Below are positions 1-64,000 of a stretch of 64,000 nucleotides of DNA, piece after piece. The stretch spans positions 186,001-250,000 of the forward strand of contig NZ_CAMLDC010000001.1 in NCBI RefSeq assembly GCF_946478805.1, in the 5' to 3' direction. The notes beneath the pieces were generated by a model. The model was given only the letters and a program-made list of their open reading frames with translations, was not told the origin of the DNA and searched no databases. This DNA comes from an uncultured Fluviicola sp. GTDB taxonomy: Bacteria; Bacteroidota; Bacteroidia; Flavobacteriales; Crocinitomicaceae. Position numbers and translations under genes: made by a program. Every line of letters starts with the position of its first letter. The first letter of the stretch is position 1.

Positions 1-52
1 AAGATTGGGGGGCAATTGTGCTTCCCGAATCTGTATTCCAAGCAAATTTCAT

Positions 53-60
53 TACTTTTG
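53..60 (+). promoter_or_regulatory. Bacteroidota -7 promoter element
   Basis: TACTTTTG fits the Bacteroidota -7 consensus TAnnTTTG and lies 46 bases before the first start codon at 107. No convincing -33 TTG at the right spacing is seen. The rest of bases 1-106 holds no supportable gene; an imperfect GATT...AATC hairpin at about 3-31 may be the terminator of a gene left of the window. Confidence 0.4.
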
Positions 61-106
61 GTCTCTGAATTTTTCATAGAACCCATCAAAATATAGAACG
101 AACAGT

Positions 107-1147
107 ATGATACCTGAAAATCACAAAGTAAAATTTGCCATTCTTGGATCCGGGCATATCGGGAAAAGACATGCTGAAATGGTTCGGAGAGATCCTGAAG
201 GAGAACTGGTCGCAATGATCGATGTGCGTTCGATGGAGGAATGTGCAGCTGCGGATTTCAATGTTCCATTCTTTAAGACGGTTGACGAATTATTGGCTTC
301 GGGTATCGAATTCGATGTGCTGAATGTGTGTACTCCGAACGGATTGCATGCAGACCAGGCGTTGATCGGTTTGGAAAATAAGAAACATGTGGTGGTTGAG
401 AAACCGATGGGTCTGACCAAAGACCAATGTGAAAAAGTCATTTTTAAATCCCTGCAGCAATCCAAACACGTTTTTTGTGTGATGCAAAACCGCTATTCAC
501 CTCCGAGTGAATGGATCAAGGACCTGGTTGAACGCAAAGTGTTGGGTGATATCTTTATGGTTCAGTTGAATTGCTATTGGAATCGCGACGAGCGTTATTA
601 CAAAGCGGGAGGATGGAAAGGAACGAAAGACCTGGACGGGGGAACCTTGTTTACCCAGTTTTCTCACTTCATAGACATCATGTATTGGTTGTTCGGTGAT
701 ATCGACAACATCCAGGGAAAATTTGCCGATTTTACACACAAGGATTCCACAGATTTTGAAGATTCGGGATTTGTGAGCTTTGATTTTGTCAACGGTGGAA
801 TGGGATGTATCAATTATTCTACGGCAGTTGCCGATAAGAACCTGGAAAGTTCAATGACGATTGTCGGCAGGAACGGAAGTGTGAAGATCGGTGGCCAGTA
901 TATGAATGAAGTGGAAGTATGCAATATTCCCGGTTACGAAATGCCTAATCTGGCGCCGACGAATCCCGGGAATGATTACGGAGCTTACAAAGGTTCCGCA
1001 GCAAACCATCATTATGTGATCACCAACGTGATCGACACACTGAAAGGAAGAACTTCCGCAACAACCAATGCCTTGGAAGGATTGAAAGTGGTGGAAATTA
1101 TTGAACGCATTTATAAGGTAAGAAATGAGCAACTCAATTTACAATAA
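107..1147 (+). CDS. Gfo/Idh/MocA-family nucleotide-sugar oxidoreductase
   Basis: NAD(P)-dependent sugar oxidoreductase of 346 aa, a usual length for the family. The Rossmann fold shows as GSGHIGKRH (residues 14-22) and the family EKP motif is at 98-100. The C-terminal half carries the substrate-site stretch GGTLFTQFSHFID (178-190). Together with the next gene, a UDP-sugar 6-dehydrogenase overlapping it by 23 bases, this resembles WlbA/WbpB, which oxidises UDP-GlcNAc-uronate at C3 in surface polysaccharide synthesis. The family and fold are clear; the exact substrate is inferred from the neighbour. The protein is cytosolic, with no signal peptide. Confidence 0.85.
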   Translation: MIPENHKVKFAILGSGHIGKRHAEMVRRDPEGELVAMIDVRSMEECAAADFNVPFFKTVDELLASGIEFDVLNVCTPNGLHADQALIGLENKKHVVVEKPMGLTKDQCEKVIFKSLQQSKHVFCVMQNRYSPPSEWIKDLVERKVLGDIFMVQLNCYWNRDERYYKAGGWKGTKDLDGGTLFTQFSHFIDIMYWLFGDIDNIQGKFADFTHKDSTDFEDSGFVSFDFVNGGMGCINYSTAVADKNLESSMTIVGRNGSVKIGGQYMNEVEVCNIPGYEMPNLAPTNPGNDYGAYKGSAANHHYVITNVIDTLKGRTSATTNALEGLKVVEIIERIYKVRNEQLNLQ

Positions 1148-2426
1148 ATTAGTAGCAAAAGAAGCGAAACTGGCAGTTATCGGTTTGGGATATGTCGGTC
1201 TTCCGATTGCATTGGAATTTGCAAAAAAGATCCGCGTTGTCGGATTCGACATCAACCAGGCGCGTGTAGACATGATGCGTAACAAGAAAGATCCGAGCAA
1301 TGAATTGGCTTCCGGTGATTTTGACAACTGTGACATTCATTTTACTGCGGATCTGGAAGATTTGCGGGATGTCGAGTTCTACATCATTGCGGTTCCTACA
1401 CCGATCGATGATGCGAATTTACCTGATCTGCGTCCGCTTCTGGGTGCTTCGAAAACAGTTGCACAGGTTCTGAAGAAGGGCGATTACGTGGTGTTCGAAT
1501 CAACTGTATATCCGGGTTGTACTGAAGAAGATTGTATCCCGGTCCTGGAAGAAATTTCGGGATTGAAATTCCGGGATGATTTCAAGGTCGGTTATTCACC
1601 TGAACGAATCAATCCGGGAGACAAGGAGCATACGCTTCAAAACGTGATCAAAGTCGTTTCAGGTTGCTCTGATGAATCCCTGGAGGAAATTGCAAAAACC
1701 TACGAATTGGTTGTAAGTGCAGGAGTTCACCGTGCTGCTTCCATCAAGGTGGCAGAAGCTGCAAAGATCATTGAAAATACACAGCGCGACGTGAATATCG
1801 CCTTGATCAATGAATTATCCATCATTTTCAACCGGTTGGGGATCAATACCTACGAGGTGTTGGAAGCTGCCGGAACCAAATGGAATTTCCTGCGGTTTTC
1901 ACCCGGTTTGGTAGGTGGACATTGTATCGGGGTCGACCCATATTATTTGACACACAAAGCGCAGCAAGCTGGTTATCATGCAAAAATCATCAACAGTGGC
2001 CGCTATGTGAACGATTCCATGGGGTTCTATATCGGGAAACAGACCGTTAAGAAGATTATTGCCCAGGGGAAACACATCCAACAGGCGAAGGTTTTGGTGA
2101 TGGGGGCAACTTTCAAGGAAGATGTTTCGGATATCCGAAATTCCAAAGTGATCGATGTGGTAAATGAATTGAAGTCGTTCCAGGTAAAAGTGGACCTGGT
2201 GGATCCGCATGCGTCTTCTGAGGAAATGGAACACGAATATGGAGTCGGATTGGTTGAAATCGGGAAAAACTACGATGCAATCATTGTTGCGGTAAATCAC
2301 AAAGCGTATAAAAACCTGGATGAAACCTACTTCAAATCCCTGATGAAAGACAATCAAGGAGTTTTTGTAGACATCAAAGGAATCTATAAAGGAAAGATCG
2401 AGGATCTGGAATACTGGAGTTTGTAA
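1125..2426 (+). CDS. UDP-N-acetylhexosamine 6-dehydrogenase (WbpA/TviB-type nucleotide sugar dehydrogenase)
   Basis: Oxidises C6 of a UDP-sugar to the uronic acid with two NAD+, feeding capsule or O-antigen synthesis. The 433 aa protein has the N-terminal NAD site GLGYVGLP (20-27), the conserved FESTVYPG stretch (124-131) and the catalytic-cysteine motif GGHCIGVDPYYL with Cys267. The sequence is nearer the UDP-GlcNAc/UDP-ManNAc branch (WbpA, TviB, WecC) than UDP-glucose dehydrogenase; this is a judgement by eye. Its start lies inside the upstream gene (23-base overlap), so the two are translationally coupled. The operon ends at the terminator at 2502. Confidence 0.88.
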   Translation: MSNSIYNKLVAKEAKLAVIGLGYVGLPIALEFAKKIRVVGFDINQARVDMMRNKKDPSNELASGDFDNCDIHFTADLEDLRDVEFYIIAVPTPIDDANLPDLRPLLGASKTVAQVLKKGDYVVFESTVYPGCTEEDCIPVLEEISGLKFRDDFKVGYSPERINPGDKEHTLQNVIKVVSGCSDESLEEIAKTYELVVSAGVHRAASIKVAEAAKIIENTQRDVNIALINELSIIFNRLGINTYEVLEAAGTKWNFLRFSPGLVGGHCIGVDPYYLTHKAQQAGYHAKIINSGRYVNDSMGFYIGKQTVKKIIAQGKHIQQAKVLVMGATFKEDVSDIRNSKVIDVVNELKSFQVKVDLVDPHASSEEMEHEYGVGLVEIGKNYDAIIVAVNHKAYKNLDETYFKSLMKDNQGVFVDIKGIYKGKIEDLEYWSL

Positions 2427-2501
2427 AGAATTACGAATACCAATTTGTAGAACTCCTTTAGGTAGAGAATCCGGTCGAACCGAATATTTTCTGTTAAAAT
2501 T

Positions 2502-2524
2502 AAAACGGCTTGTCCGTTTTTTTT
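2502..2524 (+). terminator. Rho-independent terminator
   Basis: A 7-bp stem AAAACGG/CCGTTTT with a 5-base loop (CTTGT) runs into a T run. It closes the two-gene sugar dehydrogenase operon. Confidence 0.8.
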
Positions 2525-2569
2525 CATTTTGTCCCGCTTTTGTCCCAACAATTTAAAGCAACGTTCATT

Positions 2570-2577
2570 TACTTTTG
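2570..2577 (+). promoter_or_regulatory. Bacteroidota -7 promoter element
   Basis: TACTTTTG, a perfect TAnnTTTG match, 29 bases before the start codon at 2607 and just after a terminator. It is the likely promoter of the large T9SS cargo gene. Confidence 0.5.
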
Positions 2578-2606
2578 GAGTTTATCATTCTACAACATAC
2601 AGAACA

Positions 2607-5600
2607 ATGGTATTCAAAAGTCTCTTCAAATCAGTTAAACTGTCAGTCTTCATTAGCTTGGGTATTAGTTTCAATAGTTTTTCTCAATGTAATTGGACTT
2701 CGGTTTTCTATGACTCATTCGAATACACGACAATTATCCCCTATATTATTCCGGGATCGACGTATCAGAATACTCCACAAACCTATGCAGGTTGTATTCG
2801 AACGGGTTCTCAAGGGATGTATCTGAATATCGTTGATGGCTTTGCCGGATTAATTTATAACCAGCCATTCAATAACCTGTGTGTCGGACAATCTTACCGA
2901 TTTTCTTTCTCCACCCGGGACGCCTGGACTGGAAACGACAACCTGACTTTTAACGTCAAGGATGCCTCCGGGACCATCATTTTAACTCAAACCGTACTAA
3001 ACGGATCTACCTGGAATGATATTACGATGGGTTCATTCACTGCCACTACCACAACCGTTTCCTTCGAGATTGTCACAAATATTCCCGGAGGTGCCGGCAA
3101 CGATGTCGGATTTGATGATTTAAGATTGTCACAATGTCAGCCGATTCCATTGGTATTCAACCATACAGCTTGCGTTGGTTCAGGTGGAATTGACGTCTAT
3201 AGTTTGTTTTCAGGCAATTTATCCCAAACCGGTATTTGGTCCGGTCCCTCTGCTTTAACGAATGGTTATTTGGGAACATTTACTCCTGGTACAAATACAA
3301 ATGGATTATATACTTATACGATCGATGGCGCGGCAGGATGTGCAGATTCAAGCGCTCAAGTAACCATTTCTTACGTGAATACACCGAGTTTGAACCCCAT
3401 TTCAAATGTACAAGCCTGTCAATCTTATATATTGCCGGCAATTACGGGTTCAAACCTTTCAGGAAATGAAAAATATTATTCCGGAACCGGAGGAACTGGA
3501 ACAGTATTTACTGCCGGACAAACTATTACAACTTCTCAGACACTTTATGCATACGGAGGAATTACCGGTTGTTCCGACCAGCAAATGTTCACTGTTACAA
3601 TCTCTCAGCCACCTTCCGCCGGATTTGATAACGGAGCTTATTATTGCGGTCCGGGTCCTGCGATCACGATGTCGGCATTTTTATCTGCCGGATCTACTGC
3701 CGGAGGCACCTGGACTGAGACGACAAGCCCGGCTTCAGGAAATTTCAATGCCGGAACTTCGGTATTCAATACGAGCGGATTGAATTCGGGAACGTACATG
3801 TTCACTTATAGCATAACAGGAACCGGAGGTTGTGCAACAGATATATCCAATTTTACAATCACGATCGGAAATATTCCTTCCGTGAACCTGGGTCCCGACA
3901 CAACTTTGTGCACGGGGCAAACAATTACTCTGAACGCAGCAACTTCCGGACCGTATGATTCATACAAATGGAACAATAATTCTACTGCTCCTACCAGGTT
4001 CATCACCAGTGCAGGAACATACAGTGTGAAGGTCGGAAAACTGGGAAGTAACCAGATCGTGAACGGTGATTTTGAAGCTGGGAATACTGGCTTCACGACA
4101 GGATATACAATTGGGACCGGGGGAACATGGGGACCTGTTTCAAATCCCGGAACCTATGTGATTTCAAATTCTGCATTCGCAGCACATAGCAATTTTACCC
4201 CATGTACGGATCACACACCGGCACCGGGAACTCAAATGATGGTCGTAAACGGGTCAGGAACAGCCGGGATCAATGTTTGGTGCCAGAATGTACCGGTTCA
4301 GTCAAATACAGATTATCAATTCGGGGCTTGGGCTTCCAATGCATCGAACGATCCAAACGTGGCACAATTACAATTTACAATTGGTGGATCTTCATTAGGC
4401 CCGGTATTTTCTACACCAACAATCGGGTGTAGCTGGCAGCAGTATTTCCAGGTGTGGAATTCGGGATTAAATACCTCTGCACAGATCTGTATTGTGAACC
4501 AAAACATAAATCCGGGAGGAAATGATTTTTTACTGGATGACATCACATTCAAACCGATTTGTTACTCGTATGACACTGTTGTGGTTACGTACAGCACCTT
4601 TCCCGTGGTCAACCTGGGAGCAGACACCACGATTTGTGAAGGGTCGACTTTGGTTCTGGATGCACAGAATCCTGGATGCACTTACCTGTGGAATGACGGT
4701 ACGACGAATCAGACTTTGAACGTAATTACCTCCGGAACCTACCAGGTGACGGTTAAAAATGCGGCTCAATGTGCCAAAGTGGATGCGATAACAGTTTCTG
4801 TTGAAAATCAAAAACACGCAGGAAATGACAGTTTAGCCGTTTGGTGTGAAACGAACGGGATTGTAAACCTGAATAATTTACTTTCCGCGGGAACGACGGC
4901 TGCCGGAACCTGGTCGGATGTCAATGGTGGATTGGGAGCAAGTTTGACTGCTGCGGGACAATTGACTGTGAATGGGGCAATCGGCTCGAACTTATTGGAG
5001 TATGTAGTTCAGGGGACATTTTGTCCGAATGATACGAGCAGGTTCCAGATCCAGGTGAACAGTCAGCCAATTGGAGTCAACCCAACGAATTTGCACTTGT
5101 GTAATTCTTCCGGTTCCACTGTCGACCTGGATCAATACACGACCGGAGCTATTCAGACGCTCGCACCTTATTGGACAGAGACATCATCAGTTCCAAGCAA
5201 CCAGTTTGACGCTGCAACAGGAGTTCTTGATCTATCCCTTTTACCGAATGGAAATTATGATTTCGCCTATGTGTTGCCGGCAGATACGATGTGTGTGAAC
5301 GATACGGTGGATGTAAGTATCCAGGTTACCGAAAATCCGATCATTGCCTTTTCTTCGGATGTCCTGAAGGGTTGTTTCCCGCTGGATGTTCAGTTTATCA
5401 ATGAAAGTAGTGCGAATCCGGGTTCTGTGGTAGAATGGAACCTGGGAGACGGAACCGTTTCTTCCAGCAATTCGATCGTGGATCACCAATATACCGGAAT
5501 CGATTGCTTTGATGTTACATTGACCATCACGGCAGATAACATGTGTACGACAACCAAGACCATTACCGATATGATCTGTGTAGATCCCTTGCCGGTCGCA

Positions 5601-6125
5601 AGTTTCAATTACAATCCGCAGCAGGTGTTTTCAATCGATCCGACAACTAATTTCGAAAACACTTCCACATTCAACGACCAGAATATCTGGAATTTTGACG
5701 ATGGAACAAGTTCTTCGGAGGAGAGCCCGACACACCAATTCCCAATCGGACAAATCGGAAATTACCAGGTAGAGCTAATCGTTATTTCCGACCAAGGTTG
5801 CAGGGATACTACTACTCGTATTGTAATCGTCAAAGACCAGTTGCTGTTTTATGTTCCAAATGCATTTACTCCGGATGGGGACCAGTTCAACAATGTATTC
5901 TTCCCGGTTATGACGGCGGGATTTTCACCTGCGACCTATGAGTTCTACATCTATAACCGTTGGGGAGAATTGATTTTCGAATCCAGAGACACACAGGTTG
6001 GTTGGGATGGAACGTATGCGGGAAGCATGGTCCAGGCCGGAATATATACTTGGGTGATCCGCTTCAAGGATGATGACAATGACGAAAAATTTGAGTATTC
6101 AGGGCATGTGAATTTGATAAAATAA
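2607..6125 (+). CDS. Large secreted T9SS type B (CHU_C/gliding-associated) multidomain adhesin, paralogue A
   Basis: 1172 aa. The start at 2607 is chosen because the signal peptide (MVFKSLFK...SFSQ, about 26 residues) begins there and follows the -7 element; an in-frame ATG at 2529 would precede the promoter. After cleavage comes a module from CNWTSVFYDSFEY to GFDDLRLSQC (about 30-175). It is shared, at high identity by eye, with the gene at 14731. Ig-like segments follow, several with the 'NLG.DTT.C' opening, then PKD-like domains (NLGDGT, NFDDGT). The C-terminus is a type B sorting domain (PNAFTPDGD, YNRWGELIF, WDGTY). Proteins of this class are exported by T9SS and stay at or leave the surface. 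The ligand is unknown; carbohydrate binding is possible because the module resembles CBM/MAM-like folds. Confidence 0.85.
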   Translation: MVFKSLFKSVKLSVFISLGISFNSFSQCNWTSVFYDSFEYTTIIPYIIPGSTYQNTPQTYAGCIRTGSQGMYLNIVDGFAGLIYNQPFNNLCVGQSYRFSFSTRDAWTGNDNLTFNVKDASGTIILTQTVLNGSTWNDITMGSFTATTTTVSFEIVTNIPGGAGNDVGFDDLRLSQCQPIPLVFNHTACVGSGGIDVYSLFSGNLSQTGIWSGPSALTNGYLGTFTPGTNTNGLYTYTIDGAAGCADSSAQVTISYVNTPSLNPISNVQACQSYILPAITGSNLSGNEKYYSGTGGTGTVFTAGQTITTSQTLYAYGGITGCSDQQMFTVTISQPPSAGFDNGAYYCGPGPAITMSAFLSAGSTAGGTWTETTSPASGNFNAGTSVFNTSGLNSGTYMFTYSITGTGGCATDISNFTITIGNIPSVNLGPDTTLCTGQTITLNAATSGPYDSYKWNNNSTAPTRFITSAGTYSVKVGKLGSNQIVNGDFEAGNTGFTTGYTIGTGGTWGPVSNPGTYVISNSAFAAHSNFTPCTDHTPAPGTQMMVVNGSGTAGINVWCQNVPVQSNTDYQFGAWASNASNDPNVAQLQFTIGGSSLGPVFSTPTIGCSWQQYFQVWNSGLNTSAQICIVNQNINPGGNDFLLDDITFKPICYSYDTVVVTYSTFPVVNLGADTTICEGSTLVLDAQNPGCTYLWNDGTTNQTLNVITSGTYQVTVKNAAQCAKVDAITVSVENQKHAGNDSLAVWCETNGIVNLNNLLSAGTTAAGTWSDVNGGLGASLTAAGQLTVNGAIGSNLLEYVVQGTFCPNDTSRFQIQVNSQPIGVNPTNLHLCNSSGSTVDLDQYTTGAIQTLAPYWTETSSVPSNQFDAATGVLDLSLLPNGNYDFAYVLPADTMCVNDTVDVSIQVTENPIIAFSSDVLKGCFPLDVQFINESSANPGSVVEWNLGDGTVSSSNSIVDHQYTGIDCFDVTLTITADNMCTTTKTITDMICVDPLPVASFNYNPQQVFSIDPTTNFENTSTFNDQNIWNFDDGTSSSEESPTHQFPIGQIGNYQVELIVISDQGCRDTTTRIVIVKDQLLFYVPNAFTPDGDQFNNVFFPVMTAGFSPATYEFYIYNRWGELIFESRDTQVGWDGTYAGSMVQAGIYTWVIRFKDDDNDEKFEYSGHVNLIK

Positions 6126-6301
6126 GGGCTTTTCCTCCCAATCGGAGGAAGATGAATCAATCATTACTACCGCAAACTCAAAACTATGTGCGAATCATCG
6201 GGGGTCTGAACAACTGTTATCTGCTAAAACAGTGTGTTTGTTTATGTAAATCCAAAGTAGACCATGGAATTTCCCCATTTTTCTCTCAGAAAGAAATAGT
6301 T

Positions 6302-6309
6302 TACATTTG
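6302..6309 (+). promoter_or_regulatory. Bacteroidota -7 promoter element
   Basis: TACATTTG, a perfect TAnnTTTG match, 26 bases before the TTG start codon of the TPR/LuxR-like regulator. Its position supports that start. Confidence 0.5.
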
Positions 6310-6335
6310 TAAGATTACCCCTGGAAAAAAACACA

Positions 6336-7964
6336 TTGAAACAAATTCGCCATCAGTTAATCTTACTACTCTTCTCTTGCGTTATGAGTTCAAACTCTTT
6401 CGGAGCGAAGTTGGATGCAGGGCAAGGTGTTGCAAAACTGATCGGGGAACACGAAAGCAAAGGTACTTCTTATGTTAAGCTGTTCGAAAATTATCACGGC
6501 GACGATTTTTCCAATAATACGGAATGGAATAAGTTCCTGAAGAAATTGTGTAAAGAAGATAAAATCACTTCCACAGAAGAGTATCCAGAATTGTGTTACA
6601 ACATCGGTCACAGATTATGCGACGGTCAAAAATACCGCGAAGCCTATTATTTCCTTTACATCACATTGCGTGAAGAAAAAGAAGTCTATACTTCTCAGAA
6701 ACCTTATTTGGCTCAATTTCATGAAGTGTTAGGTCAGGTGTACTATTTTTTTAGACGGTTTGACCTGTCTGAAAGACACCTGAAAGTATCCTTGCATCAT
6801 TCTCACATTACAGAGGCAAGTAAAATCAATCTTTACAATACACTCAGTTTGATTTATCGCGATAAATCGAATACGGAGATTTCCGAGAGGTACCTCCAGA
6901 AAGCTTACAATCAAGCCGTAAAATTGAAAAATGATGCCTGGATGGGAATTCTTTCAGGTAACCTGGGTTACATCGCCTTGAAAAAGAAAGAAAGCGATAA
7001 GGCGAGAAAACTGATCGAATTTGATTACGAAGTGAGCACTAAGAGTAAACAAAAGAATAGTCAGATCAATGCATTGGCCTTATTGATAGAATTGGATTTG
7101 GTGGAAAACAAACTGGCCCAATCAACTTTGAAAATGAAGGTGTTCGATAGCCTGATGACCGATGAAACCAATCCACAGTTGTTAGGAACCTTGTACAAGA
7201 CGAAGATTACCTATTACGAGAAATTGGGTCAGTACGAGTTGGCCTTGCAAAATTTCAGGAAGTACATCCAATACAAAGAGATCAATGATGAGAAAAGGCA
7301 ATTCCTCAATATTCAAAATGCCGAATTTCAAATTGAATTTGAGCGGAAACAAGGTGAGAATATCATTTACAAGGAAAAGAAGCAGAAAGACGATCTGATT
7401 ATTTTGGGACTCTTTGTCATTTGTCTTATTTTGGGATTGACGAGTTTCATCATCATCAAACAGATTCAGCGAAAACGCTTCCAGGATAAGGAGTTGTTGA
7501 CCTTGCGCGCCCAGAAGATGGAAGACGAATTGCATGCTACGGAACGTGAAATGCGTGCCTTACTTTCAACGATGTTCGATAAGAACAAGGTCATCTTCGA
7601 GTTGCAGGAACAAGTGGAGTCCTTTGAAAAGAATCAGCATTCAAGAACCGATTCGGAGAAAGAAGCCATGTTGAATGATTTGCAATCCTTTTCGTTATTA
7701 ACCGAAACTGATTGGATTGAATTCAAGCGGCTGTTTGAAAAACTGAATCCCGGATTTTTTGATTTCTTCCATGAGCGTTTTTCCGAGATAACTTCTGCCG
7801 AGATCCGGCTTGCGGCACTCATCAAGTTGAATTTATCGAATTTGGAGATGGCAAGAACCCTTGCAATCTCTCCGGATTCCGTCCGAAAGACCAACCTCCG
7901 ACTGAGAAAAAAATTGAACATCGAGTCATTGGATGATTTAACTCGCTTTATCAAAGCAATCTAG
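6336..7964 (+). CDS. TPR-repeat, membrane-anchored regulator with C-terminal LuxR-like HTH
   Basis: 542 aa if translation starts at TTG 6336. That start gives a signal sequence (KQIRHQLILLLFSCV...SFGA); the next in-frame ATG (6384) would remove it. Residues about 60-330 look like tetratricopeptide repeats in the periplasm. One transmembrane helix (DLIILGLFVICLILGLTSFII, about 350-372) is followed by a cytosolic coiled coil and a helix-turn-helix (EIRLAALIKLNLSNLEMARTL...SPDSVRKTNLRLRKKL). This layout is a recurring Bacteroidota type of one-component regulator. It lies between large secreted adhesin genes, so control of these is plausible but untested. Confidence 0.75.
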   Translation: MKQIRHQLILLLFSCVMSSNSFGAKLDAGQGVAKLIGEHESKGTSYVKLFENYHGDDFSNNTEWNKFLKKLCKEDKITSTEEYPELCYNIGHRLCDGQKYREAYYFLYITLREEKEVYTSQKPYLAQFHEVLGQVYYFFRRFDLSERHLKVSLHHSHITEASKINLYNTLSLIYRDKSNTEISERYLQKAYNQAVKLKNDAWMGILSGNLGYIALKKKESDKARKLIEFDYEVSTKSKQKNSQINALALLIELDLVENKLAQSTLKMKVFDSLMTDETNPQLLGTLYKTKITYYEKLGQYELALQNFRKYIQYKEINDEKRQFLNIQNAEFQIEFERKQGENIIYKEKKQKDDLIILGLFVICLILGLTSFIIIKQIQRKRFQDKELLTLRAQKMEDELHATEREMRALLSTMFDKNKVIFELQEQVESFEKNQHSRTDSEKEAMLNDLQSFSLLTETDWIEFKRLFEKLNPGFFDFFHERFSEITSAEIRLAALIKLNLSNLEMARTLAISPDSVRKTNLRLRKKLNIESLDDLTRFIKAI

Positions 7965-8050
7965 TGTAATTTATCATGCTTGAAAACACCTGTCGTTAAG
8001 CATTTCACAGATTACTCATTGTCCCTATTTTGTCTCACTAATCATTTAGT

Positions 8051-8099
8051 AAAAACACTCCATTCTTCATAAGTTAGCCTAAAATTAAACTTATCATAA
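8051..8099 (+). promoter_or_regulatory. Conserved leader of T9SS paralogue B
   Basis: The leader just before the start at 8104 (AACACTC, CATAAGTTAGCC, AAAATTAAACTTAT) recurs almost unchanged before the paralogue start at 11592. Sequence further upstream (ATTGTCCCT...TTTGTC) is also shared, so the promoter and 5' UTR were duplicated with the gene. Confidence 0.55.
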
Positions 8100-8103
8100 T
8101 CTT

Positions 8104-11100
8104 ATGAAGAAACTTACAACTTTAAAAATCCGGAATCGAAAGATCTCAAAAAATCTCGCATTGGGATTATTGCTATCGATGGGTTCTTTGTTAACTTGTG
8201 GTCAAACAATTACAACCTCGATTGGGACCGGAACAAACACCAATAACAATGTTCCGATTACTTCTTACTACGGTTATTCTTATTCCCAGCAAATTTATTT
8301 GGGATCCGAAATGGATCCGGCTGTTCAGGGACAACCAAATAATATCACGAAGATTCGTTTTTATTATGCTTCCGGATCACTTACAAATTCGAATAACTGG
8401 ACAATTTATATGGGTAGTACAAATCAAACAAGTTTTACTTCTAATACGAATTGGGTTCCTCTTGCTAATCTGAGTCAGGTTTTCACTGGTACAGTTACGT
8501 TTCCCGCAGCAGGAAACTGGATGGAGGTTACATTAACGACTCCATTCCAATGGAACGGGCTTGGCAATATCGTAATTGGAGTAGATGAGAATCAAAGCAG
8601 TTATTCAGCATCTGATGGGTATTGGAGATCTCAAGCAACTTCAGGAACGCGCTCTATTTATTTCAGAAATGATTCGACGAATCCGGATCCTGCTTCACCC
8701 CCAACTGCAACAGGAACAAATACGCTAGTTGCCCAGATTGAAATTGTACATGATTTGGCACCGGCTTGTTCAGGTGTTCCTTCTCATGCAACTGCAGTGT
8801 CTTCTCTTTCAACAACCTGTTCGAATTCACCTGTTCCCGCTAATCTTAGCTTGACCGGAACTCCATTTTCTACCGGTTTAGGTTTCCAATGGCAATACAA
8901 TGACGGATCGGGATGGGTTAATTATGCAACGGGAACGACACTTGCGTTTTCTACAACTCCAACGACAACTGTAAATGTCAGAGCGATTACAACTTGTATT
9001 GCAACTGGAGATCAGGATATCTCAGAAGAAGCTTCAATTAATGTAAACCCTGCTCCAACAGTTACAGCGGACCAAACAAATGTAGCTTATTGCTCTGGAA
9101 GCCCTGTAACAGTTGTGGCTAGTGGTGCGGATACTTATGCATGGTCACCTGCAACAGGACTGAATGTTGCGAACAACGACACTGTCTTTGCCAGCCCCTT
9201 AAATTCAACAACTTATACGGTAATCGGTACAGATTTAATGGGATGTAAAGATACAACAACAGTAATGGTTACTCCGGTTTCTAAAATTCAAAAAACTGCT
9301 GGTTACACTCCGACAGCAATTTGTAGTTCGGGAACTCCCGTTACAGTAACAGCTAATGCTTCACCGGCGACTCTTTTTGGTGGTGGTGCTTACGAATACC
9401 GTTTTATCGCTTCGAACGGTTCCATTTTACAAGATTGGAACACAACCAACACTTATACTTTCATACCTGCGACTGATAGTGTTTATAAAGTTTACACTGA
9501 TTTCAGATCAAATACTTGTGCAGATGCCATCGACTCAATTTCAACTTCTATTGTAGTAGGATTCGGTGGGGACGTTGCAGTGGTAGATTACGATTGTATC
9601 AACTTAGGAGGTTCAGTTACTTTAAGCTCAATTTTCGGACAAACTACAGATGAGACCTTGTTCACGAATCCGTTTGCAAATACAACAGACCTGACAGCAG
9701 TTACTACTTTAGGTGGAAGTGCAGCTATCACAGGTGGACGTGCAGTTTTGACTCCTTCGCAAACAGGAGTGAACGGATCGCTTACGATTAATGACCCGGC
9801 TTTCCATACAGGATTGAACAATGCAATGACAGTTTCTTTTAAAATGACTGCAGACCAGCCAATCAACAACTATGGAACGGGAGGAGCTGATGGAGTTTCT
9901 TACTCTTTCGGGAATGATGTTACTGCAACAGGAAACCAAAACGGTTCAGGCTCTAAATTGAGACTTTCTTTCGATGCAAATGACAACAGTCCGAACATTG
10001 CCGGAATTTATTTAGGGTATAACGTAACAGGTACACTTTCACCGGCAGGTGCAGGTACTTTAGCGTACCTTGGAAATATCGCATTATGGAAGATTAAACA
10101 AGATGTTCAGGTAGTATTGACAATCAATGCGCTTGGAAAAGCAAGTTTGACAGTTGACGGAACAACCGTGTTTGAAAACGTTCAAATGCCGGCTGCATAT
10201 ATGAATGCAAACACAACAGGTTGGAAACACGTATTCGGTGCTGCAACAGGCGGTGACGCGATGAGACAGGCAATTAAAGATGTGATGATCACAGCTCCGA
10301 CTCTTCAATACGCATTTGTTCCTGAAAACGCAACTCCTGTATATGGAACAAGTAATACATTTACAAACGTTCAACCGGGAACATACGATGTGTGGGTTAG
10401 CAGCAACGGATCTGCATCTTGTGCGAAAAAAATCGAAACAGTGGAGATTGTAAACACGAATCCATTGGTTTTACTTGGAAACGATACAACGATCTGTGAA
10501 GGAGAAATGATCACATTGGATGCAGGTAATGCAGGGGCATCTTACGTATGGAGCAATTCTCAGATCACGACACAAACTCGCGTGGTAACACAAGCCGGAC
10601 CTTACGTAGTGAATGTAACTGCAGCTAACGGATGTGTTGGTGTTGGTTCAATCAACATAGATGTAATGGGAGCTCCGACTGCTTCTTCTATCTATGTTGT
10701 AAACAATATGCCGACGTACACGTTCACAATTTTGAATCCGCAAAATGCGAACCAGTATTCATGGGATTTCGGTGACGGAACAACGATTGCGAATGCACCA
10801 GGAACCGTTTCTCATACGTATTTGACAGCAGGACCGAGACAAGTATCCGTTACTTTGACGAATGACTGTGGAACCGAAACAGTAGTTACGACAATTGTTG
10901 TGACAAGTACTGCTGGTATTGCAACAAACGTGATTGAAGGATTGAGTGTATATCCGAATCCTGCAAATGAATTTGTAACTGTTGAATTGCCAAGTGCTGT
11001 ACAAGCTACCGGTTCTGTATTCAATACAACAGGATCATTGGTAAGAACAATTGACAGCTTCACTGCGAAAACGGAAGTATCTGTTGGTGACTTTACACCG

Positions 11101-11166
11101 GGAGTTTATTTCTTGCATATTCAAAGCGAAGAAAAAACAAGCATTATTAAGTTAGTAGTGGAATAA
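8104..11166 (+). CDS. Secreted T9SS type A protein with L-type-lectin-like and PKD domains, paralogue B
   Basis: 1020 aa. A long signal peptide ends near TCGQ (about 36). The N-terminal region (QQIYLGSEMD...FQWNGLGNIVIGVDENQ) is a beta-rich domain seen in other Bacteroidota secreted proteins. Ig-like segments come next, then residues about 521-735 resemble an L-type lectin/concanavalin-like sandwich (LTINDPAFHTGLNNAMTVSF, GGADGVSYSFG). A PKD domain (YSWDFGDGTT, about 880-930) and a type A sorting domain (LSVYPNPANEF, from about 943) end the protein. It probably binds glycans at the cell surface; that is inference. The paralogue at 11592 follows directly. Confidence 0.82.
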   Translation: MKKLTTLKIRNRKISKNLALGLLLSMGSLLTCGQTITTSIGTGTNTNNNVPITSYYGYSYSQQIYLGSEMDPAVQGQPNNITKIRFYYASGSLTNSNNWTIYMGSTNQTSFTSNTNWVPLANLSQVFTGTVTFPAAGNWMEVTLTTPFQWNGLGNIVIGVDENQSSYSASDGYWRSQATSGTRSIYFRNDSTNPDPASPPTATGTNTLVAQIEIVHDLAPACSGVPSHATAVSSLSTTCSNSPVPANLSLTGTPFSTGLGFQWQYNDGSGWVNYATGTTLAFSTTPTTTVNVRAITTCIATGDQDISEEASINVNPAPTVTADQTNVAYCSGSPVTVVASGADTYAWSPATGLNVANNDTVFASPLNSTTYTVIGTDLMGCKDTTTVMVTPVSKIQKTAGYTPTAICSSGTPVTVTANASPATLFGGGAYEYRFIASNGSILQDWNTTNTYTFIPATDSVYKVYTDFRSNTCADAIDSISTSIVVGFGGDVAVVDYDCINLGGSVTLSSIFGQTTDETLFTNPFANTTDLTAVTTLGGSAAITGGRAVLTPSQTGVNGSLTINDPAFHTGLNNAMTVSFKMTADQPINNYGTGGADGVSYSFGNDVTATGNQNGSGSKLRLSFDANDNSPNIAGIYLGYNVTGTLSPAGAGTLAYLGNIALWKIKQDVQVVLTINALGKASLTVDGTTVFENVQMPAAYMNANTTGWKHVFGAATGGDAMRQAIKDVMITAPTLQYAFVPENATPVYGTSNTFTNVQPGTYDVWVSSNGSASCAKKIETVEIVNTNPLVLLGNDTTICEGEMITLDAGNAGASYVWSNSQITTQTRVVTQAGPYVVNVTAANGCVGVGSINIDVMGAPTASSIYVVNNMPTYTFTILNPQNANQYSWDFGDGTTIANAPGTVSHTYLTAGPRQVSVTLTNDCGTETVVTTIVVTSTAGIATNVIEGLSVYPNPANEFVTVELPSAVQATGSVFNTTGSLVRTIDSFTAKTEVSVGDFTPGVYFLHIQSEEKTSIIKLVVE

Positions 11167-11185
11167 TCAAACAGGTTAAACGCAA

Positions 11186-11217
11186 TTACCGGGTTGTAAT
11201 TTGGCCGGTAGTTTTTT
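11186..11217 (+). terminator. Rho-independent terminator (first of a pair)
   Basis: TACCGG/CCGGTA stem (6 bp plus a G-T pair) followed by six T, 20 bases after the stop codon of the gene at 8104. Confidence 0.75.
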
Positions 11218-11234
11218 AGGTATAATCTCAGTTT

Positions 11235-11265
11235 AAGGGTGGAAATGAAAGTTTCCACCCTTTTT
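11235..11265 (+). terminator. Rho-independent terminator (second of a pair)
   Basis: An 11-bp perfect stem with core GGGTGGAAA/TTTCCACCC, a 6-base loop and a T run. With the hairpin at 11186 it makes a tandem terminator isolating the two paralogues from each other. Confidence 0.85.
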
Positions 11266-11550
11266 AATTGGTTTGAATTATCCCCGCAATTTCTTGGATG
11301 GAAAAGACTTCTACTGTTCGAAATTTGTTTTCCATTCAATGAATTGGTTGGCTATTTCCAGTTTCTTGAATGCAAATAAGTCAGCTGTGGGAATTGAACT
11401 GTTGGTTTGAGAAGTTAAAAGGGAGTTTTGCAGTCCGTTTACACGATAGGTTTAATCAGGTTCCCTCTGTTTTACTGGGTTTCTTCTATTTTATGGATAA
11501 ATCGGTAATGATTCAATTGTCCCTTGTTTGTCGGACTTCTTTTTGCATGA
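11266..11550. other. Intergenic stretch without a supportable gene
   Basis: About 285 bases between the tandem terminators and the conserved leader of the next gene. A 66-codon open frame (11370-11570, +) has an unlikely composition and runs into the shared leader, so I do not call it. The only recognisable signal is the ATTGTCCCT/TTTGTC promoter-like sequence near 11515-11532, shared with the region before 8104. Confidence 0.5.
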
Positions 11551-11591
11551 AAAACACTCTAATTCCATAAGTTAGCCATAAAATTAAACTT
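11550..11591 (+). promoter_or_regulatory. Conserved leader of T9SS paralogue B'
   Basis: AAAACACTCT, CATAAGTTAGCC and AAAATTAAACTTATG repeat the leader found before 8104, with one inserted base and a shifted start codon. Confidence 0.55.
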
Positions 11592-14500
11592 ATGTCTAAA
11601 CTTACTTTTAACAAAATGAGTAGAAGGATTTTGTTAAGCAAATATACTTGCGTATTTGCCTTAACGTGGATGTCCTTGTTTTCTCTTGCTCAAACCACGG
11701 TTACCGTTGGTACGGCAACAACGACTACAAACAATGCTCCGATCAATGCAGCAAATGCATTTCATTACTCGCAATGTATTTACAAAGCTTCGGATATTAT
11801 TGCTGCTGGAGGAACCGGTGCGGGCACAATTTCAAAAATCCGTTATTATTTAGGTTCAGGTACACCAAATGCGAATTCGGCAGGGTGGACAGTGTACCTT
11901 GGTCATACAAACAAAGTAAACTTTAATTCTACAACAGATTGGATTTCCGCTGCTGGTTTAACAACCTGTTTTTCAGGTACGGTAACTTTTCCAGCAGCAG
12001 GTAACTGGATGGAAATTATACTGACAACCCCTTTTGAATGGAATGGGATAGATAACATTGTTGTAGGAGTGGATGAAAATCAGGCTGGAAGTGGGTCAAC
12101 TTCATTTTGGAGATATACCAATTATGGCTCCGATAACAGAACGATTTATTACAGTAGTAACACAACAAATCCGAATCCGGCTGCACCGCCAACGGCATCT
12201 TCCCGTGGCACTTGGGCTCCGAACATTCAATTTGAATGGACTGCTATTGCTCCATGTAGTGGAACCCCGGCTCATACTTCTGCATCGGTCAACGATGGCT
12301 CAATTTGTCCGGGACAGGTAGTTAGTTTTGATTTAACAGGATTATCTTTTAATTCGGGTTTCGATTTTGAATGGCAATACAACGATGGTTCAGGATGGCA
12401 AAGTTATCCCAATTCGGATACAACTGTTTTTTCTACAGTTCCGACAAACACTTTAAATGTTAGAGCAATTGTAACATGCTCAAATTCCGGATCGCAGGAT
12501 ACATCGGAAGAGGTTTCTGTGGTAGTGAATCCAAATCCATTGGTGACTGTAAATATGACAAGTGTGGCATATTGCGCAGGAGATAATGTGGAGCTCATTG
12601 CTGCTGATACTAATTCAGCAACAACTTTTGCCTGGTTGCCGATTACCGGATTAAACGTCGCAAATAATGATACGGTTGCAGCGAATCCTCTAACACCTAC
12701 AACTTATACGGTTACAGGAACAAATTCTTTTGGATGTATTTCTACTGCCACAGTAAGTGTAGCTCCTCTATCAATGGTAACTCGCGCAGCAATATATACT
12801 CCCAACCAGATATGCGCATCTGGTTCGCCGGTTGCTATTTCTACAACTGTAACGCCAGCTTTGATTAACGGCGGTTCAACTTGGGAATACCGATTTTTAG
12901 ATAATGATGGTGTTGAATTACAAACATGGAATTCCTCCAGTACTTTCAATTTCATCCCCGCTGCTGATAGCGTTTATACGATTTATTACCAAGTTAGAAG
13001 TAATGGTTGTGCAGATGAGGTCGACTCATTACCTCTGAATGTAGTTGTTGGTTTTGGTGCCACGGCAAATGTTGTGGGATATAATTGTAATAATTTAGGT
13101 GGCATTGTTTCGTTGAGTAATACTTTCGGTCAGATAAATACGGAAACGGTTTATACTAATCCATTAGCGAACGCGACAACAGATATTACAAATCTTACTT
13201 TTAACGGAAGTGCAGCTATCACAGGTGGACGTGCGGTTTTGACTCCTTCACAAACAGGAATCAATGGATCGGTTACGATTAATGATCCGGCTTTCCATAC
13301 AGGATTGAATAATGCAATGACCGTTTCATTTAAAATGACAGCTGATCAACCGATCAATACCTATGGAACAGGCGGAGCTGATGGAATTTCTTATTCATTT
13401 GGTGACGATGTTGCAGCAACGGGTAATCAGAACGGAACAGGTTCCAAACTAAGACTTTCTTTTGATGCAGCGAATAATAGTCCAAATGTTGCGGGAATTT
13501 ATCTGACTTATGGTTTTGCTAGTGGTACAATGGCACCTGGAAATGCAACAACATTAGTATACAATAACAATACGAGTTTGTGGAAGATCAAGCAGGACGC
13601 ACAAGTTATACTTACAATCAATACTTTCGGAAAAGCGAGCTTAACAATTGACGGAACAACGGTGTTCGAGAACATCCAAATGCCTGCAGCATATATGGAT
13701 GCAAATACAAGCGGATGGAAACATGTATTTGGTGCTGCTACCGGTGGTGATGCAATGAGGCAAGCTATTTCCGATTTGGTTATTAATGCACCATCATTGA
13801 AATTTGCATTAACAGATGAAAATGTTGCTCCAACAACTTGGGTTGGAACAAGTACTTTCACGAATATTCAACCGGGAACATATGATGTATGGATCAGTAC
13901 TAACGGTTCGATATCTTGTGCTAAGAAAGTTGAAACAATTGAAATTGAAAACCTGAATCCTTTGGTATCGCTTGGAAACGATACAACCATCTGTGAAGGG
14001 GGATCATTGATCCTGGATGCAGGCAATTCAGGCTCATCGTATATTTGGAGTAATTCTCAATTGACAACTCAGACGAGAACAATTACGCAAGCAGGTCATT
14101 ACGTTGTGAATGTTATCAATACAGATGGATGTGTTGGAGTGGGTTCTATAAATATAGATGTAATGGGTGCACCAACTGCATCGACTATCTTTGTTGAAAA
14201 TAACATGCCAACTTATACATTCACTATTTTGAATCCACAAAATGCGAATCAATATGATTGGAATTTTGGAGATGGCACAACACTTTCAAATGCACCGGGA
14301 ACAGTAACACATACTTATTTGACAGCTGGACCGAGACAAGTATCCGTGACATTAGCAAATGAGTGTGGAACTGAAACGGTTGTTACAACCGTTGTTGTAA
14401 CAAGTACTGCTGGAATCGAAGAGCAAGAAATCAAAGGATTGAGTGTTTACCCCAATCCGGCATCAGATAAATTGAACATCTCAATTCCTCAAACGATGAA

Positions 14501-14663
14501 TGCTTCAGCAACGGTTTATTCCGCAACCGGTACATTAGTTAAGACGATTGCGAAATTGGAGACTCAAACAGAACTATCCGTGCAAAATTGGAACCCCGGG
14601 GTTTATTTTATTCGCGTTCAAAATGATGAAAAAACAAACACTATTAAGTTAGTCATTCAATGA
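11592..14663 (+). CDS. Secreted T9SS type A protein with L-type-lectin-like and PKD domains, paralogue B'
   Basis: 1023 aa, a full-length tandem paralogue of the gene at 8104 with the same domain order: signal peptide (to about LFSLAQ), beta-rich N-terminal domain, Ig-like segments, lectin-like sandwich (about 520-736), PKD (YDWNFGDGTT) and type A sorting domain (LSVYPNPASDK). Similarity is much higher in the lectin-like region, where the DNA is also close to identical (for example 13207-13335 versus 9715-9843), than in the N-terminal third. This suggests gene conversion or selection on the lectin part. The start at 11592 follows the shared leader; a second in-frame ATG at 11616 is possible. 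Confidence 0.82.
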   Translation: MSKLTFNKMSRRILLSKYTCVFALTWMSLFSLAQTTVTVGTATTTTNNAPINAANAFHYSQCIYKASDIIAAGGTGAGTISKIRYYLGSGTPNANSAGWTVYLGHTNKVNFNSTTDWISAAGLTTCFSGTVTFPAAGNWMEIILTTPFEWNGIDNIVVGVDENQAGSGSTSFWRYTNYGSDNRTIYYSSNTTNPNPAAPPTASSRGTWAPNIQFEWTAIAPCSGTPAHTSASVNDGSICPGQVVSFDLTGLSFNSGFDFEWQYNDGSGWQSYPNSDTTVFSTVPTNTLNVRAIVTCSNSGSQDTSEEVSVVVNPNPLVTVNMTSVAYCAGDNVELIAADTNSATTFAWLPITGLNVANNDTVAANPLTPTTYTVTGTNSFGCISTATVSVAPLSMVTRAAIYTPNQICASGSPVAISTTVTPALINGGSTWEYRFLDNDGVELQTWNSSSTFNFIPAADSVYTIYYQVRSNGCADEVDSLPLNVVVGFGATANVVGYNCNNLGGIVSLSNTFGQINTETVYTNPLANATTDITNLTFNGSAAITGGRAVLTPSQTGINGSVTINDPAFHTGLNNAMTVSFKMTADQPINTYGTGGADGISYSFGDDVAATGNQNGTGSKLRLSFDAANNSPNVAGIYLTYGFASGTMAPGNATTLVYNNNTSLWKIKQDAQVILTINTFGKASLTIDGTTVFENIQMPAAYMDANTSGWKHVFGAATGGDAMRQAISDLVINAPSLKFALTDENVAPTTWVGTSTFTNIQPGTYDVWISTNGSISCAKKVETIEIENLNPLVSLGNDTTICEGGSLILDAGNSGSSYIWSNSQLTTQTRTITQAGHYVVNVINTDGCVGVGSINIDVMGAPTASTIFVENNMPTYTFTILNPQNANQYDWNFGDGTTLSNAPGTVTHTYLTAGPRQVSVTLANECGTETVVTTVVVTSTAGIEEQEIKGLSVYPNPASDKLNISIPQTMNASATVYSATGTLVKTIAKLETQTELSVQNWNPGVYFIRVQNDEKTNTIKLVIQ

Positions 14664-14677
14664 CGCTGATTTAGCAT

Positions 14678-14711
14678 AAATGTGGGTAAGTTCTACTTGC
14701 CCACATTTTTT
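14678..14711 (+). terminator. Rho-independent terminator
   Basis: A 13-bp stem (core AATGTGGG/CCCACATT, one G-T pair) with a 5-base loop and a T run. It ends the gene at 11592. An open frame extending left to 14680 overlaps this hairpin, which argues for the later start at 14731. Confidence 0.88.
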
Positions 14712-14730
14712 ATCTCCATTTAATCTCGAT

Positions 14731-16911
14731 ATGATGAAAATACTGATTCGTTTCTTTCTTCTCCTAACTTTTATTTCTAACAATTTCATAACTCAGGCTC
14801 AATGCAACTGGACTCAGATTTATTATGAATCATATGAGTACACGACTACTATTCCATACTTATTACCCGGAACGACTTACCAAAATACACCCCAACAATG
14901 GCCGGGATGTATCCGAACCGGTTCATATGGAATGTATATGAATATTGTGGATGGTTACCTTGGACAACTCTATTCACAACCATTTCAAAACATGTGTGTC
15001 GGCCAGCTATATAGATTCAGCTTTTCTACCCGTGATGCATTCACAAGTACGAATGATTTGACCATTTCTATAAAAGACAATAATGGTGTAACGTTAGTAA
15101 GCCAAAATGTCATCAATGGAAGTACATGGAATGATATTACAATGTTGTCTTTTGCAGCAACCACAACCACTTTAACCTTTGAAATTGTCACAAATACAGC
15201 AGGGACAGGAGGAAATGATGTTGGATTTGATGACCTGAGATTATTTCAATGTAATCCGGCTCCGCACAATTATGCAGTAACGGAATGCCTTTCGACACCT
15301 TCCTTGGATTTATATAATTCGATTGGCTCTCCGACCTTGTCTTCTTCAGGAGTTTGGAGTGGACCATCCACTTTGACAAATAACCATTTGGGAACTTTTA
15401 CTTCAGGGGTAAATACAAATGGTCTCTATAGTTATACCATTCATGGGGCACCCGGATGTGCTGATTCAGTTGCAAATCTAAGTGTTGCATTTATTCAAAC
15501 TCCGATATTAAATCCAATTGCGAATGTGATTACTTGTTCATCCTATGTCTTACCCCCAATAACAGGTACTTCGATGAGTGGAAATCAAAAATATTATACC
15601 GGACCAGGTGGAACCGGAACTGTTTTAAATCCGGGTACGAATGTCAATACTTCTCAAACATTATATGCTTATGATGGAACTACGGGATGTTCGGATGAAG
15701 TTTCTTTTACGATTACCTTTACTCTACCACCGGTAATCAGTATTTCAGCGAATGATACGATTTGTAATGGAGAAACGGCAGTTTTCACAGCGTCTTCTTC
15801 CGGAATAGAAATGACTTATTTATGGACTCCCGGGAATCTCACCGGCAGTTCTATTTCCGTCACCCCTTCATCTTCCGTAATTTATTCGGTTGTAGGTACG
15901 GATGTGAATGGTTGTGTATCGAACATTGTTTCGTCAGCTGCAATTGTCAAACCAACGCCTATAGTAACAATGCAATTATCAGATGATACGATTTGCGTAG
16001 GAAGTCCGGTCCAGTTTATAGCATCATCTTCGATTAACGGGACAAATTTTCTTTGGAACAACGGAAATACACAAGCGATTCAGGTAGTTTCTCCAACAAT
16101 TACAACTACTTATTCGGTCGTTGGAACTTCTCCGAACGGGTGTACCGATGCGAAAACGGGTTCTGTTTTTGTGATTCCTGAACTAATCATTTCCATTACC
16201 GGAGCGACTGATTTTTGTGATGGATCTTCAACTATTCTTGGCGCAACACCAATTACTCAGGGATTGACTTACATTTGGTCACCTTCAGGAAGCACTGCTC
16301 AATCTGTGATTGTGGATAATTCGAATGTAGGCTGGATTTATTTGGAAGGTTCTTTTTTTAACTGTCCTGCGGGAAAAGATTCGATTCTGACAAGCGTGCT
16401 TCCAAACCCGGAAATTACAGTTCCTACTGATTTTCTGGTTTGTCCTGGAGATCCTGTTGTTGCAACAGTAAGCTCGAATCAGTCGAACAGTTCTTTTGTC
16501 TGGATACCGGGCAATTTGTCAGGAATCACGAATACACTGACTTCCAATGGGTCAATGACTTATTATGTGTATGCCCAAACCGGAAACTGTGTTTCGGAAG
16601 TGGATTCATTTTTCGTAGATATGTCACTTGCATGTTCCATGGAAGTTCCTAATATTTTCACGCCGAATAATGATCAAACGAATGATTATTTCTCTTTAAT
16701 TTCTTATTCTGGTCTTGCTTCTTTGGATATTGTGATCACCAATCGTTGGGGAAATGTAATCCAAGAATATGATAACCCTGATTTCAAATGGGATGGAAAA
16801 GACCGAAATGGAAATGCAGTTACGGAAGGAGTTTATTTTTATAACATTGTTGCCAAAACCGGTTCTGGAGAGGAATTAAAACAACAAGGATTTGTAGAGT
16901 TATTCCGGTAA
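14731..16911 (+). CDS. Secreted T9SS type B (CHU_C) adhesin, paralogue A'
   Basis: 726 aa from 14731 (or 14734, adjacent ATG codons). This start gives a signal peptide MMKILIRFFLLLTF...ITQAQ and lies 20 bases after a terminator. The first 150 mature residues (CNWTQIYYESYEY ... VGFDDLRLFQC) repeat the N-terminal module of the gene at 2607, and the next Ig-like segment (WSGP, NTNGLYSYTI, KYYTGPGGTGT) is also shared. The middle differs: several short Ig-like units starting 'SANDTICNG' or 'SDDTICVG', no PKD. It ends in a type B sorting domain (PNIFTPNNDQTND, TNRWGNVI, WDGKDRNG). The ligand is unknown. Confidence 0.82.
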   Translation: MMKILIRFFLLLTFISNNFITQAQCNWTQIYYESYEYTTTIPYLLPGTTYQNTPQQWPGCIRTGSYGMYMNIVDGYLGQLYSQPFQNMCVGQLYRFSFSTRDAFTSTNDLTISIKDNNGVTLVSQNVINGSTWNDITMLSFAATTTTLTFEIVTNTAGTGGNDVGFDDLRLFQCNPAPHNYAVTECLSTPSLDLYNSIGSPTLSSSGVWSGPSTLTNNHLGTFTSGVNTNGLYSYTIHGAPGCADSVANLSVAFIQTPILNPIANVITCSSYVLPPITGTSMSGNQKYYTGPGGTGTVLNPGTNVNTSQTLYAYDGTTGCSDEVSFTITFTLPPVISISANDTICNGETAVFTASSSGIEMTYLWTPGNLTGSSISVTPSSSVIYSVVGTDVNGCVSNIVSSAAIVKPTPIVTMQLSDDTICVGSPVQFIASSSINGTNFLWNNGNTQAIQVVSPTITTTYSVVGTSPNGCTDAKTGSVFVIPELIISITGATDFCDGSSTILGATPITQGLTYIWSPSGSTAQSVIVDNSNVGWIYLEGSFFNCPAGKDSILTSVLPNPEITVPTDFLVCPGDPVVATVSSNQSNSSFVWIPGNLSGITNTLTSNGSMTYYVYAQTGNCVSEVDSFFVDMSLACSMEVPNIFTPNNDQTNDYFSLISYSGLASLDIVITNRWGNVIQEYDNPDFKWDGKDRNGNAVTEGVYFYNIVAKTGSGEELKQQGFVELFR

Positions 16912-16913
16912 GT

Positions 16914-16953
16914 ACGAAGAAAGCGGGAAACAATCTTCCCGCTTTCTTCGTTT
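16914..16953. terminator. Rho-independent terminator with 16-bp stem
   Basis: ACGAAGAAAGCGGGAA pairs perfectly with its complement across a 6-base loop and ends in a short T run. It closes the adhesin cluster before rmlB. Confidence 0.82.
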
Positions 16954-16961
16954 ATTCTGTT

Positions 16962-16999
16962 CCATCCTGAAATAAATTGTGTGACCTATTTCAGGATGG
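16962..16999. repeat. 13-bp perfect inverted repeat of unknown role
   Basis: CCATCCTGAAATA and its exact complement flank a 12-base spacer. No T run follows on either strand, so it is not an obvious terminator. It lies about 125 bases before rmlB. The inner part (CTGAAATAAA.TGT...TATTTCA) recurs at 30870-30895. Confidence 0.6.
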
Positions 17000-17122
17000 T
17001 TCATCTACTTCAATTCCAATGATGCAGACATCATCCACCTGTTTGAAATCTGCATTGACGGTATTCCTTTGTGAAGTTTTAATTTTCTCGGAAGGCGATA
17101 ATTGGTTATTTTTACTTCTTGT

Positions 17123-18181
17123 ATGACAACACAGAAGCACGTATTGGTAACAGGTGGAGCCGGATTTATTGGATCCCACCTGGTTCGCCTTTTGGTAAAC
17201 AAATACCCATCCTATCATATTGTAACATTTGACTCGCTCACATATGCCGGAAATCTTTCCAATTTGAAAGAGGTAATTGATTCAAAAAATCACACTTTTT
17301 TCAAGGGAGACATCACTTCTGAACAAGATGTGAAAGAAGCATTCGAAAAATTCGAGATTACGGATGTTATTCACTTGGCAGCTGAATCTCATGTAGACCG
17401 ATCTATTGAAGGACCGATGGAATTCGTGCATACCAATGTGGTCGGGACCGTAAACCTGATGAACCAGGCAAGAGCTTATTGGGATACGTTGGAAGGACAT
17501 GTTTTTTACCATGTTTCTACTGATGAGGTTTTCGGATCGCTCGGATCGGAAGGGTTTTTCACGGAAAGTACTCCATACGACCCAAGAAGTCCGTATTCTG
17601 CTTCAAAAGCAGCCTCAGACCACTTTGTTTCGGCTTATTATCATACATACGGGTTTCCGGTAAAACGATCCAATTGTTCGAATAATTATGGGAGCAATCA
17701 CCATCCTGAGAAATTGATTCCATTGATGATTAACAATATCCTCAACAAGAAACCATTGCCTGTTTATGGCGAGGGGATCAATGTGCGGGATTGGTTGTGG
17801 GTGGAAGATCATGCCCGTGCGATTGATGTCATTTTTCACCAAGGGGAAATTGGTTGTAATTACAATGTAGGCGGTTGGAACGAGTGGAGAAACATCGATC
17901 TGATTCACGAGCTATGTTTCATCATGGATCAAGAGTTGGGTCGTCCGGAAGGAGAAAGTGCCGAACTGATCACTTATGTGAAGGACCGGGCCGGGCATGA
18001 TCTGCGTTATGCGATCGACGCCACCAAACTATTTGATGAGTTGGGCTGGAAACCGAGTATCACGTTTGAAGAAGGCCTTCGGAATACGGTGCGTTGGTAT
18101 TTGGAGAATCAGGATTGGGTGAAAGAAGTAACTTCCGGCGCTTACCAGGATTATTATAAAAACATGTACAATCAGCGTTAG
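17123..18181 (+). CDS. rmlB: dTDP-glucose 4,6-dehydratase
   Basis: Converts dTDP-glucose to dTDP-4-keto-6-deoxyglucose, the first committed step to dTDP-L-rhamnose and other deoxysugars of surface polysaccharides. 352 aa from the ATG at 17123 (MTTQKHVLVTGG), preferred over an in-frame TTG at 17102. The NAD motif GGAGFIG is at 11-17, the catalytic STDEVFG at 132-138 (Asp134, Glu135) and YSASK (Tyr158, Lys162). The other rml genes are not in the window. The stop codon lies two bases before the next gene, so they form an operon. Confidence 0.92.
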   Translation: MTTQKHVLVTGGAGFIGSHLVRLLVNKYPSYHIVTFDSLTYAGNLSNLKEVIDSKNHTFFKGDITSEQDVKEAFEKFEITDVIHLAAESHVDRSIEGPMEFVHTNVVGTVNLMNQARAYWDTLEGHVFYHVSTDEVFGSLGSEGFFTESTPYDPRSPYSASKAASDHFVSAYYHTYGFPVKRSNCSNNYGSNHHPEKLIPLMINNILNKKPLPVYGEGINVRDWLWVEDHARAIDVIFHQGEIGCNYNVGGWNEWRNIDLIHELCFIMDQELGRPEGESAELITYVKDRAGHDLRYAIDATKLFDELGWKPSITFEEGLRNTVRWYLENQDWVKEVTSGAYQDYYKNMYNQR

Positions 18182-18183
18182 GA

Positions 18184-18927
18184 ATGGGATTGCTTCAGGT
18201 TTTTAATCGACAAAAGAGAGAAGCTGCCGATCTGGGCGATAAACTTCTTGTAGATATTCACAGCCATTTACTTCCGGGAATTGATGACGGCGCCCCGACA
18301 ATGGATCACACTATCGGGATGCTTCGGAAGTTTGAAGAACTGGGATACCGGAAATTGATCATGACTCCTCACATTATGTCCGGGGTCTACGACAATACTT
18401 CTGAGATTATTTTGAGAAAATTGGAAGAGGTGAGAGCAGTCAGCCACGATCTGGGATTGAAATTGATCCTCGAAGCTTCTGCAGAATACTATTTTGATGA
18501 AACCTTGGTGGGACGAATCCGGAATAAAGATCTACTACCGTTTCATGGAAACCACGTATTGTTTGAATTTTCTTTCAGAAATCAACCTTCCCAGGTGGAA
18601 GAACTTGTCTTTCAATTGCAGTCTGCCGGTTACCAACCTGTTTTGGCTCATTTTGAGCGGTACATTTATTTTCATCCGTCGATTGAAGCGGCGAAATCCC
18701 TTCGGGAACGAGGCTGTTTCATCCAGGTAAACCTGAATTCGTTTACAGGACATTACGGTCCGGAAGTGAAAAGTCAGGCAATAAAACTCCTGAAAGCAGG
18801 GATGATCGATATTTTAGGAAGTGATTGTCACCGGATTCAGCACCTTGAAAACATTGATAAATCTTTGAAAGACCCACTTTTTCATCAACTACTCGATTTA
18901 CAGCTAAAGAACCGGTTGTTTCTCTAA
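18184..18927 (+). CDS. CpsB/YwqE-type PHP-domain tyrosine-protein phosphatase
   Basis: 247 aa PHP-family metallophosphatase. DIHSHLLPGIDDG (24-36) carries the metal-binding His26, His28 and Asp pair; TPHIM and DILGSDCHR give later metal ligands. This family (CpsB, Wzb-like YwqE) removes phosphate from the tyrosine-rich tail of polysaccharide co-polymerase kinases and so tunes capsule length. It directly follows rmlB, fitting a polysaccharide role. The kinase partner is not in the window. The N-terminal 20 residues before the PHP motif are a short basic extension. Confidence 0.85.
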   Translation: MGLLQVFNRQKREAADLGDKLLVDIHSHLLPGIDDGAPTMDHTIGMLRKFEELGYRKLIMTPHIMSGVYDNTSEIILRKLEEVRAVSHDLGLKLILEASAEYYFDETLVGRIRNKDLLPFHGNHVLFEFSFRNQPSQVEELVFQLQSAGYQPVLAHFERYIYFHPSIEAAKSLRERGCFIQVNLNSFTGHYGPEVKSQAIKLLKAGMIDILGSDCHRIQHLENIDKSLKDPLFHQLLDLQLKNRLFL

Positions 18928-19061
18928 GGATCAGATTTCCATTCGTTTATTTGTTAAAATTTCTTTGGAAAGTTCGTTTTTTTAAGTTAATTTCTCACTT
19001 GTTCCCGAAAAAGATGGGGATGATTCCAATAGAAATAATTACTACTTGTAAAAACACTGCT

Positions 19062-20603
19062 ATGGAAAATTATCTGGGATTGGGCGTAGGAATTCTTGCA
19101 ATTATAACCGCCTTTTTAGTTCGTTCGGCATTTCTATTCAAAACTTCATTAAGCATTGCAATCATTTGTCTGATCGTTGCATTGACTAATGGATTTGAGC
19201 AAGATCCTTCATTGGAACTGATTTGCTTTACCCTGATCGGGATAGTGGCCTTAGGGTACCTGATTTCGTTACTTACTGAGAGGATCAGGATGGTGGCACC
19301 TTATTTTGTCGGTCTCTTAGCACTTATTCCTATTGGGGCAAAGGCGAATTACCAGGGATTTGAGGTGGATTGGACGATGGAAGTGGCTTTATTCGCAATT
19401 ATCGGGTCATTGATTCCGCTTTTTGCCAAGATAAAGGATTGGTTTGCTGTTCGTTGGTTTGGAGCCGATAAGGCTGAATTCAGTACGGCAGTTTCGCTTA
19501 TCTACTTGGGAATCTTTGTCTTTGTGGCTTCATTCATGGTTTCGACTTTTGGAGTGATTTTATTGGCAACGGGATTTTTTGCTGCTAATTTGGGTTTGCG
19601 CTCAAACAATGGGATGCAGCTTGGGATTTTACTTTTCGCGGTTGCCTGGATTTTCTATTCCCTGAATTCCCTCGATGGAGTTTCAGATTCCTTGTTAAAA
19701 GGAAATCTATGGATGGGAATATTGGCCGGTTTGGGTTCTCTTTGGGCCTGTAAATCGATAAAAAGTGAAAAAGCCCGCGTTTTTTTAAGTTTGTTTATTC
19801 CCTTGTTGATTATAGGAATATTGGTGAGCTTCGGACTGGCTAATGAGAATTTTGGGGGAACGCCGACCTTATTGGGGGCAATTATCGGTTCGTCCCTGGC
19901 ACTTGCTTTAATTGAGCAACCTGATTCGGAAAAACCATTCCAGGGAATGTTGCTGCCACTCATTTTGATTGGATTTACCGGTCCGGTGGATACCTGTCTT
20001 CAACCTGAAAAATTAAAGATGGAAACGCTTTTGGCGACCGATACCGAATCAAATCAAATAGCTGAAACAAAAGATGTGATGGCTATTCCCGCGATCGCAT
20101 TATCTGATGGAGATGCTGGAGCCTGGAAAAGTGTTGCAGCGAATTCAAGACTGGAATTTGAAGTAGGACCAATAGCTAGCCGTACTTCAGGGGCGATCAA
20201 GGATTTCACAGTCGATTTGCAATTGGATAAATCTGCCGTTTTGAAAAGCCTGAATGTGGAAATGAAAAGTGGAAGTCTGACTACCTTTAATGACATCCGG
20301 GACGAATCGGTATTAAGCGATGAGTTTATCGAATCTGAAAAATACCCGAAAATCACCTTTCAATCCAGGGATATCCAAAAAGTAGGTGAGGATTACAAAA
20401 TAACCGGTGATCTGGAATTTGTCGGGGCAAAAACGGAAGTGATCGTTCATTTGCGATTTGTATCAAAAGTGGAAAAGGATGGAAGTGAGGTCTTGGTTTT
20501 TGTTGGTAAAACGTTGGTGGATCGAACAAAACACAACATGACTTCCGATTCTAAAATTGGAGATTTGGTTGATGTGGTTTTTGAAGTGGCAGTAGCTCGC
20601 TGA
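19062..20603 (+). CDS. Polytopic membrane protein fused to a C-terminal YceI-like domain
   Basis: 513 aa from ATG 19062 (MENYLGLGVGILAIITAFLV); longer starts from 18951 add an improbable leader. Residues 1 to about 325 hold around ten hydrophobic helices, with no family I recognise with certainty. After a linker (about 325-350), residues about 350-513 form a YceI domain, an isoprenoid-binding lipocalin-like barrel: WKSVAANSRLEFEV, GSLTTFNDIRDESVLSDEF, YPKITFQS and GDLEFVGAKTEV are typical. YceI proteins are usually free periplasmic proteins, so the membrane-bound form is unusual. A quinone or polyprenyl carrier role is possible but unproven. Confidence 0.72.
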   Translation: MENYLGLGVGILAIITAFLVRSAFLFKTSLSIAIICLIVALTNGFEQDPSLELICFTLIGIVALGYLISLLTERIRMVAPYFVGLLALIPIGAKANYQGFEVDWTMEVALFAIIGSLIPLFAKIKDWFAVRWFGADKAEFSTAVSLIYLGIFVFVASFMVSTFGVILLATGFFAANLGLRSNNGMQLGILLFAVAWIFYSLNSLDGVSDSLLKGNLWMGILAGLGSLWACKSIKSEKARVFLSLFIPLLIIGILVSFGLANENFGGTPTLLGAIIGSSLALALIEQPDSEKPFQGMLLPLILIGFTGPVDTCLQPEKLKMETLLATDTESNQIAETKDVMAIPAIALSDGDAGAWKSVAANSRLEFEVGPIASRTSGAIKDFTVDLQLDKSAVLKSLNVEMKSGSLTTFNDIRDESVLSDEFIESEKYPKITFQSRDIQKVGEDYKITGDLEFVGAKTEVIVHLRFVSKVEKDGSEVLVFVGKTLVDRTKHNMTSDSKIGDLVDVVFEVAVAR

Positions 20604-20674
20604 AGTGCGGCTAGTTATCGGGATTAAACTTCTCAATTTCCCGAATACTTTAGTTAAGATTTTTAAGTTAGTCG

Positions 20675-20687
20675 GTCTTTTAAAGAC
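20675..20687. promoter_or_regulatory. Short palindrome before the DUF2279 gene
   Basis: GTCTTT-T-AAAGAC, a 6-bp inverted repeat 22 bases before the start codon at 20709. It could be an operator; there is no direct support. Confidence 0.25.
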
Positions 20688-20708
20688 AGAAAGTTGTATT
20701 TTTCATGC

Positions 20709-21587
20709 GTGAAAATCCTTCTTCTCTGTCTTTTTCTTTCCAATGTCTTTGGTGTTTCGGCACAATTGGCTGATACTGCATGGAACAAGCGATCTTATTG
20801 GGTCGCAGGGACTGATTTGGTATTAGGAGGTGGAAGTGTGGCTCTGCTTTCAGCAGTTTGGTATCGGGAATACCCGAAATCCAAGTTCCATGCTTTCAAC
20901 GATGCCAATGAATGGCTCTACATGGATAAATTAGGCCATGCATATACTGCGTACAAATTGTCCACGGTCAATTATGCTGCCTGGCGTTGGGCAGGGATGC
21001 CGAAACAAAAAGCAACCTTGCTTTCCGGTGGAATTGCCTGGACATATCAGTTTTCAGTTGAGGTTCTGGATGGTTTCAGTGCCGAATGGGGGTTTTCCTG
21101 GGCAGATCTGACTGCAAATACAGCCGGGGTCGGTTTGTTTATCGGGCAACAATTGGGTTGGGATGAACAGCGTTTTCAGCTGAAGTTCGGATATAAACCC
21201 TCGCCTTATGCAACCGTTCGTCCAAATACATTGGGATCCAATTTCTCCGAAAGATTACTGAAAGATTACAATGCTCAAAGTTATTGGCTATGTGTGGCTC
21301 CGGGTACCTTTTTCAAAGAATCGCGTTTTCCGAAGTGGATCCAGATCGGGTTCGGTTACAGTATCGATGCAAAACTGAACGGGGATTCAAATACCTATAC
21401 CGATTTGAATACGGGGAGAACCTACTTTGCAAAGCAGGAATACGCCATTTCACTTGACATTGACTGGTCGCAGCTTCCCATTAAAAAGCCGTGGTTGAAA
21501 AAGGTGCTGAAACCGCTAAATGCGATTAAAATTCCCTTTCCCGCCGTGTTTTGGAGAAATGGTACGTGTTATTTTGGAATGTTTTAA
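20709..21587 (+). CDS. DUF2279 family periplasmic/outer-membrane-associated protein
   Basis: 292 aa from GTG 20709, the codon giving a normal signal peptide (KILLLCLFLSNVFGVSAQ); a TTG at 20694 is the alternative. The DUF2279 core is seen in YMDKLGHAYTAYKLS (about 75-90) and the WTYQFSVEVLDGFSAEWGFSWADLTANTAG stretch, with conserved His, Glu, Asp and Trp. The function of the family is unknown. The C-terminal half, with alternating aromatic residues, may form beta strands. It stands alone between the YceI fusion and the hydrolase pair. Confidence 0.75.
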   Translation: MKILLLCLFLSNVFGVSAQLADTAWNKRSYWVAGTDLVLGGGSVALLSAVWYREYPKSKFHAFNDANEWLYMDKLGHAYTAYKLSTVNYAAWRWAGMPKQKATLLSGGIAWTYQFSVEVLDGFSAEWGFSWADLTANTAGVGLFIGQQLGWDEQRFQLKFGYKPSPYATVRPNTLGSNFSERLLKDYNAQSYWLCVAPGTFFKESRFPKWIQIGFGYSIDAKLNGDSNTYTDLNTGRTYFAKQEYAISLDIDWSQLPIKKPWLKKVLKPLNAIKIPFPAVFWRNGTCYFGMF

Positions 21588-21692
21588 GTATTTTTAATTA
21601 CAATAGGTACTCTATTTTCATGAATTCAATTCACACCTCTTAAACTTTCGAAGTTGAAAGACATCTAAGCTCCATAAACTAATACAGCTCAT

Positions 21693-22937
21693 ATGAAGAT
21701 TCTTTTTACCTTTTTCTTTGTTTTACCATTTTTAGCAGGAGCACAATATTCAGACCCAAACGTTGGGAAACCGACATCAGGCTATGGTTCAGACGGAACT
21801 TATACAGTTGCCTCTGAAGCTTTCAATAATGTGAATTTCAACGGACAGGATATCGTAATTTATCATCCCCAGGAAATTACGACACCGGTGCCCACTATTT
21901 TCTATTCGCATGCTTACGGCGGAAATAATCCGCTTTATATCAAAGGACTAACTGATTTTGTCGCAAAGAAAGGCTATGCTTTCGTTTTTGTTCCTTATCA
22001 AACGACTGGTGTTTCTGTTCCTTTGCGGTATGAAAATTTGTTGGAAGGATTTCGGAAAGCTGCACGGGATTACCCAAACATTATTGATACAACCAGGGTT
22101 GGATTCATGGGGCACTCGTTTGGAGGCGGAGCCTCATTCGGTAATTCGTTCACCTGTTTTACAGAAAATAATTGGGGAAACAACGGACGGTTTATCTATG
22201 CTTCCGCTGAATGGTATTCTTACAATATCAGTCAGAACGATTTGCAGAATTTCCCCGGTGATGTGAAATTGGTGACTGAAATCTATGAAAGTGATTCTAC
22301 GAATGATCACCGCTTGGCAGCAGATATTTTCAGGAATATTTCCATCTCGAATGCCGAAAAAGACTTTTTGATCCTTCCAAGAGATACTGTCAATGGATAT
22401 GTCTATTTGGCTGATCACAATACTCCAAACACAATCATTGCTTTAAACGCCCACGATTATTATGGGATTTACCGCATTTTGGATGCTTTGGCAGATTATA
22501 CCTGGAATGGTAGCGCGGTAGCAAAAAATGTCTGCCTTGGAAATGGATCGACAGCTCAGGTGACACTTCCCGGGGGCTTAAAACCCATGATACAAACGGA
22601 TTCCCCACAAATCACCCGTCCGATGAATAGTTATGAATTCCCGTGTGATTCAACAATCAATTTGAGAATTACTTATTGTGAAACCGTCAATTCGGTGGAT
22701 GAATTGAATTTCAGTGAACTGGAAATTTACCCGAATCCGATTCACTCCGTTTTTGTTTTGAAAACAAAGAACATATTGGGAGATTTTCGTCTGATTGACA
22801 TTTCCGGGAATGAGTTACCAATCAAAGTGCAGAAATTGACGGAAGGATATCAGCTTGAAACGGAAAATCTGGAAGATGGATTTTACTTTTTACAAACTAA
22901 CTTTGGCGCGATACAATTGATCAAGAATGGAAACTGA
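21693..22937 (+). CDS. Secreted alpha/beta hydrolase with T9SS type A sorting domain
   Basis: 414 aa. Signal peptide MKILFTFFFVLPFLAGAQ. Residues about 40-290 are an alpha/beta hydrolase with nucleophile elbow GHSFGGG (Ser142) and an oxyanion stretch YSHAYGG (71-77). It resembles the dienelactone hydrolase/PAF-acetylhydrolase/PET-hydrolase-like superfamily; the substrate cannot be read from sequence. The C-terminus has the type A sorting motif (LEIYPNPIHSVF, about 345-414), so the enzyme is exported by T9SS. Its last 11 bases overlap the next hydrolase gene. Confidence 0.8.
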   Translation: MKILFTFFFVLPFLAGAQYSDPNVGKPTSGYGSDGTYTVASEAFNNVNFNGQDIVIYHPQEITTPVPTIFYSHAYGGNNPLYIKGLTDFVAKKGYAFVFVPYQTTGVSVPLRYENLLEGFRKAARDYPNIIDTTRVGFMGHSFGGGASFGNSFTCFTENNWGNNGRFIYASAEWYSYNISQNDLQNFPGDVKLVTEIYESDSTNDHRLAADIFRNISISNAEKDFLILPRDTVNGYVYLADHNTPNTIIALNAHDYYGIYRILDALADYTWNGSAVAKNVCLGNGSTAQVTLPGGLKPMIQTDSPQITRPMNSYEFPCDSTINLRITYCETVNSVDELNFSELEIYPNPIHSVFVLKTKNILGDFRLIDISGNELPIKVQKLTEGYQLETENLEDGFYFLQTNFGAIQLIKNGN

Positions 22938-23763
22938 ACTCTTTCAAATTGAAAGTCCGAATGGAAAAATAAGAGGCAATTTCGTCTCATGTGGGATGGA
23001 TTCTCCAATCGTTTTGATGGCTTGCGGACACAATGGATTTTACCATTTTGGAATGTTCCCTACAATCCAGGTTGCTTTTGCCAAAGAAGGAATTTCTTCG
23101 GTGACATTTAATTATACCCATTGCGGAATTTCGGATGACGGGGATTTTTTCGATGACCTGGAAAGCTATAAAGCCAATTGCCGCAGGTTGGAAGTCGAGG
23201 ATCTGGCTTTTATGGCGAAAGAAATCGAAATTAACCCAATCTTTCATAACCCCCGACAATTATTCCTTTTCGGGCATAGCATGGGCGGTTTTTCGGCGAT
23301 GTTTGCGGCTCAGGCTATTCAAAAATCCAGGATAGAACTTTCTGGGATCATCCTGCTGAATTCTATGCGTACTTTGAACGTGAGAACTCCTGAGATCATG
23401 GAGGAATGGAAGGCAAATGGTGTTTATTTCAGGTCCAATATGCGGACAAAACAAGATCTGCCTCAGGGTCCTGAATTTTTAGCTGAAACATTGGCGAGCG
23501 ATACAACCTGGAATATGCAGGAAGTGGTCGAAAAGTTGACAATTCCTTGTTTTGTTGCTCATGCGGTAGATGATGAATCCGTTCCTTTTGAGCATGGTCG
23601 GACTATTTTCTCCTGGGTGTATAAAAACAATTCCCAAAATGCATTTCTCCCGATTCCGAATGCAGGACATACCTTGAATACCACACATCCGATGAAACGC
23701 AATTCGGAAGAACTGCAGTTTTTTTGTGGACAGGTGATTGATTGGATGAAATTGAAAATGTAA
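22927..23763 (+). CDS. Cytosolic alpha/beta hydrolase
   Basis: 278 aa without signal peptide. Nucleophile elbow FGHSMGG (Ser118), an acid candidate in HAVDDESVP and catalytic His in NAGHTLN give a complete triad. Its start lies inside the preceding secreted hydrolase gene (11-base overlap), so translation is coupled. The pairing of a secreted and a cytosolic hydrolase suggests a two-step breakdown of one ester substrate, which is inference. Transcription ends at the REP-like palindrome at 23771. Confidence 0.8.
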   Translation: METELFQIESPNGKIRGNFVSCGMDSPIVLMACGHNGFYHFGMFPTIQVAFAKEGISSVTFNYTHCGISDDGDFFDDLESYKANCRRLEVEDLAFMAKEIEINPIFHNPRQLFLFGHSMGGFSAMFAAQAIQKSRIELSGIILLNSMRTLNVRTPEIMEEWKANGVYFRSNMRTKQDLPQGPEFLAETLASDTTWNMQEVVEKLTIPCFVAHAVDDESVPFEHGRTIFSWVYKNNSQNAFLPIPNAGHTLNTTHPMKRNSEELQFFCGQVIDWMKLKM

Positions 23764-23770
23764 ATGTGGA

Positions 23771-23823
23771 AAAAATAAAATGTAGGGACGTGATGCGTCA
23801 CGTCCCTACCAGATTTTATTTTT
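23771..23823. repeat. REP-like palindrome acting as bidirectional terminator (copy 1)
   Basis: A 12-bp perfect stem GTAGGGACGTGA with its complement around a 4-base TGCG loop (23782-23809). AT-rich arms pair outside it (AAAATAAAAT with ATTTTATTTT), giving T runs on both strands. It lies between convergent genes. A degenerate copy is at 25105-25132, so the two copies flank fabF. Confidence 0.8.
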
Positions 23824-25066
23824 CAAATTTCTTAAAGATCACCGTAGCGATATGTCCTCCGAATCCGAACGTATTGCTCATGGCATATTTAATTTCCTTC
23901 GGTTTCGCCTTTTGCAATGGGAAGTCAAACAGGTCCTTGAAATCGGGTTCGATCTCCGTTGTATTGATTGTCGGAGGAACCACAGAATCCTGTATTCCAA
24001 GGATACAAGCGATTGCTTCAACAGCTCCTGCAGCTCCCAATAAATGTCCTGTCATCGATTTTGTTCCGGAAATACTTAAGGATTTTCTTTCACCGAATAC
24101 ACGTCGCAAAGCGATTAGCTCACTGTTATCTCCCTGTGCAGTGGAAGTTGCATGCATATTGACATAGTCAATCTGGTCCGGAGTAATCTCCGCGTCGCGA
24201 AGTGCTTCCTCCATTCCTAAAACCGCTCCATCTCCTTCCGGGTGTGTTCCCGTAAGATGATAAGCATCCGCAGCCATTCCGCCGCCAACTACTTCTGCGT
24301 AGATTTTCGCACCACGGGCAACCGCATGTTCATATTCTTCCAAAATAACTGCTGCAGATCCTTCACCCATCACAAAACCGTCACGTGTTACATCGAACGG
24401 GCGGGAAGCCGTTTCCGGTGAATCATTGCGTTTGGATAGCGCTTGTGCAGAAGAGAATCCGCCCATTGCCGATTCGGTAATCGCAGCTTCGGAACCACCC
24501 GAAATGATCATGTTCGCTTTTCCCCATTTGATGTAGTTGAAGGCATCGATCATGGCTGTATTGGACGTTGCACAGGCAGAAACAGCACAGTAATTAATTC
24601 CGCGTAAACCGTATTCCATGGAAATAATTCCGGATGCGATATCGACCAGGATCCGTGGAATAAAGAATGGGGTGAAACGCGGAGTTCCATCTCCGTCACA
24701 ATATTCCTTCATCTGGTCCTGGAAGGTTTGGATCCCGCCATTTCCCGATCCCCAGATCACTCCGATCCGATCCCGGTTCAGTTCCTCAAAATTGATCCCG
24801 GCATCTGATACAGCTTCACGAACTGCAACCAATGCGTATTGGGAAAAAGGGTCGTATTTTCTAATTTCTTTTACATCAAAATGTTCTGATGGAGTGTATC
24901 CCTTCACTTCGCAAGCGAAAGTTGTTTTGAATTTTGATGTGTCAAATTTGGTAATGGGTGCTGCACCACTTTTTCCCGCTTTCATGTTGTTCCAAAAATC
25001 AGGAACGTTATTTCCGATTGGTGTAAGGGCTCCCAAACCGGTAATTACAACTCTTCTTGTTGTCAT
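23816..25066 (-). CDS. fabF: 3-oxoacyl-[acyl-carrier-protein] synthase II
   Basis: Condenses malonyl-ACP with acyl-ACP in fatty acid elongation. 416 aa, a normal length. The catalytic triad is Cys165 (SACATSN), His305 (MHATSTAQGD) and His341 (TKSMTGHLLGAAG), with the C-terminal NTFGFGGH motif. The first His motif departs from the usual HGTSTPxGD: Ala follows His and AQ replaces P plus a variable residue. No acpP or rnc is next to it. Instead it sits downstream of the sufS-E-DUF59 genes on the same strand, with its own -7 element, and two REP-like palindromes flank it. A specialised KAS such as one for aryl polyene or flexirubin-type synthesis is less likely, since no such cluster is present. 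Confidence 0.88.
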   Translation of the reverse strand: MTTRRVVITGLGALTPIGNNVPDFWNNMKAGKSGAAPITKFDTSKFKTTFACEVKGYTPSEHFDVKEIRKYDPFSQYALVAVREAVSDAGINFEELNRDRIGVIWGSGNGGIQTFQDQMKEYCDGDGTPRFTPFFIPRILVDIASGIISMEYGLRGINYCAVSACATSNTAMIDAFNYIKWGKANMIISGGSEAAITESAMGGFSSAQALSKRNDSPETASRPFDVTRDGFVMGEGSAAVILEEYEHAVARGAKIYAEVVGGGMAADAYHLTGTHPEGDGAVLGMEEALRDAEITPDQIDYVNMHATSTAQGDNSELIALRRVFGERKSLSISGTKSMTGHLLGAAGAVEAIACILGIQDSVVPPTINTTEIEPDFKDLFDFPLQKAKPKEIKYAMSNTFGFGGHIATVIFKKFEK

Positions 25067-25090
25067 AATAATTTGTTTCGATTAACAGTG

Positions 25091-25098
25091 CAAATTTA
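25091..25098 (-). promoter_or_regulatory. Bacteroidota -7 promoter element of fabF
   Basis: On the minus strand this reads TAAATTTG, a perfect TAnnTTTG match, 24 bases before the fabF start. The -33 region falls inside the REP-like palindrome at 25105-25132. Confidence 0.5.
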
Positions 25099-25104
25099 AA
25101 AACT

Positions 25105-25132
25105 GTATGGACGCCATGCATCGCGTCCGTAC
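25105..25132. repeat. REP-like palindrome (copy 2, degenerate)
   Basis: GTATGGACGC.ATGCAT.GCGTCCGTAC has the layout of the palindrome at 23782 (GTAGGGACG...CGTCCCTAC). Both arms have changed at the fourth base, leaving a T-G pair, and there is one central mismatch. It lies between the DUF59 gene and the fabF -7 element. Confidence 0.65.
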
Positions 25133-25146
25133 CATATTTTTAAATA

Positions 25147-25452
25147 TTATAAAAATCCCAACTCCAATTTAGCTTCTTCGCTCATCATATCCTTGTCCCA
25201 TGGCGGGTCGAATACAATGTTGACATGTGCTTCCGTAACGCCTTCAACACTTTCCACTTTCTCTTTCACATCTTTCGGTAAAGATTCCGCTACCGGGCAG
25301 TTCGGAGAGGTCAGGGTCATATCGATTTCCACAGCTCCTTCTTTTGAAATGCGTACTTCGTAAATCAATCCGAGTTCGTAAATATCTACTGGAATCTCTG
25401 GGTCGAATATGGTTTTCAGTATGTCAACTATTTTATCTTCTAAATGTTCCAT
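25147..25452 (-). CDS. SUF-associated DUF59/MIP18 family iron-sulfur assembly protein
   Basis: 101 aa. DPEIPVDIYELGLIYEV, MTLTSPNCPVAESLP (with the conserved Cys) and VFDPPWDKDMMSEEAKLELGFL define the MIP18/SufT-like DUF59 family, which helps insert Fe-S clusters into target proteins. It starts one base after the sufE stop and is the last gene of the sufS-sufE-DUF59 unit. In other Flavobacteriia the same three genes follow sufD in this order. Confidence 0.88.
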   Translation of the reverse strand: MEHLEDKIVDILKTIFDPEIPVDIYELGLIYEVRISKEGAVEIDMTLTSPNCPVAESLPKDVKEKVESVEGVTEAHVNIVFDPPWDKDMMSEEAKLELGFL

Positions 25453-25453
25453 C

Positions 25454-25882
25454 TTATTTTGCTAATGCGGACAATGCCAGGATTTTGATTTTTTTAACCA
25501 TACTCACTAATCCGTTTGCCCGGGTTGGTGAAAGATGTTCTTGTAGTCCGATATCTGAAATGAAATGAAGATTGCTCTTCACAATATCTTCGGGCTTTTC
25601 GTTGTCGTAAACGCGGATAAGCAGACCGATGATTCCTTTGGTAATGATGGCATCGGAATCCGCTGTCAAACGGATCTTATTGTCTTGGTTGATAGTTGCA
25701 TCCAACCAAACCCGGCTTTGACAACCTTCAATCAGGCGATCCTCCGTTTTTTTATCGGGATCGATTAATGGCAACTCTTTCCCAAGTTCAATGATGTACT
25801 CGTATTTCTCCATCCAGTCATCGTAGATGGCAAAGTCGTCAATGATCTCTTGTTGTTTTTCTTCAATATTCATGATATTCAT
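25454..25882 (-). CDS. sufE: Cysteine desulfuration protein SufE
   Basis: Takes the persulfide sulfur from SufS and passes it to the SufBCD scaffold. 142 aa with the active-site motif EGCQSRVWL (Cys54) and the family end stretch GLQEHLSPTRANGL. The start is at the first of two nearby ATG codons (25882 or 25873). It begins three bases after the sufS stop codon, in one operon. Confidence 0.92.
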   Translation of the reverse strand: MNIMNIEEKQQEIIDDFAIYDDWMEKYEYIIELGKELPLIDPDKKTEDRLIEGCQSRVWLDATINQDNKIRLTADSDAIITKGIIGLLIRVYDNEKPEDIVKSNLHFISDIGLQEHLSPTRANGLVSMVKKIKILALSALAK

Positions 25883-25885
25883 CTT

Positions 25886-27121
25886 CTAACTGAGCATAGA
25901 AATACTCTTTTCTACTGCAGCTATAAATTGGTCTATTTCTTCCCGCGTATTGTAAAATGCAAAAGATGCTCTTACGGTTCCGGGAATCTGATAAAAATCC
26001 ATCAAAGGTTGTGTACAATGATGTCCTGTTCTGACAGCAATTCCTTGCTTGTCCAAAAGTGTTCCGATATCGAAAGGGTGAATTCCCTGGACGTGGAAGG
26101 AAACAACCGAGGTCTTATTTTTAGCCGTTCCGATCAAGGTGATGTTTTCAAAGGTTTCCAACATTTCCTGTGCATATTCGGTTAACTCACGTTCGTATTC
26201 CTCTAATTCCTTCGGATTAAATTGGTTCAGGTAATTCAGTGCGGTTCCTAAACAGATACCTCCGGCAATATGCGGAGTTCCGGCTTCAAATTTGAAAGGT
26301 AATTCGTTGTAAGTTGTACGCTCGAAAGTGACTTTTGAAATCATGTCTCCACCACCTTGGTAAGGAGGCATTTCGTCCAAAAGCGCTTCTTTTCCATAAA
26401 GCACTCCGATTCCTGTCGGACCGAAAACCTTGTGTCCCGAAAAAACAAAGAAATCACAATTCATAGAACGAACATCCACTTTGGTATGCTGGATACTTTG
26501 CGCACCGTCAATCAAAACTTTGGCACCGACTGCATGGGCCATTTCAATGATTTTTTCCACCGGGTTGATTGTTCCCAAACTATTCGAGATATGGGTGATT
26601 GCAACCAATTTGGTTTTTGGAGAAAGTAAGTTCTGGTAATCTTCCAAAAGCAATTCACCGCGCTTGTTGATAGGAATCACTTTTAAAACCAGTTTTTTGC
26701 GTTCGGCAAGCATTTGCCAGGGAACAATATTGGAATGATGCTCCATGGCGGAAATAATGATTTCATCTCCCGCGCTAAGTAATTCTCCAAAAGATGATGC
26801 TACCAGGTTTATTCCATCGGTAGTTCCTTTTGTGAAAATAATTTCCTCTTTTTTTTCTGCGTTGATGAATTGGCGAATCGTTTCACGCGCATCCTCGTAT
26901 TCGGAGGTCGCTTTCTGACTCAAGTGATGAACTCCGCGATGAATGTTCGCATTGTCCATGCTGTAATATTGGTTAATAGCATCCAGCACCATTTGTGGCT
27001 TTTGAGAAGTTGCGCCGTTGTCAAAATAGACCAGGTTTTTTCCATATACCTGTTGACGAAGCGCAGGGAAGTCCTGGCGAATCTCACGCACACTCATTTT
27101 TCTTGTTGATGCATTTTCCAT
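25886..27121 (-). CDS. sufS: Cysteine desulfurase SufS (class II)
   Basis: PLP enzyme that releases sulfur from cysteine as an enzyme persulfide. 411 aa. The PLP lysine is Lys231 (FSGHKVFGPTG), DGAQSIQH precedes it and the persulfide Cys369 is in RTGHHCTQPLM; the pattern is the class II SufS type. It has its own promoter element only a few bases before the ATG. In related genomes it normally follows sufD without a gap; here it is 7 kb away. Confidence 0.94.
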   Translation of the reverse strand: MENASTRKMSVREIRQDFPALRQQVYGKNLVYFDNGATSQKPQMVLDAINQYYSMDNANIHRGVHHLSQKATSEYEDARETIRQFINAEKKEEIIFTKGTTDGINLVASSFGELLSAGDEIIISAMEHHSNIVPWQMLAERKKLVLKVIPINKRGELLLEDYQNLLSPKTKLVAITHISNSLGTINPVEKIIEMAHAVGAKVLIDGAQSIQHTKVDVRSMNCDFFVFSGHKVFGPTGIGVLYGKEALLDEMPPYQGGGDMISKVTFERTTYNELPFKFEAGTPHIAGGICLGTALNYLNQFNPKELEEYERELTEYAQEMLETFENITLIGTAKNKTSVVSFHVQGIHPFDIGTLLDKQGIAVRTGHHCTQPLMDFYQIPGTVRASFAFYNTREEIDQFIAAVEKSISMLS

Positions 27122-27125
27122 AGTA

Positions 27126-27133
27126 CAAAGATA
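27126..27133 (-). promoter_or_regulatory. -7 promoter element of sufS-sufE-DUF59
   Basis: On the minus strand TATCTTTG, a perfect TAnnTTTG match, ending four bases before the sufS ATG. The mRNA would be leaderless or nearly so. It gives the detached suf half its own promoter. Confidence 0.5.
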
Positions 27134-27172
27134 GTCAAATGCCTATTTGTATAGTTTCTAAATAAGATTAAT

Positions 27173-27203
27173 TTCCAACCTTTTTATTTTAGCTGTATCT
27201 TAG
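27173..27203 (+). promoter_or_regulatory. Putative ECF sigma promoter of the lipoprotein-sigma operon
   Basis: TTCCAACC (27173-27180), 14 bases, then GTATCTTAG (27195-27203). The same two boxes with the same spacing occur at 29800 and 49189. The AAC core in the -35 box is a general ECF feature. The start codon is at 27221, about 15 bases beyond the expected transcription start, so the sigma factor would drive its own operon. Confidence 0.6.
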
Positions 27204-27220
27204 CTTTAAATTGATTACAA

Positions 27221-27889
27221 ATGAAGGTCTTATACCTATTACTGATATTGGTGGTTGTTGGGACAGGTTGCGAAAAATACAACTTGAAACAACCGGCTTA
27301 CCTGGGGTTGAATTGGAGATTTGCCTCTACAAGCAATAGTCAAGGTAATTATACGATAACGAAAGGGTATTTTTACTCAAAGGAATTCAGTATTTCCGGT
27401 ACCAGGGAAAAAGGATCTCCGGTTGAGATAACGAAAAATTTACCGGATCCGCTTCAGAAGATACAGTTTTCAACCCAGGACGACTTGGGAATTTCATTGG
27501 ATATTCCGATGGGAGATTATACCGAATTTACGTTGAAAGCCTTGTTGGACAAAACAAATAACCCTTGTTTAAGATTGGAAGGAACTTATACCAAAGGGAA
27601 CTTAACTTATCCGATGATCATTGAATGGACCAACCTGGATGACTTGAGTTTTAAAGTACAAAATCCGTTCTTTTTGCAGAAAAAGAAGAATTACAAGATT
27701 TTTATCGGGTTTGATGTAAATAAATTATTGAATATTTCTTCCAGCTTTTTACAATCTCCTCCGATTTCAATGGAAAATGGAGTTGAGACAGTAGTTATCA
27801 GAAGTAATAGTGGAGGAAGCGGACCGGGACAATTTTATACAGCAATTACAGAACAATTACCAAATGCCTTGGTGTTAACGGTTGAATAA
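27221..27889 (+). CDS. Putative lipoprotein encoded with an ECF sigma factor
   Basis: 222 aa, no family recognised. A lipoprotein signal MKVLYLLLILVVVGTGC gives lipidated Cys17. The mature part is beta-rich with alternating polar and hydrophobic residues (NYTITKGYFYSKEFSISG, DIPMGDYTEFTLKALL) and reads like an immunoglobulin- or DUF4382-like sandwich, though I cannot name it. It follows an ECF-type promoter, and its stop codon abuts the sigma factor ATG without a gap. A role as envelope sensor or as target of the regulon is possible. Confidence 0.6.
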   Translation: MKVLYLLLILVVVGTGCEKYNLKQPAYLGLNWRFASTSNSQGNYTITKGYFYSKEFSISGTREKGSPVEITKNLPDPLQKIQFSTQDDLGISLDIPMGDYTEFTLKALLDKTNNPCLRLEGTYTKGNLTYPMIIEWTNLDDLSFKVQNPFFLQKKKNYKIFIGFDVNKLLNISSSFLQSPPISMENGVETVVIRSNSGGSGPGQFYTAITEQLPNALVLTVE

Positions 27890-28408
27890 ATGTCGGCAGA
27901 GTACAAAGATATTATCGAAGGGTGTGCGAATTGGGAACGAGCTGCACAGGAACGGTTATATCGTCTTTTCTCCAAAGACCTATTCAAGGTTTGCAAATTA
28001 TATGGCGCTGATACGCAGGATGCGGAAGACATGTTGCACGATGCTTACATGCATATTTACAAGAATATCGGATCCTATACATTCACAGGTTCATTCGAAG
28101 GTTGGCTCAGAAGAGTAACCGTGAACTGTTGCCTTCAAACTTTACGGAAACGGAAAAATTTCACCCAATTGGGGGATGTCCCATCCATCGATCAGGAAGA
28201 AACGGAATTGGAAACAGGAATTCCTTTTGCAAAAGTGCTGGAGGAAATCAATTTGTTGCCTACAAAAGCTGGTTTGGTGCTGAAATTATATGCTTTGGAA
28301 GGATGGTCGCATTCTGAAATTGCAGAGGAATTGGAAATCTCGGTTGGGACTTCCAAATCCCAGTTGAATTACGCTCGTTCCGTATTAAAACAAAAATTGG
28401 TTTCTTAA
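27890..28408 (+). CDS. ECF-type RNA polymerase sigma factor
   Basis: 172 aa with sigma region 2 (RLYRLFSKDLFKVCKLY, DAEDMLHDAYMHIYKNI, FEGWLRRVTVNCCLQTLRKR; about 22-88) and region 4 (LPTKAGLVLKLYALEGWSHSEIAEELEISVGTSKS, about 122-160). There is no region 1 or 3, as in group 4 (extracytoplasmic function) sigmas. It directly abuts the lipoprotein gene, and the next gene begins five bases later. Three matching promoter sites in the window are the likely targets, including its own operon. Confidence 0.9.
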   Translation: MSAEYKDIIEGCANWERAAQERLYRLFSKDLFKVCKLYGADTQDAEDMLHDAYMHIYKNIGSYTFTGSFEGWLRRVTVNCCLQTLRKRKNFTQLGDVPSIDQEETELETGIPFAKVLEEINLLPTKAGLVLKLYALEGWSHSEIAEELEISVGTSKSQLNYARSVLKQKLVS

Positions 28409-28413
28409 ATAGA

Positions 28414-29799
28414 ATGGCTCAAGAAAATCTAAATAATTCAAACAGGGAGTTTCAATCACTTCAAAAATCCTTCGGAAATTGGGATGCGGGTTTGCCGTCT
28501 TCTGATGTCTGGGAGAATTTGGAGGCTGATTTGGCTGTTTCTGCTGTTTGGGACCGTTTGGATGAAACCCTTGAAGCGAATGGAAGTTCTGCAGATAAAC
28601 CATTGGTTGAAGCCTATGAAAACTGGTCTCCGAATAATTCCGGTGATGGTTGGTCCAAACTGGAAGAGCAACTTTCCAGGGAACGGGTTTGGACACGTTT
28701 GAATACGACTTTAAGTTACCCGGTGACAACGAGTGTCCCTTGGATGAAAATGGCTGCAGCGTCGGTTATTTTTATGTTCCTGGCATTCTATACGGATCGT
28801 TACCCTGTTTCGAATCAGGCGCAGGAAACTCTTTTTGCATTCAATACGAGTGGAGATGGTGTGATTTCGGCAACACCGGATAATCGCCAGGTTGCTCAAT
28901 CGAATACTGCCGCAAACAATAATTCTTCTGTTAAAGGAACGAATCCGGTTTCTGTCAATGAAGTTGTAAATAGAATAGCGGAACAAAAAGCAAACGCTCA
29001 GAAACAATTGGCTTTGGCCAATCCGAACAAACAAACCAATGAACGAGGGGTAGAGAACAATAACGCGTTGAATGCGAATCAAAACCTCGCTCAAAATAGC
29101 ACGGTTCAGACAAACGAACCAAAAACCAATGGGGTAGCGGCTTCGAATGAGGAAACAAATACGAATCTAAATGACCTGGCTGATTTGGATGAATTGGGAA
29201 GAAAAGAGATCAGTGTTCAACCTGGTGTAATCGGAGATTTTGAATTCTTGCCTTATAAATCTCCATTCAAACCAAGATTCAGTGCCTTGGTTGGTGGGCA
29301 GTTTGCATTTATCAATGAGAAAGACCGGACCGCATTTTCCAGTTCGATTCCTTCCATGGGTATAGCTGCGGATTTCCAGTATCATTTATACTCGGGAAGA
29401 TTGCGGTTTACACAGGATTTAGGATTTAGCCAATATGCGCAATCAAACGGTAGTTATGTAAACGGGCGCTATACAAACTCAAACCAGAAATTGAACACCA
29501 TTTACCTGATGTCTTCTGTCGGATATACGTTTAAAGGCGTAACTGTTTACGGAGGAATTTCTGTGAATCGCCTGTTGAACGGTTACGAAGAAAGCAGAAC
29601 AGCGATTACGAATGTCTATAATTCGAAGAAATTACAAATCGGTGCAACAGCCGGAATCGATTACCACTTCACGCCATTCAGGAATAAAACAGCACTCGGT
29701 TTAGGAATGCAGTATCAGTTTGTTTCCCGATTGAAAAGTGAGAATGCGGTGTTTAATGACATACAAGGAGTGAAGCTCCAAATAAAATATTCATTTTAA
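28414..29799 (+). CDS. Candidate trans-envelope anti-sigma protein with C-terminal beta-barrel
   Basis: 461 aa, no signal peptide. Residues 1-107 are acidic, probably cytosolic, with an internal duplication: segments 20-53 and 68-100 each carry two W-x-x-L units (Trp33, 46, 80, 93; 13 residues apart within a pair, 47 between pairs). One transmembrane helix spans about 110-127. An Asn/Gln-rich linker of about 145 residues leads to about 288-461, rich in amphipathic beta strands (FSALVGGQFAF, YGGISVNRLL, ALGLGMQYQFV) and ending in KYSF, the terminal Phe typical of outer-membrane barrels. The position after an ECF sigma gene argues for an anti-sigma factor. Topology and function are predictions. 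Its stop codon abuts the next ECF-type promoter. Confidence 0.65.
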   Translation: MAQENLNNSNREFQSLQKSFGNWDAGLPSSDVWENLEADLAVSAVWDRLDETLEANGSSADKPLVEAYENWSPNNSGDGWSKLEEQLSRERVWTRLNTTLSYPVTTSVPWMKMAAASVIFMFLAFYTDRYPVSNQAQETLFAFNTSGDGVISATPDNRQVAQSNTAANNNSSVKGTNPVSVNEVVNRIAEQKANAQKQLALANPNKQTNERGVENNNALNANQNLAQNSTVQTNEPKTNGVAASNEETNTNLNDLADLDELGRKEISVQPGVIGDFEFLPYKSPFKPRFSALVGGQFAFINEKDRTAFSSSIPSMGIAADFQYHLYSGRLRFTQDLGFSQYAQSNGSYVNGRYTNSNQKLNTIYLMSSVGYTFKGVTVYGGISVNRLLNGYEESRTAITNVYNSKKLQIGATAGIDYHFTPFRNKTALGLGMQYQFVSRLKSENAVFNDIQGVKLQIKYSF

Positions 29800-29830
29800 T
29801 TCCAACCTTTTAAGATGTGATGCATCTAAG
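29800..29830 (+). promoter_or_regulatory. Putative ECF sigma promoter of a small RNA
   Basis: TTCCAACC (29800-29807), 14 bases, then GCATCTAAG (29822-29830), starting at the base after the stop codon of the putative anti-sigma gene. It has the same boxes and spacing as the sites at 27173 and 49189. No protein start follows on this strand before the terminator at 29944. Confidence 0.6.
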
Positions 29831-29835
29831 GGGTA

Positions 29836-29966
29836 AGAAAGATATTTATTTCGTTATCAACTTCTCCAAGGGAGTTTGAAAAATTACTACGGCTCAAACG
29901 ATAACGAAATAGTCGAGGCAAGGTAGAACTGGCTTGAATAAAGGTCCCACGCAAGTGGGACTTTTT
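29836..29966 (+). ncRNA. Putative small structured RNA under ECF control
   Basis: About 130 bases between an ECF-type promoter and a terminator, with no ATG or GTG. A 12-bp perfect stem TATTTCGTTATC (29847-29858) pairs with 29900-29911. Its 41-base loop can form smaller alternatives (CTCC/GGAG or GTTTGA/TCAAAC). The 3' part ends in the hairpin at 29944. It matches no tRNA, SRP, tmRNA or RNase P pattern I know; 6S-Flavo RNA cannot be ruled out by eye. The start is estimated from the promoter and the end is the T run. Confidence 0.45.
29944..29966 (+). terminator. Rho-independent terminator of the putative small RNA
   Basis: GTCCCAC-GCAA-GTGGGAC followed by five T: a 7-bp perfect stem with a tetraloop. 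Confidence 0.85.
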
Positions 29967-29970
29967 ATTT

Positions 29971-30044
29971 TTACCGTAAAGGCCACTGAGAACGCTAAGG
30001 GATACACTCTTTGCGTTCTTCCATTCTTTGCGTTTCAGTTTAAT
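29971..30044. repeat. Dispersed CTTTGCG repeat, copy 1
   Basis: Contains AACGCTAAGG and CTTTGCGTTCTTCCATTCTTT followed by GCG. The long block recurs with one change at 58191-58216, and related units are at 49330-49376. Such GCAAAG/CTTTGC intergenic repeats are common in Bacteroidota. It separates the small RNA from the convergent tlyA gene. Confidence 0.55.
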
Positions 30045-30047
30045 CCT

Positions 30048-30779
30048 TTATTTCTTCGTAGCAAACATCAGGAATTCCTTGTTTCCATCTCCACCGATAA
30101 TTGGAGAATCGATGATTCCGGTTACTTCAAAATGGGAATCGCTGGCTGCTTTTTCTATTCGTTTCAGGATCTCCGGATAAACTGAAGCACTTTTGACCAC
30201 TCCATGTTTGTTCAAAAAGCGTTTCTCCAATTCGAATTGCGGTTTGATCAGTGCAACCAAAGCGCCGCCTTCTTTTACGAAAGAACCGGTGAAGGGAAGT
30301 ACTTTTTCCAGTGAAATGAATGAAACGTCGATCACCATGCCGTCAACTGTTTCGGGAATATGCGTATTCGTTAATTCCCGGATGTGCGTTTTTTCAATAT
30401 TCGTTATGGAAGGATTCGTTCGAATGCGTTCATGTAATTGTCCATGTCCCACATCCACGCAAAAAACATGGCTTGCACCTTTGCTTAAAAGTACTTCAGT
30501 GAAACCACCTGTGGAAGCTCCCAGATCAATAAATGTCTTATCCGCAATCGGAATCTGGAAATGATCGATCGCTTTGAGCAATTTGAGAGCACCCCTTGAA
30601 ACCCATGTCAATTCCTCGTTCAAAAGTAGAATTTTGGCATCAATATGAATTTTCTTACCCGGTTTCTCTACGGAAATACCATTTACCAACACGTCGCCGT
30701 TTTTTATAAGCTCTTCACCGCGTGTCCGGGAGGTTACCAAGCCCCGATCGACTAATATTTTGTCCAAACGTTCTTCCAT
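30048..30779 (-). CDS. tlyA: TlyA-family rRNA 2'-O-methyltransferase (S4 + FtsJ-like)
   Basis: 243 aa. The N-terminal S4 RNA-binding domain (RLDKILVDRGLVTSRTRGEELI, VLVNG; 1-60) is followed by an FtsJ-like SAM methyltransferase: SRGALKL (Lys66), DLGASTGGFTEVLL (SAM motif 87-92), FCVDVGHGQL and DVSFISL. TlyA proteins 2'-O-methylate cytidines in 23S and 16S rRNA; some are still named hemolysin A. A perfect -7 element lies just before the ATG (30784-30791). It is one of the genes lying between the two suf halves. Confidence 0.88.
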   Translation of the reverse strand: MEERLDKILVDRGLVTSRTRGEELIKNGDVLVNGISVEKPGKKIHIDAKILLLNEELTWVSRGALKLLKAIDHFQIPIADKTFIDLGASTGGFTEVLLSKGASHVFCVDVGHGQLHERIRTNPSITNIEKTHIRELTNTHIPETVDGMVIDVSFISLEKVLPFTGSFVKEGGALVALIKPQFELEKRFLNKHGVVKSASVYPEILKRIEKAASDSHFEVTGIIDSPIIGGDGNKEFLMFATKK

Positions 30780-30783
30780 GCTG

Positions 30784-30791
30784 CAAAGTTA
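30784..30791 (-). promoter_or_regulatory. -7 promoter element of tlyA
   Basis: On the minus strand TAACTTTG, a perfect TAnnTTTG match, ending four bases before the ATG, so the mRNA would be nearly leaderless. Confidence 0.5.
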
Positions 30792-30870
30792 ACTAAATCC
30801 GAATTACGAATACCGAATTCTGAAACAGTTGGCAGGGAGATTCCGATTATTTAACCGGAAGATTAATATC

Positions 30871-30895
30871 TGAAATAAAGTGTCGCTTTATTTCA
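30871..30895. repeat. 10-bp perfect inverted repeat between divergent genes
   Basis: TGAAATAAAG-TGTCG-CTTTATTTCA lies between the divergent tlyA and the CHU_C gene at 31033, so it is unlikely to be a gene terminator. Its core resembles the inverted repeat at 16962-16999. The rest of 30792-31000 shows nothing else I can support. Confidence 0.5.
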
Positions 30896-31000
30896 CAAAA
30901 CCAACTGTGATTTCATCTAAAATCAATAAAATCAGGAAGATATGCAACTGAATATGGAATTTAACAGTCTAAAGTTTAGGATAATTGATAAAGCATTGGT

Positions 31001-31008
31001 TATCTTTG
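31001..31008 (+). promoter_or_regulatory. -7 promoter element
   Basis: TATCTTTG, a perfect TAnnTTTG match, 24 bases before the start at 31033. Confidence 0.5.
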
Positions 31009-31032
31009 CCTTTACATTAATCGGACACTACG

Positions 31033-32814
31033 ATGAAACTACTAACTAGTACGCTACTACTGGCATTACTATCTCCTGTTTGCTCTATTGGGCAGATTCT
31101 GTATTCAAATGGGGCAGTTATTTCCATTTCTTCAGGAGCTTTGGTTCAGGTGAATGGCGGGGCTGAGTTGGCTCAAACAACTACTTTGACGAATAACGGT
31201 TCCACGACCATTACAAAGAATTCGACGCTTCCAATTCCAGGGACATTCAAAATTGGAAACAATTCTACGGTAAACGGGAATGGATTTTATCGGGTTGAGC
31301 AGGATTGGATCAATAATGGTACCTTCAATAGTGGCACGTCTTCTGTTACCTTATTTGGAAATACCCAACAGTTCATTACTTCAACCAATGGAGTTTCTAC
31401 GATTTTCAATAACCTGATTCTGACTGGATCGGGCACAGGAAATAATCGAAAAAAAACGCTGCAAGGTGTCAATGCATCTACCGGTTCGACCGGAGTTTTA
31501 CAGATCAATGTTGCTGAACTGGAAACGCAAACAAATTCATTTTTCGTGTTGAACCCGGCTATTACGGCAGTGACTTATACCAATACATTCGGATCTGAAG
31601 GATTTGTAAGCAGTTTACTGCCAGGAACACTTTCCCGTTTGACGAATTCAACAAACACCTATATTTTCCCTACAGGTTCAAGCGATGGGACGGTGCGATT
31701 CAGACCGGTAGAACTTGTACCTCAGACAAATGAAGCATCAGAATATACAGTGCGTTTCAATAATTTTGATTCCAATACACAAACTTTCGACAGGACTCAG
31801 ACTGATGGCAACGAATGTTCCTTGAATCCGCTCTATTTCCATTCGATAGAACGGTTAGTTGGTTCTGCTCCGACCGATGTCAGATTGTTTTATGTTATTG
31901 CAACTGATAATGATTGGACTGGAATTGCTCATTGGAGAAATGCAAGCTCCAACTGGAATGACATGGGGACAACTACGGCAAGCCCGAATGGTGGATTTAC
32001 AACTCGCACACGCTCAGCTTGGAATTTTACAAATCCGGGACATCCATATATTTTATCTTCAGTCAAACCCGGACCGCCAACTTTGAATTGTCCTACAATT
32101 TGTGAGAACTCATTTAATAATGTATTCGCAGTAGTCGGAGGATCAGGAAACTTTCAGTGGACTTTCCCATCGAATGGAACCATTACATCCGGACAAGGAA
32201 CGTCATCGGTATTAGTTGATTGGACAACTGGAACAGGAGCTGTTTCGGTGGTCGATTTGGGTACCAATGGTTGTACTTCCCAATCGGGAACATGTACACC
32301 GACAATTAATCCATCTCCGAATGTTCAATTTTCCTATACGGAAGATGGAACGAGCTACAGCTTTACGGATAATACTAACGGATCAATATCCTGGGATTGG
32401 AATTTTGGTGACGGAGAAGGTTCCCAGATTCAGAATCCGGGTCACACCTATGAAGATGGAGCTGAAGGATATCAGGTCACTTTGATGGTTACCGGTTCAA
32501 ATGGTTGTATGGGAAGTTTGACACAAACAATTGAAATTTTCCAGGATATTGTAGTTCCGAATATCATTACACCTAATGACGACGGCACGAACGACATTTT
32601 TCTGATCAAAACTGCAGGAATTAAATCTTATAACCTCGTTATCGTAAATCGATGGGGGAATACCATGTTTGTATCGAGTGATCCGTCACATATTTGGGAC
32701 GGGAAGGTGGATGGCAAACCGGTTGATGAAGGGGTTTATTTTTATAAACTGAAAGCCTCATCTGCTTCAAAAGAATACAATTATCAAGGTAATGTAACAG
32801 TTATCAGAAACTAA
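31033..32814 (+). CDS. Secreted T9SS type B (CHU_C) protein with PKD domain
   Basis: 593 aa. Signal peptide MKLLTSTLLLALLSPVCSIGQ. Residues about 25-220 form a Thr/Asn-rich beta region (GSTTITKNSTLPIPGTFKIG) like the filamentous or choice-of-anchor domains of surface proteins. The middle part (TGTSDGTVRFRPVELV-like and HWRNASSNWNDMG) is typical of Bacteroidota polymeric surface proteins. A PKD domain (WDWNFGDGEG, about 450-500) and a type B sorting domain (PNIITPNDDGTND, VNRWGNTMF, WDGKVDG) end it. It is followed 13 bases later by the collagen-like gene and probably forms an operon with it. Confidence 0.8.
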   Translation: MKLLTSTLLLALLSPVCSIGQILYSNGAVISISSGALVQVNGGAELAQTTTLTNNGSTTITKNSTLPIPGTFKIGNNSTVNGNGFYRVEQDWINNGTFNSGTSSVTLFGNTQQFITSTNGVSTIFNNLILTGSGTGNNRKKTLQGVNASTGSTGVLQINVAELETQTNSFFVLNPAITAVTYTNTFGSEGFVSSLLPGTLSRLTNSTNTYIFPTGSSDGTVRFRPVELVPQTNEASEYTVRFNNFDSNTQTFDRTQTDGNECSLNPLYFHSIERLVGSAPTDVRLFYVIATDNDWTGIAHWRNASSNWNDMGTTTASPNGGFTTRTRSAWNFTNPGHPYILSSVKPGPPTLNCPTICENSFNNVFAVVGGSGNFQWTFPSNGTITSGQGTSSVLVDWTTGTGAVSVVDLGTNGCTSQSGTCTPTINPSPNVQFSYTEDGTSYSFTDNTNGSISWDWNFGDGEGSQIQNPGHTYEDGAEGYQVTLMVTGSNGCMGSLTQTIEIFQDIVVPNIITPNDDGTNDIFLIKTAGIKSYNLVIVNRWGNTMFVSSDPSHIWDGKVDGKPVDEGVYFYKLKASSASKEYNYQGNVTVIRN

Positions 32815-32826
32815 TCAAAAAGGATC

Positions 32827-33813
32827 ATGCAACAAAAACACAACTTTATTGCTGCTATCGCATTTATCTTTGGATTAAACGCGGTGTATGCTCAAAACAA
32901 TGTTGGAATTGGAACTACTACTCCGAATCCGAATGCAATTTTGGAAATGCAATCAACTAATCAAGGGGTATTAGTACCAAGAATGACAACCGTTCAACGG
33001 AATGCTATTGCAGCACCTACCGAAGGTTTGCTTGTTTATGATATTGATGTGAACTGTTTTTTCTTTTACGAAAGTAGTTCAACTTCCTGGCAAAATTTAT
33101 GTAATGCGGGTGGAGTGGGTCCGGCAGGTCCTCAAGGTCCAGCGGGAGCTACAGGTCCGGCAGGACCAACTGGCCCCCAAGGCCCGGCAGGAACAAACGG
33201 TATTAATGGTGCAGCAGGTGCAACCGGTCCGGCTGGTGCTCAAGGCCCGGCGGGAGTAGCGGGTCCGGCAGGTCCCCAAGGTCCGGCTGGAATAAATGGA
33301 ATTGATGGTGCAGTTGGCGCAACTGGTCCGGCTGGTGCTACAGGCCCGGCAGGAGCGACCGGTGCAACGGGACCTCAGGGACCAGCGGGTCCAACAGCTA
33401 ATCCGGCCAGTGCTTCTTTAGCTTCAGATTTTACGATTACGAATGCAACATTTGTCAATATACCAGGGGTGAGTGTTACATTTACAGCCACTAAAACAAG
33501 TGCATTGGTGATATTCACCTCTTCAGGTTTTGGATATACGAATTCAATGTCTTATGTTAATTTCCGGATTATGAATGGGGCAACTTCATATGGAGGTACG
33601 AATACGAATATTCAGAATTATGATGATGTTACGGGAACCACAACAACATGGAGTTGTGCCTGGTCCAAAAATATAACCGGTTTGACGGTTGGGAATAGCT
33701 ACACGTTTTTTGTTCAGGGTTCTGTTGGGCTTGTTTCAGGAACAGATGACGCAGTTATCAATGCAGCGTCTTTACCAAATAATTGCCACGTAACCTTATC
33801 TGTAATTCCTTAA
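32827..33813 (+). CDS. Secreted collagen-like protein
   Basis: 328 aa. Signal peptide [23 protein letters not shown]. Residues about 24-96 form a fibre-head-like region ([19 protein letters not shown] ... [15 protein letters not shown]) common to Bacteroidota fibre proteins. Then come 31 uninterrupted Gly-X-Y triplets (about 100-192), dominated by GPA, GPQ and GAT, which can form a triple helix. A C-terminal beta domain of about 130 residues ([23 protein letters not shown]) could be the trimerising or binding head. No T9SS sorting domain is visible, so the export route past the outer membrane is unclear. It lies between a CHU_C gene and a small secreted protein. Confidence 0.82.
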
Positions 33814-33815
33814 AT

Positions 33816-34040
33816 ATGAAAAAAAGTTTAATTATACTGATCGTATTAATCAGTGGTTATAGTTATGGACAGGAAATTGATAAAAAAGTTCCCGAGCCGA
33901 AGTTAGCTACTGAACCAGTTAACACTCCCAATAATGATAAAAAACCGGAATTGAAGCTAGTTGATCCTTCGACAGCTAAAGATGAAAGGTTGAAAAAAGT
34001 GCCTTTGGGAAAACCCGAATTAAAATTAATCTCAAAATAG
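33816..34040 (+). CDS. Small secreted protein with repeated KPELKL motif
   Basis: 74 aa from ATG 33816, two bases after the collagen-like stop; an in-frame upstream extension to 33783 lies inside that gene. Signal peptide MKKSLIILIVLISGYSYGQ. The mature 55 residues are charged, Lys/Pro-rich and likely disordered, with KKPELKLVDPS and GKPELKLISK as an imperfect repeat. No family is recognised. It is probably cotranscribed with the collagen-like gene and ends at the palindromic terminator. Confidence 0.6.
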   Translation: MKKSLIILIVLISGYSYGQEIDKKVPEPKLATEPVNTPNNDKKPELKLVDPSTAKDERLKKVPLGKPELKLISK

Positions 34041-34043
34041 GAC

Positions 34044-34077
34044 ATAAAAAAAGGAAGTAGCTACTTCCTTTTTTTAT
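34044..34077. terminator. Bidirectional terminator, 34-base perfect palindrome
   Basis: Two 17-base arms (ATAAAAAAAGGAAGTAG and complement) meet without a spacer and supply A and T runs for both directions. It lies between the small secreted protein and the convergent sufD. Confidence 0.88.
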
Positions 34078-34089
34078 ACTCTGTTGTTT

Positions 34090-35361
34090 TTATATCGTCC
34101 AGTTAAATCGCTCTTTCAAGATAACATGAATGCGATCAATTACTGTTTCATTTTCAATTTTTTGAATGACATCTTCGATGAAAGCACCAACCATTAATTG
34201 TCTTGCGCTTGCTTCACTCAAACCTCTTGCACGCAAGTAGAAAACTGCTTCTTCGTCCAATTGGCCGGTTGTGGAACCATGTGAACATTTCACATCATCT
34301 GCATAGATTTCCAATTCGGGCTTGCTGTTGATGGTTGCGTCATCACTCAATAATACGTTTCCATTGGATTGGAATGCATTGATTTTTTGGGCATCCTTCC
34401 GAACGTAGACCTTTCCGTTGAATACTGCAGTTGCTTTTCCGTCAATCACACCTTTGTACAATTCATTGGATTCGCAATTCGCCACCTTGTGATCCACAAT
34501 CGTATGATTGTCCACATGTTGATTTCCGTTCAGGATGTAAGCGCCGTTCAAATGTGTCTCGCAATTCTGTCCATCCACTTCAATCGTCAGATTGTTGCGA
34601 ACCAATAAACCATTTAAGGTAACTGTATTTATTGTAAAGTTAGAATCCTGGTGCTGATTGACCAATTCGGTTGAAACCTGGAAACAAGATTCGTGTTCTT
34701 CCTGTAATTTATCGATAGTCAGTTTGGCATTCTTTCCGACATGAATTTCAGAAATCACATTGGTGAAATTATCCGAACCACCTACGGAAATGGAGCGTTG
34801 AATGAATTTTGCTTCCGAAAATGCTTCTGCAACAAGTACATGGCGCAAATTTGTCAGGATATTATTTTCAGTGTTGATCTGAATGATCTCGATAACTGGT
34901 TCAATTTGCATTTTAGCAGAAACGTGAACGTATAGTCCATCGGTTGCATAAGCTGTATTGATAGAGGAGAAAACTTCGCCATCCAACAATACATTTCCAC
35001 CCAAAACGCGCACTTCAGCTTCATCCATTTTGGAAAGCGCACCAATTTTTACTCCATCCGGGTAGGATTTGGAAGAAAGCTCCTCCGAAAAATGTCCATT
35101 TACGAAAACGTATCGGATCGAACTCTCCGACAATCCAAAATTTCCGGTTAAAGAAACCGGGTTTTCCTGGATCGATAAATTGCTATTTTTGATTTTAGCA
35201 ACACGGGTATATTTCCAGGCTTCCGTTTTCGTAGTTGGAAAAGGAGTGTTCTCTAAAACTTCAAGTGCTTTTTGACGAAGTGCGGGGTTTAACAAAAAAG
35301 ACCCATTCAATTGCCAATTCACACTTGCTGCCGATTCTTTTTCAATGGTTTGCATCTGCAT
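34090..35361 (-). CDS. sufD: Fe-S cluster assembly protein SufD
   Basis: Partner of SufB and SufC in the scaffold that builds Fe-S clusters. 423 aa; the C-terminal beta-helix core is recognisable by NGNVLLSDDATINSKPELEIYADDVKCSHGSTTGQLDEE and the FYLRARGLSE end motif. The N-terminal part diverges as usual in SufD. It is the last gene of the sufABCD half and ends before the bidirectional terminator at 34044. Confidence 0.92.
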   Translation of the reverse strand: MQMQTIEKESAASVNWQLNGSFLLNPALRQKALEVLENTPFPTTKTEAWKYTRVAKIKNSNLSIQENPVSLTGNFGLSESSIRYVFVNGHFSEELSSKSYPDGVKIGALSKMDEAEVRVLGGNVLLDGEVFSSINTAYATDGLYVHVSAKMQIEPVIEIIQINTENNILTNLRHVLVAEAFSEAKFIQRSISVGGSDNFTNVISEIHVGKNAKLTIDKLQEEHESCFQVSTELVNQHQDSNFTINTVTLNGLLVRNNLTIEVDGQNCETHLNGAYILNGNQHVDNHTIVDHKVANCESNELYKGVIDGKATAVFNGKVYVRKDAQKINAFQSNGNVLLSDDATINSKPELEIYADDVKCSHGSTTGQLDEEAVFYLRARGLSEASARQLMVGAFIEDVIQKIENETVIDRIHVILKERFNWTI

Positions 35362-35368
35362 GATTTAA

Positions 35369-36121
35369 TTAATGAGCAAATTCTGCTTTAATCCAGTCGT
35401 AACCTTTTTCTTCCAGTTCGAGAGCCAATTCTTTCGGACCTGATTTTACAATTTGGCCATCATAAAGTACATGGACGAAATCAGGTACAATGTAATCCAA
35501 TAAGCGCTGATAGTGTGTAATGACCACGGTTGCGTTTTTATCCGATTTCAAGGTGTTTACACCATTCGCAACAATGCGAAGAGCATCAATATCCAGTCCT
35601 GAATCGGTTTCGTCCAAAATTGCAAGTTTCGGATCCAACATCGCCATTTGGAAAATTTCGTTGCGTTTTTTCTCACCACCTGAAAAACCTTCATTTACTG
35701 ATCGGGAAGCTAATTTAGCATCCAATTCCACGATAGCTGATTTTTCTTTTACCAATGCCATGAAATCTTTTGCTGAAATCTGTGGTTCGCCCCGATACTC
35801 GCGAATTTCATTTAATGCAGTGCGCAAAAAATTGATGTTCGAAACTCCAGGGATTTCAACAGGATATTGAAATGCCAGAAACAAACCTTCTCTTGCGCGA
35901 TCTTCTGTTGCCATCTCAAGCAAATCAGCTCCATCAAACGCAACTGAGCCGGCCGTGATTTCGTATTCTTCACGTCCCGCTAATACACTTGCCAAGGTAC
36001 TTTTTCCGGCACCGTTCGGTCCCATGATAGCGTGTACTTCTCCGGCTTTCACTTCCAGGTTCAATCCTTTCAGGATTTCTTTTCCGTCAATCGACGCGTG
36101 TAAATTTGTGATCTTTAACAT
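35369..36121 (-). CDS. sufC: Fe-S assembly ATPase SufC
   Basis: ABC-type ATPase powering the SufBCD scaffold. 250 aa from MLKITNLHASI at 36121, the standard SufC start; an upstream ATG at 36151 would add ten atypical residues. Walker A GPNGAGKST (34-42), signature FSGGEKKR (146-153) and Walker B LAILDETDSGLD (166-177) are intact. It ends seven bases before sufD. Confidence 0.95.
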   Translation of the reverse strand: MLKITNLHASIDGKEILKGLNLEVKAGEVHAIMGPNGAGKSTLASVLAGREEYEITAGSVAFDGADLLEMATEDRAREGLFLAFQYPVEIPGVSNINFLRTALNEIREYRGEPQISAKDFMALVKEKSAIVELDAKLASRSVNEGFSGGEKKRNEIFQMAMLDPKLAILDETDSGLDIDALRIVANGVNTLKSDKNATVVITHYQRLLDYIVPDFVHVLYDGQIVKSGPKELALELEEKGYDWIKAEFAH

Positions 36122-36151
36122 ACCTATTAATTCATTTACCACCCTCCTCAA

Positions 36152-36197
36152 TCCTCCCTCAAGGGAGGAAGTTTTTTAATTCCCCTTTTGGAGGGGA
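36152..36197. repeat. Paired GGGAGG/CCTCCC hairpins between sufC and sufB
   Basis: Two hairpins, TCCTCCCT-CA-AGGGAGGA and TCCCCT-TTTGG-AGGGGA, lie in the only long gap (104 bases) of the sufABCD unit. They resemble the intergenic CCTCCCTCAAGGGAGG repeats common in Bacteroidota. They could stabilise or partly terminate the mRNA between sufB and sufC. Confidence 0.5.
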
Positions 36198-36225
36198 TAA
36201 AGAGAGAGGACTTTTCCTAATTATT

Positions 36226-37671
36226 TTATCCTACCGATCCTTCTAAACTGATCGTTAATAATTTTTGTGCTTCAACGGCAAATTCCATTGGTAGCTGGTT
36301 CAAAACTTCCTTGCAATATCCGTTTACAATCAAACTGATTGCTTTTTCTTCGGAGATTCCTCGTTGCAAACAATAGAAAATCTGATCTTCCCCGATTTTT
36401 GAAGTGGTTGCCTCGTGTTCAATTTTGGCACTTGGGTTTTTACATTCAATATATGGGAAGGTATGGGCGCCGCACTCATCGGTCATCAATAAAGAATCGC
36501 ATTGAGAGAAATTACGCGCATTGTGAGCGTTTTTATGAATTTGAACTAATCCGCGATAAGAGTTATGCGATTTTCCAGCTGAAATTCCTTTAGAGATGAT
36601 GGTACTTTTGGTGTTTTTCCCTAAATGGATCATCTTTGTTCCGGTATCTGCCTGCTGAAAATTATTAGTAACAGCAACGGAGTAAAATTCACCGATAGAA
36701 TTATCCCCTTTCAGGATACACGATGGATATTTCCAAGTCACTGCTGAACCTGTCTCAACTTGCGTCCAGGAAATTTTCGCATTTGTTTCACAAATACCAC
36801 GTTTCGTTACGAAATTGAAAACACCTCCTTGTCCATTCTTATCACCGGGATACCAGTTTTGAACAGTGGAGTATTTGATTTCGGCATCTTTCAATGCAAC
36901 TAACTCGACAACAGCGGCGTGCAGTTGGTTTTCATCACGTTGAGGAGCTGTGCAGCCCTCTAAGTAAGAAACATATGAACCTTCATCTGCAATAACTAAA
37001 GTGCGTTCAAATTGGCCAGTATTTGCTTCATTGATCCGGAAGTAAGTAGACAATTCCATCGGGCATCTCACTCCTTTCGGAATGTAGCAGAAAGAACCGT
37101 CTGTAAATACTGCGGAATTCAGTGCGGCATAGAAGTTATCAGTTGCCGGTACCACAGATCCCATATATTGTTTTACCAATTCGGGATGTTCCTGAACCGC
37201 TTCAGAGAAAGAACAGAAAATAATTCCCAATTCTTTCAATTTGGATTTGAAGCTTGTCGCAACCGAAACGGAATCCATTACAAAATCTACGGCAACTCCG
37301 GTTAAACGCTGTTGCTCCTCTAATGAAATTCCCAATTTTGCCATGGTTTCTTTCATCTCCGGATCTACATCATCCCAACTTTCATATTTTTTGGTTTGCT
37401 TCGGAGCCGCATAATAAGAGATTCCTTGGAAATCCGGTTTTGGATATGAGATATGTGCCCAAGAAGGCTCAGTCATTTCCGACCAGATCTGATAGCATTT
37501 CAATCGGTATTCCAATAACCACTCCGGTTCTTCCTTTTTTGCAGAAATGAATCGGATAATGTCTTCGTTCAATCCAAGCGGAGCTCTATCCGATTCGATA
37601 TCAGTTGTAAAACCGAATTTGTATTCCGAATTTTCTAAATCCTTCGCTAAATCGTTTTCAGTGTAACCCAT
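36226..37671 (-). CDS. sufB: Fe-S cluster assembly protein SufB
   Basis: Scaffold subunit on which clusters are built with sulfur from SufS/SufE. 481 aa, the usual length. Conserved stretches include [69 protein letters not shown] and [29 protein letters not shown] sequence near the C-terminus. It is separated from sufA by 18 bases and from sufC by the hairpin-bearing gap. Confidence 0.95.
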
Positions 37672-37689
37672 CTAAATTCTGTACTATTG

Positions 37690-38013
37690 TTATAATGAGA
37701 AAGATTCCCCGCAACCGCAAGTTCTTCCAGCATTTGGGTTTGAAAAAATAAATCCTTTTCCATTCAAACCACCGGAGAAATCCAAAGTGGTTCCGATAAG
37801 GTATAAAAAGCTCTTCTTGTCAACAACAACCTTAATTCCGTTGTCTTCAAAAGTCTTGTCGTCTGCGTGTTCCTGATTGTCAAATGTAAGTTGGTACATC
37901 AATCCGGAGCAACCTCCTCCTTCAACACCAACTCGTATGAAATAGCCTGCTTTTCCTTCGTCTTCCATTAAACGAATGGCTTGTTTTTTTGCCTGTTCTG
38001 TTACTGTAATCAT
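37690..38013 (-). CDS. sufA: HesB/IscA-family A-type Fe-S carrier (SufA)
   Basis: 107 aa from MITVTEQAKKQAIRL at 38013; an open frame reaching 38085 would run through the promoter and is rejected. The three cluster-binding cysteines are Cys35 (GGGCSGL), Cys99 and Cys101 (RTCGCGESF). It carries Fe-S clusters from the SufBCD scaffold to target proteins. It is the first gene of sufA-B-C-D, behind a promoter with an operator-like repeat. Confidence 0.92.
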   Translation of the reverse strand: MITVTEQAKKQAIRLMEDEGKAGYFIRVGVEGGGCSGLMYQLTFDNQEHADDKTFEDNGIKVVVDKKSFLYLIGTTLDFSGGLNGKGFIFSNPNAGRTCGCGESFSL

Positions 38014-38071
38014 GACAAGTATGTTGTATTCTTTATTTAGATTAATTTTAAATAAAGCTGTATTTCGTTGA

Positions 38072-38102
38072 CAAAAATACCACATTTATGGTATAGGTGC
38101 AA
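38072..38102 (-). promoter_or_regulatory. Promoter of sufABCD with overlapping inverted repeat
   Basis: On the minus strand TTG (38100-38102), a 20-base spacer and TATTTTTG (38072-38079) fit the Bacteroidota -33/-7 pattern. ATACCA-N6-TGGTAT (38077-38094) overlaps the -7 element and the spacer, a good place for a repressor. The leader is about 55 bases. Confidence 0.55.
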
Positions 38103-38286
38103 TAAAAAGACAAAGATTATTGATTGTCTCTGTTATTTTATATTAAATCATTCAAAATGGATGCAATACTCCTAAAATAATGGAGTTTGGAAATTCCTTT
38201 TTTTAAACGTTCGAAATTACCGGGATGCTTGATTTATCAAGGTCTTTCGTAAATATTCGTCAATCAGACATAATCAGCTTTCACAG
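38103..38286. other. Intergenic stretch upstream of an orphan terminator
   Basis: No supportable protein gene on either strand. An ACTCC/GGAGT hairpin followed by a run of seven T occurs at about 38167-38206. The stretch ends at a strong plus-strand terminator although no plus-strand gene lies upstream, so an unannotated short transcript is possible. Confidence 0.35.
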
Positions 38287-38324
38287 CCTCGTTTTCAAAG
38301 CTCAAAAACGAGGCTTGTTTTTCT
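38287..38324 (+). terminator. Orphan rho-independent terminator
   Basis: GCCTCGTTTT and its complement (10 bp) around a 9-base loop, then TTGTTTTT. The only neighbouring upstream gene (sufA) is on the other strand and points away. Confidence 0.75.
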
Positions 38325-38355
38325 GAAACCCCAATGAAAATAAGGAGTTTACAGC

Positions 38356-38383
38356 TTGATATATCAACGAAAAAAAACGTTGA
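38356..38383. promoter_or_regulatory. Overlapping palindromes before the adhesin cassette
   Basis: TTGATATATCAA (38356-38367) is a perfect 12-base palindrome. It overlaps a second repeat TCAACG-N8-CGTTGA (38364-38383). They lie about 80-105 bases before the start at 38463 and could be an operator. Confidence 0.3.
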
Positions 38384-38462
38384 AAGGGTGCAACTTTTCA
38401 AAAATACCTTTCGTTTTGTTATTGCTGAAGCAGCCGATTAATATTGTTATACCGATACTAAA

Positions 38463-38777
38463 ATGAAAAAATTAATTCTTTTTGGTTTATATGCCTGCGT
38501 TTCGCCAGCATTATGCCATTCACAATCAAATACGACTCAATTGCCAAATGGCGTAATTGTTCACCAGGCCCAAGGGGTTGAAAAAATAACGGAACCGAAA
38601 AAAGAGGAACCTGTCCGTATTCGAACAATTCAGGATTGGAATCTTCCGGAATGTATGGATGCTTTGGCACATGTAGAGATGAAATTGTCCCATACCACTT
38701 TAACTGATCGTGAGTATTATCTAAATGAGAAAGCGCTGATTACTAAAAGAATGAACGAACTTAAATCATCCAATTAG
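38463..38777 (+). CDS. Small secreted protein preceding a T9SS type B adhesin
   Basis: 104 aa. Signal peptide MKKLILFGLYACVSPALCHSQ. The mature protein is charged; the C-terminal half (WNLPECMDALAHVEMKLSH...EYYLNEKALITKRMNEL) looks helical, possibly coiled coil. No family is recognised. It ends two bases before the adhesin at 38780. The same arrangement, with an unrelated-looking small protein, occurs at 44732/45019, so these could be accessory subunits or chaperones of the adhesins (inference). Confidence 0.6.
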   Translation: MKKLILFGLYACVSPALCHSQSNTTQLPNGVIVHQAQGVEKITEPKKEEPVRIRTIQDWNLPECMDALAHVEMKLSHTTLTDREYYLNEKALITKRMNELKSSN

Positions 38778-38779
38778 TC

Positions 38780-40942
38780 ATGAAAAAGTTATTAATTCTT
38801 CTTGCTTTAGCAAGTTCAGTATATGGTCATGCGCAGTTGGTCCCAAATGGTAATTCCGGATCTTCCATGACCTCTTATACGAATGGTGCTCCGAATGATC
38901 CGATTTACATCTGGTGTGGAACGACACTCGGTGCACAACAAGGAAGTCTAACAGCTACTCCAACAAGTGGAGTGGGACCATTTACCTTTAACTGGTTTTA
39001 TCACGATCAGGGAACTTCTTCCTGGCAATCCTTATCCAATGAGTCCGGAGTGAGTACTTCCGCCATATCGAATCTTGCAAGCGATGGTTATCGTGTGGAA
39101 ATCCGTGATGCTTCGAATGCGGTAACGGATTGTTATGTAGCCTGGGTTTGGAATCTGAATACAGAAGTTACGGCATCAAGTTCTTTATCGAACTGTAATA
39201 ATGCTTCTTTGTCTTCCACAGTAAATACTACAGGATCTTTTTCTTATTACAATCCACCACCACCACAGTCCCTAATCAATGTAAATACGCAAATTCAAGT
39301 TTGCTTTGACGCGACTCATACGTTCGTTTCGGATTTGGCTTTCTATTTGGTCGGACCTCCGGCATGCGGTTCACCAACTATTTTGCTTAGCCCGAATCCG
39401 GGAGCTAATGGCCAGGGATCAGTTTGTAACAGCGGAGATAATATTAGCGGTCTTTGTTTTACAAATTCCGGTGGAGGGAATTTAGATGTTTGTTCATCAA
39501 GTACCCCTTTGACTGGGACGTATTCGAGCTATGGTCTAACCAATTCAACTATCGATTGGTCAAGTTTAATAGGTTGCAATGCTGCGGCAGGTGGTTGGGC
39601 TGTTCAGATTTATGATTGTATTGGAGCGGATGTCGGGTCGTTGACGAATGCTCAAATCACGTTTTCAAATCTGACATCTATTTGTGGATCGCCGACTTCT
39701 ATCGGATATGGTTCCGGAGCAATCAACTCTGCAATTAATGACAATTCATGTACGGCAGCTTCCGCATCTATTTTTCAGGTTCCTGTATCAACTGTTTTAA
39801 CTACTCCGATTACCATTATGGCTAATACAACTTTATTTTGGACCGGTCCGGGAGTTTCAAATCCTACCTCTGCAAACACATCCGCCGGTGGTTTGCCTCC
39901 GGGAGTTTCAACTTTTACAATCGTAGCTACAACATCTTATGAGAGTACAACCTGTGAATCGTTACCTGCTTCCACAAGTGTGAATGTCATTTATCCTGTC
40001 GTTGATGCAGGATCCGACCAAACAATTTGCATGGGTCAATCCGTGATACTCTCGGGTTCGGGAGCCCAAACATACGCTTGGGATAATGGAGTAACGAATG
40101 GAGTAGCGTTTACTCCAAGCTCTACCGCAACTTATACTGTAACCGGAACTGCTGCAAATGGATGTACCGATACGGATCAGGTAACAGTGACAGTGAATCA
40201 ACAACCGACAGTTACTGCAGGTTCGGATCAGACGATTTGTCTTGGAATGCCAATCACACTGTCCGGATCAGGAGCGCAAACCTATATCTGGAGTAGCGGT
40301 GTTACAAATAATGTGTCTTTCACACCGGCTGGCACGCAGACTTATACGGTTATCGGGACTGATGGTAATGGATGTAAGGATACGAGTGAGGTTACAATAA
40401 CTGTAGTTCCGGCACCGGTTTCTTCACTGAGCTCTGATATTTCTTCCGGAATTCCTGTTTTGACCGTGGAGTTTTATAATAACAGTACAAATGCAACTAA
40501 TTATTCATTTGACTATGGAAACGGGCAGTCTTTTCAGACATCCAATCTGTCTTATCATCCAATTGTCAATTATAACTCGGCAGGTGTATATACTGTTGTG
40601 CTGACTGCTAGTAACGGAATTTGTTACGATACATCCACTGTGGTAATAACTGTTTTTTACAATCCTCTGATTGTAACTGTACCGAATATTTTCACTCCTG
40701 ATGGTGATGGTATTAATGATCAATTCTTCATTGCTCTTGAAAATGCTACATCTTTGGATGTTACTATTGTAAACAGATGGGGAAACAAAATAGCTTCTTA
40801 CTCCGGAATTAATGGTTTCTGGGACGGAAGAGTGAATGGAAACTTAGCAGATGAGGGAGTCTATTTCTATAACTATACGGCGACCGGATTGGATGGCACC
40901 ACTCAAACCGGACAAGGAAATGTAGAGTTGATAAGAAATTAG
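38780..40942 (+). CDS. Secreted T9SS type B adhesin with P-domain-like and Ig-like repeats
   Basis: 720 aa. Signal peptide MKKLLILLALASSVYGHAQ. An SprB/Ig-like segment (about 30-135) is followed by a region resembling the proprotein-convertase P-domain (INVNTQIQVCFDATHTFVSDLAFYLVGPP ... GGWAVQIYDCIGADVGSLTNAQITFSN, about 165-310). Two 70-residue Ig-like repeats (VDAGSDQTICMGQSVILSG; VTAGSDQTICLGMPITLSG) come next, then a PKD-like segment (NYSFDYGNGQS) and a type B sorting domain (PNIFTPDGDGIND, VNRWGNKI, WDGRVNG). The repeat family is shared with the genes at 41070 and 45019. Confidence 0.82.
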   Translation: MKKLLILLALASSVYGHAQLVPNGNSGSSMTSYTNGAPNDPIYIWCGTTLGAQQGSLTATPTSGVGPFTFNWFYHDQGTSSWQSLSNESGVSTSAISNLASDGYRVEIRDASNAVTDCYVAWVWNLNTEVTASSSLSNCNNASLSSTVNTTGSFSYYNPPPPQSLINVNTQIQVCFDATHTFVSDLAFYLVGPPACGSPTILLSPNPGANGQGSVCNSGDNISGLCFTNSGGGNLDVCSSSTPLTGTYSSYGLTNSTIDWSSLIGCNAAAGGWAVQIYDCIGADVGSLTNAQITFSNLTSICGSPTSIGYGSGAINSAINDNSCTAASASIFQVPVSTVLTTPITIMANTTLFWTGPGVSNPTSANTSAGGLPPGVSTFTIVATTSYESTTCESLPASTSVNVIYPVVDAGSDQTICMGQSVILSGSGAQTYAWDNGVTNGVAFTPSSTATYTVTGTAANGCTDTDQVTVTVNQQPTVTAGSDQTICLGMPITLSGSGAQTYIWSSGVTNNVSFTPAGTQTYTVIGTDGNGCKDTSEVTITVVPAPVSSLSSDISSGIPVLTVEFYNNSTNATNYSFDYGNGQSFQTSNLSYHPIVNYNSAGVYTVVLTASNGICYDTSTVVITVFYNPLIVTVPNIFTPDGDGINDQFFIALENATSLDVTIVNRWGNKIASYSGINGFWDGRVNGNLADEGVYFYNYTATGLDGTTQTGQGNVELIRN

Positions 40943-40964
40943 CAGGATAAACAAATAGAAATTT

Positions 40965-41011
40965 AAAGGTGTGCAGATATTGATATCCAATGATTTGCAT
41001 ACCTTTTTTTT
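40965..41011 (+). terminator. Rho-independent terminator
   Basis: An 11-bp stem (AAAGGTGTGCA with TGCATACCTTT, one G-T pair) closes over a loop with an inner GATAT/ATATC pair and runs into eight T. Confidence 0.82.
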
Positions 41012-41069
41012 GAAATGCAACCTTTTTTTCATATCTTCGTTTACACTACGTTACTTATTGCTACTAAAT

Positions 41070-44000
41070 ATGAAACTTACTACTACTCTGATAGGGATCC
41101 TGTCAGTATTTTCGACGGCTCTAGCTCAATTTCCGGGATGTCCGAGTGTGGATGCGGGAGCAGATCAGACTCTTACTTGTAATCAGCCATGCGCAACACT
41201 GAATGCGGTTCCGTTTCATGCAGGTGCTACAACGACTTATACGGTAGCTTCGATTCCTCATACACCACCAATTGCATATAATCAGGCAGGTGGAACAGGG
41301 GTTTCAGTAGGTACCGATGATGTTTGGAGTCCTCAAATTACATTACCGTTTACCTTTTGTTATTATGGTCAATCATATACAAGTTGTAAAATTGGATCGA
41401 ATGGCTCCATTAAATTTGGAACATATGCCCCAACCAGCCAACCCTGGTCATTTACTGCTTCATGTCCCTCAACAAGTCTGACAACAGCTGGTGATGTCTT
41501 TGGGATTTATCATGATATTGACCCATCCTATGGTGGAACTGTGAAATGGTATGTTGTAGGATCGGCTCCATGTAGGATATTTGTAGTATCCTATAATGGG
41601 TTGCCCCACTATTCGTCCTCTTGTAATAACAGTGTTTTCTCAACATTTATGATGGTATTATATGAAACCACGAATGTGATAGACGTTTATGTCAACAATA
41701 AAGGGTTATGTTCCAGTTGGAATGGGGGTGCAGCAATTATAGGGATTCAAAATCCGGCCGGTACGGCTGGAATTGCGGCCCCTAACAGAAATACCACACC
41801 AAATTGGACAGTTTCGACACCTGAAGGATGGCGCTTTACTCCAAACGGAGCACCGATTTACACGACTGAATGGTTCCAAGGAGGAACGAGTATAGGCACC
41901 GGAACCACGGTAAACGTTTGCCCTACAGCAACTACAACATATACTGCTCAAGTGACTTATACAGCTTGTGATGGAACGGTGATTGTCAAGACTGACAATA
42001 TGATTGTTTCTCCTGATCCTTCAACTCCTTCCGGAAATGAAATTGCTTCAACACCCCCTTCTTGTGCCGGGGCAACGGGTAGTTTCGAGGTCCAGGGAAC
42101 CGGTGGTGCAGGTGGTTATCAATATTCGATTGATAACGGAGTAACCTGGCAAGTGAGCGGAGTGTTTACAAACCTTGCTGCAGGTAATTATACTATTTTG
42201 GTTCAGGATATGAATGGCTGTCAAGGAAGTATTGCTGCAACTGTTGGTCCGTCAAGTACAATTGATCTAACATTGGCAAGCAGCACGGATGTTTCTTGTA
42301 ATGGTGGTTCAAACGGTTCGGCTGTAACAGCTATTTCAGGTGGGCAAATTCCATATACATACACATTAAACGGCGGGTCGACTCAATCCGGTGGCACTTA
42401 TTCGAACTTAACTGCGGGTAATTATACTATTGAAGTGACAGACGCGAACGGATGCACGGATACTCAACCTGTAACTATTACACAACCGACGGCTGTAACA
42501 ATTTCTTTTGTGTCGGCAACAGATGCGAGTTGCTCCGGGAGTGATGGAAGCTTAACGGTATCCGGATCCGGAGGGACCGGGACATTGCATTATTCTTCGA
42601 ATGGAGGAGCATCACAAACCAGCCCGACATTTAACAATGTAGCTGGTGGAACCTATACGATCCAAGTTGTTGACGATAACGGTTGTCCTGCATCCGTGCC
42701 GGCTATAGTGGGTATTGTAAACAACTTGACGGCTCTTTTAATAGGTAATCAAGATGTATCCTGCAATGGATTAAGTGATGGAAGTGCACAACTTGGAGGC
42801 GCAGGAACTCCGTTGCCGTATACTTATTCTCCTGTAGGAGGTTCTCCTCAGGTATCGAATACATTTACAAGTTTAGCAGTAGGAACATATAACTATGTTG
42901 TCACAGACGGGAATAATTGTCACGATACAATTTCAGTTACAATTGCCCAACCTACTCCTGTTAACGTGACTACGAATACACCATTGTCTACATGTGCTGG
43001 TGGTAGCGTCACTATGAATGCCCAGGCGACGGGAGGAAATGGATGGTATGTTTTCACATGGAGTAATTCATTACCAAACGGGTCAAGCAATACCGTTAGT
43101 CCGGCTGGGACAACAAATTATACGGTTACTGCAACAGACGCGAACGGATGTGCTGCAAATTCAACCATTCAAGTAACGGTGAATCCGAATCCGCCAATTA
43201 ATGCCGGGACTGATCAGGCAGTCTGTATAGGGGGGGCAGTGGTGCTAAGCGGTTCGGGAGTACAATCTTATACCTGGAATAATGGCGTTTCAAATGGTGT
43301 TTCATTTACACCGGCTTCTACACAAACTTATACGGTTACAGGAATAGATGCTAACGGTTGTCAGGGATCAGATCAAGTAGTTGTTACCGTAAACCCCCTT
43401 CCTGCGGTTGATGCGGGGGCGGTGCAAACCGTTTGCCAGGGGACTTCTGTAACATTGAATGGTTCAGGGGCGGTTTCTTATACCTGGAATAATGGAGTGA
43501 CAAATGGTATTTCGTTTATTGCAAGTTCCACACAGACATATACAGTAACAGGGACTAACGCGAACGGATGTACGAACACGGATCAGGTAACGATAACGGT
43601 GAATCTGCCTTCTCCTGTTAATGCAGGAATTGATCAGTCCGTTTGTCAGGGTGGATCAGTAACATTAACTGGAACCGGAACTCAAACATATAGCTGGAAT
43701 AATGGGGTTACGAATGGAATAGCATTTACACCCGGGTCCACACAAACGTATACAGTAACCGGTACGGATATAAATGGTTGTCAAAGTACAGACCAAGTAG
43801 TTGTAACAATAAATCCGCTTCCAAATGTGAATGCAGGTGCTGATCAATCTATCTGTATTGGAGGTGCAGTGACTCTTTCAGGCTCAGGAGCTCAGACATA
43901 TGTTTGGAATAATGGAGTTACAAACGGAATATCATTTACTCCCGGATTTACTCAAACATATACGGTTACCGGAACAGATATAAATGGCTGTGTAAATACA

Positions 44001-44558
44001 GATCAGGTTACAGTTACAATTGTTCCTTTGCCTATTGCAGTTGTTTCTGCTGATATCACAGAAGGATTCCCGGCCCTGACGGTGAATTTCGATAATAATT
44101 CTTTGAATGCGACCAGCTATAACTGGTCCTTTGGGAATGGGGCACAGGCAAATTCAAATAATACGTCCGGAGAGCAATATGTTTACACAAACCCAGGTGA
44201 ATACCTGGTGATTTTGACTGCTGCGAATGGCTTATGTACGGATACGGACAGCTTATTGATAACGGTTAATCCGCTTCCGGATCCAATTGTAATGGTACCA
44301 AATATCTTTACTCCGAATGGAGATAATAATAATGATACATTCTTCATTACCGTTAGTTACGTAAAGTCTGTTAAAGTGACTATCGTGAACCGCTGGGGAG
44401 ACAAAATGTGCATGTACGACAATGTCCAAGGTTATTGGGACGGTAGCTGGAATGGAAACATAGCTTCAGAAGGGGTTTATTTCTTTACGTATGAAATCGA
44501 AGGTGTTAACGGGAAGGTGCTTACAGGCCAGGGAGATATCCAACTGATAAGAAATTAA
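41070..44558 (+). CDS. Giant secreted T9SS type B adhesin with SprB and four Ig-like repeats
   Basis: 1162 aa from ATG 41070 (signal peptide MKLTTTLIGILSVFSTALAQ); a longer frame to 40971 would begin in the terminator. After a short cysteine segment comes a nidogen-like/globular region (IPYNQAGG-like, WSPQITLPFTFCYYGQ ... GWRFTPNG, about 60-280). SprB-type repeats follow (GGYQYSIDNGVTWQ, YTILVQDMNGCQGS, about 350-700). Then four 70-residue Ig-like units (about 710-990; DNA about 43195-44035), a PKD-like segment (YNWSFGNGAQ) and a type B sorting domain (PNIFTPNGDNNND, VNRWGDKM, WDGSWNG). SprB repeats are known from the mobile gliding adhesin SprB. Confidence 0.82.
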   Translation: MKLTTTLIGILSVFSTALAQFPGCPSVDAGADQTLTCNQPCATLNAVPFHAGATTTYTVASIPHTPPIAYNQAGGTGVSVGTDDVWSPQITLPFTFCYYGQSYTSCKIGSNGSIKFGTYAPTSQPWSFTASCPSTSLTTAGDVFGIYHDIDPSYGGTVKWYVVGSAPCRIFVVSYNGLPHYSSSCNNSVFSTFMMVLYETTNVIDVYVNNKGLCSSWNGGAAIIGIQNPAGTAGIAAPNRNTTPNWTVSTPEGWRFTPNGAPIYTTEWFQGGTSIGTGTTVNVCPTATTTYTAQVTYTACDGTVIVKTDNMIVSPDPSTPSGNEIASTPPSCAGATGSFEVQGTGGAGGYQYSIDNGVTWQVSGVFTNLAAGNYTILVQDMNGCQGSIAATVGPSSTIDLTLASSTDVSCNGGSNGSAVTAISGGQIPYTYTLNGGSTQSGGTYSNLTAGNYTIEVTDANGCTDTQPVTITQPTAVTISFVSATDASCSGSDGSLTVSGSGGTGTLHYSSNGGASQTSPTFNNVAGGTYTIQVVDDNGCPASVPAIVGIVNNLTALLIGNQDVSCNGLSDGSAQLGGAGTPLPYTYSPVGGSPQVSNTFTSLAVGTYNYVVTDGNNCHDTISVTIAQPTPVNVTTNTPLSTCAGGSVTMNAQATGGNGWYVFTWSNSLPNGSSNTVSPAGTTNYTVTATDANGCAANSTIQVTVNPNPPINAGTDQAVCIGGAVVLSGSGVQSYTWNNGVSNGVSFTPASTQTYTVTGIDANGCQGSDQVVVTVNPLPAVDAGAVQTVCQGTSVTLNGSGAVSYTWNNGVTNGISFIASSTQTYTVTGTNANGCTNTDQVTITVNLPSPVNAGIDQSVCQGGSVTLTGTGTQTYSWNNGVTNGIAFTPGSTQTYTVTGTDINGCQSTDQVVVTINPLPNVNAGADQSICIGGAVTLSGSGAQTYVWNNGVTNGISFTPGFTQTYTVTGTDINGCVNTDQVTVTIVPLPIAVVSADITEGFPALTVNFDNNSLNATSYNWSFGNGAQANSNNTSGEQYVYTNPGEYLVILTAANGLCTDTDSLLITVNPLPDPIVMVPNIFTPNGDNNNDTFFITVSYVKSVKVTIVNRWGDKMCMYDNVQGYWDGSWNGNIASEGVYFFTYEIEGVNGKVLTGQGDIQLIRN
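43195..44035 (+). repeat. Four tandem 210-base repeats coding Ig-like units
   Basis: Each unit codes (V/I)(D/N)AG..Q.(V/I)C.G..V.L.G.G...Y.WNNGV.NG..F....TQTYTVTG...NGC...DQV..T. The period is about 210 bases. DNA similarity is high enough for slippage or recombination with the copies at 40003-40420 and 46045-47089. Confidence 0.75.
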
Positions 44559-44567
44559 AATAGAATG

Positions 44568-44602
44568 GGTGTGTTGGTTGTTAATATTCAAACCAACGCA
44601 CC
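44568..44602 (+). terminator. Probable rho-independent terminator
   Basis: A 12-bp stem GGTGTGTTGGTT / AACCAACGCACC (one G-T pair) with an 11-base loop. Only a weak T stretch (TATTTG) follows. Confidence 0.6.
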
Positions 44603-44664
44603 TATTTGCGTTAAAAGTGTTGATTTATTGAGTGTTATGTTTTTTTTCTTGAAATATAAATTCA

Positions 44665-44672
44665 TAAATTTG
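44665..44672 (+). promoter_or_regulatory. -7 promoter element
   Basis: TAAATTTG, a perfect TAnnTTTG match, 59 bases before the start at 44732. A GGGCGATT/AATCACCC imperfect hairpin lies in the leader (about 44689-44710). Confidence 0.4.
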
Positions 44673-44731
44673 ATTACTAATACATTGAGGGCGATTTAAA
44701 TAATCACCCGATTTTACTTACTACTACTAAT

Positions 44732-45022
44732 ATGAAAAAAATTGTTTTTTTACAGTTGTGTCTGTTTATTGGCACTAGTTTCGTGTTTTCCCAAGAAGGT
44801 CCTGGAACGCAAACACCTACTCAAAGCATCACTTATCAATCTATTTCAGAAAAATCAAAAACTGAAACGCTTGAGGTAATCTATGATTTAATCGATCGGT
44901 GTTCTCTTTCTGAATTTAATAAATTACATGAACACTTTGTTTATAAAGCCAGGACGGAACCTACTGATCGGAACAAGGCCATTCTGGCCTACATTAAAAA
45001 TAAAAAAAATCAACCTAAATGA
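44732..45022 (+). CDS. Small secreted protein preceding a T9SS type B adhesin
   Basis: 96 aa. Signal peptide MKKIVFLQLCLFIGTSFVFSQ. The mature part is charged and probably helical (KTETLEVIYDLIDRCSLSEFNKLHEHFVY), ending in a basic tail (KNKKNQPK). No family is recognised. It overlaps the adhesin start by four bases (ATGA), so the two are translationally coupled. It sits like the small protein at 38463 but shows no clear similarity to it. Confidence 0.6.
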   Translation: MKKIVFLQLCLFIGTSFVFSQEGPGTQTPTQSITYQSISEKSKTETLEVIYDLIDRCSLSEFNKLHEHFVYKARTEPTDRNKAILAYIKNKKNQPK

Positions 45023-47610
45023 AACACCTAATTCTAACACTACTACTATTACTGTCATTAAAAGGATTTTCACAGCCACCTTGTGGAAGTAACCCTGCGG
45101 CAGGTAATACTTGCGCAACTGCAACTCCGATTTGTGAGTTGAATGGATACTGCGGAAACACATCTGCTTCTTATACGGTTAATACCTGGAGTCAGTCCTG
45201 CGGATTTCTTGGTTTGGGTGATTGCGGATTGAGTGGAGAATTTTGCGGTTCCATTGAGAATAATTCATTTCTTACTTTTGTTGCTTCATCAACTTCCATA
45301 TCATTTGATTGCTGGGTATATAATTCAACCTACGGAGATGGGATTCAGATTATGATTTTCTCAGCGAACAATTGTTCTGGAACAGTTACTTCCTATTATT
45401 GCAGTCAGCTGGCACCATCTACTGGATCTCAATCAGTTAGCGCGTCTGGATTGACGCCTGGAAATACTTATTATATCATGATTGATGGTTTTGCCGGAGA
45501 TATTTGTAATTATACATTTGCCGCAAATACCGGAGTTGCCATTCCGGTAGATGTTTCACCTGCAAATTCTTCTATCTGTGTCGGAGAAACTGTTACTTTG
45601 ACTGCAACTGGAGGAAATGGGGCATTTACGTGGGTTGCTTCGCCAAATCTAAGTGGAACGACCGGATCAACTGTAACAGCAACCCCTCCAACTACTCCGG
45701 GAACCTATACCTATACAGTCAATTCTGCAACTGGCAACCCTTTGTGTCCGTCTTCTACAACTGCAACTGCAACTATCGTGGTGAATCCATGCGGATGTAC
45801 CGTAACAACAACGAATAACGGACCGGTTTGTGCCGGAACGAATACTGTTGATTTGTTTGCTACAACAATTGCCGGCGCAACTTATTCCTGGACAGGTCCC
45901 AATGGATTTACTTCAAGTGCTCAAAATCCAACAGGTGTTCCAATTCCAAGTACACCGGGGACTTATAACTTCACTGTTGATATTAATGACAACGGTTCTT
46001 TGTGTTCTTCTACGACAACTGTTACAGTCAATGGGTTACCGGTGGTTAGTGCCGGAACTAACATTTCAATTTGTATTGGCGGTTCGGCAACTTTATCAGG
46101 TTCAGGAGCTCAAAGTTATACATGGAATAATGGAGCGGCTAATGGAGTTTCGTTTAACCCAACCGGAAATCAAACTTATACCGTTACCGGTACCGACGCC
46201 AATGGCTGTCAGAATACAGATCAAGTAGATTTGGTTGTTAATCCATTGCCTGCCGTAAGTGCCGGAGCGCCACAGGCTGTTTGCCAGGGAGCTTCAATAA
46301 TCTTATCTGGCTCAGGTGCTCAAAGCTACACTTGGAATAATGGCGTAACGAATGGCGCTTCTTTTATACCGTTATCGACTCAAACTTATACGGTTACAGG
46401 TGCAGACGTCAACGGTTGTCAAAATACCGGTCAGGTAGTTGTGACTGTCAATCCACTTCCGATTGTTGAAGCAGGCTTGCCTCAAGCTGTTTGTCAGGGA
46501 ACAAGTGTTACGCTTGCAGGTTCCGGTGCTCAAAGTTATACTTGGAATAATGGTGGTATAGATAATGTACCTTTTACTCCGAATGTGACATTGACTTATA
46601 TCTGTACGGGAACAGACGCCAATGGTTGTCAGAATACGGATCAGGTAATCGTGACAGTCAATCCAAGCCCGACTGTAAACGCGGGGAATAACCAAACGGT
46701 TTGTGCGGGAACAAGTGTCACGCTCTCTGCTTCTGGAGCTTCCAATTATGTTTGGAACAACGGAGTCACAAATGGAATTGCGTTTACACCAGGATCCACT
46801 CAAACTTACACGGTTACAGTGAGTTTAAATGGTTGTCAGTCAACAGACCAAGTGACAGTAACTGTAAATTCGCTTCCGGTTGTGAATGCGGGACCGGATC
46901 AATCGGTTTGTATTGGAGATGAAATAACACTTTCCGGTTCCGGTGCACAAAATTATATCTGGAACAATGGTATTACAGACGGTATTTCATTTATACCGGG
47001 ATCAACCCAAACTTATACTGTTACAGGAACCGATGGAAATGGATGCACAGATACGGATCAGATTACAATTACGATTGTGTTGATTCCAACTGCCAGTGTT
47101 TCTGCAGATGTAACGAACGGAAGTCCTGTTTTGACTGTCAATTTTGACAATAATTCGACTAATGCATCAACTTATCATTGGAGTTTTGGAGATGGCTTTC
47201 AATCAAACGCATCTACTTCGGTCGGTCAACAATACGGATATACCATTCCGGGTGAATATGTGGTTGTTTTAACTGCTGTAAATGGTGCTTGTATAGATAC
47301 AGATACCCTATTGATTACAGTGATCCCGGTTCCGGATCCGATTGTAGTGATCCCGAATATCTTCACCCCGAATGGAGATCATGCTAATGACCAGTTTTTT
47401 CTGGATGTCAGCTACGCGAAATCGGTTAAAGTGCAGATTGTAAACCGTTGGGGAGATAAAATGTTCGATTATGATAATGTACAAGGCTATTGGGATGGAA
47501 CCGTCAATGGAAATCTGGCTTCCGAAGGGGTTTATTTCTTCAATTACCGGGTTGAAGGTCTGAATGGAACGGTTCTTAGTGGTCATGGTGATATTCAACT
47601 TATAAGATAA
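45019..47610 (+). CDS. Secreted T9SS type B adhesin with five Ig-like repeats
   Basis: 863 aa. Signal peptide MKHLILTLLLLLSLKGFSQ. The N-terminal domain (GNTCATATPICELNGYCGNTS ... SFDCWVYNSTYGDGIQIMIFS ... YYIMIDGFAGDICNYTF, about 25-175) is a beta-sandwich common in this phylum, of pre-peptidase C-terminal type. Ig-like segments follow (about 180-340), then five 70-residue repeats (about 343-690), PKD-like (YHWSFGDGFQ) and a type B sorting domain (PNIFTPNGDHAND, VNRWGDKM, WDGTVNG). Its C-terminal half is close to the gene at 41070. The upstream small secreted protein overlaps its start. Confidence 0.82.
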   Translation: MKHLILTLLLLLSLKGFSQPPCGSNPAAGNTCATATPICELNGYCGNTSASYTVNTWSQSCGFLGLGDCGLSGEFCGSIENNSFLTFVASSTSISFDCWVYNSTYGDGIQIMIFSANNCSGTVTSYYCSQLAPSTGSQSVSASGLTPGNTYYIMIDGFAGDICNYTFAANTGVAIPVDVSPANSSICVGETVTLTATGGNGAFTWVASPNLSGTTGSTVTATPPTTPGTYTYTVNSATGNPLCPSSTTATATIVVNPCGCTVTTTNNGPVCAGTNTVDLFATTIAGATYSWTGPNGFTSSAQNPTGVPIPSTPGTYNFTVDINDNGSLCSSTTTVTVNGLPVVSAGTNISICIGGSATLSGSGAQSYTWNNGAANGVSFNPTGNQTYTVTGTDANGCQNTDQVDLVVNPLPAVSAGAPQAVCQGASIILSGSGAQSYTWNNGVTNGASFIPLSTQTYTVTGADVNGCQNTGQVVVTVNPLPIVEAGLPQAVCQGTSVTLAGSGAQSYTWNNGGIDNVPFTPNVTLTYICTGTDANGCQNTDQVIVTVNPSPTVNAGNNQTVCAGTSVTLSASGASNYVWNNGVTNGIAFTPGSTQTYTVTVSLNGCQSTDQVTVTVNSLPVVNAGPDQSVCIGDEITLSGSGAQNYIWNNGITDGISFIPGSTQTYTVTGTDGNGCTDTDQITITIVLIPTASVSADVTNGSPVLTVNFDNNSTNASTYHWSFGDGFQSNASTSVGQQYGYTIPGEYVVVLTAVNGACIDTDTLLITVIPVPDPIVVIPNIFTPNGDHANDQFFLDVSYAKSVKVQIVNRWGDKMFDYDNVQGYWDGTVNGNLASEGVYFFNYRVEGLNGTVLSGHGDIQLIR
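46045..47089 (+). repeat. Five tandem 207-210-base repeats coding Ig-like units
   Basis: Unit starts are at about 46045, 46255, 46465, 46675 and 46882, so the phase is kept at 210, 210, 210 and 207 bases. The fourth unit lost one codon. They belong to the same family as the units in the genes at 38780 and 41070. Confidence 0.8.
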
Positions 47611-47623
47611 GCAACGGAATTTT

Positions 47624-47663
47624 AAAAAGTGGTGGTGAAAAATTTTTCGCTACTACTTTTTTT
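47624..47663. terminator. Rho-independent terminator with 19-bp stem
   Basis: AAAAAGTGGTGGTGAAAAA pairs with the next 19 bases with three G-T pairs and no spacer, ending in T7. It separates the adhesin from ribF. An open frame from 47629 starts inside it and is rejected as the ribF start. Confidence 0.75.
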
Positions 47664-47670
47664 GTTTAAC

Positions 47671-47678
47671 TACATTTG
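47671..47678 (+). promoter_or_regulatory. -7 promoter element of ribF
   Basis: TACATTTG, a perfect TAnnTTTG match, ending four bases before the ribF ATG; nearly leaderless. Confidence 0.5.
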
Positions 47679-47682
47679 TACC

Positions 47683-48621
47683 ATGCGTGTAGTTCGGCAG
47701 TTGAATTCAGATACGAAGTTTAATAATCCAATCCTGACATTAGGGACCTATGATGGAGTTCATTTAGGACACCAGGAAATTATTACGTCGCTCGTAGAAA
47801 AAGCTAAAAGAGAAAACAAGGAATCTGTTTTATTTACTTTCGAACCGCATCCGAGAAAGGTACTTTATCCGGAAAGTTATTCGGTCAAATTGATAGATAC
47901 GGTTGACGAAAAACTGGAAAAACTGGAAAGATTGGGCTTGGACACCGTTATTCTTTTTCCATTCACCAAGGAATTTTCACGCTTGTCTGCAATGGAATTT
48001 GTACGGGATGTACTCGTTAACCAGATTGGGGTAAGTGAAATGCATATCGGGCATGACCATCATTTTGGGAAGAATCGGGAAGGTTCATTTCAGGAATTAC
48101 AGGAGTTGGGTGAAATCTACCATTTTAAGGTGTTTCAATTACCTGCAATTTCTATGGGGGATGTGACGATTAGCTCCACCAAAATTCGAAATGCGATTTT
48201 GGAAGGAAAAGTAGAGTATGCTGCTGAATTAATAGGAAGTCCATTCGTCTTGCAGGGCAAGGTGGTTAAAGGACAACAGATTGGTCGGACAATCGGTTTT
48301 CCGACGGCGAATATCGATCTTGAAAACACGGAGAAAATTTTCCCGAAAAACGGAGTTTATGCTGCGAAGGCTTATTTGGATGACAAATTGGTTTTTGGAG
48401 TGATGAATATCGGGACCAGGCCAACGGTAGCAAATAACGGTCAAATAACGATCGAAATTTACCTGTTTGACTTCCACGAGGAGATTTATGATCGTCCGAT
48501 TAAAGTGGAGGTAATGCAACATATCCGTGATGAACAACGTTTTGAAAATATAGCCGATTTAAAAAATCAAATTCAACTAGATGAAATTACTGCTCGCAAT
48601 TATTTTTCTATGCACAAATAG
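47683..48621 (+). CDS. ribF: Bifunctional riboflavin kinase/FAD synthetase
   Basis: Makes FMN and FAD from riboflavin. 312 aa from ATG 47683 (MRVVRQLNSD), right after the -7 element. The N-terminal nucleotidyltransferase has GTYDGVHLGHQ (21-31) and ISSTKIRNAI; the C-terminal kinase has GQQIGRTIGFPTANI and GVMNIGTRPT. Full length for the family. Its last 41 bases overlap the next gene in another frame. Confidence 0.93.
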   Translation: MRVVRQLNSDTKFNNPILTLGTYDGVHLGHQEIITSLVEKAKRENKESVLFTFEPHPRKVLYPESYSVKLIDTVDEKLEKLERLGLDTVILFPFTKEFSRLSAMEFVRDVLVNQIGVSEMHIGHDHHFGKNREGSFQELQELGEIYHFKVFQLPAISMGDVTISSTKIRNAILEGKVEYAAELIGSPFVLQGKVVKGQQIGRTIGFPTANIDLENTEKIFPKNGVYAAKAYLDDKLVFGVMNIGTRPTVANNGQITIEIYLFDFHEEIYDRPIKVEVMQHIRDEQRFENIADLKNQIQLDEITARNYFSMHK

Positions 48622-49153
48622 CTTGCTTTTTGGACAGGACACCCTGAAAATTTACAAGTGGGAAGCAATTCAAAAGGCAAACCCTGATACAATTTTAGGA
48701 ATTGATGCTTCTAAGTTGAAATGGGAAACAATCCCCGAAAAACTATATTCCTTTAAGAATCTCAAATACTTGAATCTTTCAAAAAACAAATTGAAGGAAC
48801 TTCCTTTGGAAATGGGTGTTTTCAAATCACTTAAAACATTGGATGTGACGAAGAATGATCTGGATACTGCCCCGATTGTGATTTGTCAGTTTCCAAAACT
48901 TCAAAAACTGCATTTGGCAAGAAATAAAATATCTTCTTTGCCGGCTTGCATCGGTTATCTGGCAGACTTAAAGGTTCTGGACATTTGGGATAACCCGATA
49001 AACTCGTTGCCGGAAGAGATTCTCAAGTTAAAAAAACTGGAAGCGGTTGATATGAGATCCATCATGTTAGGTCCGCATTTTCAACAAAAATGGGAGGAAT
49101 CTATGCCGCAAGTGAAGTGGTATTTCGATCCGCCGTGTCATTGTGTGGAATGA
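48581..49153 (+). CDS. Secreted leucine-rich-repeat protein
   Basis: 190 aa. Signal peptide MKLLLAIIFLCTNSLLFGQ. About five LRR units (LKYLNLSKNKLKELPLEMG, LKTLDVTKNDLDTAPIVIC, LQKLHLARNKISSLPACIG, LKVLDIWDNPINSLPEEIL) of 23 residues, the plant/bacterial short LRR type. A Cys-containing tail (PPCHCVE) ends it. It probably mediates protein binding in the periplasm. Its start lies 41 bases inside ribF, so expression depends on ribF transcription. It is followed by the second ECF-type promoter/small RNA unit. Confidence 0.8.
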   Translation: MKLLLAIIFLCTNSLLFGQDTLKIYKWEAIQKANPDTILGIDASKLKWETIPEKLYSFKNLKYLNLSKNKLKELPLEMGVFKSLKTLDVTKNDLDTAPIVICQFPKLQKLHLARNKISSLPACIGYLADLKVLDIWDNPINSLPEEILKLKKLEAVDMRSIMLGPHFQQKWEESMPQVKWYFDPPCHCVE

Positions 49154-49188
49154 TCTTTCAATAAAAAAAATATTTTTTTCATTTTTTT

Positions 49189-49219
49189 TTCCAACCATTT
49201 AAAAATACCCGCATCATAG
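49189..49219 (+). promoter_or_regulatory. Putative ECF sigma promoter of a second small RNA
   Basis: TTCCAACC (49189-49196), 14 bases, then GCATCATAG (49211-49219): the same boxes and spacing as at 27173 and 29800. No ATG lies between it and the terminator at 49282. Confidence 0.6.
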
Positions 49220-49224
49220 GGGTG

Positions 49225-49313
49225 TCAAGTATATATCAGAAATCTCTCTGATTGGTTTGGTAAATTGGGTTTTAGGTTTGGAAAAGGGTACTATTTGGAT
49301 TGTACCCTTTTTC
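49225..49313 (+). ncRNA. Putative second small RNA under ECF control
   Basis: About 90 bases from the expected start to the terminator, without an ATG. A 6-bp hairpin ATCAGA-AATCTC-TCTGAT (49235-49252) is followed by a U/G-rich single-stranded stretch (GGTTTGGTAAATTGGGTTTTA) and the terminator stem. The G/U-rich part could pair with C/A-rich leader sequences. There is no clear similarity to the RNA at 29836 beyond the promoter. The start is estimated. Confidence 0.42.
49282..49313 (+). terminator. Rho-independent terminator
   Basis: A 10-bp stem AAAAGGGTAC/GTACCCTTTT with a 10-base loop and T run, 128 bases after the last plus-strand stop codon. Confidence 0.85.
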
Positions 49314-49325
49314 ATTTTATAAGGT

Positions 49326-49380
49326 TTTAACCGCAAAGATTGAGTATATTACTTTGCGTACTCTGCGCCTTAGCATATAA
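49326..49380. repeat. Dispersed CTTTGCG repeat, copy 2
   Basis: TTTAACCGCAAAG, ACTTTGCGTACTCTGCGCCTTAGC: the same elements as the repeats at 29971 and 58188, again in the gap between genes. Confidence 0.5.
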
Positions 49381-49389
49381 AAAATACGT

Positions 49390-50355
49390 TTACTTCAGTT
49401 CAACCTGAAAGATCTCGGTCCAAAAGTCACGGATCGATTTTCCGTGAACTCCCAACATTTGAGGAACCAGGCTTGCTCCTGAGAAGCCAGGAGTCGTATT
49501 CACTTCAATCACATGAGGAACATCATCTACTAACATGAAATCAATTCGGGCAATCGATCTGAGTTGAAGCAAGGAGTAGACTTCTTTGGAAACTTCCCAC
49601 ACAGTATTTCGAATGGAGTCAGGAATACGGGCAGGCGTGATTTCCTGGGATTGACCCAGATACTTCGCTTCGTAATCAAAAAAATCATTTTCAGTAACTA
49701 TTTCGGTCAATGGCAAAGTCACCAATCCATTTGGTGAGCGATAAATTCCGCAAGTGACCTCCGTACCTTTCAGGAAAGATTCGACCACTACCGTATCTCC
49801 TTCTTCAAACGCTTTGTCCAGAGCATTCTGTAAATCTTCAGCCTTTGAAACCTTACTGATCCCAAAACTGGAGCCTGAATCCGAAGGTTTGACAAAACAA
49901 GGTAATCCCAGTTCATTCAGGATGTGATCTGCAGTAAACTCATCTCTGGATTTCAGGAAAAGGGATTTTGCAACCGGAATCCCGAAACGCGATAAGAATT
50001 GATTGCAATACCACTTGTCGAAACTCAACTCGGAAGCAAGTGCATTCGAATTCACGTAGGGAATCCCCTTCATATCCAGTAGAGCCTGGATTTTTCCATT
50101 CTCGCCTGGATTTCCATGAATATAGATCAATCCGATATCAATCTTACGTGCTGTACCATTTGTCGAATAGCTCATCGTCTCAATAGAAAACGGAAGTTTT
50201 TCCGAGCCTTGTGGAACAAACCAACCAGTTTCTACTACATGAACCGGAACCACCTCATACCCGTTTGGAAAATTATCCATGATGGTTTGAGCGCTTTTCA
50301 AAGAGATTTCAAATTCCGAAGAATAACCGCCACAAAACAAACCAACTAGTTTCAT
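49390..50355 (-). CDS. ddl: D-alanine--D-alanine ligase
   Basis: Makes D-Ala-D-Ala for peptidoglycan. 321 aa ATP-grasp enzyme: N-terminal GLFCGGYSSEFEISLKSA (5-22), ATP site PCFVKPSDSGSSFGISKV, HVIEVNTTPGFSGASLVPQM near the C-terminus. It is divergent from the PASTA-rluD cluster, a neighbourhood often kept in Flavobacteriia. A -7 element lies 16 bases upstream. Confidence 0.94.
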   Translation of the reverse strand: MKLVGLFCGGYSSEFEISLKSAQTIMDNFPNGYEVVPVHVVETGWFVPQGSEKLPFSIETMSYSTNGTARKIDIGLIYIHGNPGENGKIQALLDMKGIPYVNSNALASELSFDKWYCNQFLSRFGIPVAKSLFLKSRDEFTADHILNELGLPCFVKPSDSGSSFGISKVSKAEDLQNALDKAFEEGDTVVVESFLKGTEVTCGIYRSPNGLVTLPLTEIVTENDFFDYEAKYLGQSQEITPARIPDSIRNTVWEVSKEVYSLLQLRSIARIDFMLVDDVPHVIEVNTTPGFSGASLVPQMLGVHGKSIRDFWTEIFQVELK

Positions 50356-50370
50356 ACCTTCATTTTTTTA

Positions 50371-50378
50371 CAAAATTA
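50371..50378 (-). promoter_or_regulatory. -7 promoter element of ddl
   Basis: On the minus strand TAATTTTG, a perfect TAnnTTTG match, 15 bases before the ddl ATG. Confidence 0.45.
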
Positions 50379-50478
50379 GCGGTTATTTGAACTGCGATTT
50401 TCAACGGTAGGAAAAGTTTTCAGAATAGATTGTTAAAAGCTTCGTCATGGCAGTGCATCCTTGCAGAAACATTCTTTC

Positions 50479-50486
50479 TATATTTG
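50479..50486 (+). promoter_or_regulatory. -7 promoter element of the PASTA gene
   Basis: TATATTTG, a perfect TAnnTTTG match, 19 bases before the ATG at 50506. It supports that start over an upstream in-frame TTG at 50461. Confidence 0.5.
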
Positions 50487-50505
50487 TGCAACTTACAATC
50501 GATTT

Positions 50506-51294
50506 ATGAAGTTTTTTCAGAAGCTTAAGGCATTTGTTTGGAGCAAGCATTTTTTGAAGCATTCAATCTTCATTTTGCTTACCTATTTTTTAGTGATCAC
50601 TATCGTTGTATTCTATTTGGATTCGACTACGAATCACGGTGTGAAAATCGATGTTCCGAATGTGGTTGGGTTGAAAACAAGTAGTGCGCAGTCCAAGCTG
50701 GAAGCATTGGAATTGAAAATAGAAGTTTTGGACTCCATTTACAGACCGGAATTACCTTCCGGTACAATTGTCTCACAAGATCCGCTTCCGACTTCTAAAT
50801 CATTGGTATGCGTGAAACCCGGGCGAATTATCCGCGTACAGGTTTCCAAGAAGTCACGTTTGGTTGAAATGCCAAGCCTGATTGACAAATCCGAACGAAT
50901 TTCAGAAAGCATCCTGAAAAACAGAGGATTGAAATGTCGTAAAACTTACGTTCCTACGAGTGAATCGAACGGAGCTGTATTGAGACAACTTTATAACGGA
51001 AGGGAAATCAAGGAAGGAACAAAAATTCCGGTTGGAAGTACGATTACCTTGGTTGTTGGTCAGAATGATGATGCGCAACCTGTTACGGTGATTGATTTGA
51101 ATGGACTGACAATATCTGAGGCTAAAGCGCGTTTAAGTGGAATATCGCTACTAGTTTCAGTTGGTTCATGCGATGGATGTACAAACGCCGCGGATTCAGC
51201 AAATGCTGTTATTTACTCTCAAAGCCCCGAGTTTATTGAAGGGGTCACCGTTCCGTCAGGTACAACCATCATGATTTCAGCTGAAAAGAAGTAG
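50506..51294 (+). CDS. Membrane-anchored protein with three PASTA domains
   Basis: 262 aa from ATG 50506. One transmembrane helix near the N-terminus (FILLTYFLVITIVVFYL, about 21-38), then three PASTA domains outside the membrane (VDVPNVVGLKTSSAQ-like at about 48-115; EMPSLIDKSERISESILKNRG at 118-185; VTVIDLNGLTISEAKARLSG at 190-262). PASTA domains bind muropeptides or beta-lactam-like groups. Unlike the Ser/Thr kinase PknB or PBP2x there is no kinase or transpeptidase domain. It stands divergent to ddl, so a cell wall link is likely. Confidence 0.85.
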   Translation: MKFFQKLKAFVWSKHFLKHSIFILLTYFLVITIVVFYLDSTTNHGVKIDVPNVVGLKTSSAQSKLEALELKIEVLDSIYRPELPSGTIVSQDPLPTSKSLVCVKPGRIIRVQVSKKSRLVEMPSLIDKSERISESILKNRGLKCRKTYVPTSESNGAVLRQLYNGREIKEGTKIPVGSTITLVVGQNDDAQPVTVIDLNGLTISEAKARLSGISLLVSVGSCDGCTNAADSANAVIYSQSPEFIEGVTVPSGTTIMISAEKK

Positions 51295-51308
51295 ATAATT
51301 TTGATTAG

Positions 51309-53519
51309 ATGAAATTTAGTTTAGTATCCGTTTTTGTTTTTGTAATTGGTTTTGTTTCTTTTGGACAAGAGGTTCTTAGTCCGATCGGTGCAATGAAAAG
51401 AGAGGTTTCAGCCAAGAGATCCCTGAACTTGAAAAGCACAACCAATATTGATAGCACCTTTGTTTATTCATTTGACACCTTGTCGCTGCCTCTTTTGGAC
51501 GAATTCTCTCATTCGAAATTCTCGAATTTGGATGCGCAACCTGGAGATCCGGGTGTGACGGAGCAGCAGTTTTTCTATTTGACAGACCTGTCGGATGTTC
51601 CTTTGACGGTTGACAAGAAATTCTCCACATCACCAACTAAACGTTATACGACCACTGCCGGAATAACCACTCAGACGGAGTTACCTTTGATTACCATCAA
51701 GATGGCGGATTTTCAAAATTATCCCGTGGTTTATTCCCAGATCCAACTATATCCGCCATATAATATCTTCGATACTACTGATTTTGTAAATGCCTCGGAT
51801 ACCATTGCGTTGTCAAATCCTGACACACATCAGGATTCGGTAATTGTCTTTTTTGCACATGAAGTAAATCCGAACAAGTACTGGACTGATTTGTATGCAT
51901 ATCACAATTATACACATGCCGTGAATCCATGGACTCTCGGAGTGGTCACGTTTGATGGTTTGGATGAAACAGGTTATCCGTATGCTATTGGAACTGTTTT
52001 AACGGATTATGCAGATTACCTGACTTCCAAGACCATTGATTTATCTTCCTACACTCCGAATGATTCGATTTATCTCAGTTTTCTGGTTCAACGTCAGGGA
52101 TTCGGTGACGCTCCTGAACAGCAGGATTCCTTGGTCCTGGAGTTTTTTGACCAAGGGGCTGATCAATGGAAACGCGTTTGGGCAACGAATGGAGGGGTCC
52201 TGAATGATTTCCAATTGGGGCACTTGAGAATAGTGAATGCAGCATATTTGACAAACGGGTTTAAGTTTAGGTTTAAAAACTATGGAGGGCTATCCGGAAT
52301 GCTGGATGAATTTCACCTGGATTATGTCCATTTAAGAAGTGGAAGCGGTTACCAGGATACACTTTTCAAAGATTTTGCATTCGGATACAATATCGGATCG
52401 CTTATTGATACATATACTGAAGTGCCTTGGGAGCATTGGGTGAACAATCCGACACATATGAATCCGGCAGTAAAAGTATCTGTGAGAAATGGGTCGAATA
52501 TTCCTGAGAATAACCTGAATGGAACTGTAAAGGTTGATTTTGCAGGAACAACCGAAGGTTCATTTACGATGGCCGGGTCGACTTTATCCGGAGCATTGAA
52601 CTATGCGCCGAGAACCACTGTTGCAAGTGTGCACGATTTTACGGGCGGTTATGTTTTCTCAACCACTCCATCAGTCAACACCAAAACCTTTGATATTATC
52701 GCAAACGCAGGAGCCCAGTTCCCGAATCTAACGCTGAATGACTCTTCGTACATGAAACAGGTCTTTGAAAACGTTTACGCCTATGATGATGGTTCTGCAG
52801 AAGCAGCATATGGAATTTCACAAGTACAGGGCAGAGTGGCGCTTAAATTCAAGCCATATCAGTCAGATACCTTACTTGGAGTTCGAATTTGCTTTGTTCC
52901 TACAGTGAAGGACCTGTCCAACAAATTATTCTTACTGACTGTTTGGGGAGATAATGGCGGTGTTCCAGGGGCGGTTCTTTACGAAGATCAATTTTTCTAC
53001 CCAAGAACCCCGATCTATGAAGAAGGGAGAGGTGTCTACACGGACTATATTTTAAAAGATACAAGACTTCCGCTTCCGTCAAGTGCGGGTACATTTTACG
53101 TTGGAATGAGACAAATTGATGCAGATCCGCTGAATATCGGTTTTGATAGAAATACGCCTCAAACGAATAAATTGTATTACTCCTTGAATGGCGGGATTAA
53201 TTGGTCACCGTCTTCGCTATCGGGAGTTCCTATGATTCGTCCGATCATACAAACAAGCGACAACATTAACCTGGCAGTAAATGAATTGTCTCGGGAAGAA
53301 ATAGAATGGAACGTTTACCCGAATCCGACAACTGGAATAGTAAACATAGATTGGAGATCGGAAATGTCATTTCCCGGTGCTGTGTTGGTTGATTCACAAG
53401 GAAGGATCCTTTTGAATGTTGATGCCGAAGATTTGCGATTTGATTTAAGTGATTCTCCAAGTGGAATTTACTTTTTGAGATTGAACAATTCCCATGTAGT
53501 TAAAAAAATTATTAGATAA
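51309..53519 (+). CDS. Secreted T9SS type A cargo protein
   Basis: 736 aa. Signal peptide MKFSLVSVFVFVIGFVSFGQ. The bulk is a beta-rich region with two recognisable sandwich-like stretches: YLSFLVQRQGFGDAPEQQDSLVLEFF ... GMLDEFHLDYVHL, a MAM-like layout at about 250-350, and a second at about 490-640. The C-terminus has the type A sorting motif VYPNPTTGIVNIDW (about 668) and ends KKIIR. Family members in Flavobacteriia sit in the same place between the PASTA and rluD genes, so it may be a conserved T9SS or envelope component; the function is not known to me. Confidence 0.75.
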   Translation: MKFSLVSVFVFVIGFVSFGQEVLSPIGAMKREVSAKRSLNLKSTTNIDSTFVYSFDTLSLPLLDEFSHSKFSNLDAQPGDPGVTEQQFFYLTDLSDVPLTVDKKFSTSPTKRYTTTAGITTQTELPLITIKMADFQNYPVVYSQIQLYPPYNIFDTTDFVNASDTIALSNPDTHQDSVIVFFAHEVNPNKYWTDLYAYHNYTHAVNPWTLGVVTFDGLDETGYPYAIGTVLTDYADYLTSKTIDLSSYTPNDSIYLSFLVQRQGFGDAPEQQDSLVLEFFDQGADQWKRVWATNGGVLNDFQLGHLRIVNAAYLTNGFKFRFKNYGGLSGMLDEFHLDYVHLRSGSGYQDTLFKDFAFGYNIGSLIDTYTEVPWEHWVNNPTHMNPAVKVSVRNGSNIPENNLNGTVKVDFAGTTEGSFTMAGSTLSGALNYAPRTTVASVHDFTGGYVFSTTPSVNTKTFDIIANAGAQFPNLTLNDSSYMKQVFENVYAYDDGSAEAAYGISQVQGRVALKFKPYQSDTLLGVRICFVPTVKDLSNKLFLLTVWGDNGGVPGAVLYEDQFFYPRTPIYEEGRGVYTDYILKDTRLPLPSSAGTFYVGMRQIDADPLNIGFDRNTPQTNKLYYSLNGGINWSPSSLSGVPMIRPIIQTSDNINLAVNELSREEIEWNVYPNPTTGIVNIDWRSEMSFPGAVLVDSQGRILLNVDAEDLRFDLSDSPSGIYFLRLNNSHVVKKIIR

Positions 53520-53522
53520 GAG

Positions 53523-54551
53523 ATGAATGAAGATGTTCAGGATGTGGAACAAGAAGAAGAAGACCTTTTTGAACATTACCGTTTTATTGCAGATCCAGGA
53601 CAAGAATCTGTTCGCATAGATAAATACTTATTAGACAGGCTTCCGAATACGTCCCGGAATAAGATCCAATCCGCAGCGAAAAATGGAAGTGTAGTTGTCA
53701 ATGGCAAATCAGTCAAGTCGAACTACAAGATAAAACCGAAGGATGAAGTGGCGATTGTATTGCCATATCCTGTCCGTGAGCTCGAATTGATTCCGCAGGA
53801 TATACCATTAGACATTGTTTATGAAGACGACGATGTCATTGTAGTGAACAAACCTGCAGACATGGTAGTTCATCCGGGCTACGGTAATTATACCGGAACG
53901 ATGGTGAATGCTTTGGTCTATCACTTCGATAATCTGCCCGAACGAAAATCCGATTATTTTGGCAGACCGGGGTTAGTGCATCGATTGGATAAGCACACGA
54001 CGGGGATTATGGTTGTTGCAAAAACCGAAGACGCATTGACGAATCTGGCGAAGCAATTTTACGACCGTACGACCGAAAGAAGATACCAGGCTTTGGTTTG
54101 GGGAGATATGGAAGAAGACATACGGATAGAAGGGAACTTAGGACGCTCGTTAAATAACCGTAAAGTGATGACCGTTTTTCCGGATGGGGATTACGGAAAA
54201 CATGCTGTAACCCATGTCACTGTTTTGAAGCGCTACGGACTTGTTACACTGGTTGAATGTAAGCTGGAGACAGGAAGAACCCATCAGATCAGAACCCATT
54301 TGAAATGGAAAGGCCATCCTTTGTTTCATGATCTGGAATATGGTGGTGATCGGATTGTAAAAGGTACGACGCATGATAAATACAAACAATTCATCTCCAA
54401 TTGTTTTGACTTGCTGCCCGGACAGGCATTACATGCGAAATCTTTAGGATTCCAACATCCGAAAACTGGAAAATGGATGCAATTCGAATCCGATTTACCC
54501 GAAGGATTTCAGGTTTTACTGCAAAAATGGGATAGATACGTCTCTGAATAA
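53523..54551 (+). CDS. RluA/RluD-family 23S rRNA pseudouridine synthase
   Basis: 342 aa. N-terminal S4 domain (VRIDKYLLDRLPNTSRNKIQSA, about 30-80), catalytic HRLDKHTTG with Asp156, and GRTHQIRTHLKWKGHP further on. RluD modifies helix 69 of 23S rRNA. It begins three bases after the T9SS cargo stop, so it is in one operon with the PASTA gene and the cargo. Confidence 0.92.
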   Translation: MNEDVQDVEQEEEDLFEHYRFIADPGQESVRIDKYLLDRLPNTSRNKIQSAAKNGSVVVNGKSVKSNYKIKPKDEVAIVLPYPVRELELIPQDIPLDIVYEDDDVIVVNKPADMVVHPGYGNYTGTMVNALVYHFDNLPERKSDYFGRPGLVHRLDKHTTGIMVVAKTEDALTNLAKQFYDRTTERRYQALVWGDMEEDIRIEGNLGRSLNNRKVMTVFPDGDYGKHAVTHVTVLKRYGLVTLVECKLETGRTHQIRTHLKWKGHPLFHDLEYGGDRIVKGTTHDKYKQFISNCFDLLPGQALHAKSLGFQHPKTGKWMQFESDLPEGFQVLLQKWDRYVSE

Positions 54552-54646
54552 ATAATCACAAAAAGCACTTTAGTCGTTTTTTTTTCTATTATAAATGGTG
54601 CGTATTCAAAATTTTAATTTAATTTCGGCAATCATGATTACTGAAC

Positions 54647-54670
54647 AACTATACCTTTAATCCTATAGTT
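54647..54670. promoter_or_regulatory. Inverted repeat around a -7-like element
   Basis: AACTATA-N10-TATAGTT flanks TACCTTTA (54652-54659), close to the TAnnTTTG consensus, 45 bases before the OmpA-family gene. It is a possible operator on a promoter. Confidence 0.3.
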
Positions 54671-54714
54671 CTTCGATTGTCACTGTGTTTATATAATAAA
54701 GATTGCACCTTGCT

Positions 54715-56889
54715 ATGAATGTTAAAACGCTTATTTTATCTGGACTTTTAATTGTTTCCAGCATGTCTTTTGGACAAGTGAAACAAATTAAAGATGCAAA
54801 TACTCAGTATAGAAGTGGGAATTACTGCGAAGCAGCATCGAAATGTGAGCTAGCCTATTCTAAAATCAAACGTAAGTCTAAATCAGGTCTTGCAATGAAG
54901 GGGGATATGGCCTTCAAAACGGCTGAATGTTACAGACACGTTGATAATTTCAAGAGAGCTAACGAGTGGTATGAAAAAGCCATTCTATTGAAGTTCCAGA
55001 AAACTGAGCCACTTGTTTTGCTATATAATGCAGACATGCTTCGTCAAATGGGCGATTTGAAAAAAGCACAGGAAAATTATAACGCATATAAATCTTTGGT
55101 TCCTGATGATCCGAGAGCGGATGTCGGTATTGCTTCTTGTAAAATGTACGAGGAATTTAAAGAAAACAGAACCCGCCATACCGTTTCCAATGTGAAAGCA
55201 TTGAATAAGGAAGGTTTTGAAATGGCGCCGATGTTTGTTGATAAGAAAGACACCAAAATAGCTTTCGGTACTTCAAGTGATCGCGAAGGATTGGAAGGTA
55301 AAGCGAAGGATCCGTTTACTTGTCAGAAATACATGGATATCTTCGTTTCTGAATTGGATAAAAAAGGAAACTGGTTAGAGCCAAAACCAATCGTTGGTGA
55401 TAGTATCAATACCGAAGACAGCGAAGGTACCTTGTGTATCGATGCGCGTGGTAAGACAATGTTCTTTACACGTTGTCCAAGTACTAAAAAGAAAAACCTG
55501 GGTTGTGACATTTACATGTCTGAACTTGGAGGAAAAGGGTGGGAACGTCCGAAAAAACTTTCTTTGAAACCAAATGATACCTTGTCTGTTGGTCATCCAT
55601 GTGTTTCGGATGATGCGAAATTCTTGATTTTTGCTTCAGATATGCCTGGAGGTCAGGGTGGACATGATTTGTGGTACACAACGTACGATAAAAAAGGTGA
55701 TTCTTGGACAATGCCTGTAAATATGGGGCCGGAAATCAATACTGCAGGAAATGAGTTATTCCCAAGCTTTGCTAAGAACGGGGATTTGATTTATGCATCT
55801 GATGGTCTTCCTGGAATGGGAGCTTTGGATATGTTCCGTGCTGAGAAAGTAGGAGATAAGAACCAATGGGAAAAACCAACGAATTTTGGTTCTCCGATCA
55901 ACTCTGAGTTCAACGATTACGCAATGGTTCAAGTAGATGACCGTAAAGGATACTTTACTTCTGAGCGCAAAGGAAACGTTGGTGAGCAGTATAGCCCGGA
56001 TTTATGGATGTATGAATTACCTCCGAACGTCTTCAGTTTGAAAGTGAATGTATTTGATTTGACAGATAAAACACGTCAAACAAAAATCGAAGGAGTGAAA
56101 GTGGTAGTTACCGGATCAAATGCAAATGAGAAATGGGAAGGTTTAACTGCAAAAGACGGTTCTGTATATTGGGATAAAAAGCCAAATGGAGATCGTTATA
56201 TCGCTGAAGAGTCTGATTATAAGATTATGATTTCAAAGGAAGGTTATTATGAGAATAAAGCAGGTGCTGCCGTTTCTACAAAAAATCTGATCTACAACCA
56301 GGATTTCGTATTGGATATGGGATTATTCCCGGTGAAAAAACCAATCCGCCTTCCTGAGGTTCGTTATCCATTGGCAAAATGGGATTTGTTGGTTGACTCG
56401 TCAATTAACTCAAAAGATTCCTTGTTATTCGTTTACGACCTATTGATTGATAACCCGGGATTGGTATTAGAGTTGAGTTCACATACGGATCCACGTGGTA
56501 ATGACGTATACAACCAGGTTCTTTCTGAAAACCGTGCGAAAGCTTGTTACAAGTTCTTGGTTGAAGAGAAAGGTATTGATCCAAGAAGAATTATTCCTAT
56601 TGGAAAAGGAGAGCGTGAGCCAAGAACGGTTTACTTGTCTGCCGGTAAATACTTCGAGTCAGAACCGAGAGACGTGAATGGTGATCCGATTCCAGGAACT
56701 CAGGTGATTGTTCTGAAAGAGGCATATATGAATACCTTCAAGAAAACAAACAAGAAATTGTTCGAACAACTACAACAATATAACAGACGTACGGAAGGAA
56801 AAGTGGTTACTTTGGAATTCGATTCGGAGACATACCCTCCTGCAAATCCGGATTACCTGATCTACAAACCTTTGCCAAAAGCGAAGTAA
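54715..56889 (+). CDS. PorE-like OmpA-family protein (TPR + WD40/PD40 + carboxypeptidase-regulatory + OmpA)
   Basis: 724 aa from ATG 54715 (signal peptide to SSMSFGQ); an in-frame TTG at 54703 adds four residues. Domain order: TPR (about 20-140), PD40-type beta-propeller (DIFVSELDKKGNW, GGQGGHDLWYTTYDKKGDSW, about 150-440), a carboxypeptidase-regulatory-like domain (about 445-555) and OmpA peptidoglycan-binding domain (LELSSHTDPRGNDVYNQVLSENRAKAC ... GIDPRRIIPIGKGEREP, about 580-640). This is the order of PorE of P. gingivalis, a T9SS core component, and of several gliding accessory proteins. There is no lipobox, unlike PorE. It links the outer membrane machine to the cell wall. Confidence 0.82.
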   Translation: MNVKTLILSGLLIVSSMSFGQVKQIKDANTQYRSGNYCEAASKCELAYSKIKRKSKSGLAMKGDMAFKTAECYRHVDNFKRANEWYEKAILLKFQKTEPLVLLYNADMLRQMGDLKKAQENYNAYKSLVPDDPRADVGIASCKMYEEFKENRTRHTVSNVKALNKEGFEMAPMFVDKKDTKIAFGTSSDREGLEGKAKDPFTCQKYMDIFVSELDKKGNWLEPKPIVGDSINTEDSEGTLCIDARGKTMFFTRCPSTKKKNLGCDIYMSELGGKGWERPKKLSLKPNDTLSVGHPCVSDDAKFLIFASDMPGGQGGHDLWYTTYDKKGDSWTMPVNMGPEINTAGNELFPSFAKNGDLIYASDGLPGMGALDMFRAEKVGDKNQWEKPTNFGSPINSEFNDYAMVQVDDRKGYFTSERKGNVGEQYSPDLWMYELPPNVFSLKVNVFDLTDKTRQTKIEGVKVVVTGSNANEKWEGLTAKDGSVYWDKKPNGDRYIAEESDYKIMISKEGYYENKAGAAVSTKNLIYNQDFVLDMGLFPVKKPIRLPEVRYPLAKWDLLVDSSINSKDSLLFVYDLLIDNPGLVLELSSHTDPRGNDVYNQVLSENRAKACYKFLVEEKGIDPRRIIPIGKGEREPRTVYLSAGKYFESEPRDVNGDPIPGTQVIVLKEAYMNTFKKTNKKLFEQLQQYNRRTEGKVVTLEFDSETYPPANPDYLIYKPLPKAK

Positions 56890-56920
56890 GAATTGAAGTA
56901 AAGCTGAAGAAATAAGAACT

Positions 56921-56953
56921 AAAAAGCCTTCGTCAACCGACGAAGGCTTTTTT
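56921..56953. terminator. Rho-independent terminator with 14-bp stem
   Basis: AAAAAGCCTTCGTC and complement around an AACC loop, followed by T; the A run gives it activity in both directions. Confidence 0.88.
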
Positions 56954-56980
56954 GTGGGCTTTCCTCTCAATTGAATTTTG

Positions 56981-56988
56981 TAACTTTG
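56981..56988 (+). promoter_or_regulatory. -7 promoter element of purM
   Basis: TAACTTTG, a perfect TAnnTTTG match, 17 bases before the ATG at 57006. Confidence 0.5.
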
Positions 56989-57005
56989 CCCATTCAATTT
57001 TTAGT

Positions 57006-58178
57006 ATGTCAGATATTCGATACAATCTACGAGGTGTTTCCGCAGGAAAAGAAGAAGTTCACAACGCGATCAAAAAAGTCGACAAAGGCTTGTTTCCAAA
57101 AGCATTTTGTAAAATCGTACCTGATTATTTGACAGGAGACGAAGAATATTGCATTGTAATGCATGCAGACGGTGCGGGAACAAAATCCTCGTTGGCATAC
57201 ATGTACTGGAAAGAAACAGGAGATGTTTCTGTTTGGAAAGGAATCGCCCAGGATGCGCTGATCATGAATATCGATGATTTGCTATGCGTAGGGGCAACTG
57301 AAAATATTTTACTTTCTTCCACGATTGGACGGAATAAGAACCTGATTACGGGAGAAGTAATCGCTGCAATCATTAACGGAACGGAAGAATTACTGAAAAC
57401 GCTTCGTGGACAAGGAATCGGAATTTATTCAACCGGCGGTGAAACTGCAGATGTGGGTGACCTGGTTCGGACAATTATTGTGGATTCCACGGTTGTTTGT
57501 AGAATGAAGCGGTCGGAAGTTATTTCAAACCATACCATTCAAGGTGGCGACGTAATTGTTGGGTTGGCGTCCTACGGACAGGCAACTTACGAGAACGAAT
57601 ACAATGGAGGAATGGGTTCCAACGGGCTTACTTCTGCGAGACATGACGTTTTCAATAAAACATTGGCTGCAAAATACCCTGAAAGTTTTGATGCAGCTGT
57701 TCCTGCTGACCTGGTTTATTCGGGTTCGAAAAATCTGACAGACAAAATCGACGGTGTTTCCATAGATGCCGGAAAGTTGGTTCTTTCTCCGACAAGAACA
57801 TACGCACCCGTTATCAAGGCAATTTTGGACAGCTGTCGTTCGTCCGTTCATGGGATGGTTCATTGTTCCGGTGGAGCGCAGACAAAAGTGCTTCATTTTG
57901 TGGATGATGTTCATGTGATCAAGGACAATCTATTCCCGATTCCACCACTTTTCACAATGATTCAGGAAGAATCCGGTACTGACTGGAAAGAAATGTACAA
58001 GGTGTTCAACATGGGACATCGAATGGAGATTTATGTCACGGAAAGCGAAGCACAACAAATAATTGATATCAGCAAGTCGTTCGGAATTGACGCACAAATC
58101 ATCGGACACGTTGAGAAAATGGACGGGAAACAGGTAACCGTTCGCTCGGAAGTTGGTGAATTCGTTTATAACGGATAA
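57006..58178 (+). CDS. purM: Phosphoribosylformylglycinamidine cyclo-ligase (AIR synthetase)
   Basis: ATP-dependent ring closure of FGAM to AIR in purine synthesis. 390 aa from ATG 57006 (MSDIRYNLRG), behind the -7 element. Family marks: HADGAGTKSSLAY (early motif), DALIMNIDDLLCVGA, YSTGGETADVGDLVRT, ISIDAGKL-like and HCSGGAQTKVL. It is longer than the E. coli enzyme (about 345 aa), as in the Bacteroidota type. It stands alone between a terminator and the repeat at 58188. Confidence 0.88.
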   Translation: MSDIRYNLRGVSAGKEEVHNAIKKVDKGLFPKAFCKIVPDYLTGDEEYCIVMHADGAGTKSSLAYMYWKETGDVSVWKGIAQDALIMNIDDLLCVGATENILLSSTIGRNKNLITGEVIAAIINGTEELLKTLRGQGIGIYSTGGETADVGDLVRTIIVDSTVVCRMKRSEVISNHTIQGGDVIVGLASYGQATYENEYNGGMGSNGLTSARHDVFNKTLAAKYPESFDAAVPADLVYSGSKNLTDKIDGVSIDAGKLVLSPTRTYAPVIKAILDSCRSSVHGMVHCSGGAQTKVLHFVDDVHVIKDNLFPIPPLFTMIQEESGTDWKEMYKVFNMGHRMEIYVTESEAQQIIDISKSFGIDAQIIGHVEKMDGKQVTVRSEVGEFVYNG

Positions 58179-58187
58179 CAGAAAGAT

Positions 58188-58271
58188 CTTCTTTGCGTTC
58201 TTTCATTCTTTGCGGTTAAAAATCAGAATAGGATTTGTTTTAACGCTAAGGCGCAAAGCTAGAGTCTTTGT
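58188..58271. repeat. Dispersed CTTTGCG repeat, copy 3
   Basis: CTTTGCGTTCTTTCATTCTT followed by TGCGG, and TTTAACGCTAAGGCGCAAAG: both elements occur in the same order-reversed form in the repeat at 29971. It lies between purM and prfA. Confidence 0.55.
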
Positions 58272-58306
58272 TTGAGCAGGAATAAGATTAAAAATAGTAG
58301 AGCTAG

Positions 58307-59386
58307 ATGCAAGATTTATTAAGTAAACTGGAAGCAATTCATTTTCGATTTGTCGAGGTTGGTAAGATGATTACCGACCCGGATATCATTTCGGATATGG
58401 ATCGGTATGTGAAGTTGAATAAGGAATATAGGGATCTGGAAGAGGTTGACAACGCATATAAGACATATAAGAATATCCTGGACAACTTGAAGAGTTCGAA
58501 AGAATTACTGGATGTTGAAACAGATCCTGAAATGCGCGAAATGGCGAAGATGGAAATCAACGAACTGGAGGAGCAAAGACCGGTAGTTGAGGAAGAAATC
58601 AAAGTCTTATTGATTCCCAAAGACCCGGAAGATGACAAGAATGCGATCATTGAGTTGCGCGCAGGAACAGGTGGAGATGAGGCTTGTATTTTCGTGGAAG
58701 ATATTTACCGGATGTATACCATGTATTTCAAGGAAATGGGTTGGACTTACGAAATTGTAAACTCTTCCGAAGGTTCTGCGAAAGGATACAAGGAGGTTTC
58801 CATGAGTATTTCGGGTGCCGGAATCTATGGAATGCTGAAGTTTGAATCCGGTGTGCACCGGGTACAACGCGTTCCTGAAACGGAATCCCAAGGTCGCGTT
58901 CATACCTCCGCAATCACCGTAGCGGTGCTTCCCGAAGCGGAAGAAGTGGATTTCGAGCTGGACATGAATGATGTCCGTAAGGATACCTTTAGAGCATCCG
59001 GTGCGGGTGGACAGCATATTAACAAAACGGAATCGGCTATTCGTCTGACGCATATTCCAACAGGAGTAGTGGTGGAATGTCAGGATGGACGTTCACAACA
59101 TAAAAACCTGGCACAGGCAATTTCTGTCCTGCGTTCGCGTTTATACCAGGCAGAATTGGATCGTGTTCACCAGGAACGTGCAGCTCATCGCAAAACATTG
59201 GTTTCTACCGGTGACCGTTCTGCAAAAATCAGGACATACAATTATCCGCAAGGGCGTATAACAGATCATCGGATCAATAAGACGATCTACAATTTGAGTG
59301 CTTTTATGAACGGAGACATTCAGGAAATGATTGATGCGCTGAAAATGGCGGAAAACGCAGAAAAAATGAAAGGCGAACTGAACTAA
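58307..59386 (+). CDS. prfA: Peptide chain release factor 1
   Basis: Recognises UAA and UAG and releases the peptide. 359 aa. The GGQ motif is at 234-236 (SGAGGQHINKTESAIR). The stop-codon tripeptide position reads PET (190-192, in RVQRVPETESQG), the RF1 type (PxT), not SPF of RF2. Normal length and no programmed frameshift. Confidence 0.95.
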   Translation: MQDLLSKLEAIHFRFVEVGKMITDPDIISDMDRYVKLNKEYRDLEEVDNAYKTYKNILDNLKSSKELLDVETDPEMREMAKMEINELEEQRPVVEEEIKVLLIPKDPEDDKNAIIELRAGTGGDEACIFVEDIYRMYTMYFKEMGWTYEIVNSSEGSAKGYKEVSMSISGAGIYGMLKFESGVHRVQRVPETESQGRVHTSAITVAVLPEAEEVDFELDMNDVRKDTFRASGAGGQHINKTESAIRLTHIPTGVVVECQDGRSQHKNLAQAISVLRSRLYQAELDRVHQERAAHRKTLVSTGDRSAKIRTYNYPQGRITDHRINKTIYNLSAFMNGDIQEMIDALKMAENAEKMKGELN

Positions 59387-59394
59387 GTTTAAAC

Positions 59395-59447
59395 GTTCAA
59401 AAAGTTCAATTGATTTAAACTCTTGAACCTTTTGAACTCTTTGAACC
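59395..59447. repeat. GTTCAA/TTGAAC inverted and tandem repeat
   Basis: GTTCAAAAAGTTCAA (59395-59409) and TTGAACCTTTTGAAC (59423-59437) are complementary except for one base; a further TTTGAACC follows. This kind of TTGAACC repeat is common between genes in Flavobacteriales. It precedes the terminator at 59451. Confidence 0.55.
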
Positions 59448-59450
59448 TGA

Positions 59451-59479
59451 AAAACTCTTCATTTTATGGAGAGTTTTTT
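59451..59479 (+). terminator. Rho-independent terminator
   Basis: A 10-bp stem AAAACTCTTC/GGAGAGTTTT (one G-T pair and a T-rich loop), followed by T. It ends prfA. Confidence 0.82.
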
Positions 59480-59578
59480 GTTTCATAAGATACCTTTAAC
59501 CGAATAATGACAACCATTCGCCATTTTTTTATTCGAAATGAAGAGATAAATGCGAATTTTACACCTCAACTCAACAAT

Positions 59579-61900
59579 ATGAAATTAGGATTATCCATTT
59601 TAATTGTTCTAATTACTGCGGTTTCTTTTGGACAAGAGAATGCGACAATAAGCGGAACAGTTAAAGACCATTCGAAAGGAGAAGAAATCATCGGTGCAGT
59701 TGTTCGTGTAAAGGATCAAAAATTGGGTGCTGTTACGAATGAATACGGGTTTTACTCGCTGACATTGCCTGTTGGAAAATATACCATTCAGATCTCGGCA
59801 GGTGGCTATCTACGGATTGAACAGGAAGTAGATTTGTCAGTCTCGCAATCAATCGATTTTCAATTAAAAACAGAACGGGACGAAAAGGAATTGGAAGAAG
59901 TAGTGATTACTTCTGACAGACCTGATGGAAATGTGCGGGACCCGTTGATGGGAGTTGAAAAAATTGATCCGAAGGAAATTTCCAAGATACCAGTGATTTT
60001 CGGAGAAAAGGATTTGATCAAGACCATGCAATTGCTTCCGGGTGTAAAGAATGCAGGGGAAGGAAGCTCCGGATTTTATGTGCGCGGTGGTGGGGCAGAC
60101 CAGAATCTGATCTTATTGGATGAAGCACCGGTTTATAATGCAAGTCACTTACTTGGCTTTTTCTCCACATTTAATTCCGATGCGATTAAGGATGCGATGC
60201 TTTACAAAGGAAACCAACCGTCGAATTATGGGGGCAGGCTTTCTTCCGTTCTGGATATTAAGATGAATGATGGAAACCAAAAGCGCTACAATGTCGGAGG
60301 AGGAATTGGATTAATATCTTCTAAATTGATTGTGGAAGGCCCGATTGCAAAAGATAAAGCCTCTTTTCTGGTTTCAGGAAGAAGGACATATGCGGATCTA
60401 TTCCTGAAACTATCCGATAAGTTCAAAGACAACAAGTTGTTTTTCTACGATTTGAATGCAAAAGTGAATTACCGCTTAGGGAAAAAGGATCGCTTGTTTT
60501 TATCCGGCTATTTCGGAAGGGATAAACTCGGTTTGGGGGATGTTTTCGGAATCAATTGGGGAAATACCACCGGAACGCTTCGTTGGAATCACATCATAGA
60601 TGAAAAGTGGTTTTCAAATACTTCATTTATCTACAGTAAATACGATTACAAGATTTCAATTTCAGGAGGCGATGTGAAGTTTGACATTACATCACAAATT
60701 CAGGATTTCAATTTGAAACAGGAATTTCAATGGTTCCCCAATAACAGGAACAAGGTTAAAATTGGCTTGAACGTGATCAACCACGGAATTACTCCCGGGC
60801 AGATCGATGCAAATGAGGGCTCAGGAATTAATGCCAAAAGATTGAAACCTACGAACTCGATTGAAAATGCAGTCTACATCACAAATGATTATACGATCAC
60901 TGAGAACTTCACGATGAGCTATGGTTTGCGCGGATCGAATCTGATGGCCCTTGCCAGTGGAGATGAGATGTATACCTATAATCCGGATGGAACAGTTGCT
61001 ACAACCAATGACTATACGAAGAACAAGTTGTTGAAATCGTATTTTTTCGTTGAACCACGGCTTTCTTTCAGTTGGCAGTATCTGAAAGGACAATCCATTA
61101 AAGCGGCTTACGCAAGAAACACACAGAATATCCATCAGGTTTCGAATTCCACTTCCGGTTCACCGACAGATGTGTGGCTTTCTTCCAGTCTGAACATCAA
61201 ACCGGAGATTTCGGACCAGGTGGCTTTGGGTTGGTTTAAGAATTTTTTCGACAATAAATTGGAGTTGAGCACGGAATTATATTATAAATGGCTACAAAAC
61301 CAATTGGATTATAAGAACGGTGCAAATGAGCAGGCAAATGAACGCTTGGAAGGAGAATTACTTTCCGGGATTGGTCGGGCGTACGGTTTGGAAATCATGC
61401 TGAAAAAGAAATCGGGTCGGTTTACAGGTTGGATCGCTTATACACTTTCCCGCACGGAGCGCAAAATCGAGGGAATCAATGACGGGAAATGGTATTTGGC
61501 GAAACAGGACAGAACGCATGATTTATCAGTCGTCGGAATCTACGATATCACGCCCAAATGGTCGATTTCCGCATTGTTTGTATTCTATACCGGAAATGCG
61601 GTGACTTTCCCTTCAGGGAAGTACCAGGTTGATGGACAGACTTATTTTATTTATACCCAACGCAATGGATACCGCATGCCGAATTATCATCGGTTGGATC
61701 TGGGAGTTACCTGGCTTCGTAAAAACACGAAGAAATTTGAAAGCAGTTGGAACTTCTCCATCTACAATGCATATGCGCACGAAAATGCATATTCAATCAC
61801 CTTCCGGGAGAATAAAGATGATCCGACCAAAACAGAGGCGGTTAAAACCACTTTATTCAAGATAGTTCCTGCAATTACATACAATTTTAAATTCAAATAA
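59579..61900 (+). CDS. TonB-dependent outer-membrane receptor with carboxypeptidase-like domain
   Basis: 773 aa from ATG 59579 (signal peptide MKLGLSILIVLITAVSFGQ); a longer frame to 59507 lacks a signal peptide at its start. A carboxypeptidase-regulatory-like domain (ISGTVKDHSKGEEIIGAVV, about 24-100), plug (KDLIKTMQLLPGVKNAGEGSSGFYVRGGGADQNLILLDEAPVYN) and a 22-strand barrel ending ITYNFKFK follow. It is shorter than SusC and lacks a SusD partner; instead a DUF4249 lipoprotein gene follows by one base. The transported substrate is unknown. Confidence 0.9.
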   Translation: MKLGLSILIVLITAVSFGQENATISGTVKDHSKGEEIIGAVVRVKDQKLGAVTNEYGFYSLTLPVGKYTIQISAGGYLRIEQEVDLSVSQSIDFQLKTERDEKELEEVVITSDRPDGNVRDPLMGVEKIDPKEISKIPVIFGEKDLIKTMQLLPGVKNAGEGSSGFYVRGGGADQNLILLDEAPVYNASHLLGFFSTFNSDAIKDAMLYKGNQPSNYGGRLSSVLDIKMNDGNQKRYNVGGGIGLISSKLIVEGPIAKDKASFLVSGRRTYADLFLKLSDKFKDNKLFFYDLNAKVNYRLGKKDRLFLSGYFGRDKLGLGDVFGINWGNTTGTLRWNHIIDEKWFSNTSFIYSKYDYKISISGGDVKFDITSQIQDFNLKQEFQWFPNNRNKVKIGLNVINHGITPGQIDANEGSGINAKRLKPTNSIENAVYITNDYTITENFTMSYGLRGSNLMALASGDEMYTYNPDGTVATTNDYTKNKLLKSYFFVEPRLSFSWQYLKGQSIKAAYARNTQNIHQVSNSTSGSPTDVWLSSSLNIKPEISDQVALGWFKNFFDNKLELSTELYYKWLQNQLDYKNGANEQANERLEGELLSGIGRAYGLEIMLKKKSGRFTGWIAYTLSRTERKIEGINDGKWYLAKQDRTHDLSVVGIYDITPKWSISALFVFYTGNAVTFPSGKYQVDGQTYFIYTQRNGYRMPNYHRLDLGVTWLRKNTKKFESSWNFSIYNAYAHENAYSITFRENKDDPTKTEAVKTTLFKIVPAITYNFKFK

Positions 61901-61901
61901 G

Positions 61902-62678
61902 ATGAAATTTTCATTGATAGCACTTGTTTCGTTTATTTTTCTTCTTGGTTTTTCAAGTTGTGAGAAAGTGATAAAAATTGATTTGAATGATACAGAACAA
62001 AAAGTCGTAATAGAAGGTACCATCTTAAGAGGTGATACTTTGCAGCGTATCCGGATCACGAAAACACAAAATTTTGATGAAAGTACCAATCCTCCACCTG
62101 TTGATAATGCAGTAGTTACGGTAGTTGACGATTTGGGAAATGCAGCAACCTTTACTTCAGTAGGTAATGGATGGTATGAATTGACTTCTTATCCTGGCGT
62201 GGAAGGAAGAACCTATTCCTTGTCTGCTAACGTTGAAGGTACTACATATTCGGGAAGCAGCACGATGCCTTTCTATCAGCCACTGGCAGAATTGCTTGTT
62301 GACTTTTATCCTTTTGGTACAGATACATTGATTGCGGTAGTTCCGGCACATTTCGATCAGCAGGGAATTTCGAATTACTACCAGTTTCACGTGTATGTAA
62401 ATGGGATTCGGGATAAAGGTATTTACATCCAGGATGATCAATTCACGGATGGAAATCTGACCATTCAACCTTTATTTGTCCAGGATTTAGTGGTTGGCGA
62501 TACTGTACGGGTGGATTTCTTTTGTATCGACAAACCAGTTCACACCTATTTCAATCAATTGAGTGTGAATTTATCCAGCAGTGCAACACCGGCAAATCCG
62601 ATTTCGAACTTAACAGGGGGATGTTTGGGTTATTTTTCTGCCAGGACATTTGATTCAAAAACAGTAGTGGTTAATTAA
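61902..62678 (+). CDS. DUF4249 family lipoprotein
   Basis: 258 aa. Lipoprotein signal MKFSLIALVSFIFLLGFSSC (Cys20). EKVIKIDLNDTEQKVVIEGTI and DNAVVTVVDDLGNAATFTSVGNGWYEL are typical of DUF4249, regularly encoded with small TonB receptors in Bacteroidota. It starts two bases after the receptor stop and probably acts as its surface lipoprotein partner, as SusD does for SusC; this is inference. Confidence 0.82.
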   Translation: MKFSLIALVSFIFLLGFSSCEKVIKIDLNDTEQKVVIEGTILRGDTLQRIRITKTQNFDESTNPPPVDNAVVTVVDDLGNAATFTSVGNGWYELTSYPGVEGRTYSLSANVEGTTYSGSSTMPFYQPLAELLVDFYPFGTDTLIAVVPAHFDQQGISNYYQFHVYVNGIRDKGIYIQDDQFTDGNLTIQPLFVQDLVVGDTVRVDFFCIDKPVHTYFNQLSVNLSSSATPANPISNLTGGCLGYFSARTFDSKTVVVN

Positions 62679-62739
62679 AAAGCACATCTTTAACCCAACG
62701 GCCCGATAACGGGACGAATTAAAATTGCAGTTTTTACAA

Positions 62740-63381
62740 TTAAAAGATTTTGTATTTAGCACCCAATTGCAATCCTAAAGAAAATTCAGGAAAGCCATCG
62801 TATCTGGTACTGGTACTGCTTAATTTTATATATGGAAGCATGGCTGCAAGGTCAGCATAGAGAAAAAGATTATCTGTTATCAGGAAATCATAGCCCATTG
62901 CAAAACCTAAATTTAGTGAGGTTTGTGAGATGGGAAACAGGTCAAAGTTTGCTACAATGAACGGATCCACGGGATAAATCCATTCTCTTGTTACTTTTGA
63001 AAATGTGAATCCGACAATTGCTCTTCCGTAGAACCCACCTGTTGTAGCGTCAAAGTCACCACTATATTGCTTGTAATCAAATAGAAAACTATGGTGTCTG
63101 AACGTTTCTTGGGTTGCAATGAAAAACTCGGCTGATTCATAATTGGAATTAGTGTGTTTTAGAATCGGATTTTCATCTCCTGGTTTTAAATATGGAAAAG
63201 AATAGGTATAACTAAATCTGAGTGTTGCAGGAAAAAACTCATCTAATGAATATTCCGTGAAAATTCCCGTATTTAACCTGGATGCAAGATTATATCCGCC
63301 AAATCCACCTGCATAAAATTGTGATTGAGCATAAAATTGAATTGAAGTCAGAATTAAAGAAAGATAGATGGCAAGTCTCAT
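62740..63381 (-). CDS. Putative outer-membrane beta-barrel protein
   Basis: 213 aa from MRLAIYLSLILTSIQFYAQ at 63381; a longer frame to 63423 adds residues before the signal peptide. Alternating hydrophobic strands (FYAGGFGGYNLASRL, LRFSYTYSFPYL, AIVGFTFSKV, LNLGFAMGYDFLI, FSLGLQLGAKYKIF) with a terminal Phe indicate an outer-membrane barrel of perhaps eight strands. The specific family is not recognised. It is convergent with the DUF4249 gene. Confidence 0.65.
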   Translation of the reverse strand: MRLAIYLSLILTSIQFYAQSQFYAGGFGGYNLASRLNTGIFTEYSLDEFFPATLRFSYTYSFPYLKPGDENPILKHTNSNYESAEFFIATQETFRHHSFLFDYKQYSGDFDATTGGFYGRAIVGFTFSKVTREWIYPVDPFIVANFDLFPISQTSLNLGFAMGYDFLITDNLFLYADLAAMLPYIKLSSTSTRYDGFPEFSLGLQLGAKYKIF

Positions 63382-63526
63382 GAAAATTAAATTTGGTGCG
63401 AAAATAGACTTTTTAGAAATCAATTCTTTGATTAATGATTGAGCTTTTAAATGAAATCCTTGAGTTTCGTGAAAACGTGTGGTTATTTATGGAGACTTTG
63501 TATCTTTACGCTCTTAAATTAGTTTG

Positions 63527-64000
63527 ATGACAAGACAGGAGTTGATTCAGCAAATTCGCGAAAAAAAATCATTTTTATGTGTCGGTTTGGATACCGACTT
63601 GGATAAAATTCCTGCTCATTTGTTGCAGACAGAAGATCCGATCTTTGAATTCAATAAGGCAATTATTGATGCAACGAAGGATTTGTGCGTTGCATATAAA
63701 CCAAACGTCGCGTTTTACGAAGCTTTGGGTCCGAAAGGATGGGAATCACTGAAGAAAACAATCGATTACATTCCTTCCCATTGTATGACCATCGCTGATG
63801 CAAAACGCGGAGATATCGGAAATACATCAACGTATTACGCAAAAACCTTCTTCGAATACCTGGATTGTGATGCTGTGACGGTTGCTCCGTATATGGGAGA
63901 AGATTCCGTGACACCTTTCCAGGAATTTAAGGGTAAATGGGTGATCTTATTAGCCTTGACCTCAAATAAAGGAGCCTTGGATTTTCAATTTACAACCGAT
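63527..64000 (+). CDS. pyrF: Orotidine 5'-phosphate decarboxylase, type 2 (partial, runs off the window)
   Basis: Last step of UMP synthesis. 158 codons are present, from ATG 63527 ([29 protein letters not shown]); the 3' end is beyond the window. The catalytic Asp-Lys core [16 protein letters not shown] is present, and CVGLDTD and [12 protein letters not shown] are the type 2 pattern. A -7-like TATCTTTA lies about 20 bases upstream. Confidence 0.9.

What the first reader, a model, noticed from the sequence alone, without database searches (positions are those of the whole stretch)
27173..49313. An ECF sigma regulon visible within one window: three identical-layout promoters, two of them driving putative small RNAs
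Seen: TTCCAACC, exactly 14 bases, then G[CT]ATC[AT][AT]AG occurs at 27173, 29800 and 49189. I found no other intergenic match in the 64 kb. The first site precedes the lipoprotein-sigma-membrane protein operon; the other two precede short gene-free stretches ending in strong terminators. Known: ECF -35 elements carry an AAC core, and ECF operons are often autoregulated. Inference: this sigma factor recognises all three sites and acts partly through small RNAs, as RpoE does in enterobacteria with MicA/RybB. I know of no description of such an arrangement in Bacteroidota.
Basis: partly seen in the sequence, partly recalled or inferred. Interest (0 to 1): 0.85.

Follow-up and report, generated by a model that had tools for sequence, protein, structure and literature searches.

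The report
Envelope sigma factor with two sRNAs
In Fluviicola, a freshwater bacterium of the Bacteroidota, a stress-type sigma factor that is probably held by an anchor spanning both membranes appears to switch on its own operon, two conserved small RNAs and a secreted protein, an arrangement best known from gut enterobacteria.

Summary
In detail: TTCCAACC-N14-GYATCWWAG occurs exactly at 27173, 29800 and 49189, with no other match up to 2 mismatches. The window is Fluviicola or close kin. In 15 related genomes the pattern has 16 exact matches, all at orthologues of these sites. Forms of sites 1 and 2 are kept in 13 of 13 genus genomes with the sigma factor, site 3 in 12. Sites 2 and 3 each precede a conserved terminated noncoding RNA: one keeps its main stem with different letters in divergent genomes, the other has a nearly invariant single-stranded core. 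The third operon gene has Dma architecture. New: a fourth conserved site before a T9SS cargo gene in all 13, absent in the genus genome without the sigma factor. The regulon reading is well supported by comparison; no transcript data exist here. Trans-acting sRNA function is likely but unshown: no target beat shuffled controls. Novelty needs softening: an ECF-type motif before a putative sRNA is reported in Flavobacterium psychrophilum (PMC9723704).

The parts
27173..27203 (+). Site 1: ECF-type promoter (-35 TTCCAACC, -10 GTATC) of the lipoprotein-sigma-Dma operon
   Evidence: Exact match; a form of it at the same place in 13 of 13 genus genomes that have the sigma factor, three of them with TTACAACC
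27221..27889 (+). Predicted lipoprotein, first gene of the operon (Cys after a hydrophobic leader)
   Evidence: ORF; aligned with 8 orthologues, C17 invariant; no Pfam or NCBIfam match
27890..28408 (+). ECF sigma factor (Sigma70_r2 and Sigma70_r4_2)
   Evidence: Pfam E 1.5e-11 and 4e-11; relatives 53-98% identical in 11 loci
28414..29799 (+). Predicted Dma-type anti-sigma factor: helical N-terminus about 10-101, TM helix about 110-127, disordered tether about 128-280, 8-strand barrel about 289-461
29800..29830 (+). Site 2: ECF-type promoter of sRNA A, starting at the base after the Dma stop codon
   Evidence: Exact match; a form of it at the same place in 13 of 13 genus genomes with the sigma factor
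29831..29966 (+). sRNA A, about 135 nt: long stem P1 with a conserved apical region, hairpin P2 with loop AAGGUAGAACUGG, terminator. 5' end inferred
   Evidence: Fold z -5.4 for 29830-29975; P1 kept with different letters in G006, G007, G008, G012; one strong model hit in each of 9 of 240 family genomes
49189..49219 (+). Site 3: ECF-type promoter of sRNA B
   Evidence: Exact match; a form of it in 12 of 13 genus genomes with the sigma factor (11, G006)
49220..49314 (+). sRNA B, about 95 nt: small 5' hairpin, single-stranded core GGUUUGGUAAAUUGGGUUUUAGGUUUGG, terminator. 5' end inferred
   Evidence: Alignment of 12 sequences; one strong model hit in each of 12 of 14 genus genomes; lies before the convergent ddl 3' end in 12 of 12 examined

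Best explanation
This is an ECF sigma regulon of a Dma/Das-like envelope sensor. Inferred mechanism: the third operon protein spans both membranes, with its barrel in the outer membrane and its N-terminus holding the sigma factor in the cytoplasm; envelope disturbance releases the sigma factor; it directs RNA polymerase to TTCCAACC-N14-GYATC promoters. These drive its own operon (positive autoregulation), sRNA A directly behind the anchor gene, sRNA B before ddl, and a T9SS-secreted protein gene elsewhere. The sRNAs most likely carry the repressive, post-transcriptional arm by pairing through conserved exposed sequences: the core of sRNA B and the two loops of sRNA A. Shown by sequence comparison: conserved promoter-like sites, co-occurrence with the sigma factor, conserved noncoding RNAs, predicted anchor architecture. 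Inferred: sigma binding, release signal, transcription, trans-action and targets.
For: Genome-wide specificity: 16 exact matches in 15 genomes, all 16 at the three orthologous places. Held-out check: the G006 sRNA B was in neither training set, yet the RNA model and the promoter profile found it at adjacent positions (E 1.1e-17 and 9.6e-5). A fourth site before a T9SS cargo gene in 13 of 13 genus genomes with the sigma factor and not in G013, which lacks it. A looser form of the promoter gives 82 matches in 14 genomes against 8 for the reversed control, 0 in G013. A CAACC -35 element precedes 11 of 12 more distant operons of the same type. RNA evidence. Dma architecture: compared with PMC13088901 section 6.
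Against: No RNA data. Each genus genome holds 7-19 matches to the sigma alignment, so another ECF could use these sites. G013 is a single negative control, of unknown completeness (2.9 Mb). G117 and G119 carry weak sRNA B relatives with a CCAACC..GTC promoter, but no operon of this kind with that motif showed in the 10 of 13 sigma matches whose loci were fetched. Target screens gave nothing above shuffled or reversed controls. The N-terminal part of the anchor model is low confidence (pLDDT about 34-51). G009 has the operon, but I see no sRNA A behind its anchor gene. sRNA B pairs covary little (2 of 26).
Confidence: 0.72

Rival explanations
1. The promoters are real ECF promoters, but a paralogous ECF sigma, or several with overlapping specificity, uses the two sRNA promoters; this sigma factor controls only its own operon.
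For: 7-19 matches to the sigma alignment per genus genome. Related sites with TTACAACC and CGTC or TATC recur in 9 genomes, before a signal-leader gene in the 6 inspected. F. psychrophilum motif SM6 is suspected to be shared by several ECFs (PMC9723704).
Against: The sRNA promoters resemble the operon promoter in -35, spacing and -10, and are missing together with the sigma factor in G013; sRNA A sits next to the operon in all 13 genus genomes with the sigma factor.
Confidence: 0.15
2. The two RNAs are made under sigma control but do not pair with mRNAs. They bind or titrate a protein, or, for sRNA A, serve as the operon's 3' end and terminator.
For: 26 nt of the sRNA B core are invariant in 12 sequences apart from added T in two, and are rich in repeated GGUUU, more than a seed needs. 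No target above control; in the 479-pair screen the real sRNA B core pairs in both genomes less often than shuffled ones (60 pairs against a mean of 88.6). sRNA A directly follows the Dma gene.
Against: sRNA A has its own promoter-like site in all 13 genus genomes with the sigma factor and mostly keeps loop motifs while its stems change, more than a terminator needs. The screen covered 479 ortholog pairs, a small part of a 4.6 Mb genome.
Confidence: 0.22
3. The transcripts encode small conserved peptides rather than acting as RNA.
For: Other promoter-like sites in G003 and G004 precede a tiny membrane peptide, so small ORFs are possible targets of such promoters.
Against: The sRNA B core carries 1 and 2 added T in G005 and G007, which breaks any frame; sRNA A stems are replaced wholesale in four genomes and its loops carry indels.
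Confidence: 0.03
4. Chance motif or a dispersed repeat.
For: The motif was chosen after seeing the sites; hits with up to 2 mismatches are only two to three times as frequent as in the reversed control.
Against:: exact matches only at conserved places, co-occurrence with the sigma factor, 82 against 8 control matches.
Confidence: 0.01

Closest known systems
[quoted passage not shown] PMC13088901: abstract, sections 6 and 7 and passages read; the Dma1 paper PMC10927553 was not held)
   Same: Operon with an ECF sigma factor, a further protein and an anchor with helical N-terminus, TM helix, long disordered tether and C-terminal barrel; das2 and neighbours rise in the dma2 mutant, in line with the autoregulation inferred here
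   Different: Fluviicola has two conserved sRNA genes under the same promoter type; 'small RNA' occurs 0 times in the Dma2 paper ('sRNA' was not searched there). ECF21 membership of this sigma factor was not tested
Sigma-E (RpoE) with MicA and RybB in enterobacteria (recalled, no call)
   Same: Autoregulated envelope-type ECF sigma factor with at least two dedicated, independently terminated sRNAs with conserved exposed cores
   Different: The predicted anti-sigma is not RseA-like but a two-membrane anchor; sRNA targets and Hfq dependence unknown; in several genomes the sRNA genes lie close to the sigma operon
SM6 promoters of Flavobacterium psychrophilum, including putative sRNA Rfp11 and an ECF-sigma/anti-sigma operon (PMC9723704: section 15 part 1 and passages read)
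   Same: Bacteroidota; ECF-type motif before both a sigma/anti-sigma operon and a putative regulatory RNA, with mapped transcription starts
   Different: One RNA in the printed selection; a T9SS-linked motif possibly shared by several ECFs; sigma factor not firmly assigned; Rfp11 was not compared with sRNA A or B here

Membership tests
[quoted passage not shown]
   Helices predicted at low confidence, conserved tryptophans, no Pfam or NCBIfam match
[quoted passage not shown]
   By prediction only: helix 110-127, then low-confidence stretch about 128-280 (pLDDT mostly 26-46) with little secondary structure; no TM predictor was run
[quoted passage not shown]
   Window and 13 related loci examined
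[quoted passage not shown] loss alters vesiculation | not testable with these tools
   Needs genetics
ECF21 sigma group | Membership in the ECF21 phylogenetic group | not tested
   No ECF-group library was on hand; among the 25 NCBIfam families shown only the sigma70-ECF superfamily is above its cut-off
ECF-dependent regulatory sRNAs of the MicA/RybB kind | sRNA gene with an ECF promoter like that of the sigma operon | tested here: met
   By sequence:
ECF-dependent regulatory sRNAs of the MicA/RybB kind | Short noncoding transcript with own terminator and conserved exposed region | tested here: met
   by sequence only, no transcript data
ECF-dependent regulatory sRNAs of the MicA/RybB kind | Base-pairs with outer-membrane-protein or other mRNAs | tested here: inconclusive
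   No pairing above controls in 14 genomes for near-full matches, 43 window genes or 479 ortholog pairs; most gene starts not screened for short pairing
ECF-dependent regulatory sRNAs of the MicA/RybB kind | Depends on an RNA chaperone such as Hfq | not tested
   No search made

The most novel reading that the evidence does not exclude
Bacteroidota evolved on their own an envelope stress response that works like sigma-E with MicA/RybB: an anchor tethered in both membranes frees an ECF sigma factor that both activates a few genes and, through two dedicated trans-acting sRNAs, represses others. The nearly invariant 28-nt sRNA B core would be a multi-target pairing or protein-binding platform of a new kind in a phylum where sRNA mechanisms are barely known.
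Probability: 0.5. Interest if true: 0.8.

Novelty: new variant of a known kind. Interest (0 to 1): 0.64.

Why it matters
How Dma-linked sigma factors change cell-surface make-up and vesiculation is unresolved (the PMC13088901 abstract calls the dma2 mechanism elusive). An sRNA arm under such a sigma factor would offer a route for repression that a sigma factor alone cannot provide. It gives a compact test bed: one operon, two sRNAs and one secreted protein, with a motif specific enough to find by eye. It also yields two RNA families without an Rfam gathering match and a promoter signature (TTCCAACC) for finding regulons of this sigma type in other Bacteroidota.

Tried and rejected
Rfam scan of the window: 0 matches at gathering threshold. 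Pfam and NCBIfam for the lipoprotein and the anchor: none.

Coding potential of the RNAs: rejected because of frame-breaking indels.

An sRNA A pattern with a fixed gap range matched only 2 of 240 genomes because I set the gap too long for most members; replaced by model R3. With filters off, R3 reaches three of the four divergent copies only weakly (G008 E 8e-4, G012 0.029, G006 0.07) and G007 not meaningfully (2.2).

A near-full antisense site of the sRNA B core: at up to 3 mismatches 25 hits in 14 genomes, 12 of them the sRNA gene itself at 0 mismatches and 13 others, all with 3 mismatches, against 14 for the reversed control; their gene contexts were not inspected.

Pairing with 43 window genes: 3 of 129 tests pass the 1% level of shuffled queries, about 1.3 expected. 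Operon 5' ends of 14 genomes: no pairing that is strong in all (no separate null was made for these). Two-genome ortholog screen: the best hits are reached by 21, 65 and 31 of 100 mononucleotide-shuffled queries.

A CUAC/GUAG loop-loop contact in sRNA A was considered by eye and not kept: the CUAC side is missing in G005 and G006.

The BFVD (viral) structure library was not used. No ECF-group phylogeny was made. Hfq or other RNA-binding proteins were not searched.
Full report
What was claimed and checked. The three sites are exactly as described, with no other match at up to 2 mismatches in 64 kb. Site 1 precedes a predicted lipoprotein, an ECF sigma factor and a 461-residue protein; site 2 starts at the base after that protein's stop codon; site 3 lies between an LRR gene and the convergent ddl gene.

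Where the window comes from. The closest named relative of the sigma factor is from Fluviicola (P0002, 90%), and 10 of the 11 loci are 77-98% identical to it (the eleventh 53%). L006, recorded as Glaciecola amylolytica, carries a 94% identical sigma factor in the same gene context. No whole genome is held for the window itself.

Conservation of the sites. Of 16 one-mismatch matches, 7 are at orthologous site 2 or 3, 2 at the fourth site described below, and 7 elsewhere. In total up to 2 mismatches there are 98 matches against 31 for the reversed control, and 35 against 19, so many two-mismatch hits are noise. Thirteen of the 14 genus genomes searched have a clear orthologue of the sigma factor (E below 1e-95); G013 has none, its best being 1.2e-40. 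Site 3 is present in 12 of 13: 11 extracted, G006 found later, G010 not found, its operon contig being only 8.4 kb. A profile was made from 34 of the 40 extracted sites; the 6 left out are site-1 sequences identical or nearly so to others. In each of the 13 genomes its best hits are exactly these sites (the top three, two in G010), while the best hit in G013 has E 0.09 (only 150 first-look candidates per genome were scored). The profile was trained on these sites, so this ranking is not independent. The independent parts are the window-only pattern, the held-out G006 site 3 (promoter E 9.6e-5 directly before an RNA hit of 1.1e-17) and the fourth site.

A fourth member. A gene for a T9SS cargo protein (Por_Secre_tail, E 1.2e-14 for the G015 copy) is in 14 of 14 genus genomes. 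In 13 of 13 with the sigma factor, TTCCAACC (TTACAACC in G005), followed at the same spacing by a YATT-type -10, lies 109-146 bases upstream of the search match; in G013, which lacks the sigma factor, no CAACC lies within 190 bases upstream. G013 is one genome of unknown completeness, so this control is suggestive. A looser search, TTMCAACCTTT-N12-YRTY, finds 82 matches in the 14 genomes against 8 for the reversed control and 0 in G013. By my count from that list, 36 are sites 1-3, 12 the T9SS cargo and 9 a TTACAACC..CGTC/TATC site, which lies before a signal-leader gene in the 6 inspected; 25 are others. The regulon, or a family of overlapping ECF regulons, is thus larger than three sites.

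Sigma assignment. Of 12 more distant lipoprotein-sigma-anchor operons inspected (L154 was cut by its contig end and left out; L065 is a paralogous operon of G008), 11 carry a CAACC -35 element about 35-65 bases before the first gene (9 TTCCAACC, 1 TTGCAACC, 1 TTACAACC), followed by CATC, TATC or CGAC as likely -10, unclear in L065; L152 is the exception (starts set by eye). This footprint supports autoregulation by this sigma type. It does not exclude that a paralogue also reads the sRNA promoters.

The RNAs. sRNA A (window 29831-29966): fold energy z -5.4 (that stretch ran from 29830 to 29975). In 10 of 14 sequences the letters themselves are highly conserved. In the other four (G006, G007, G008, G012) the main stem has different letters yet still pairs, for example CACUGUC/GACAGUG, AAAUGCAUCAUU/AAUGAUGCGUUU and CAUCGUC/GACGAUG. 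The apical AAAAUUACUAC is kept in G007, G008 and G012 but lost in G005 and G006; GUAGAACUGG is kept in 13 of 14, all but G007. Single folds of the divergent copies are less striking (z -1.1 for G008, -1.8 for G007, -3.7 for G006). Model R3, built from the 10 similar sequences, finds one strong copy in each of 9 of 240 family genomes, always at site 2, plus one weak second hit in G010; it misses the four divergent ones at the filters used. sRNA B (49220-49314): in 12 aligned sequences the single-stranded stretch GGUUUGGUAAAUUGGG-UUUU-AGGUUU is invariant apart from 1 and 2 added T in G005 and G007, while the flanking LRR and ddl proteins fall to 51-71% identity in G006, G007, G008 and G012 (LRR not matched in G007). 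There is one strong copy in each of 12 of 14 genus genomes; weaker relatives with a CCAACC..GTC promoter appear in G119 and G117. Paired columns of sRNA B covary little (2 of 26 pairs), so its 5' hairpin rests on thermodynamics, not covariation.

The sensor. The third protein has no family match, but its model shows helices, one hydrophobic helix, a disordered stretch and an 8-strand barrel like NspA and OmpA. PMC13088901 describes this architecture for Dma proteins and a three-gene operon with a putative ECF21 sigma factor. The N-terminal domain is modelled poorly, so sigma binding is inferred.

Function. Targets were sought in three ways without success: a near-full antisense match (13 non-self hits against 14 for the reversed control), duplex energies against 43 window genes and the operon 5' ends, and 479 orthologous gene starts of two genomes. 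The screens were partial, so the trans-acting role stays an inference from architecture; protein binding is a serious rival for sRNA B.

Known or new. ECF-dependent sRNAs are classical in enterobacteria (recalled). In Bacteroidota, PMC9723704 (section 15 part 1 and passages read) reports an ECF-type motif before a putative sRNA, Rfp11, and before an ECF/anti-sigma operon. PMC10861873 (passages read) raises the possibility of an sRNA acting on an ECF/anti-sigma pair, the opposite direction. The listings of my paper searches and the passages read showed no description of sRNAs under a Dma-linked sigma factor; no paper held both Fluviicola and sRNA as whole words (0). The library holds open-licence papers only. 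I file this as a new variant of a known kind.

Noticed in passing
L006 (CP034120.1): Record titled Glaciecola amylolytica carries a sigma factor 94% identical to the window's and the same gene context; it looks like a mislabelled Fluviicola relative.
   Followed up: partly
L098:415-1422 and orthologues L200-L213: Fourth conserved promoter-like site before a T9SS cargo gene in 13 of 13 genus genomes with the sigma factor.
   Followed up: yes
L215, L223, L227, L233, L236, L237: TTACAACCTTTTGTATAATTTGGCGTC-type site (TATC in one), in 9 genomes in the list, just before a gene with a signal-like leader in these 6; possibly another ECF's promoter.
   Followed up: partly
L214 and L221 near 1501: Promoter-like site before a tiny predicted membrane peptide (25 and 22 residues, read by eye) in G004 and G003.
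   Followed up: no
L143 near 1472 and L146 near 1600: Distant sRNA B relatives in G119 and G117 with CCAACC..GTC promoters, although no lipoprotein-sigma-Dma operon with that motif was seen among the fetched sigma loci there.
   Followed up: partly
window 25147-38085: The sigma operon and neighbours at about 27.2-34.0 kb interrupt what looks like a suf iron-sulphur gene cluster (SufS-like 25886-27121; SufD/C/B-like 34090-37671; named from the translations, not searched).
   Followed up: no
window 31033-47610: Run of large repetitive secreted proteins whose C-termini look like gliding-motility or T9SS domains, two of them preceded by short secreted proteins (read by eye).
   Followed up: no
L011 near 11839 (G009): The Crocinitomicaceae relative has a TTCCAACC site behind its anchor gene, but I see no sRNA A following it.
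   Followed up: partly
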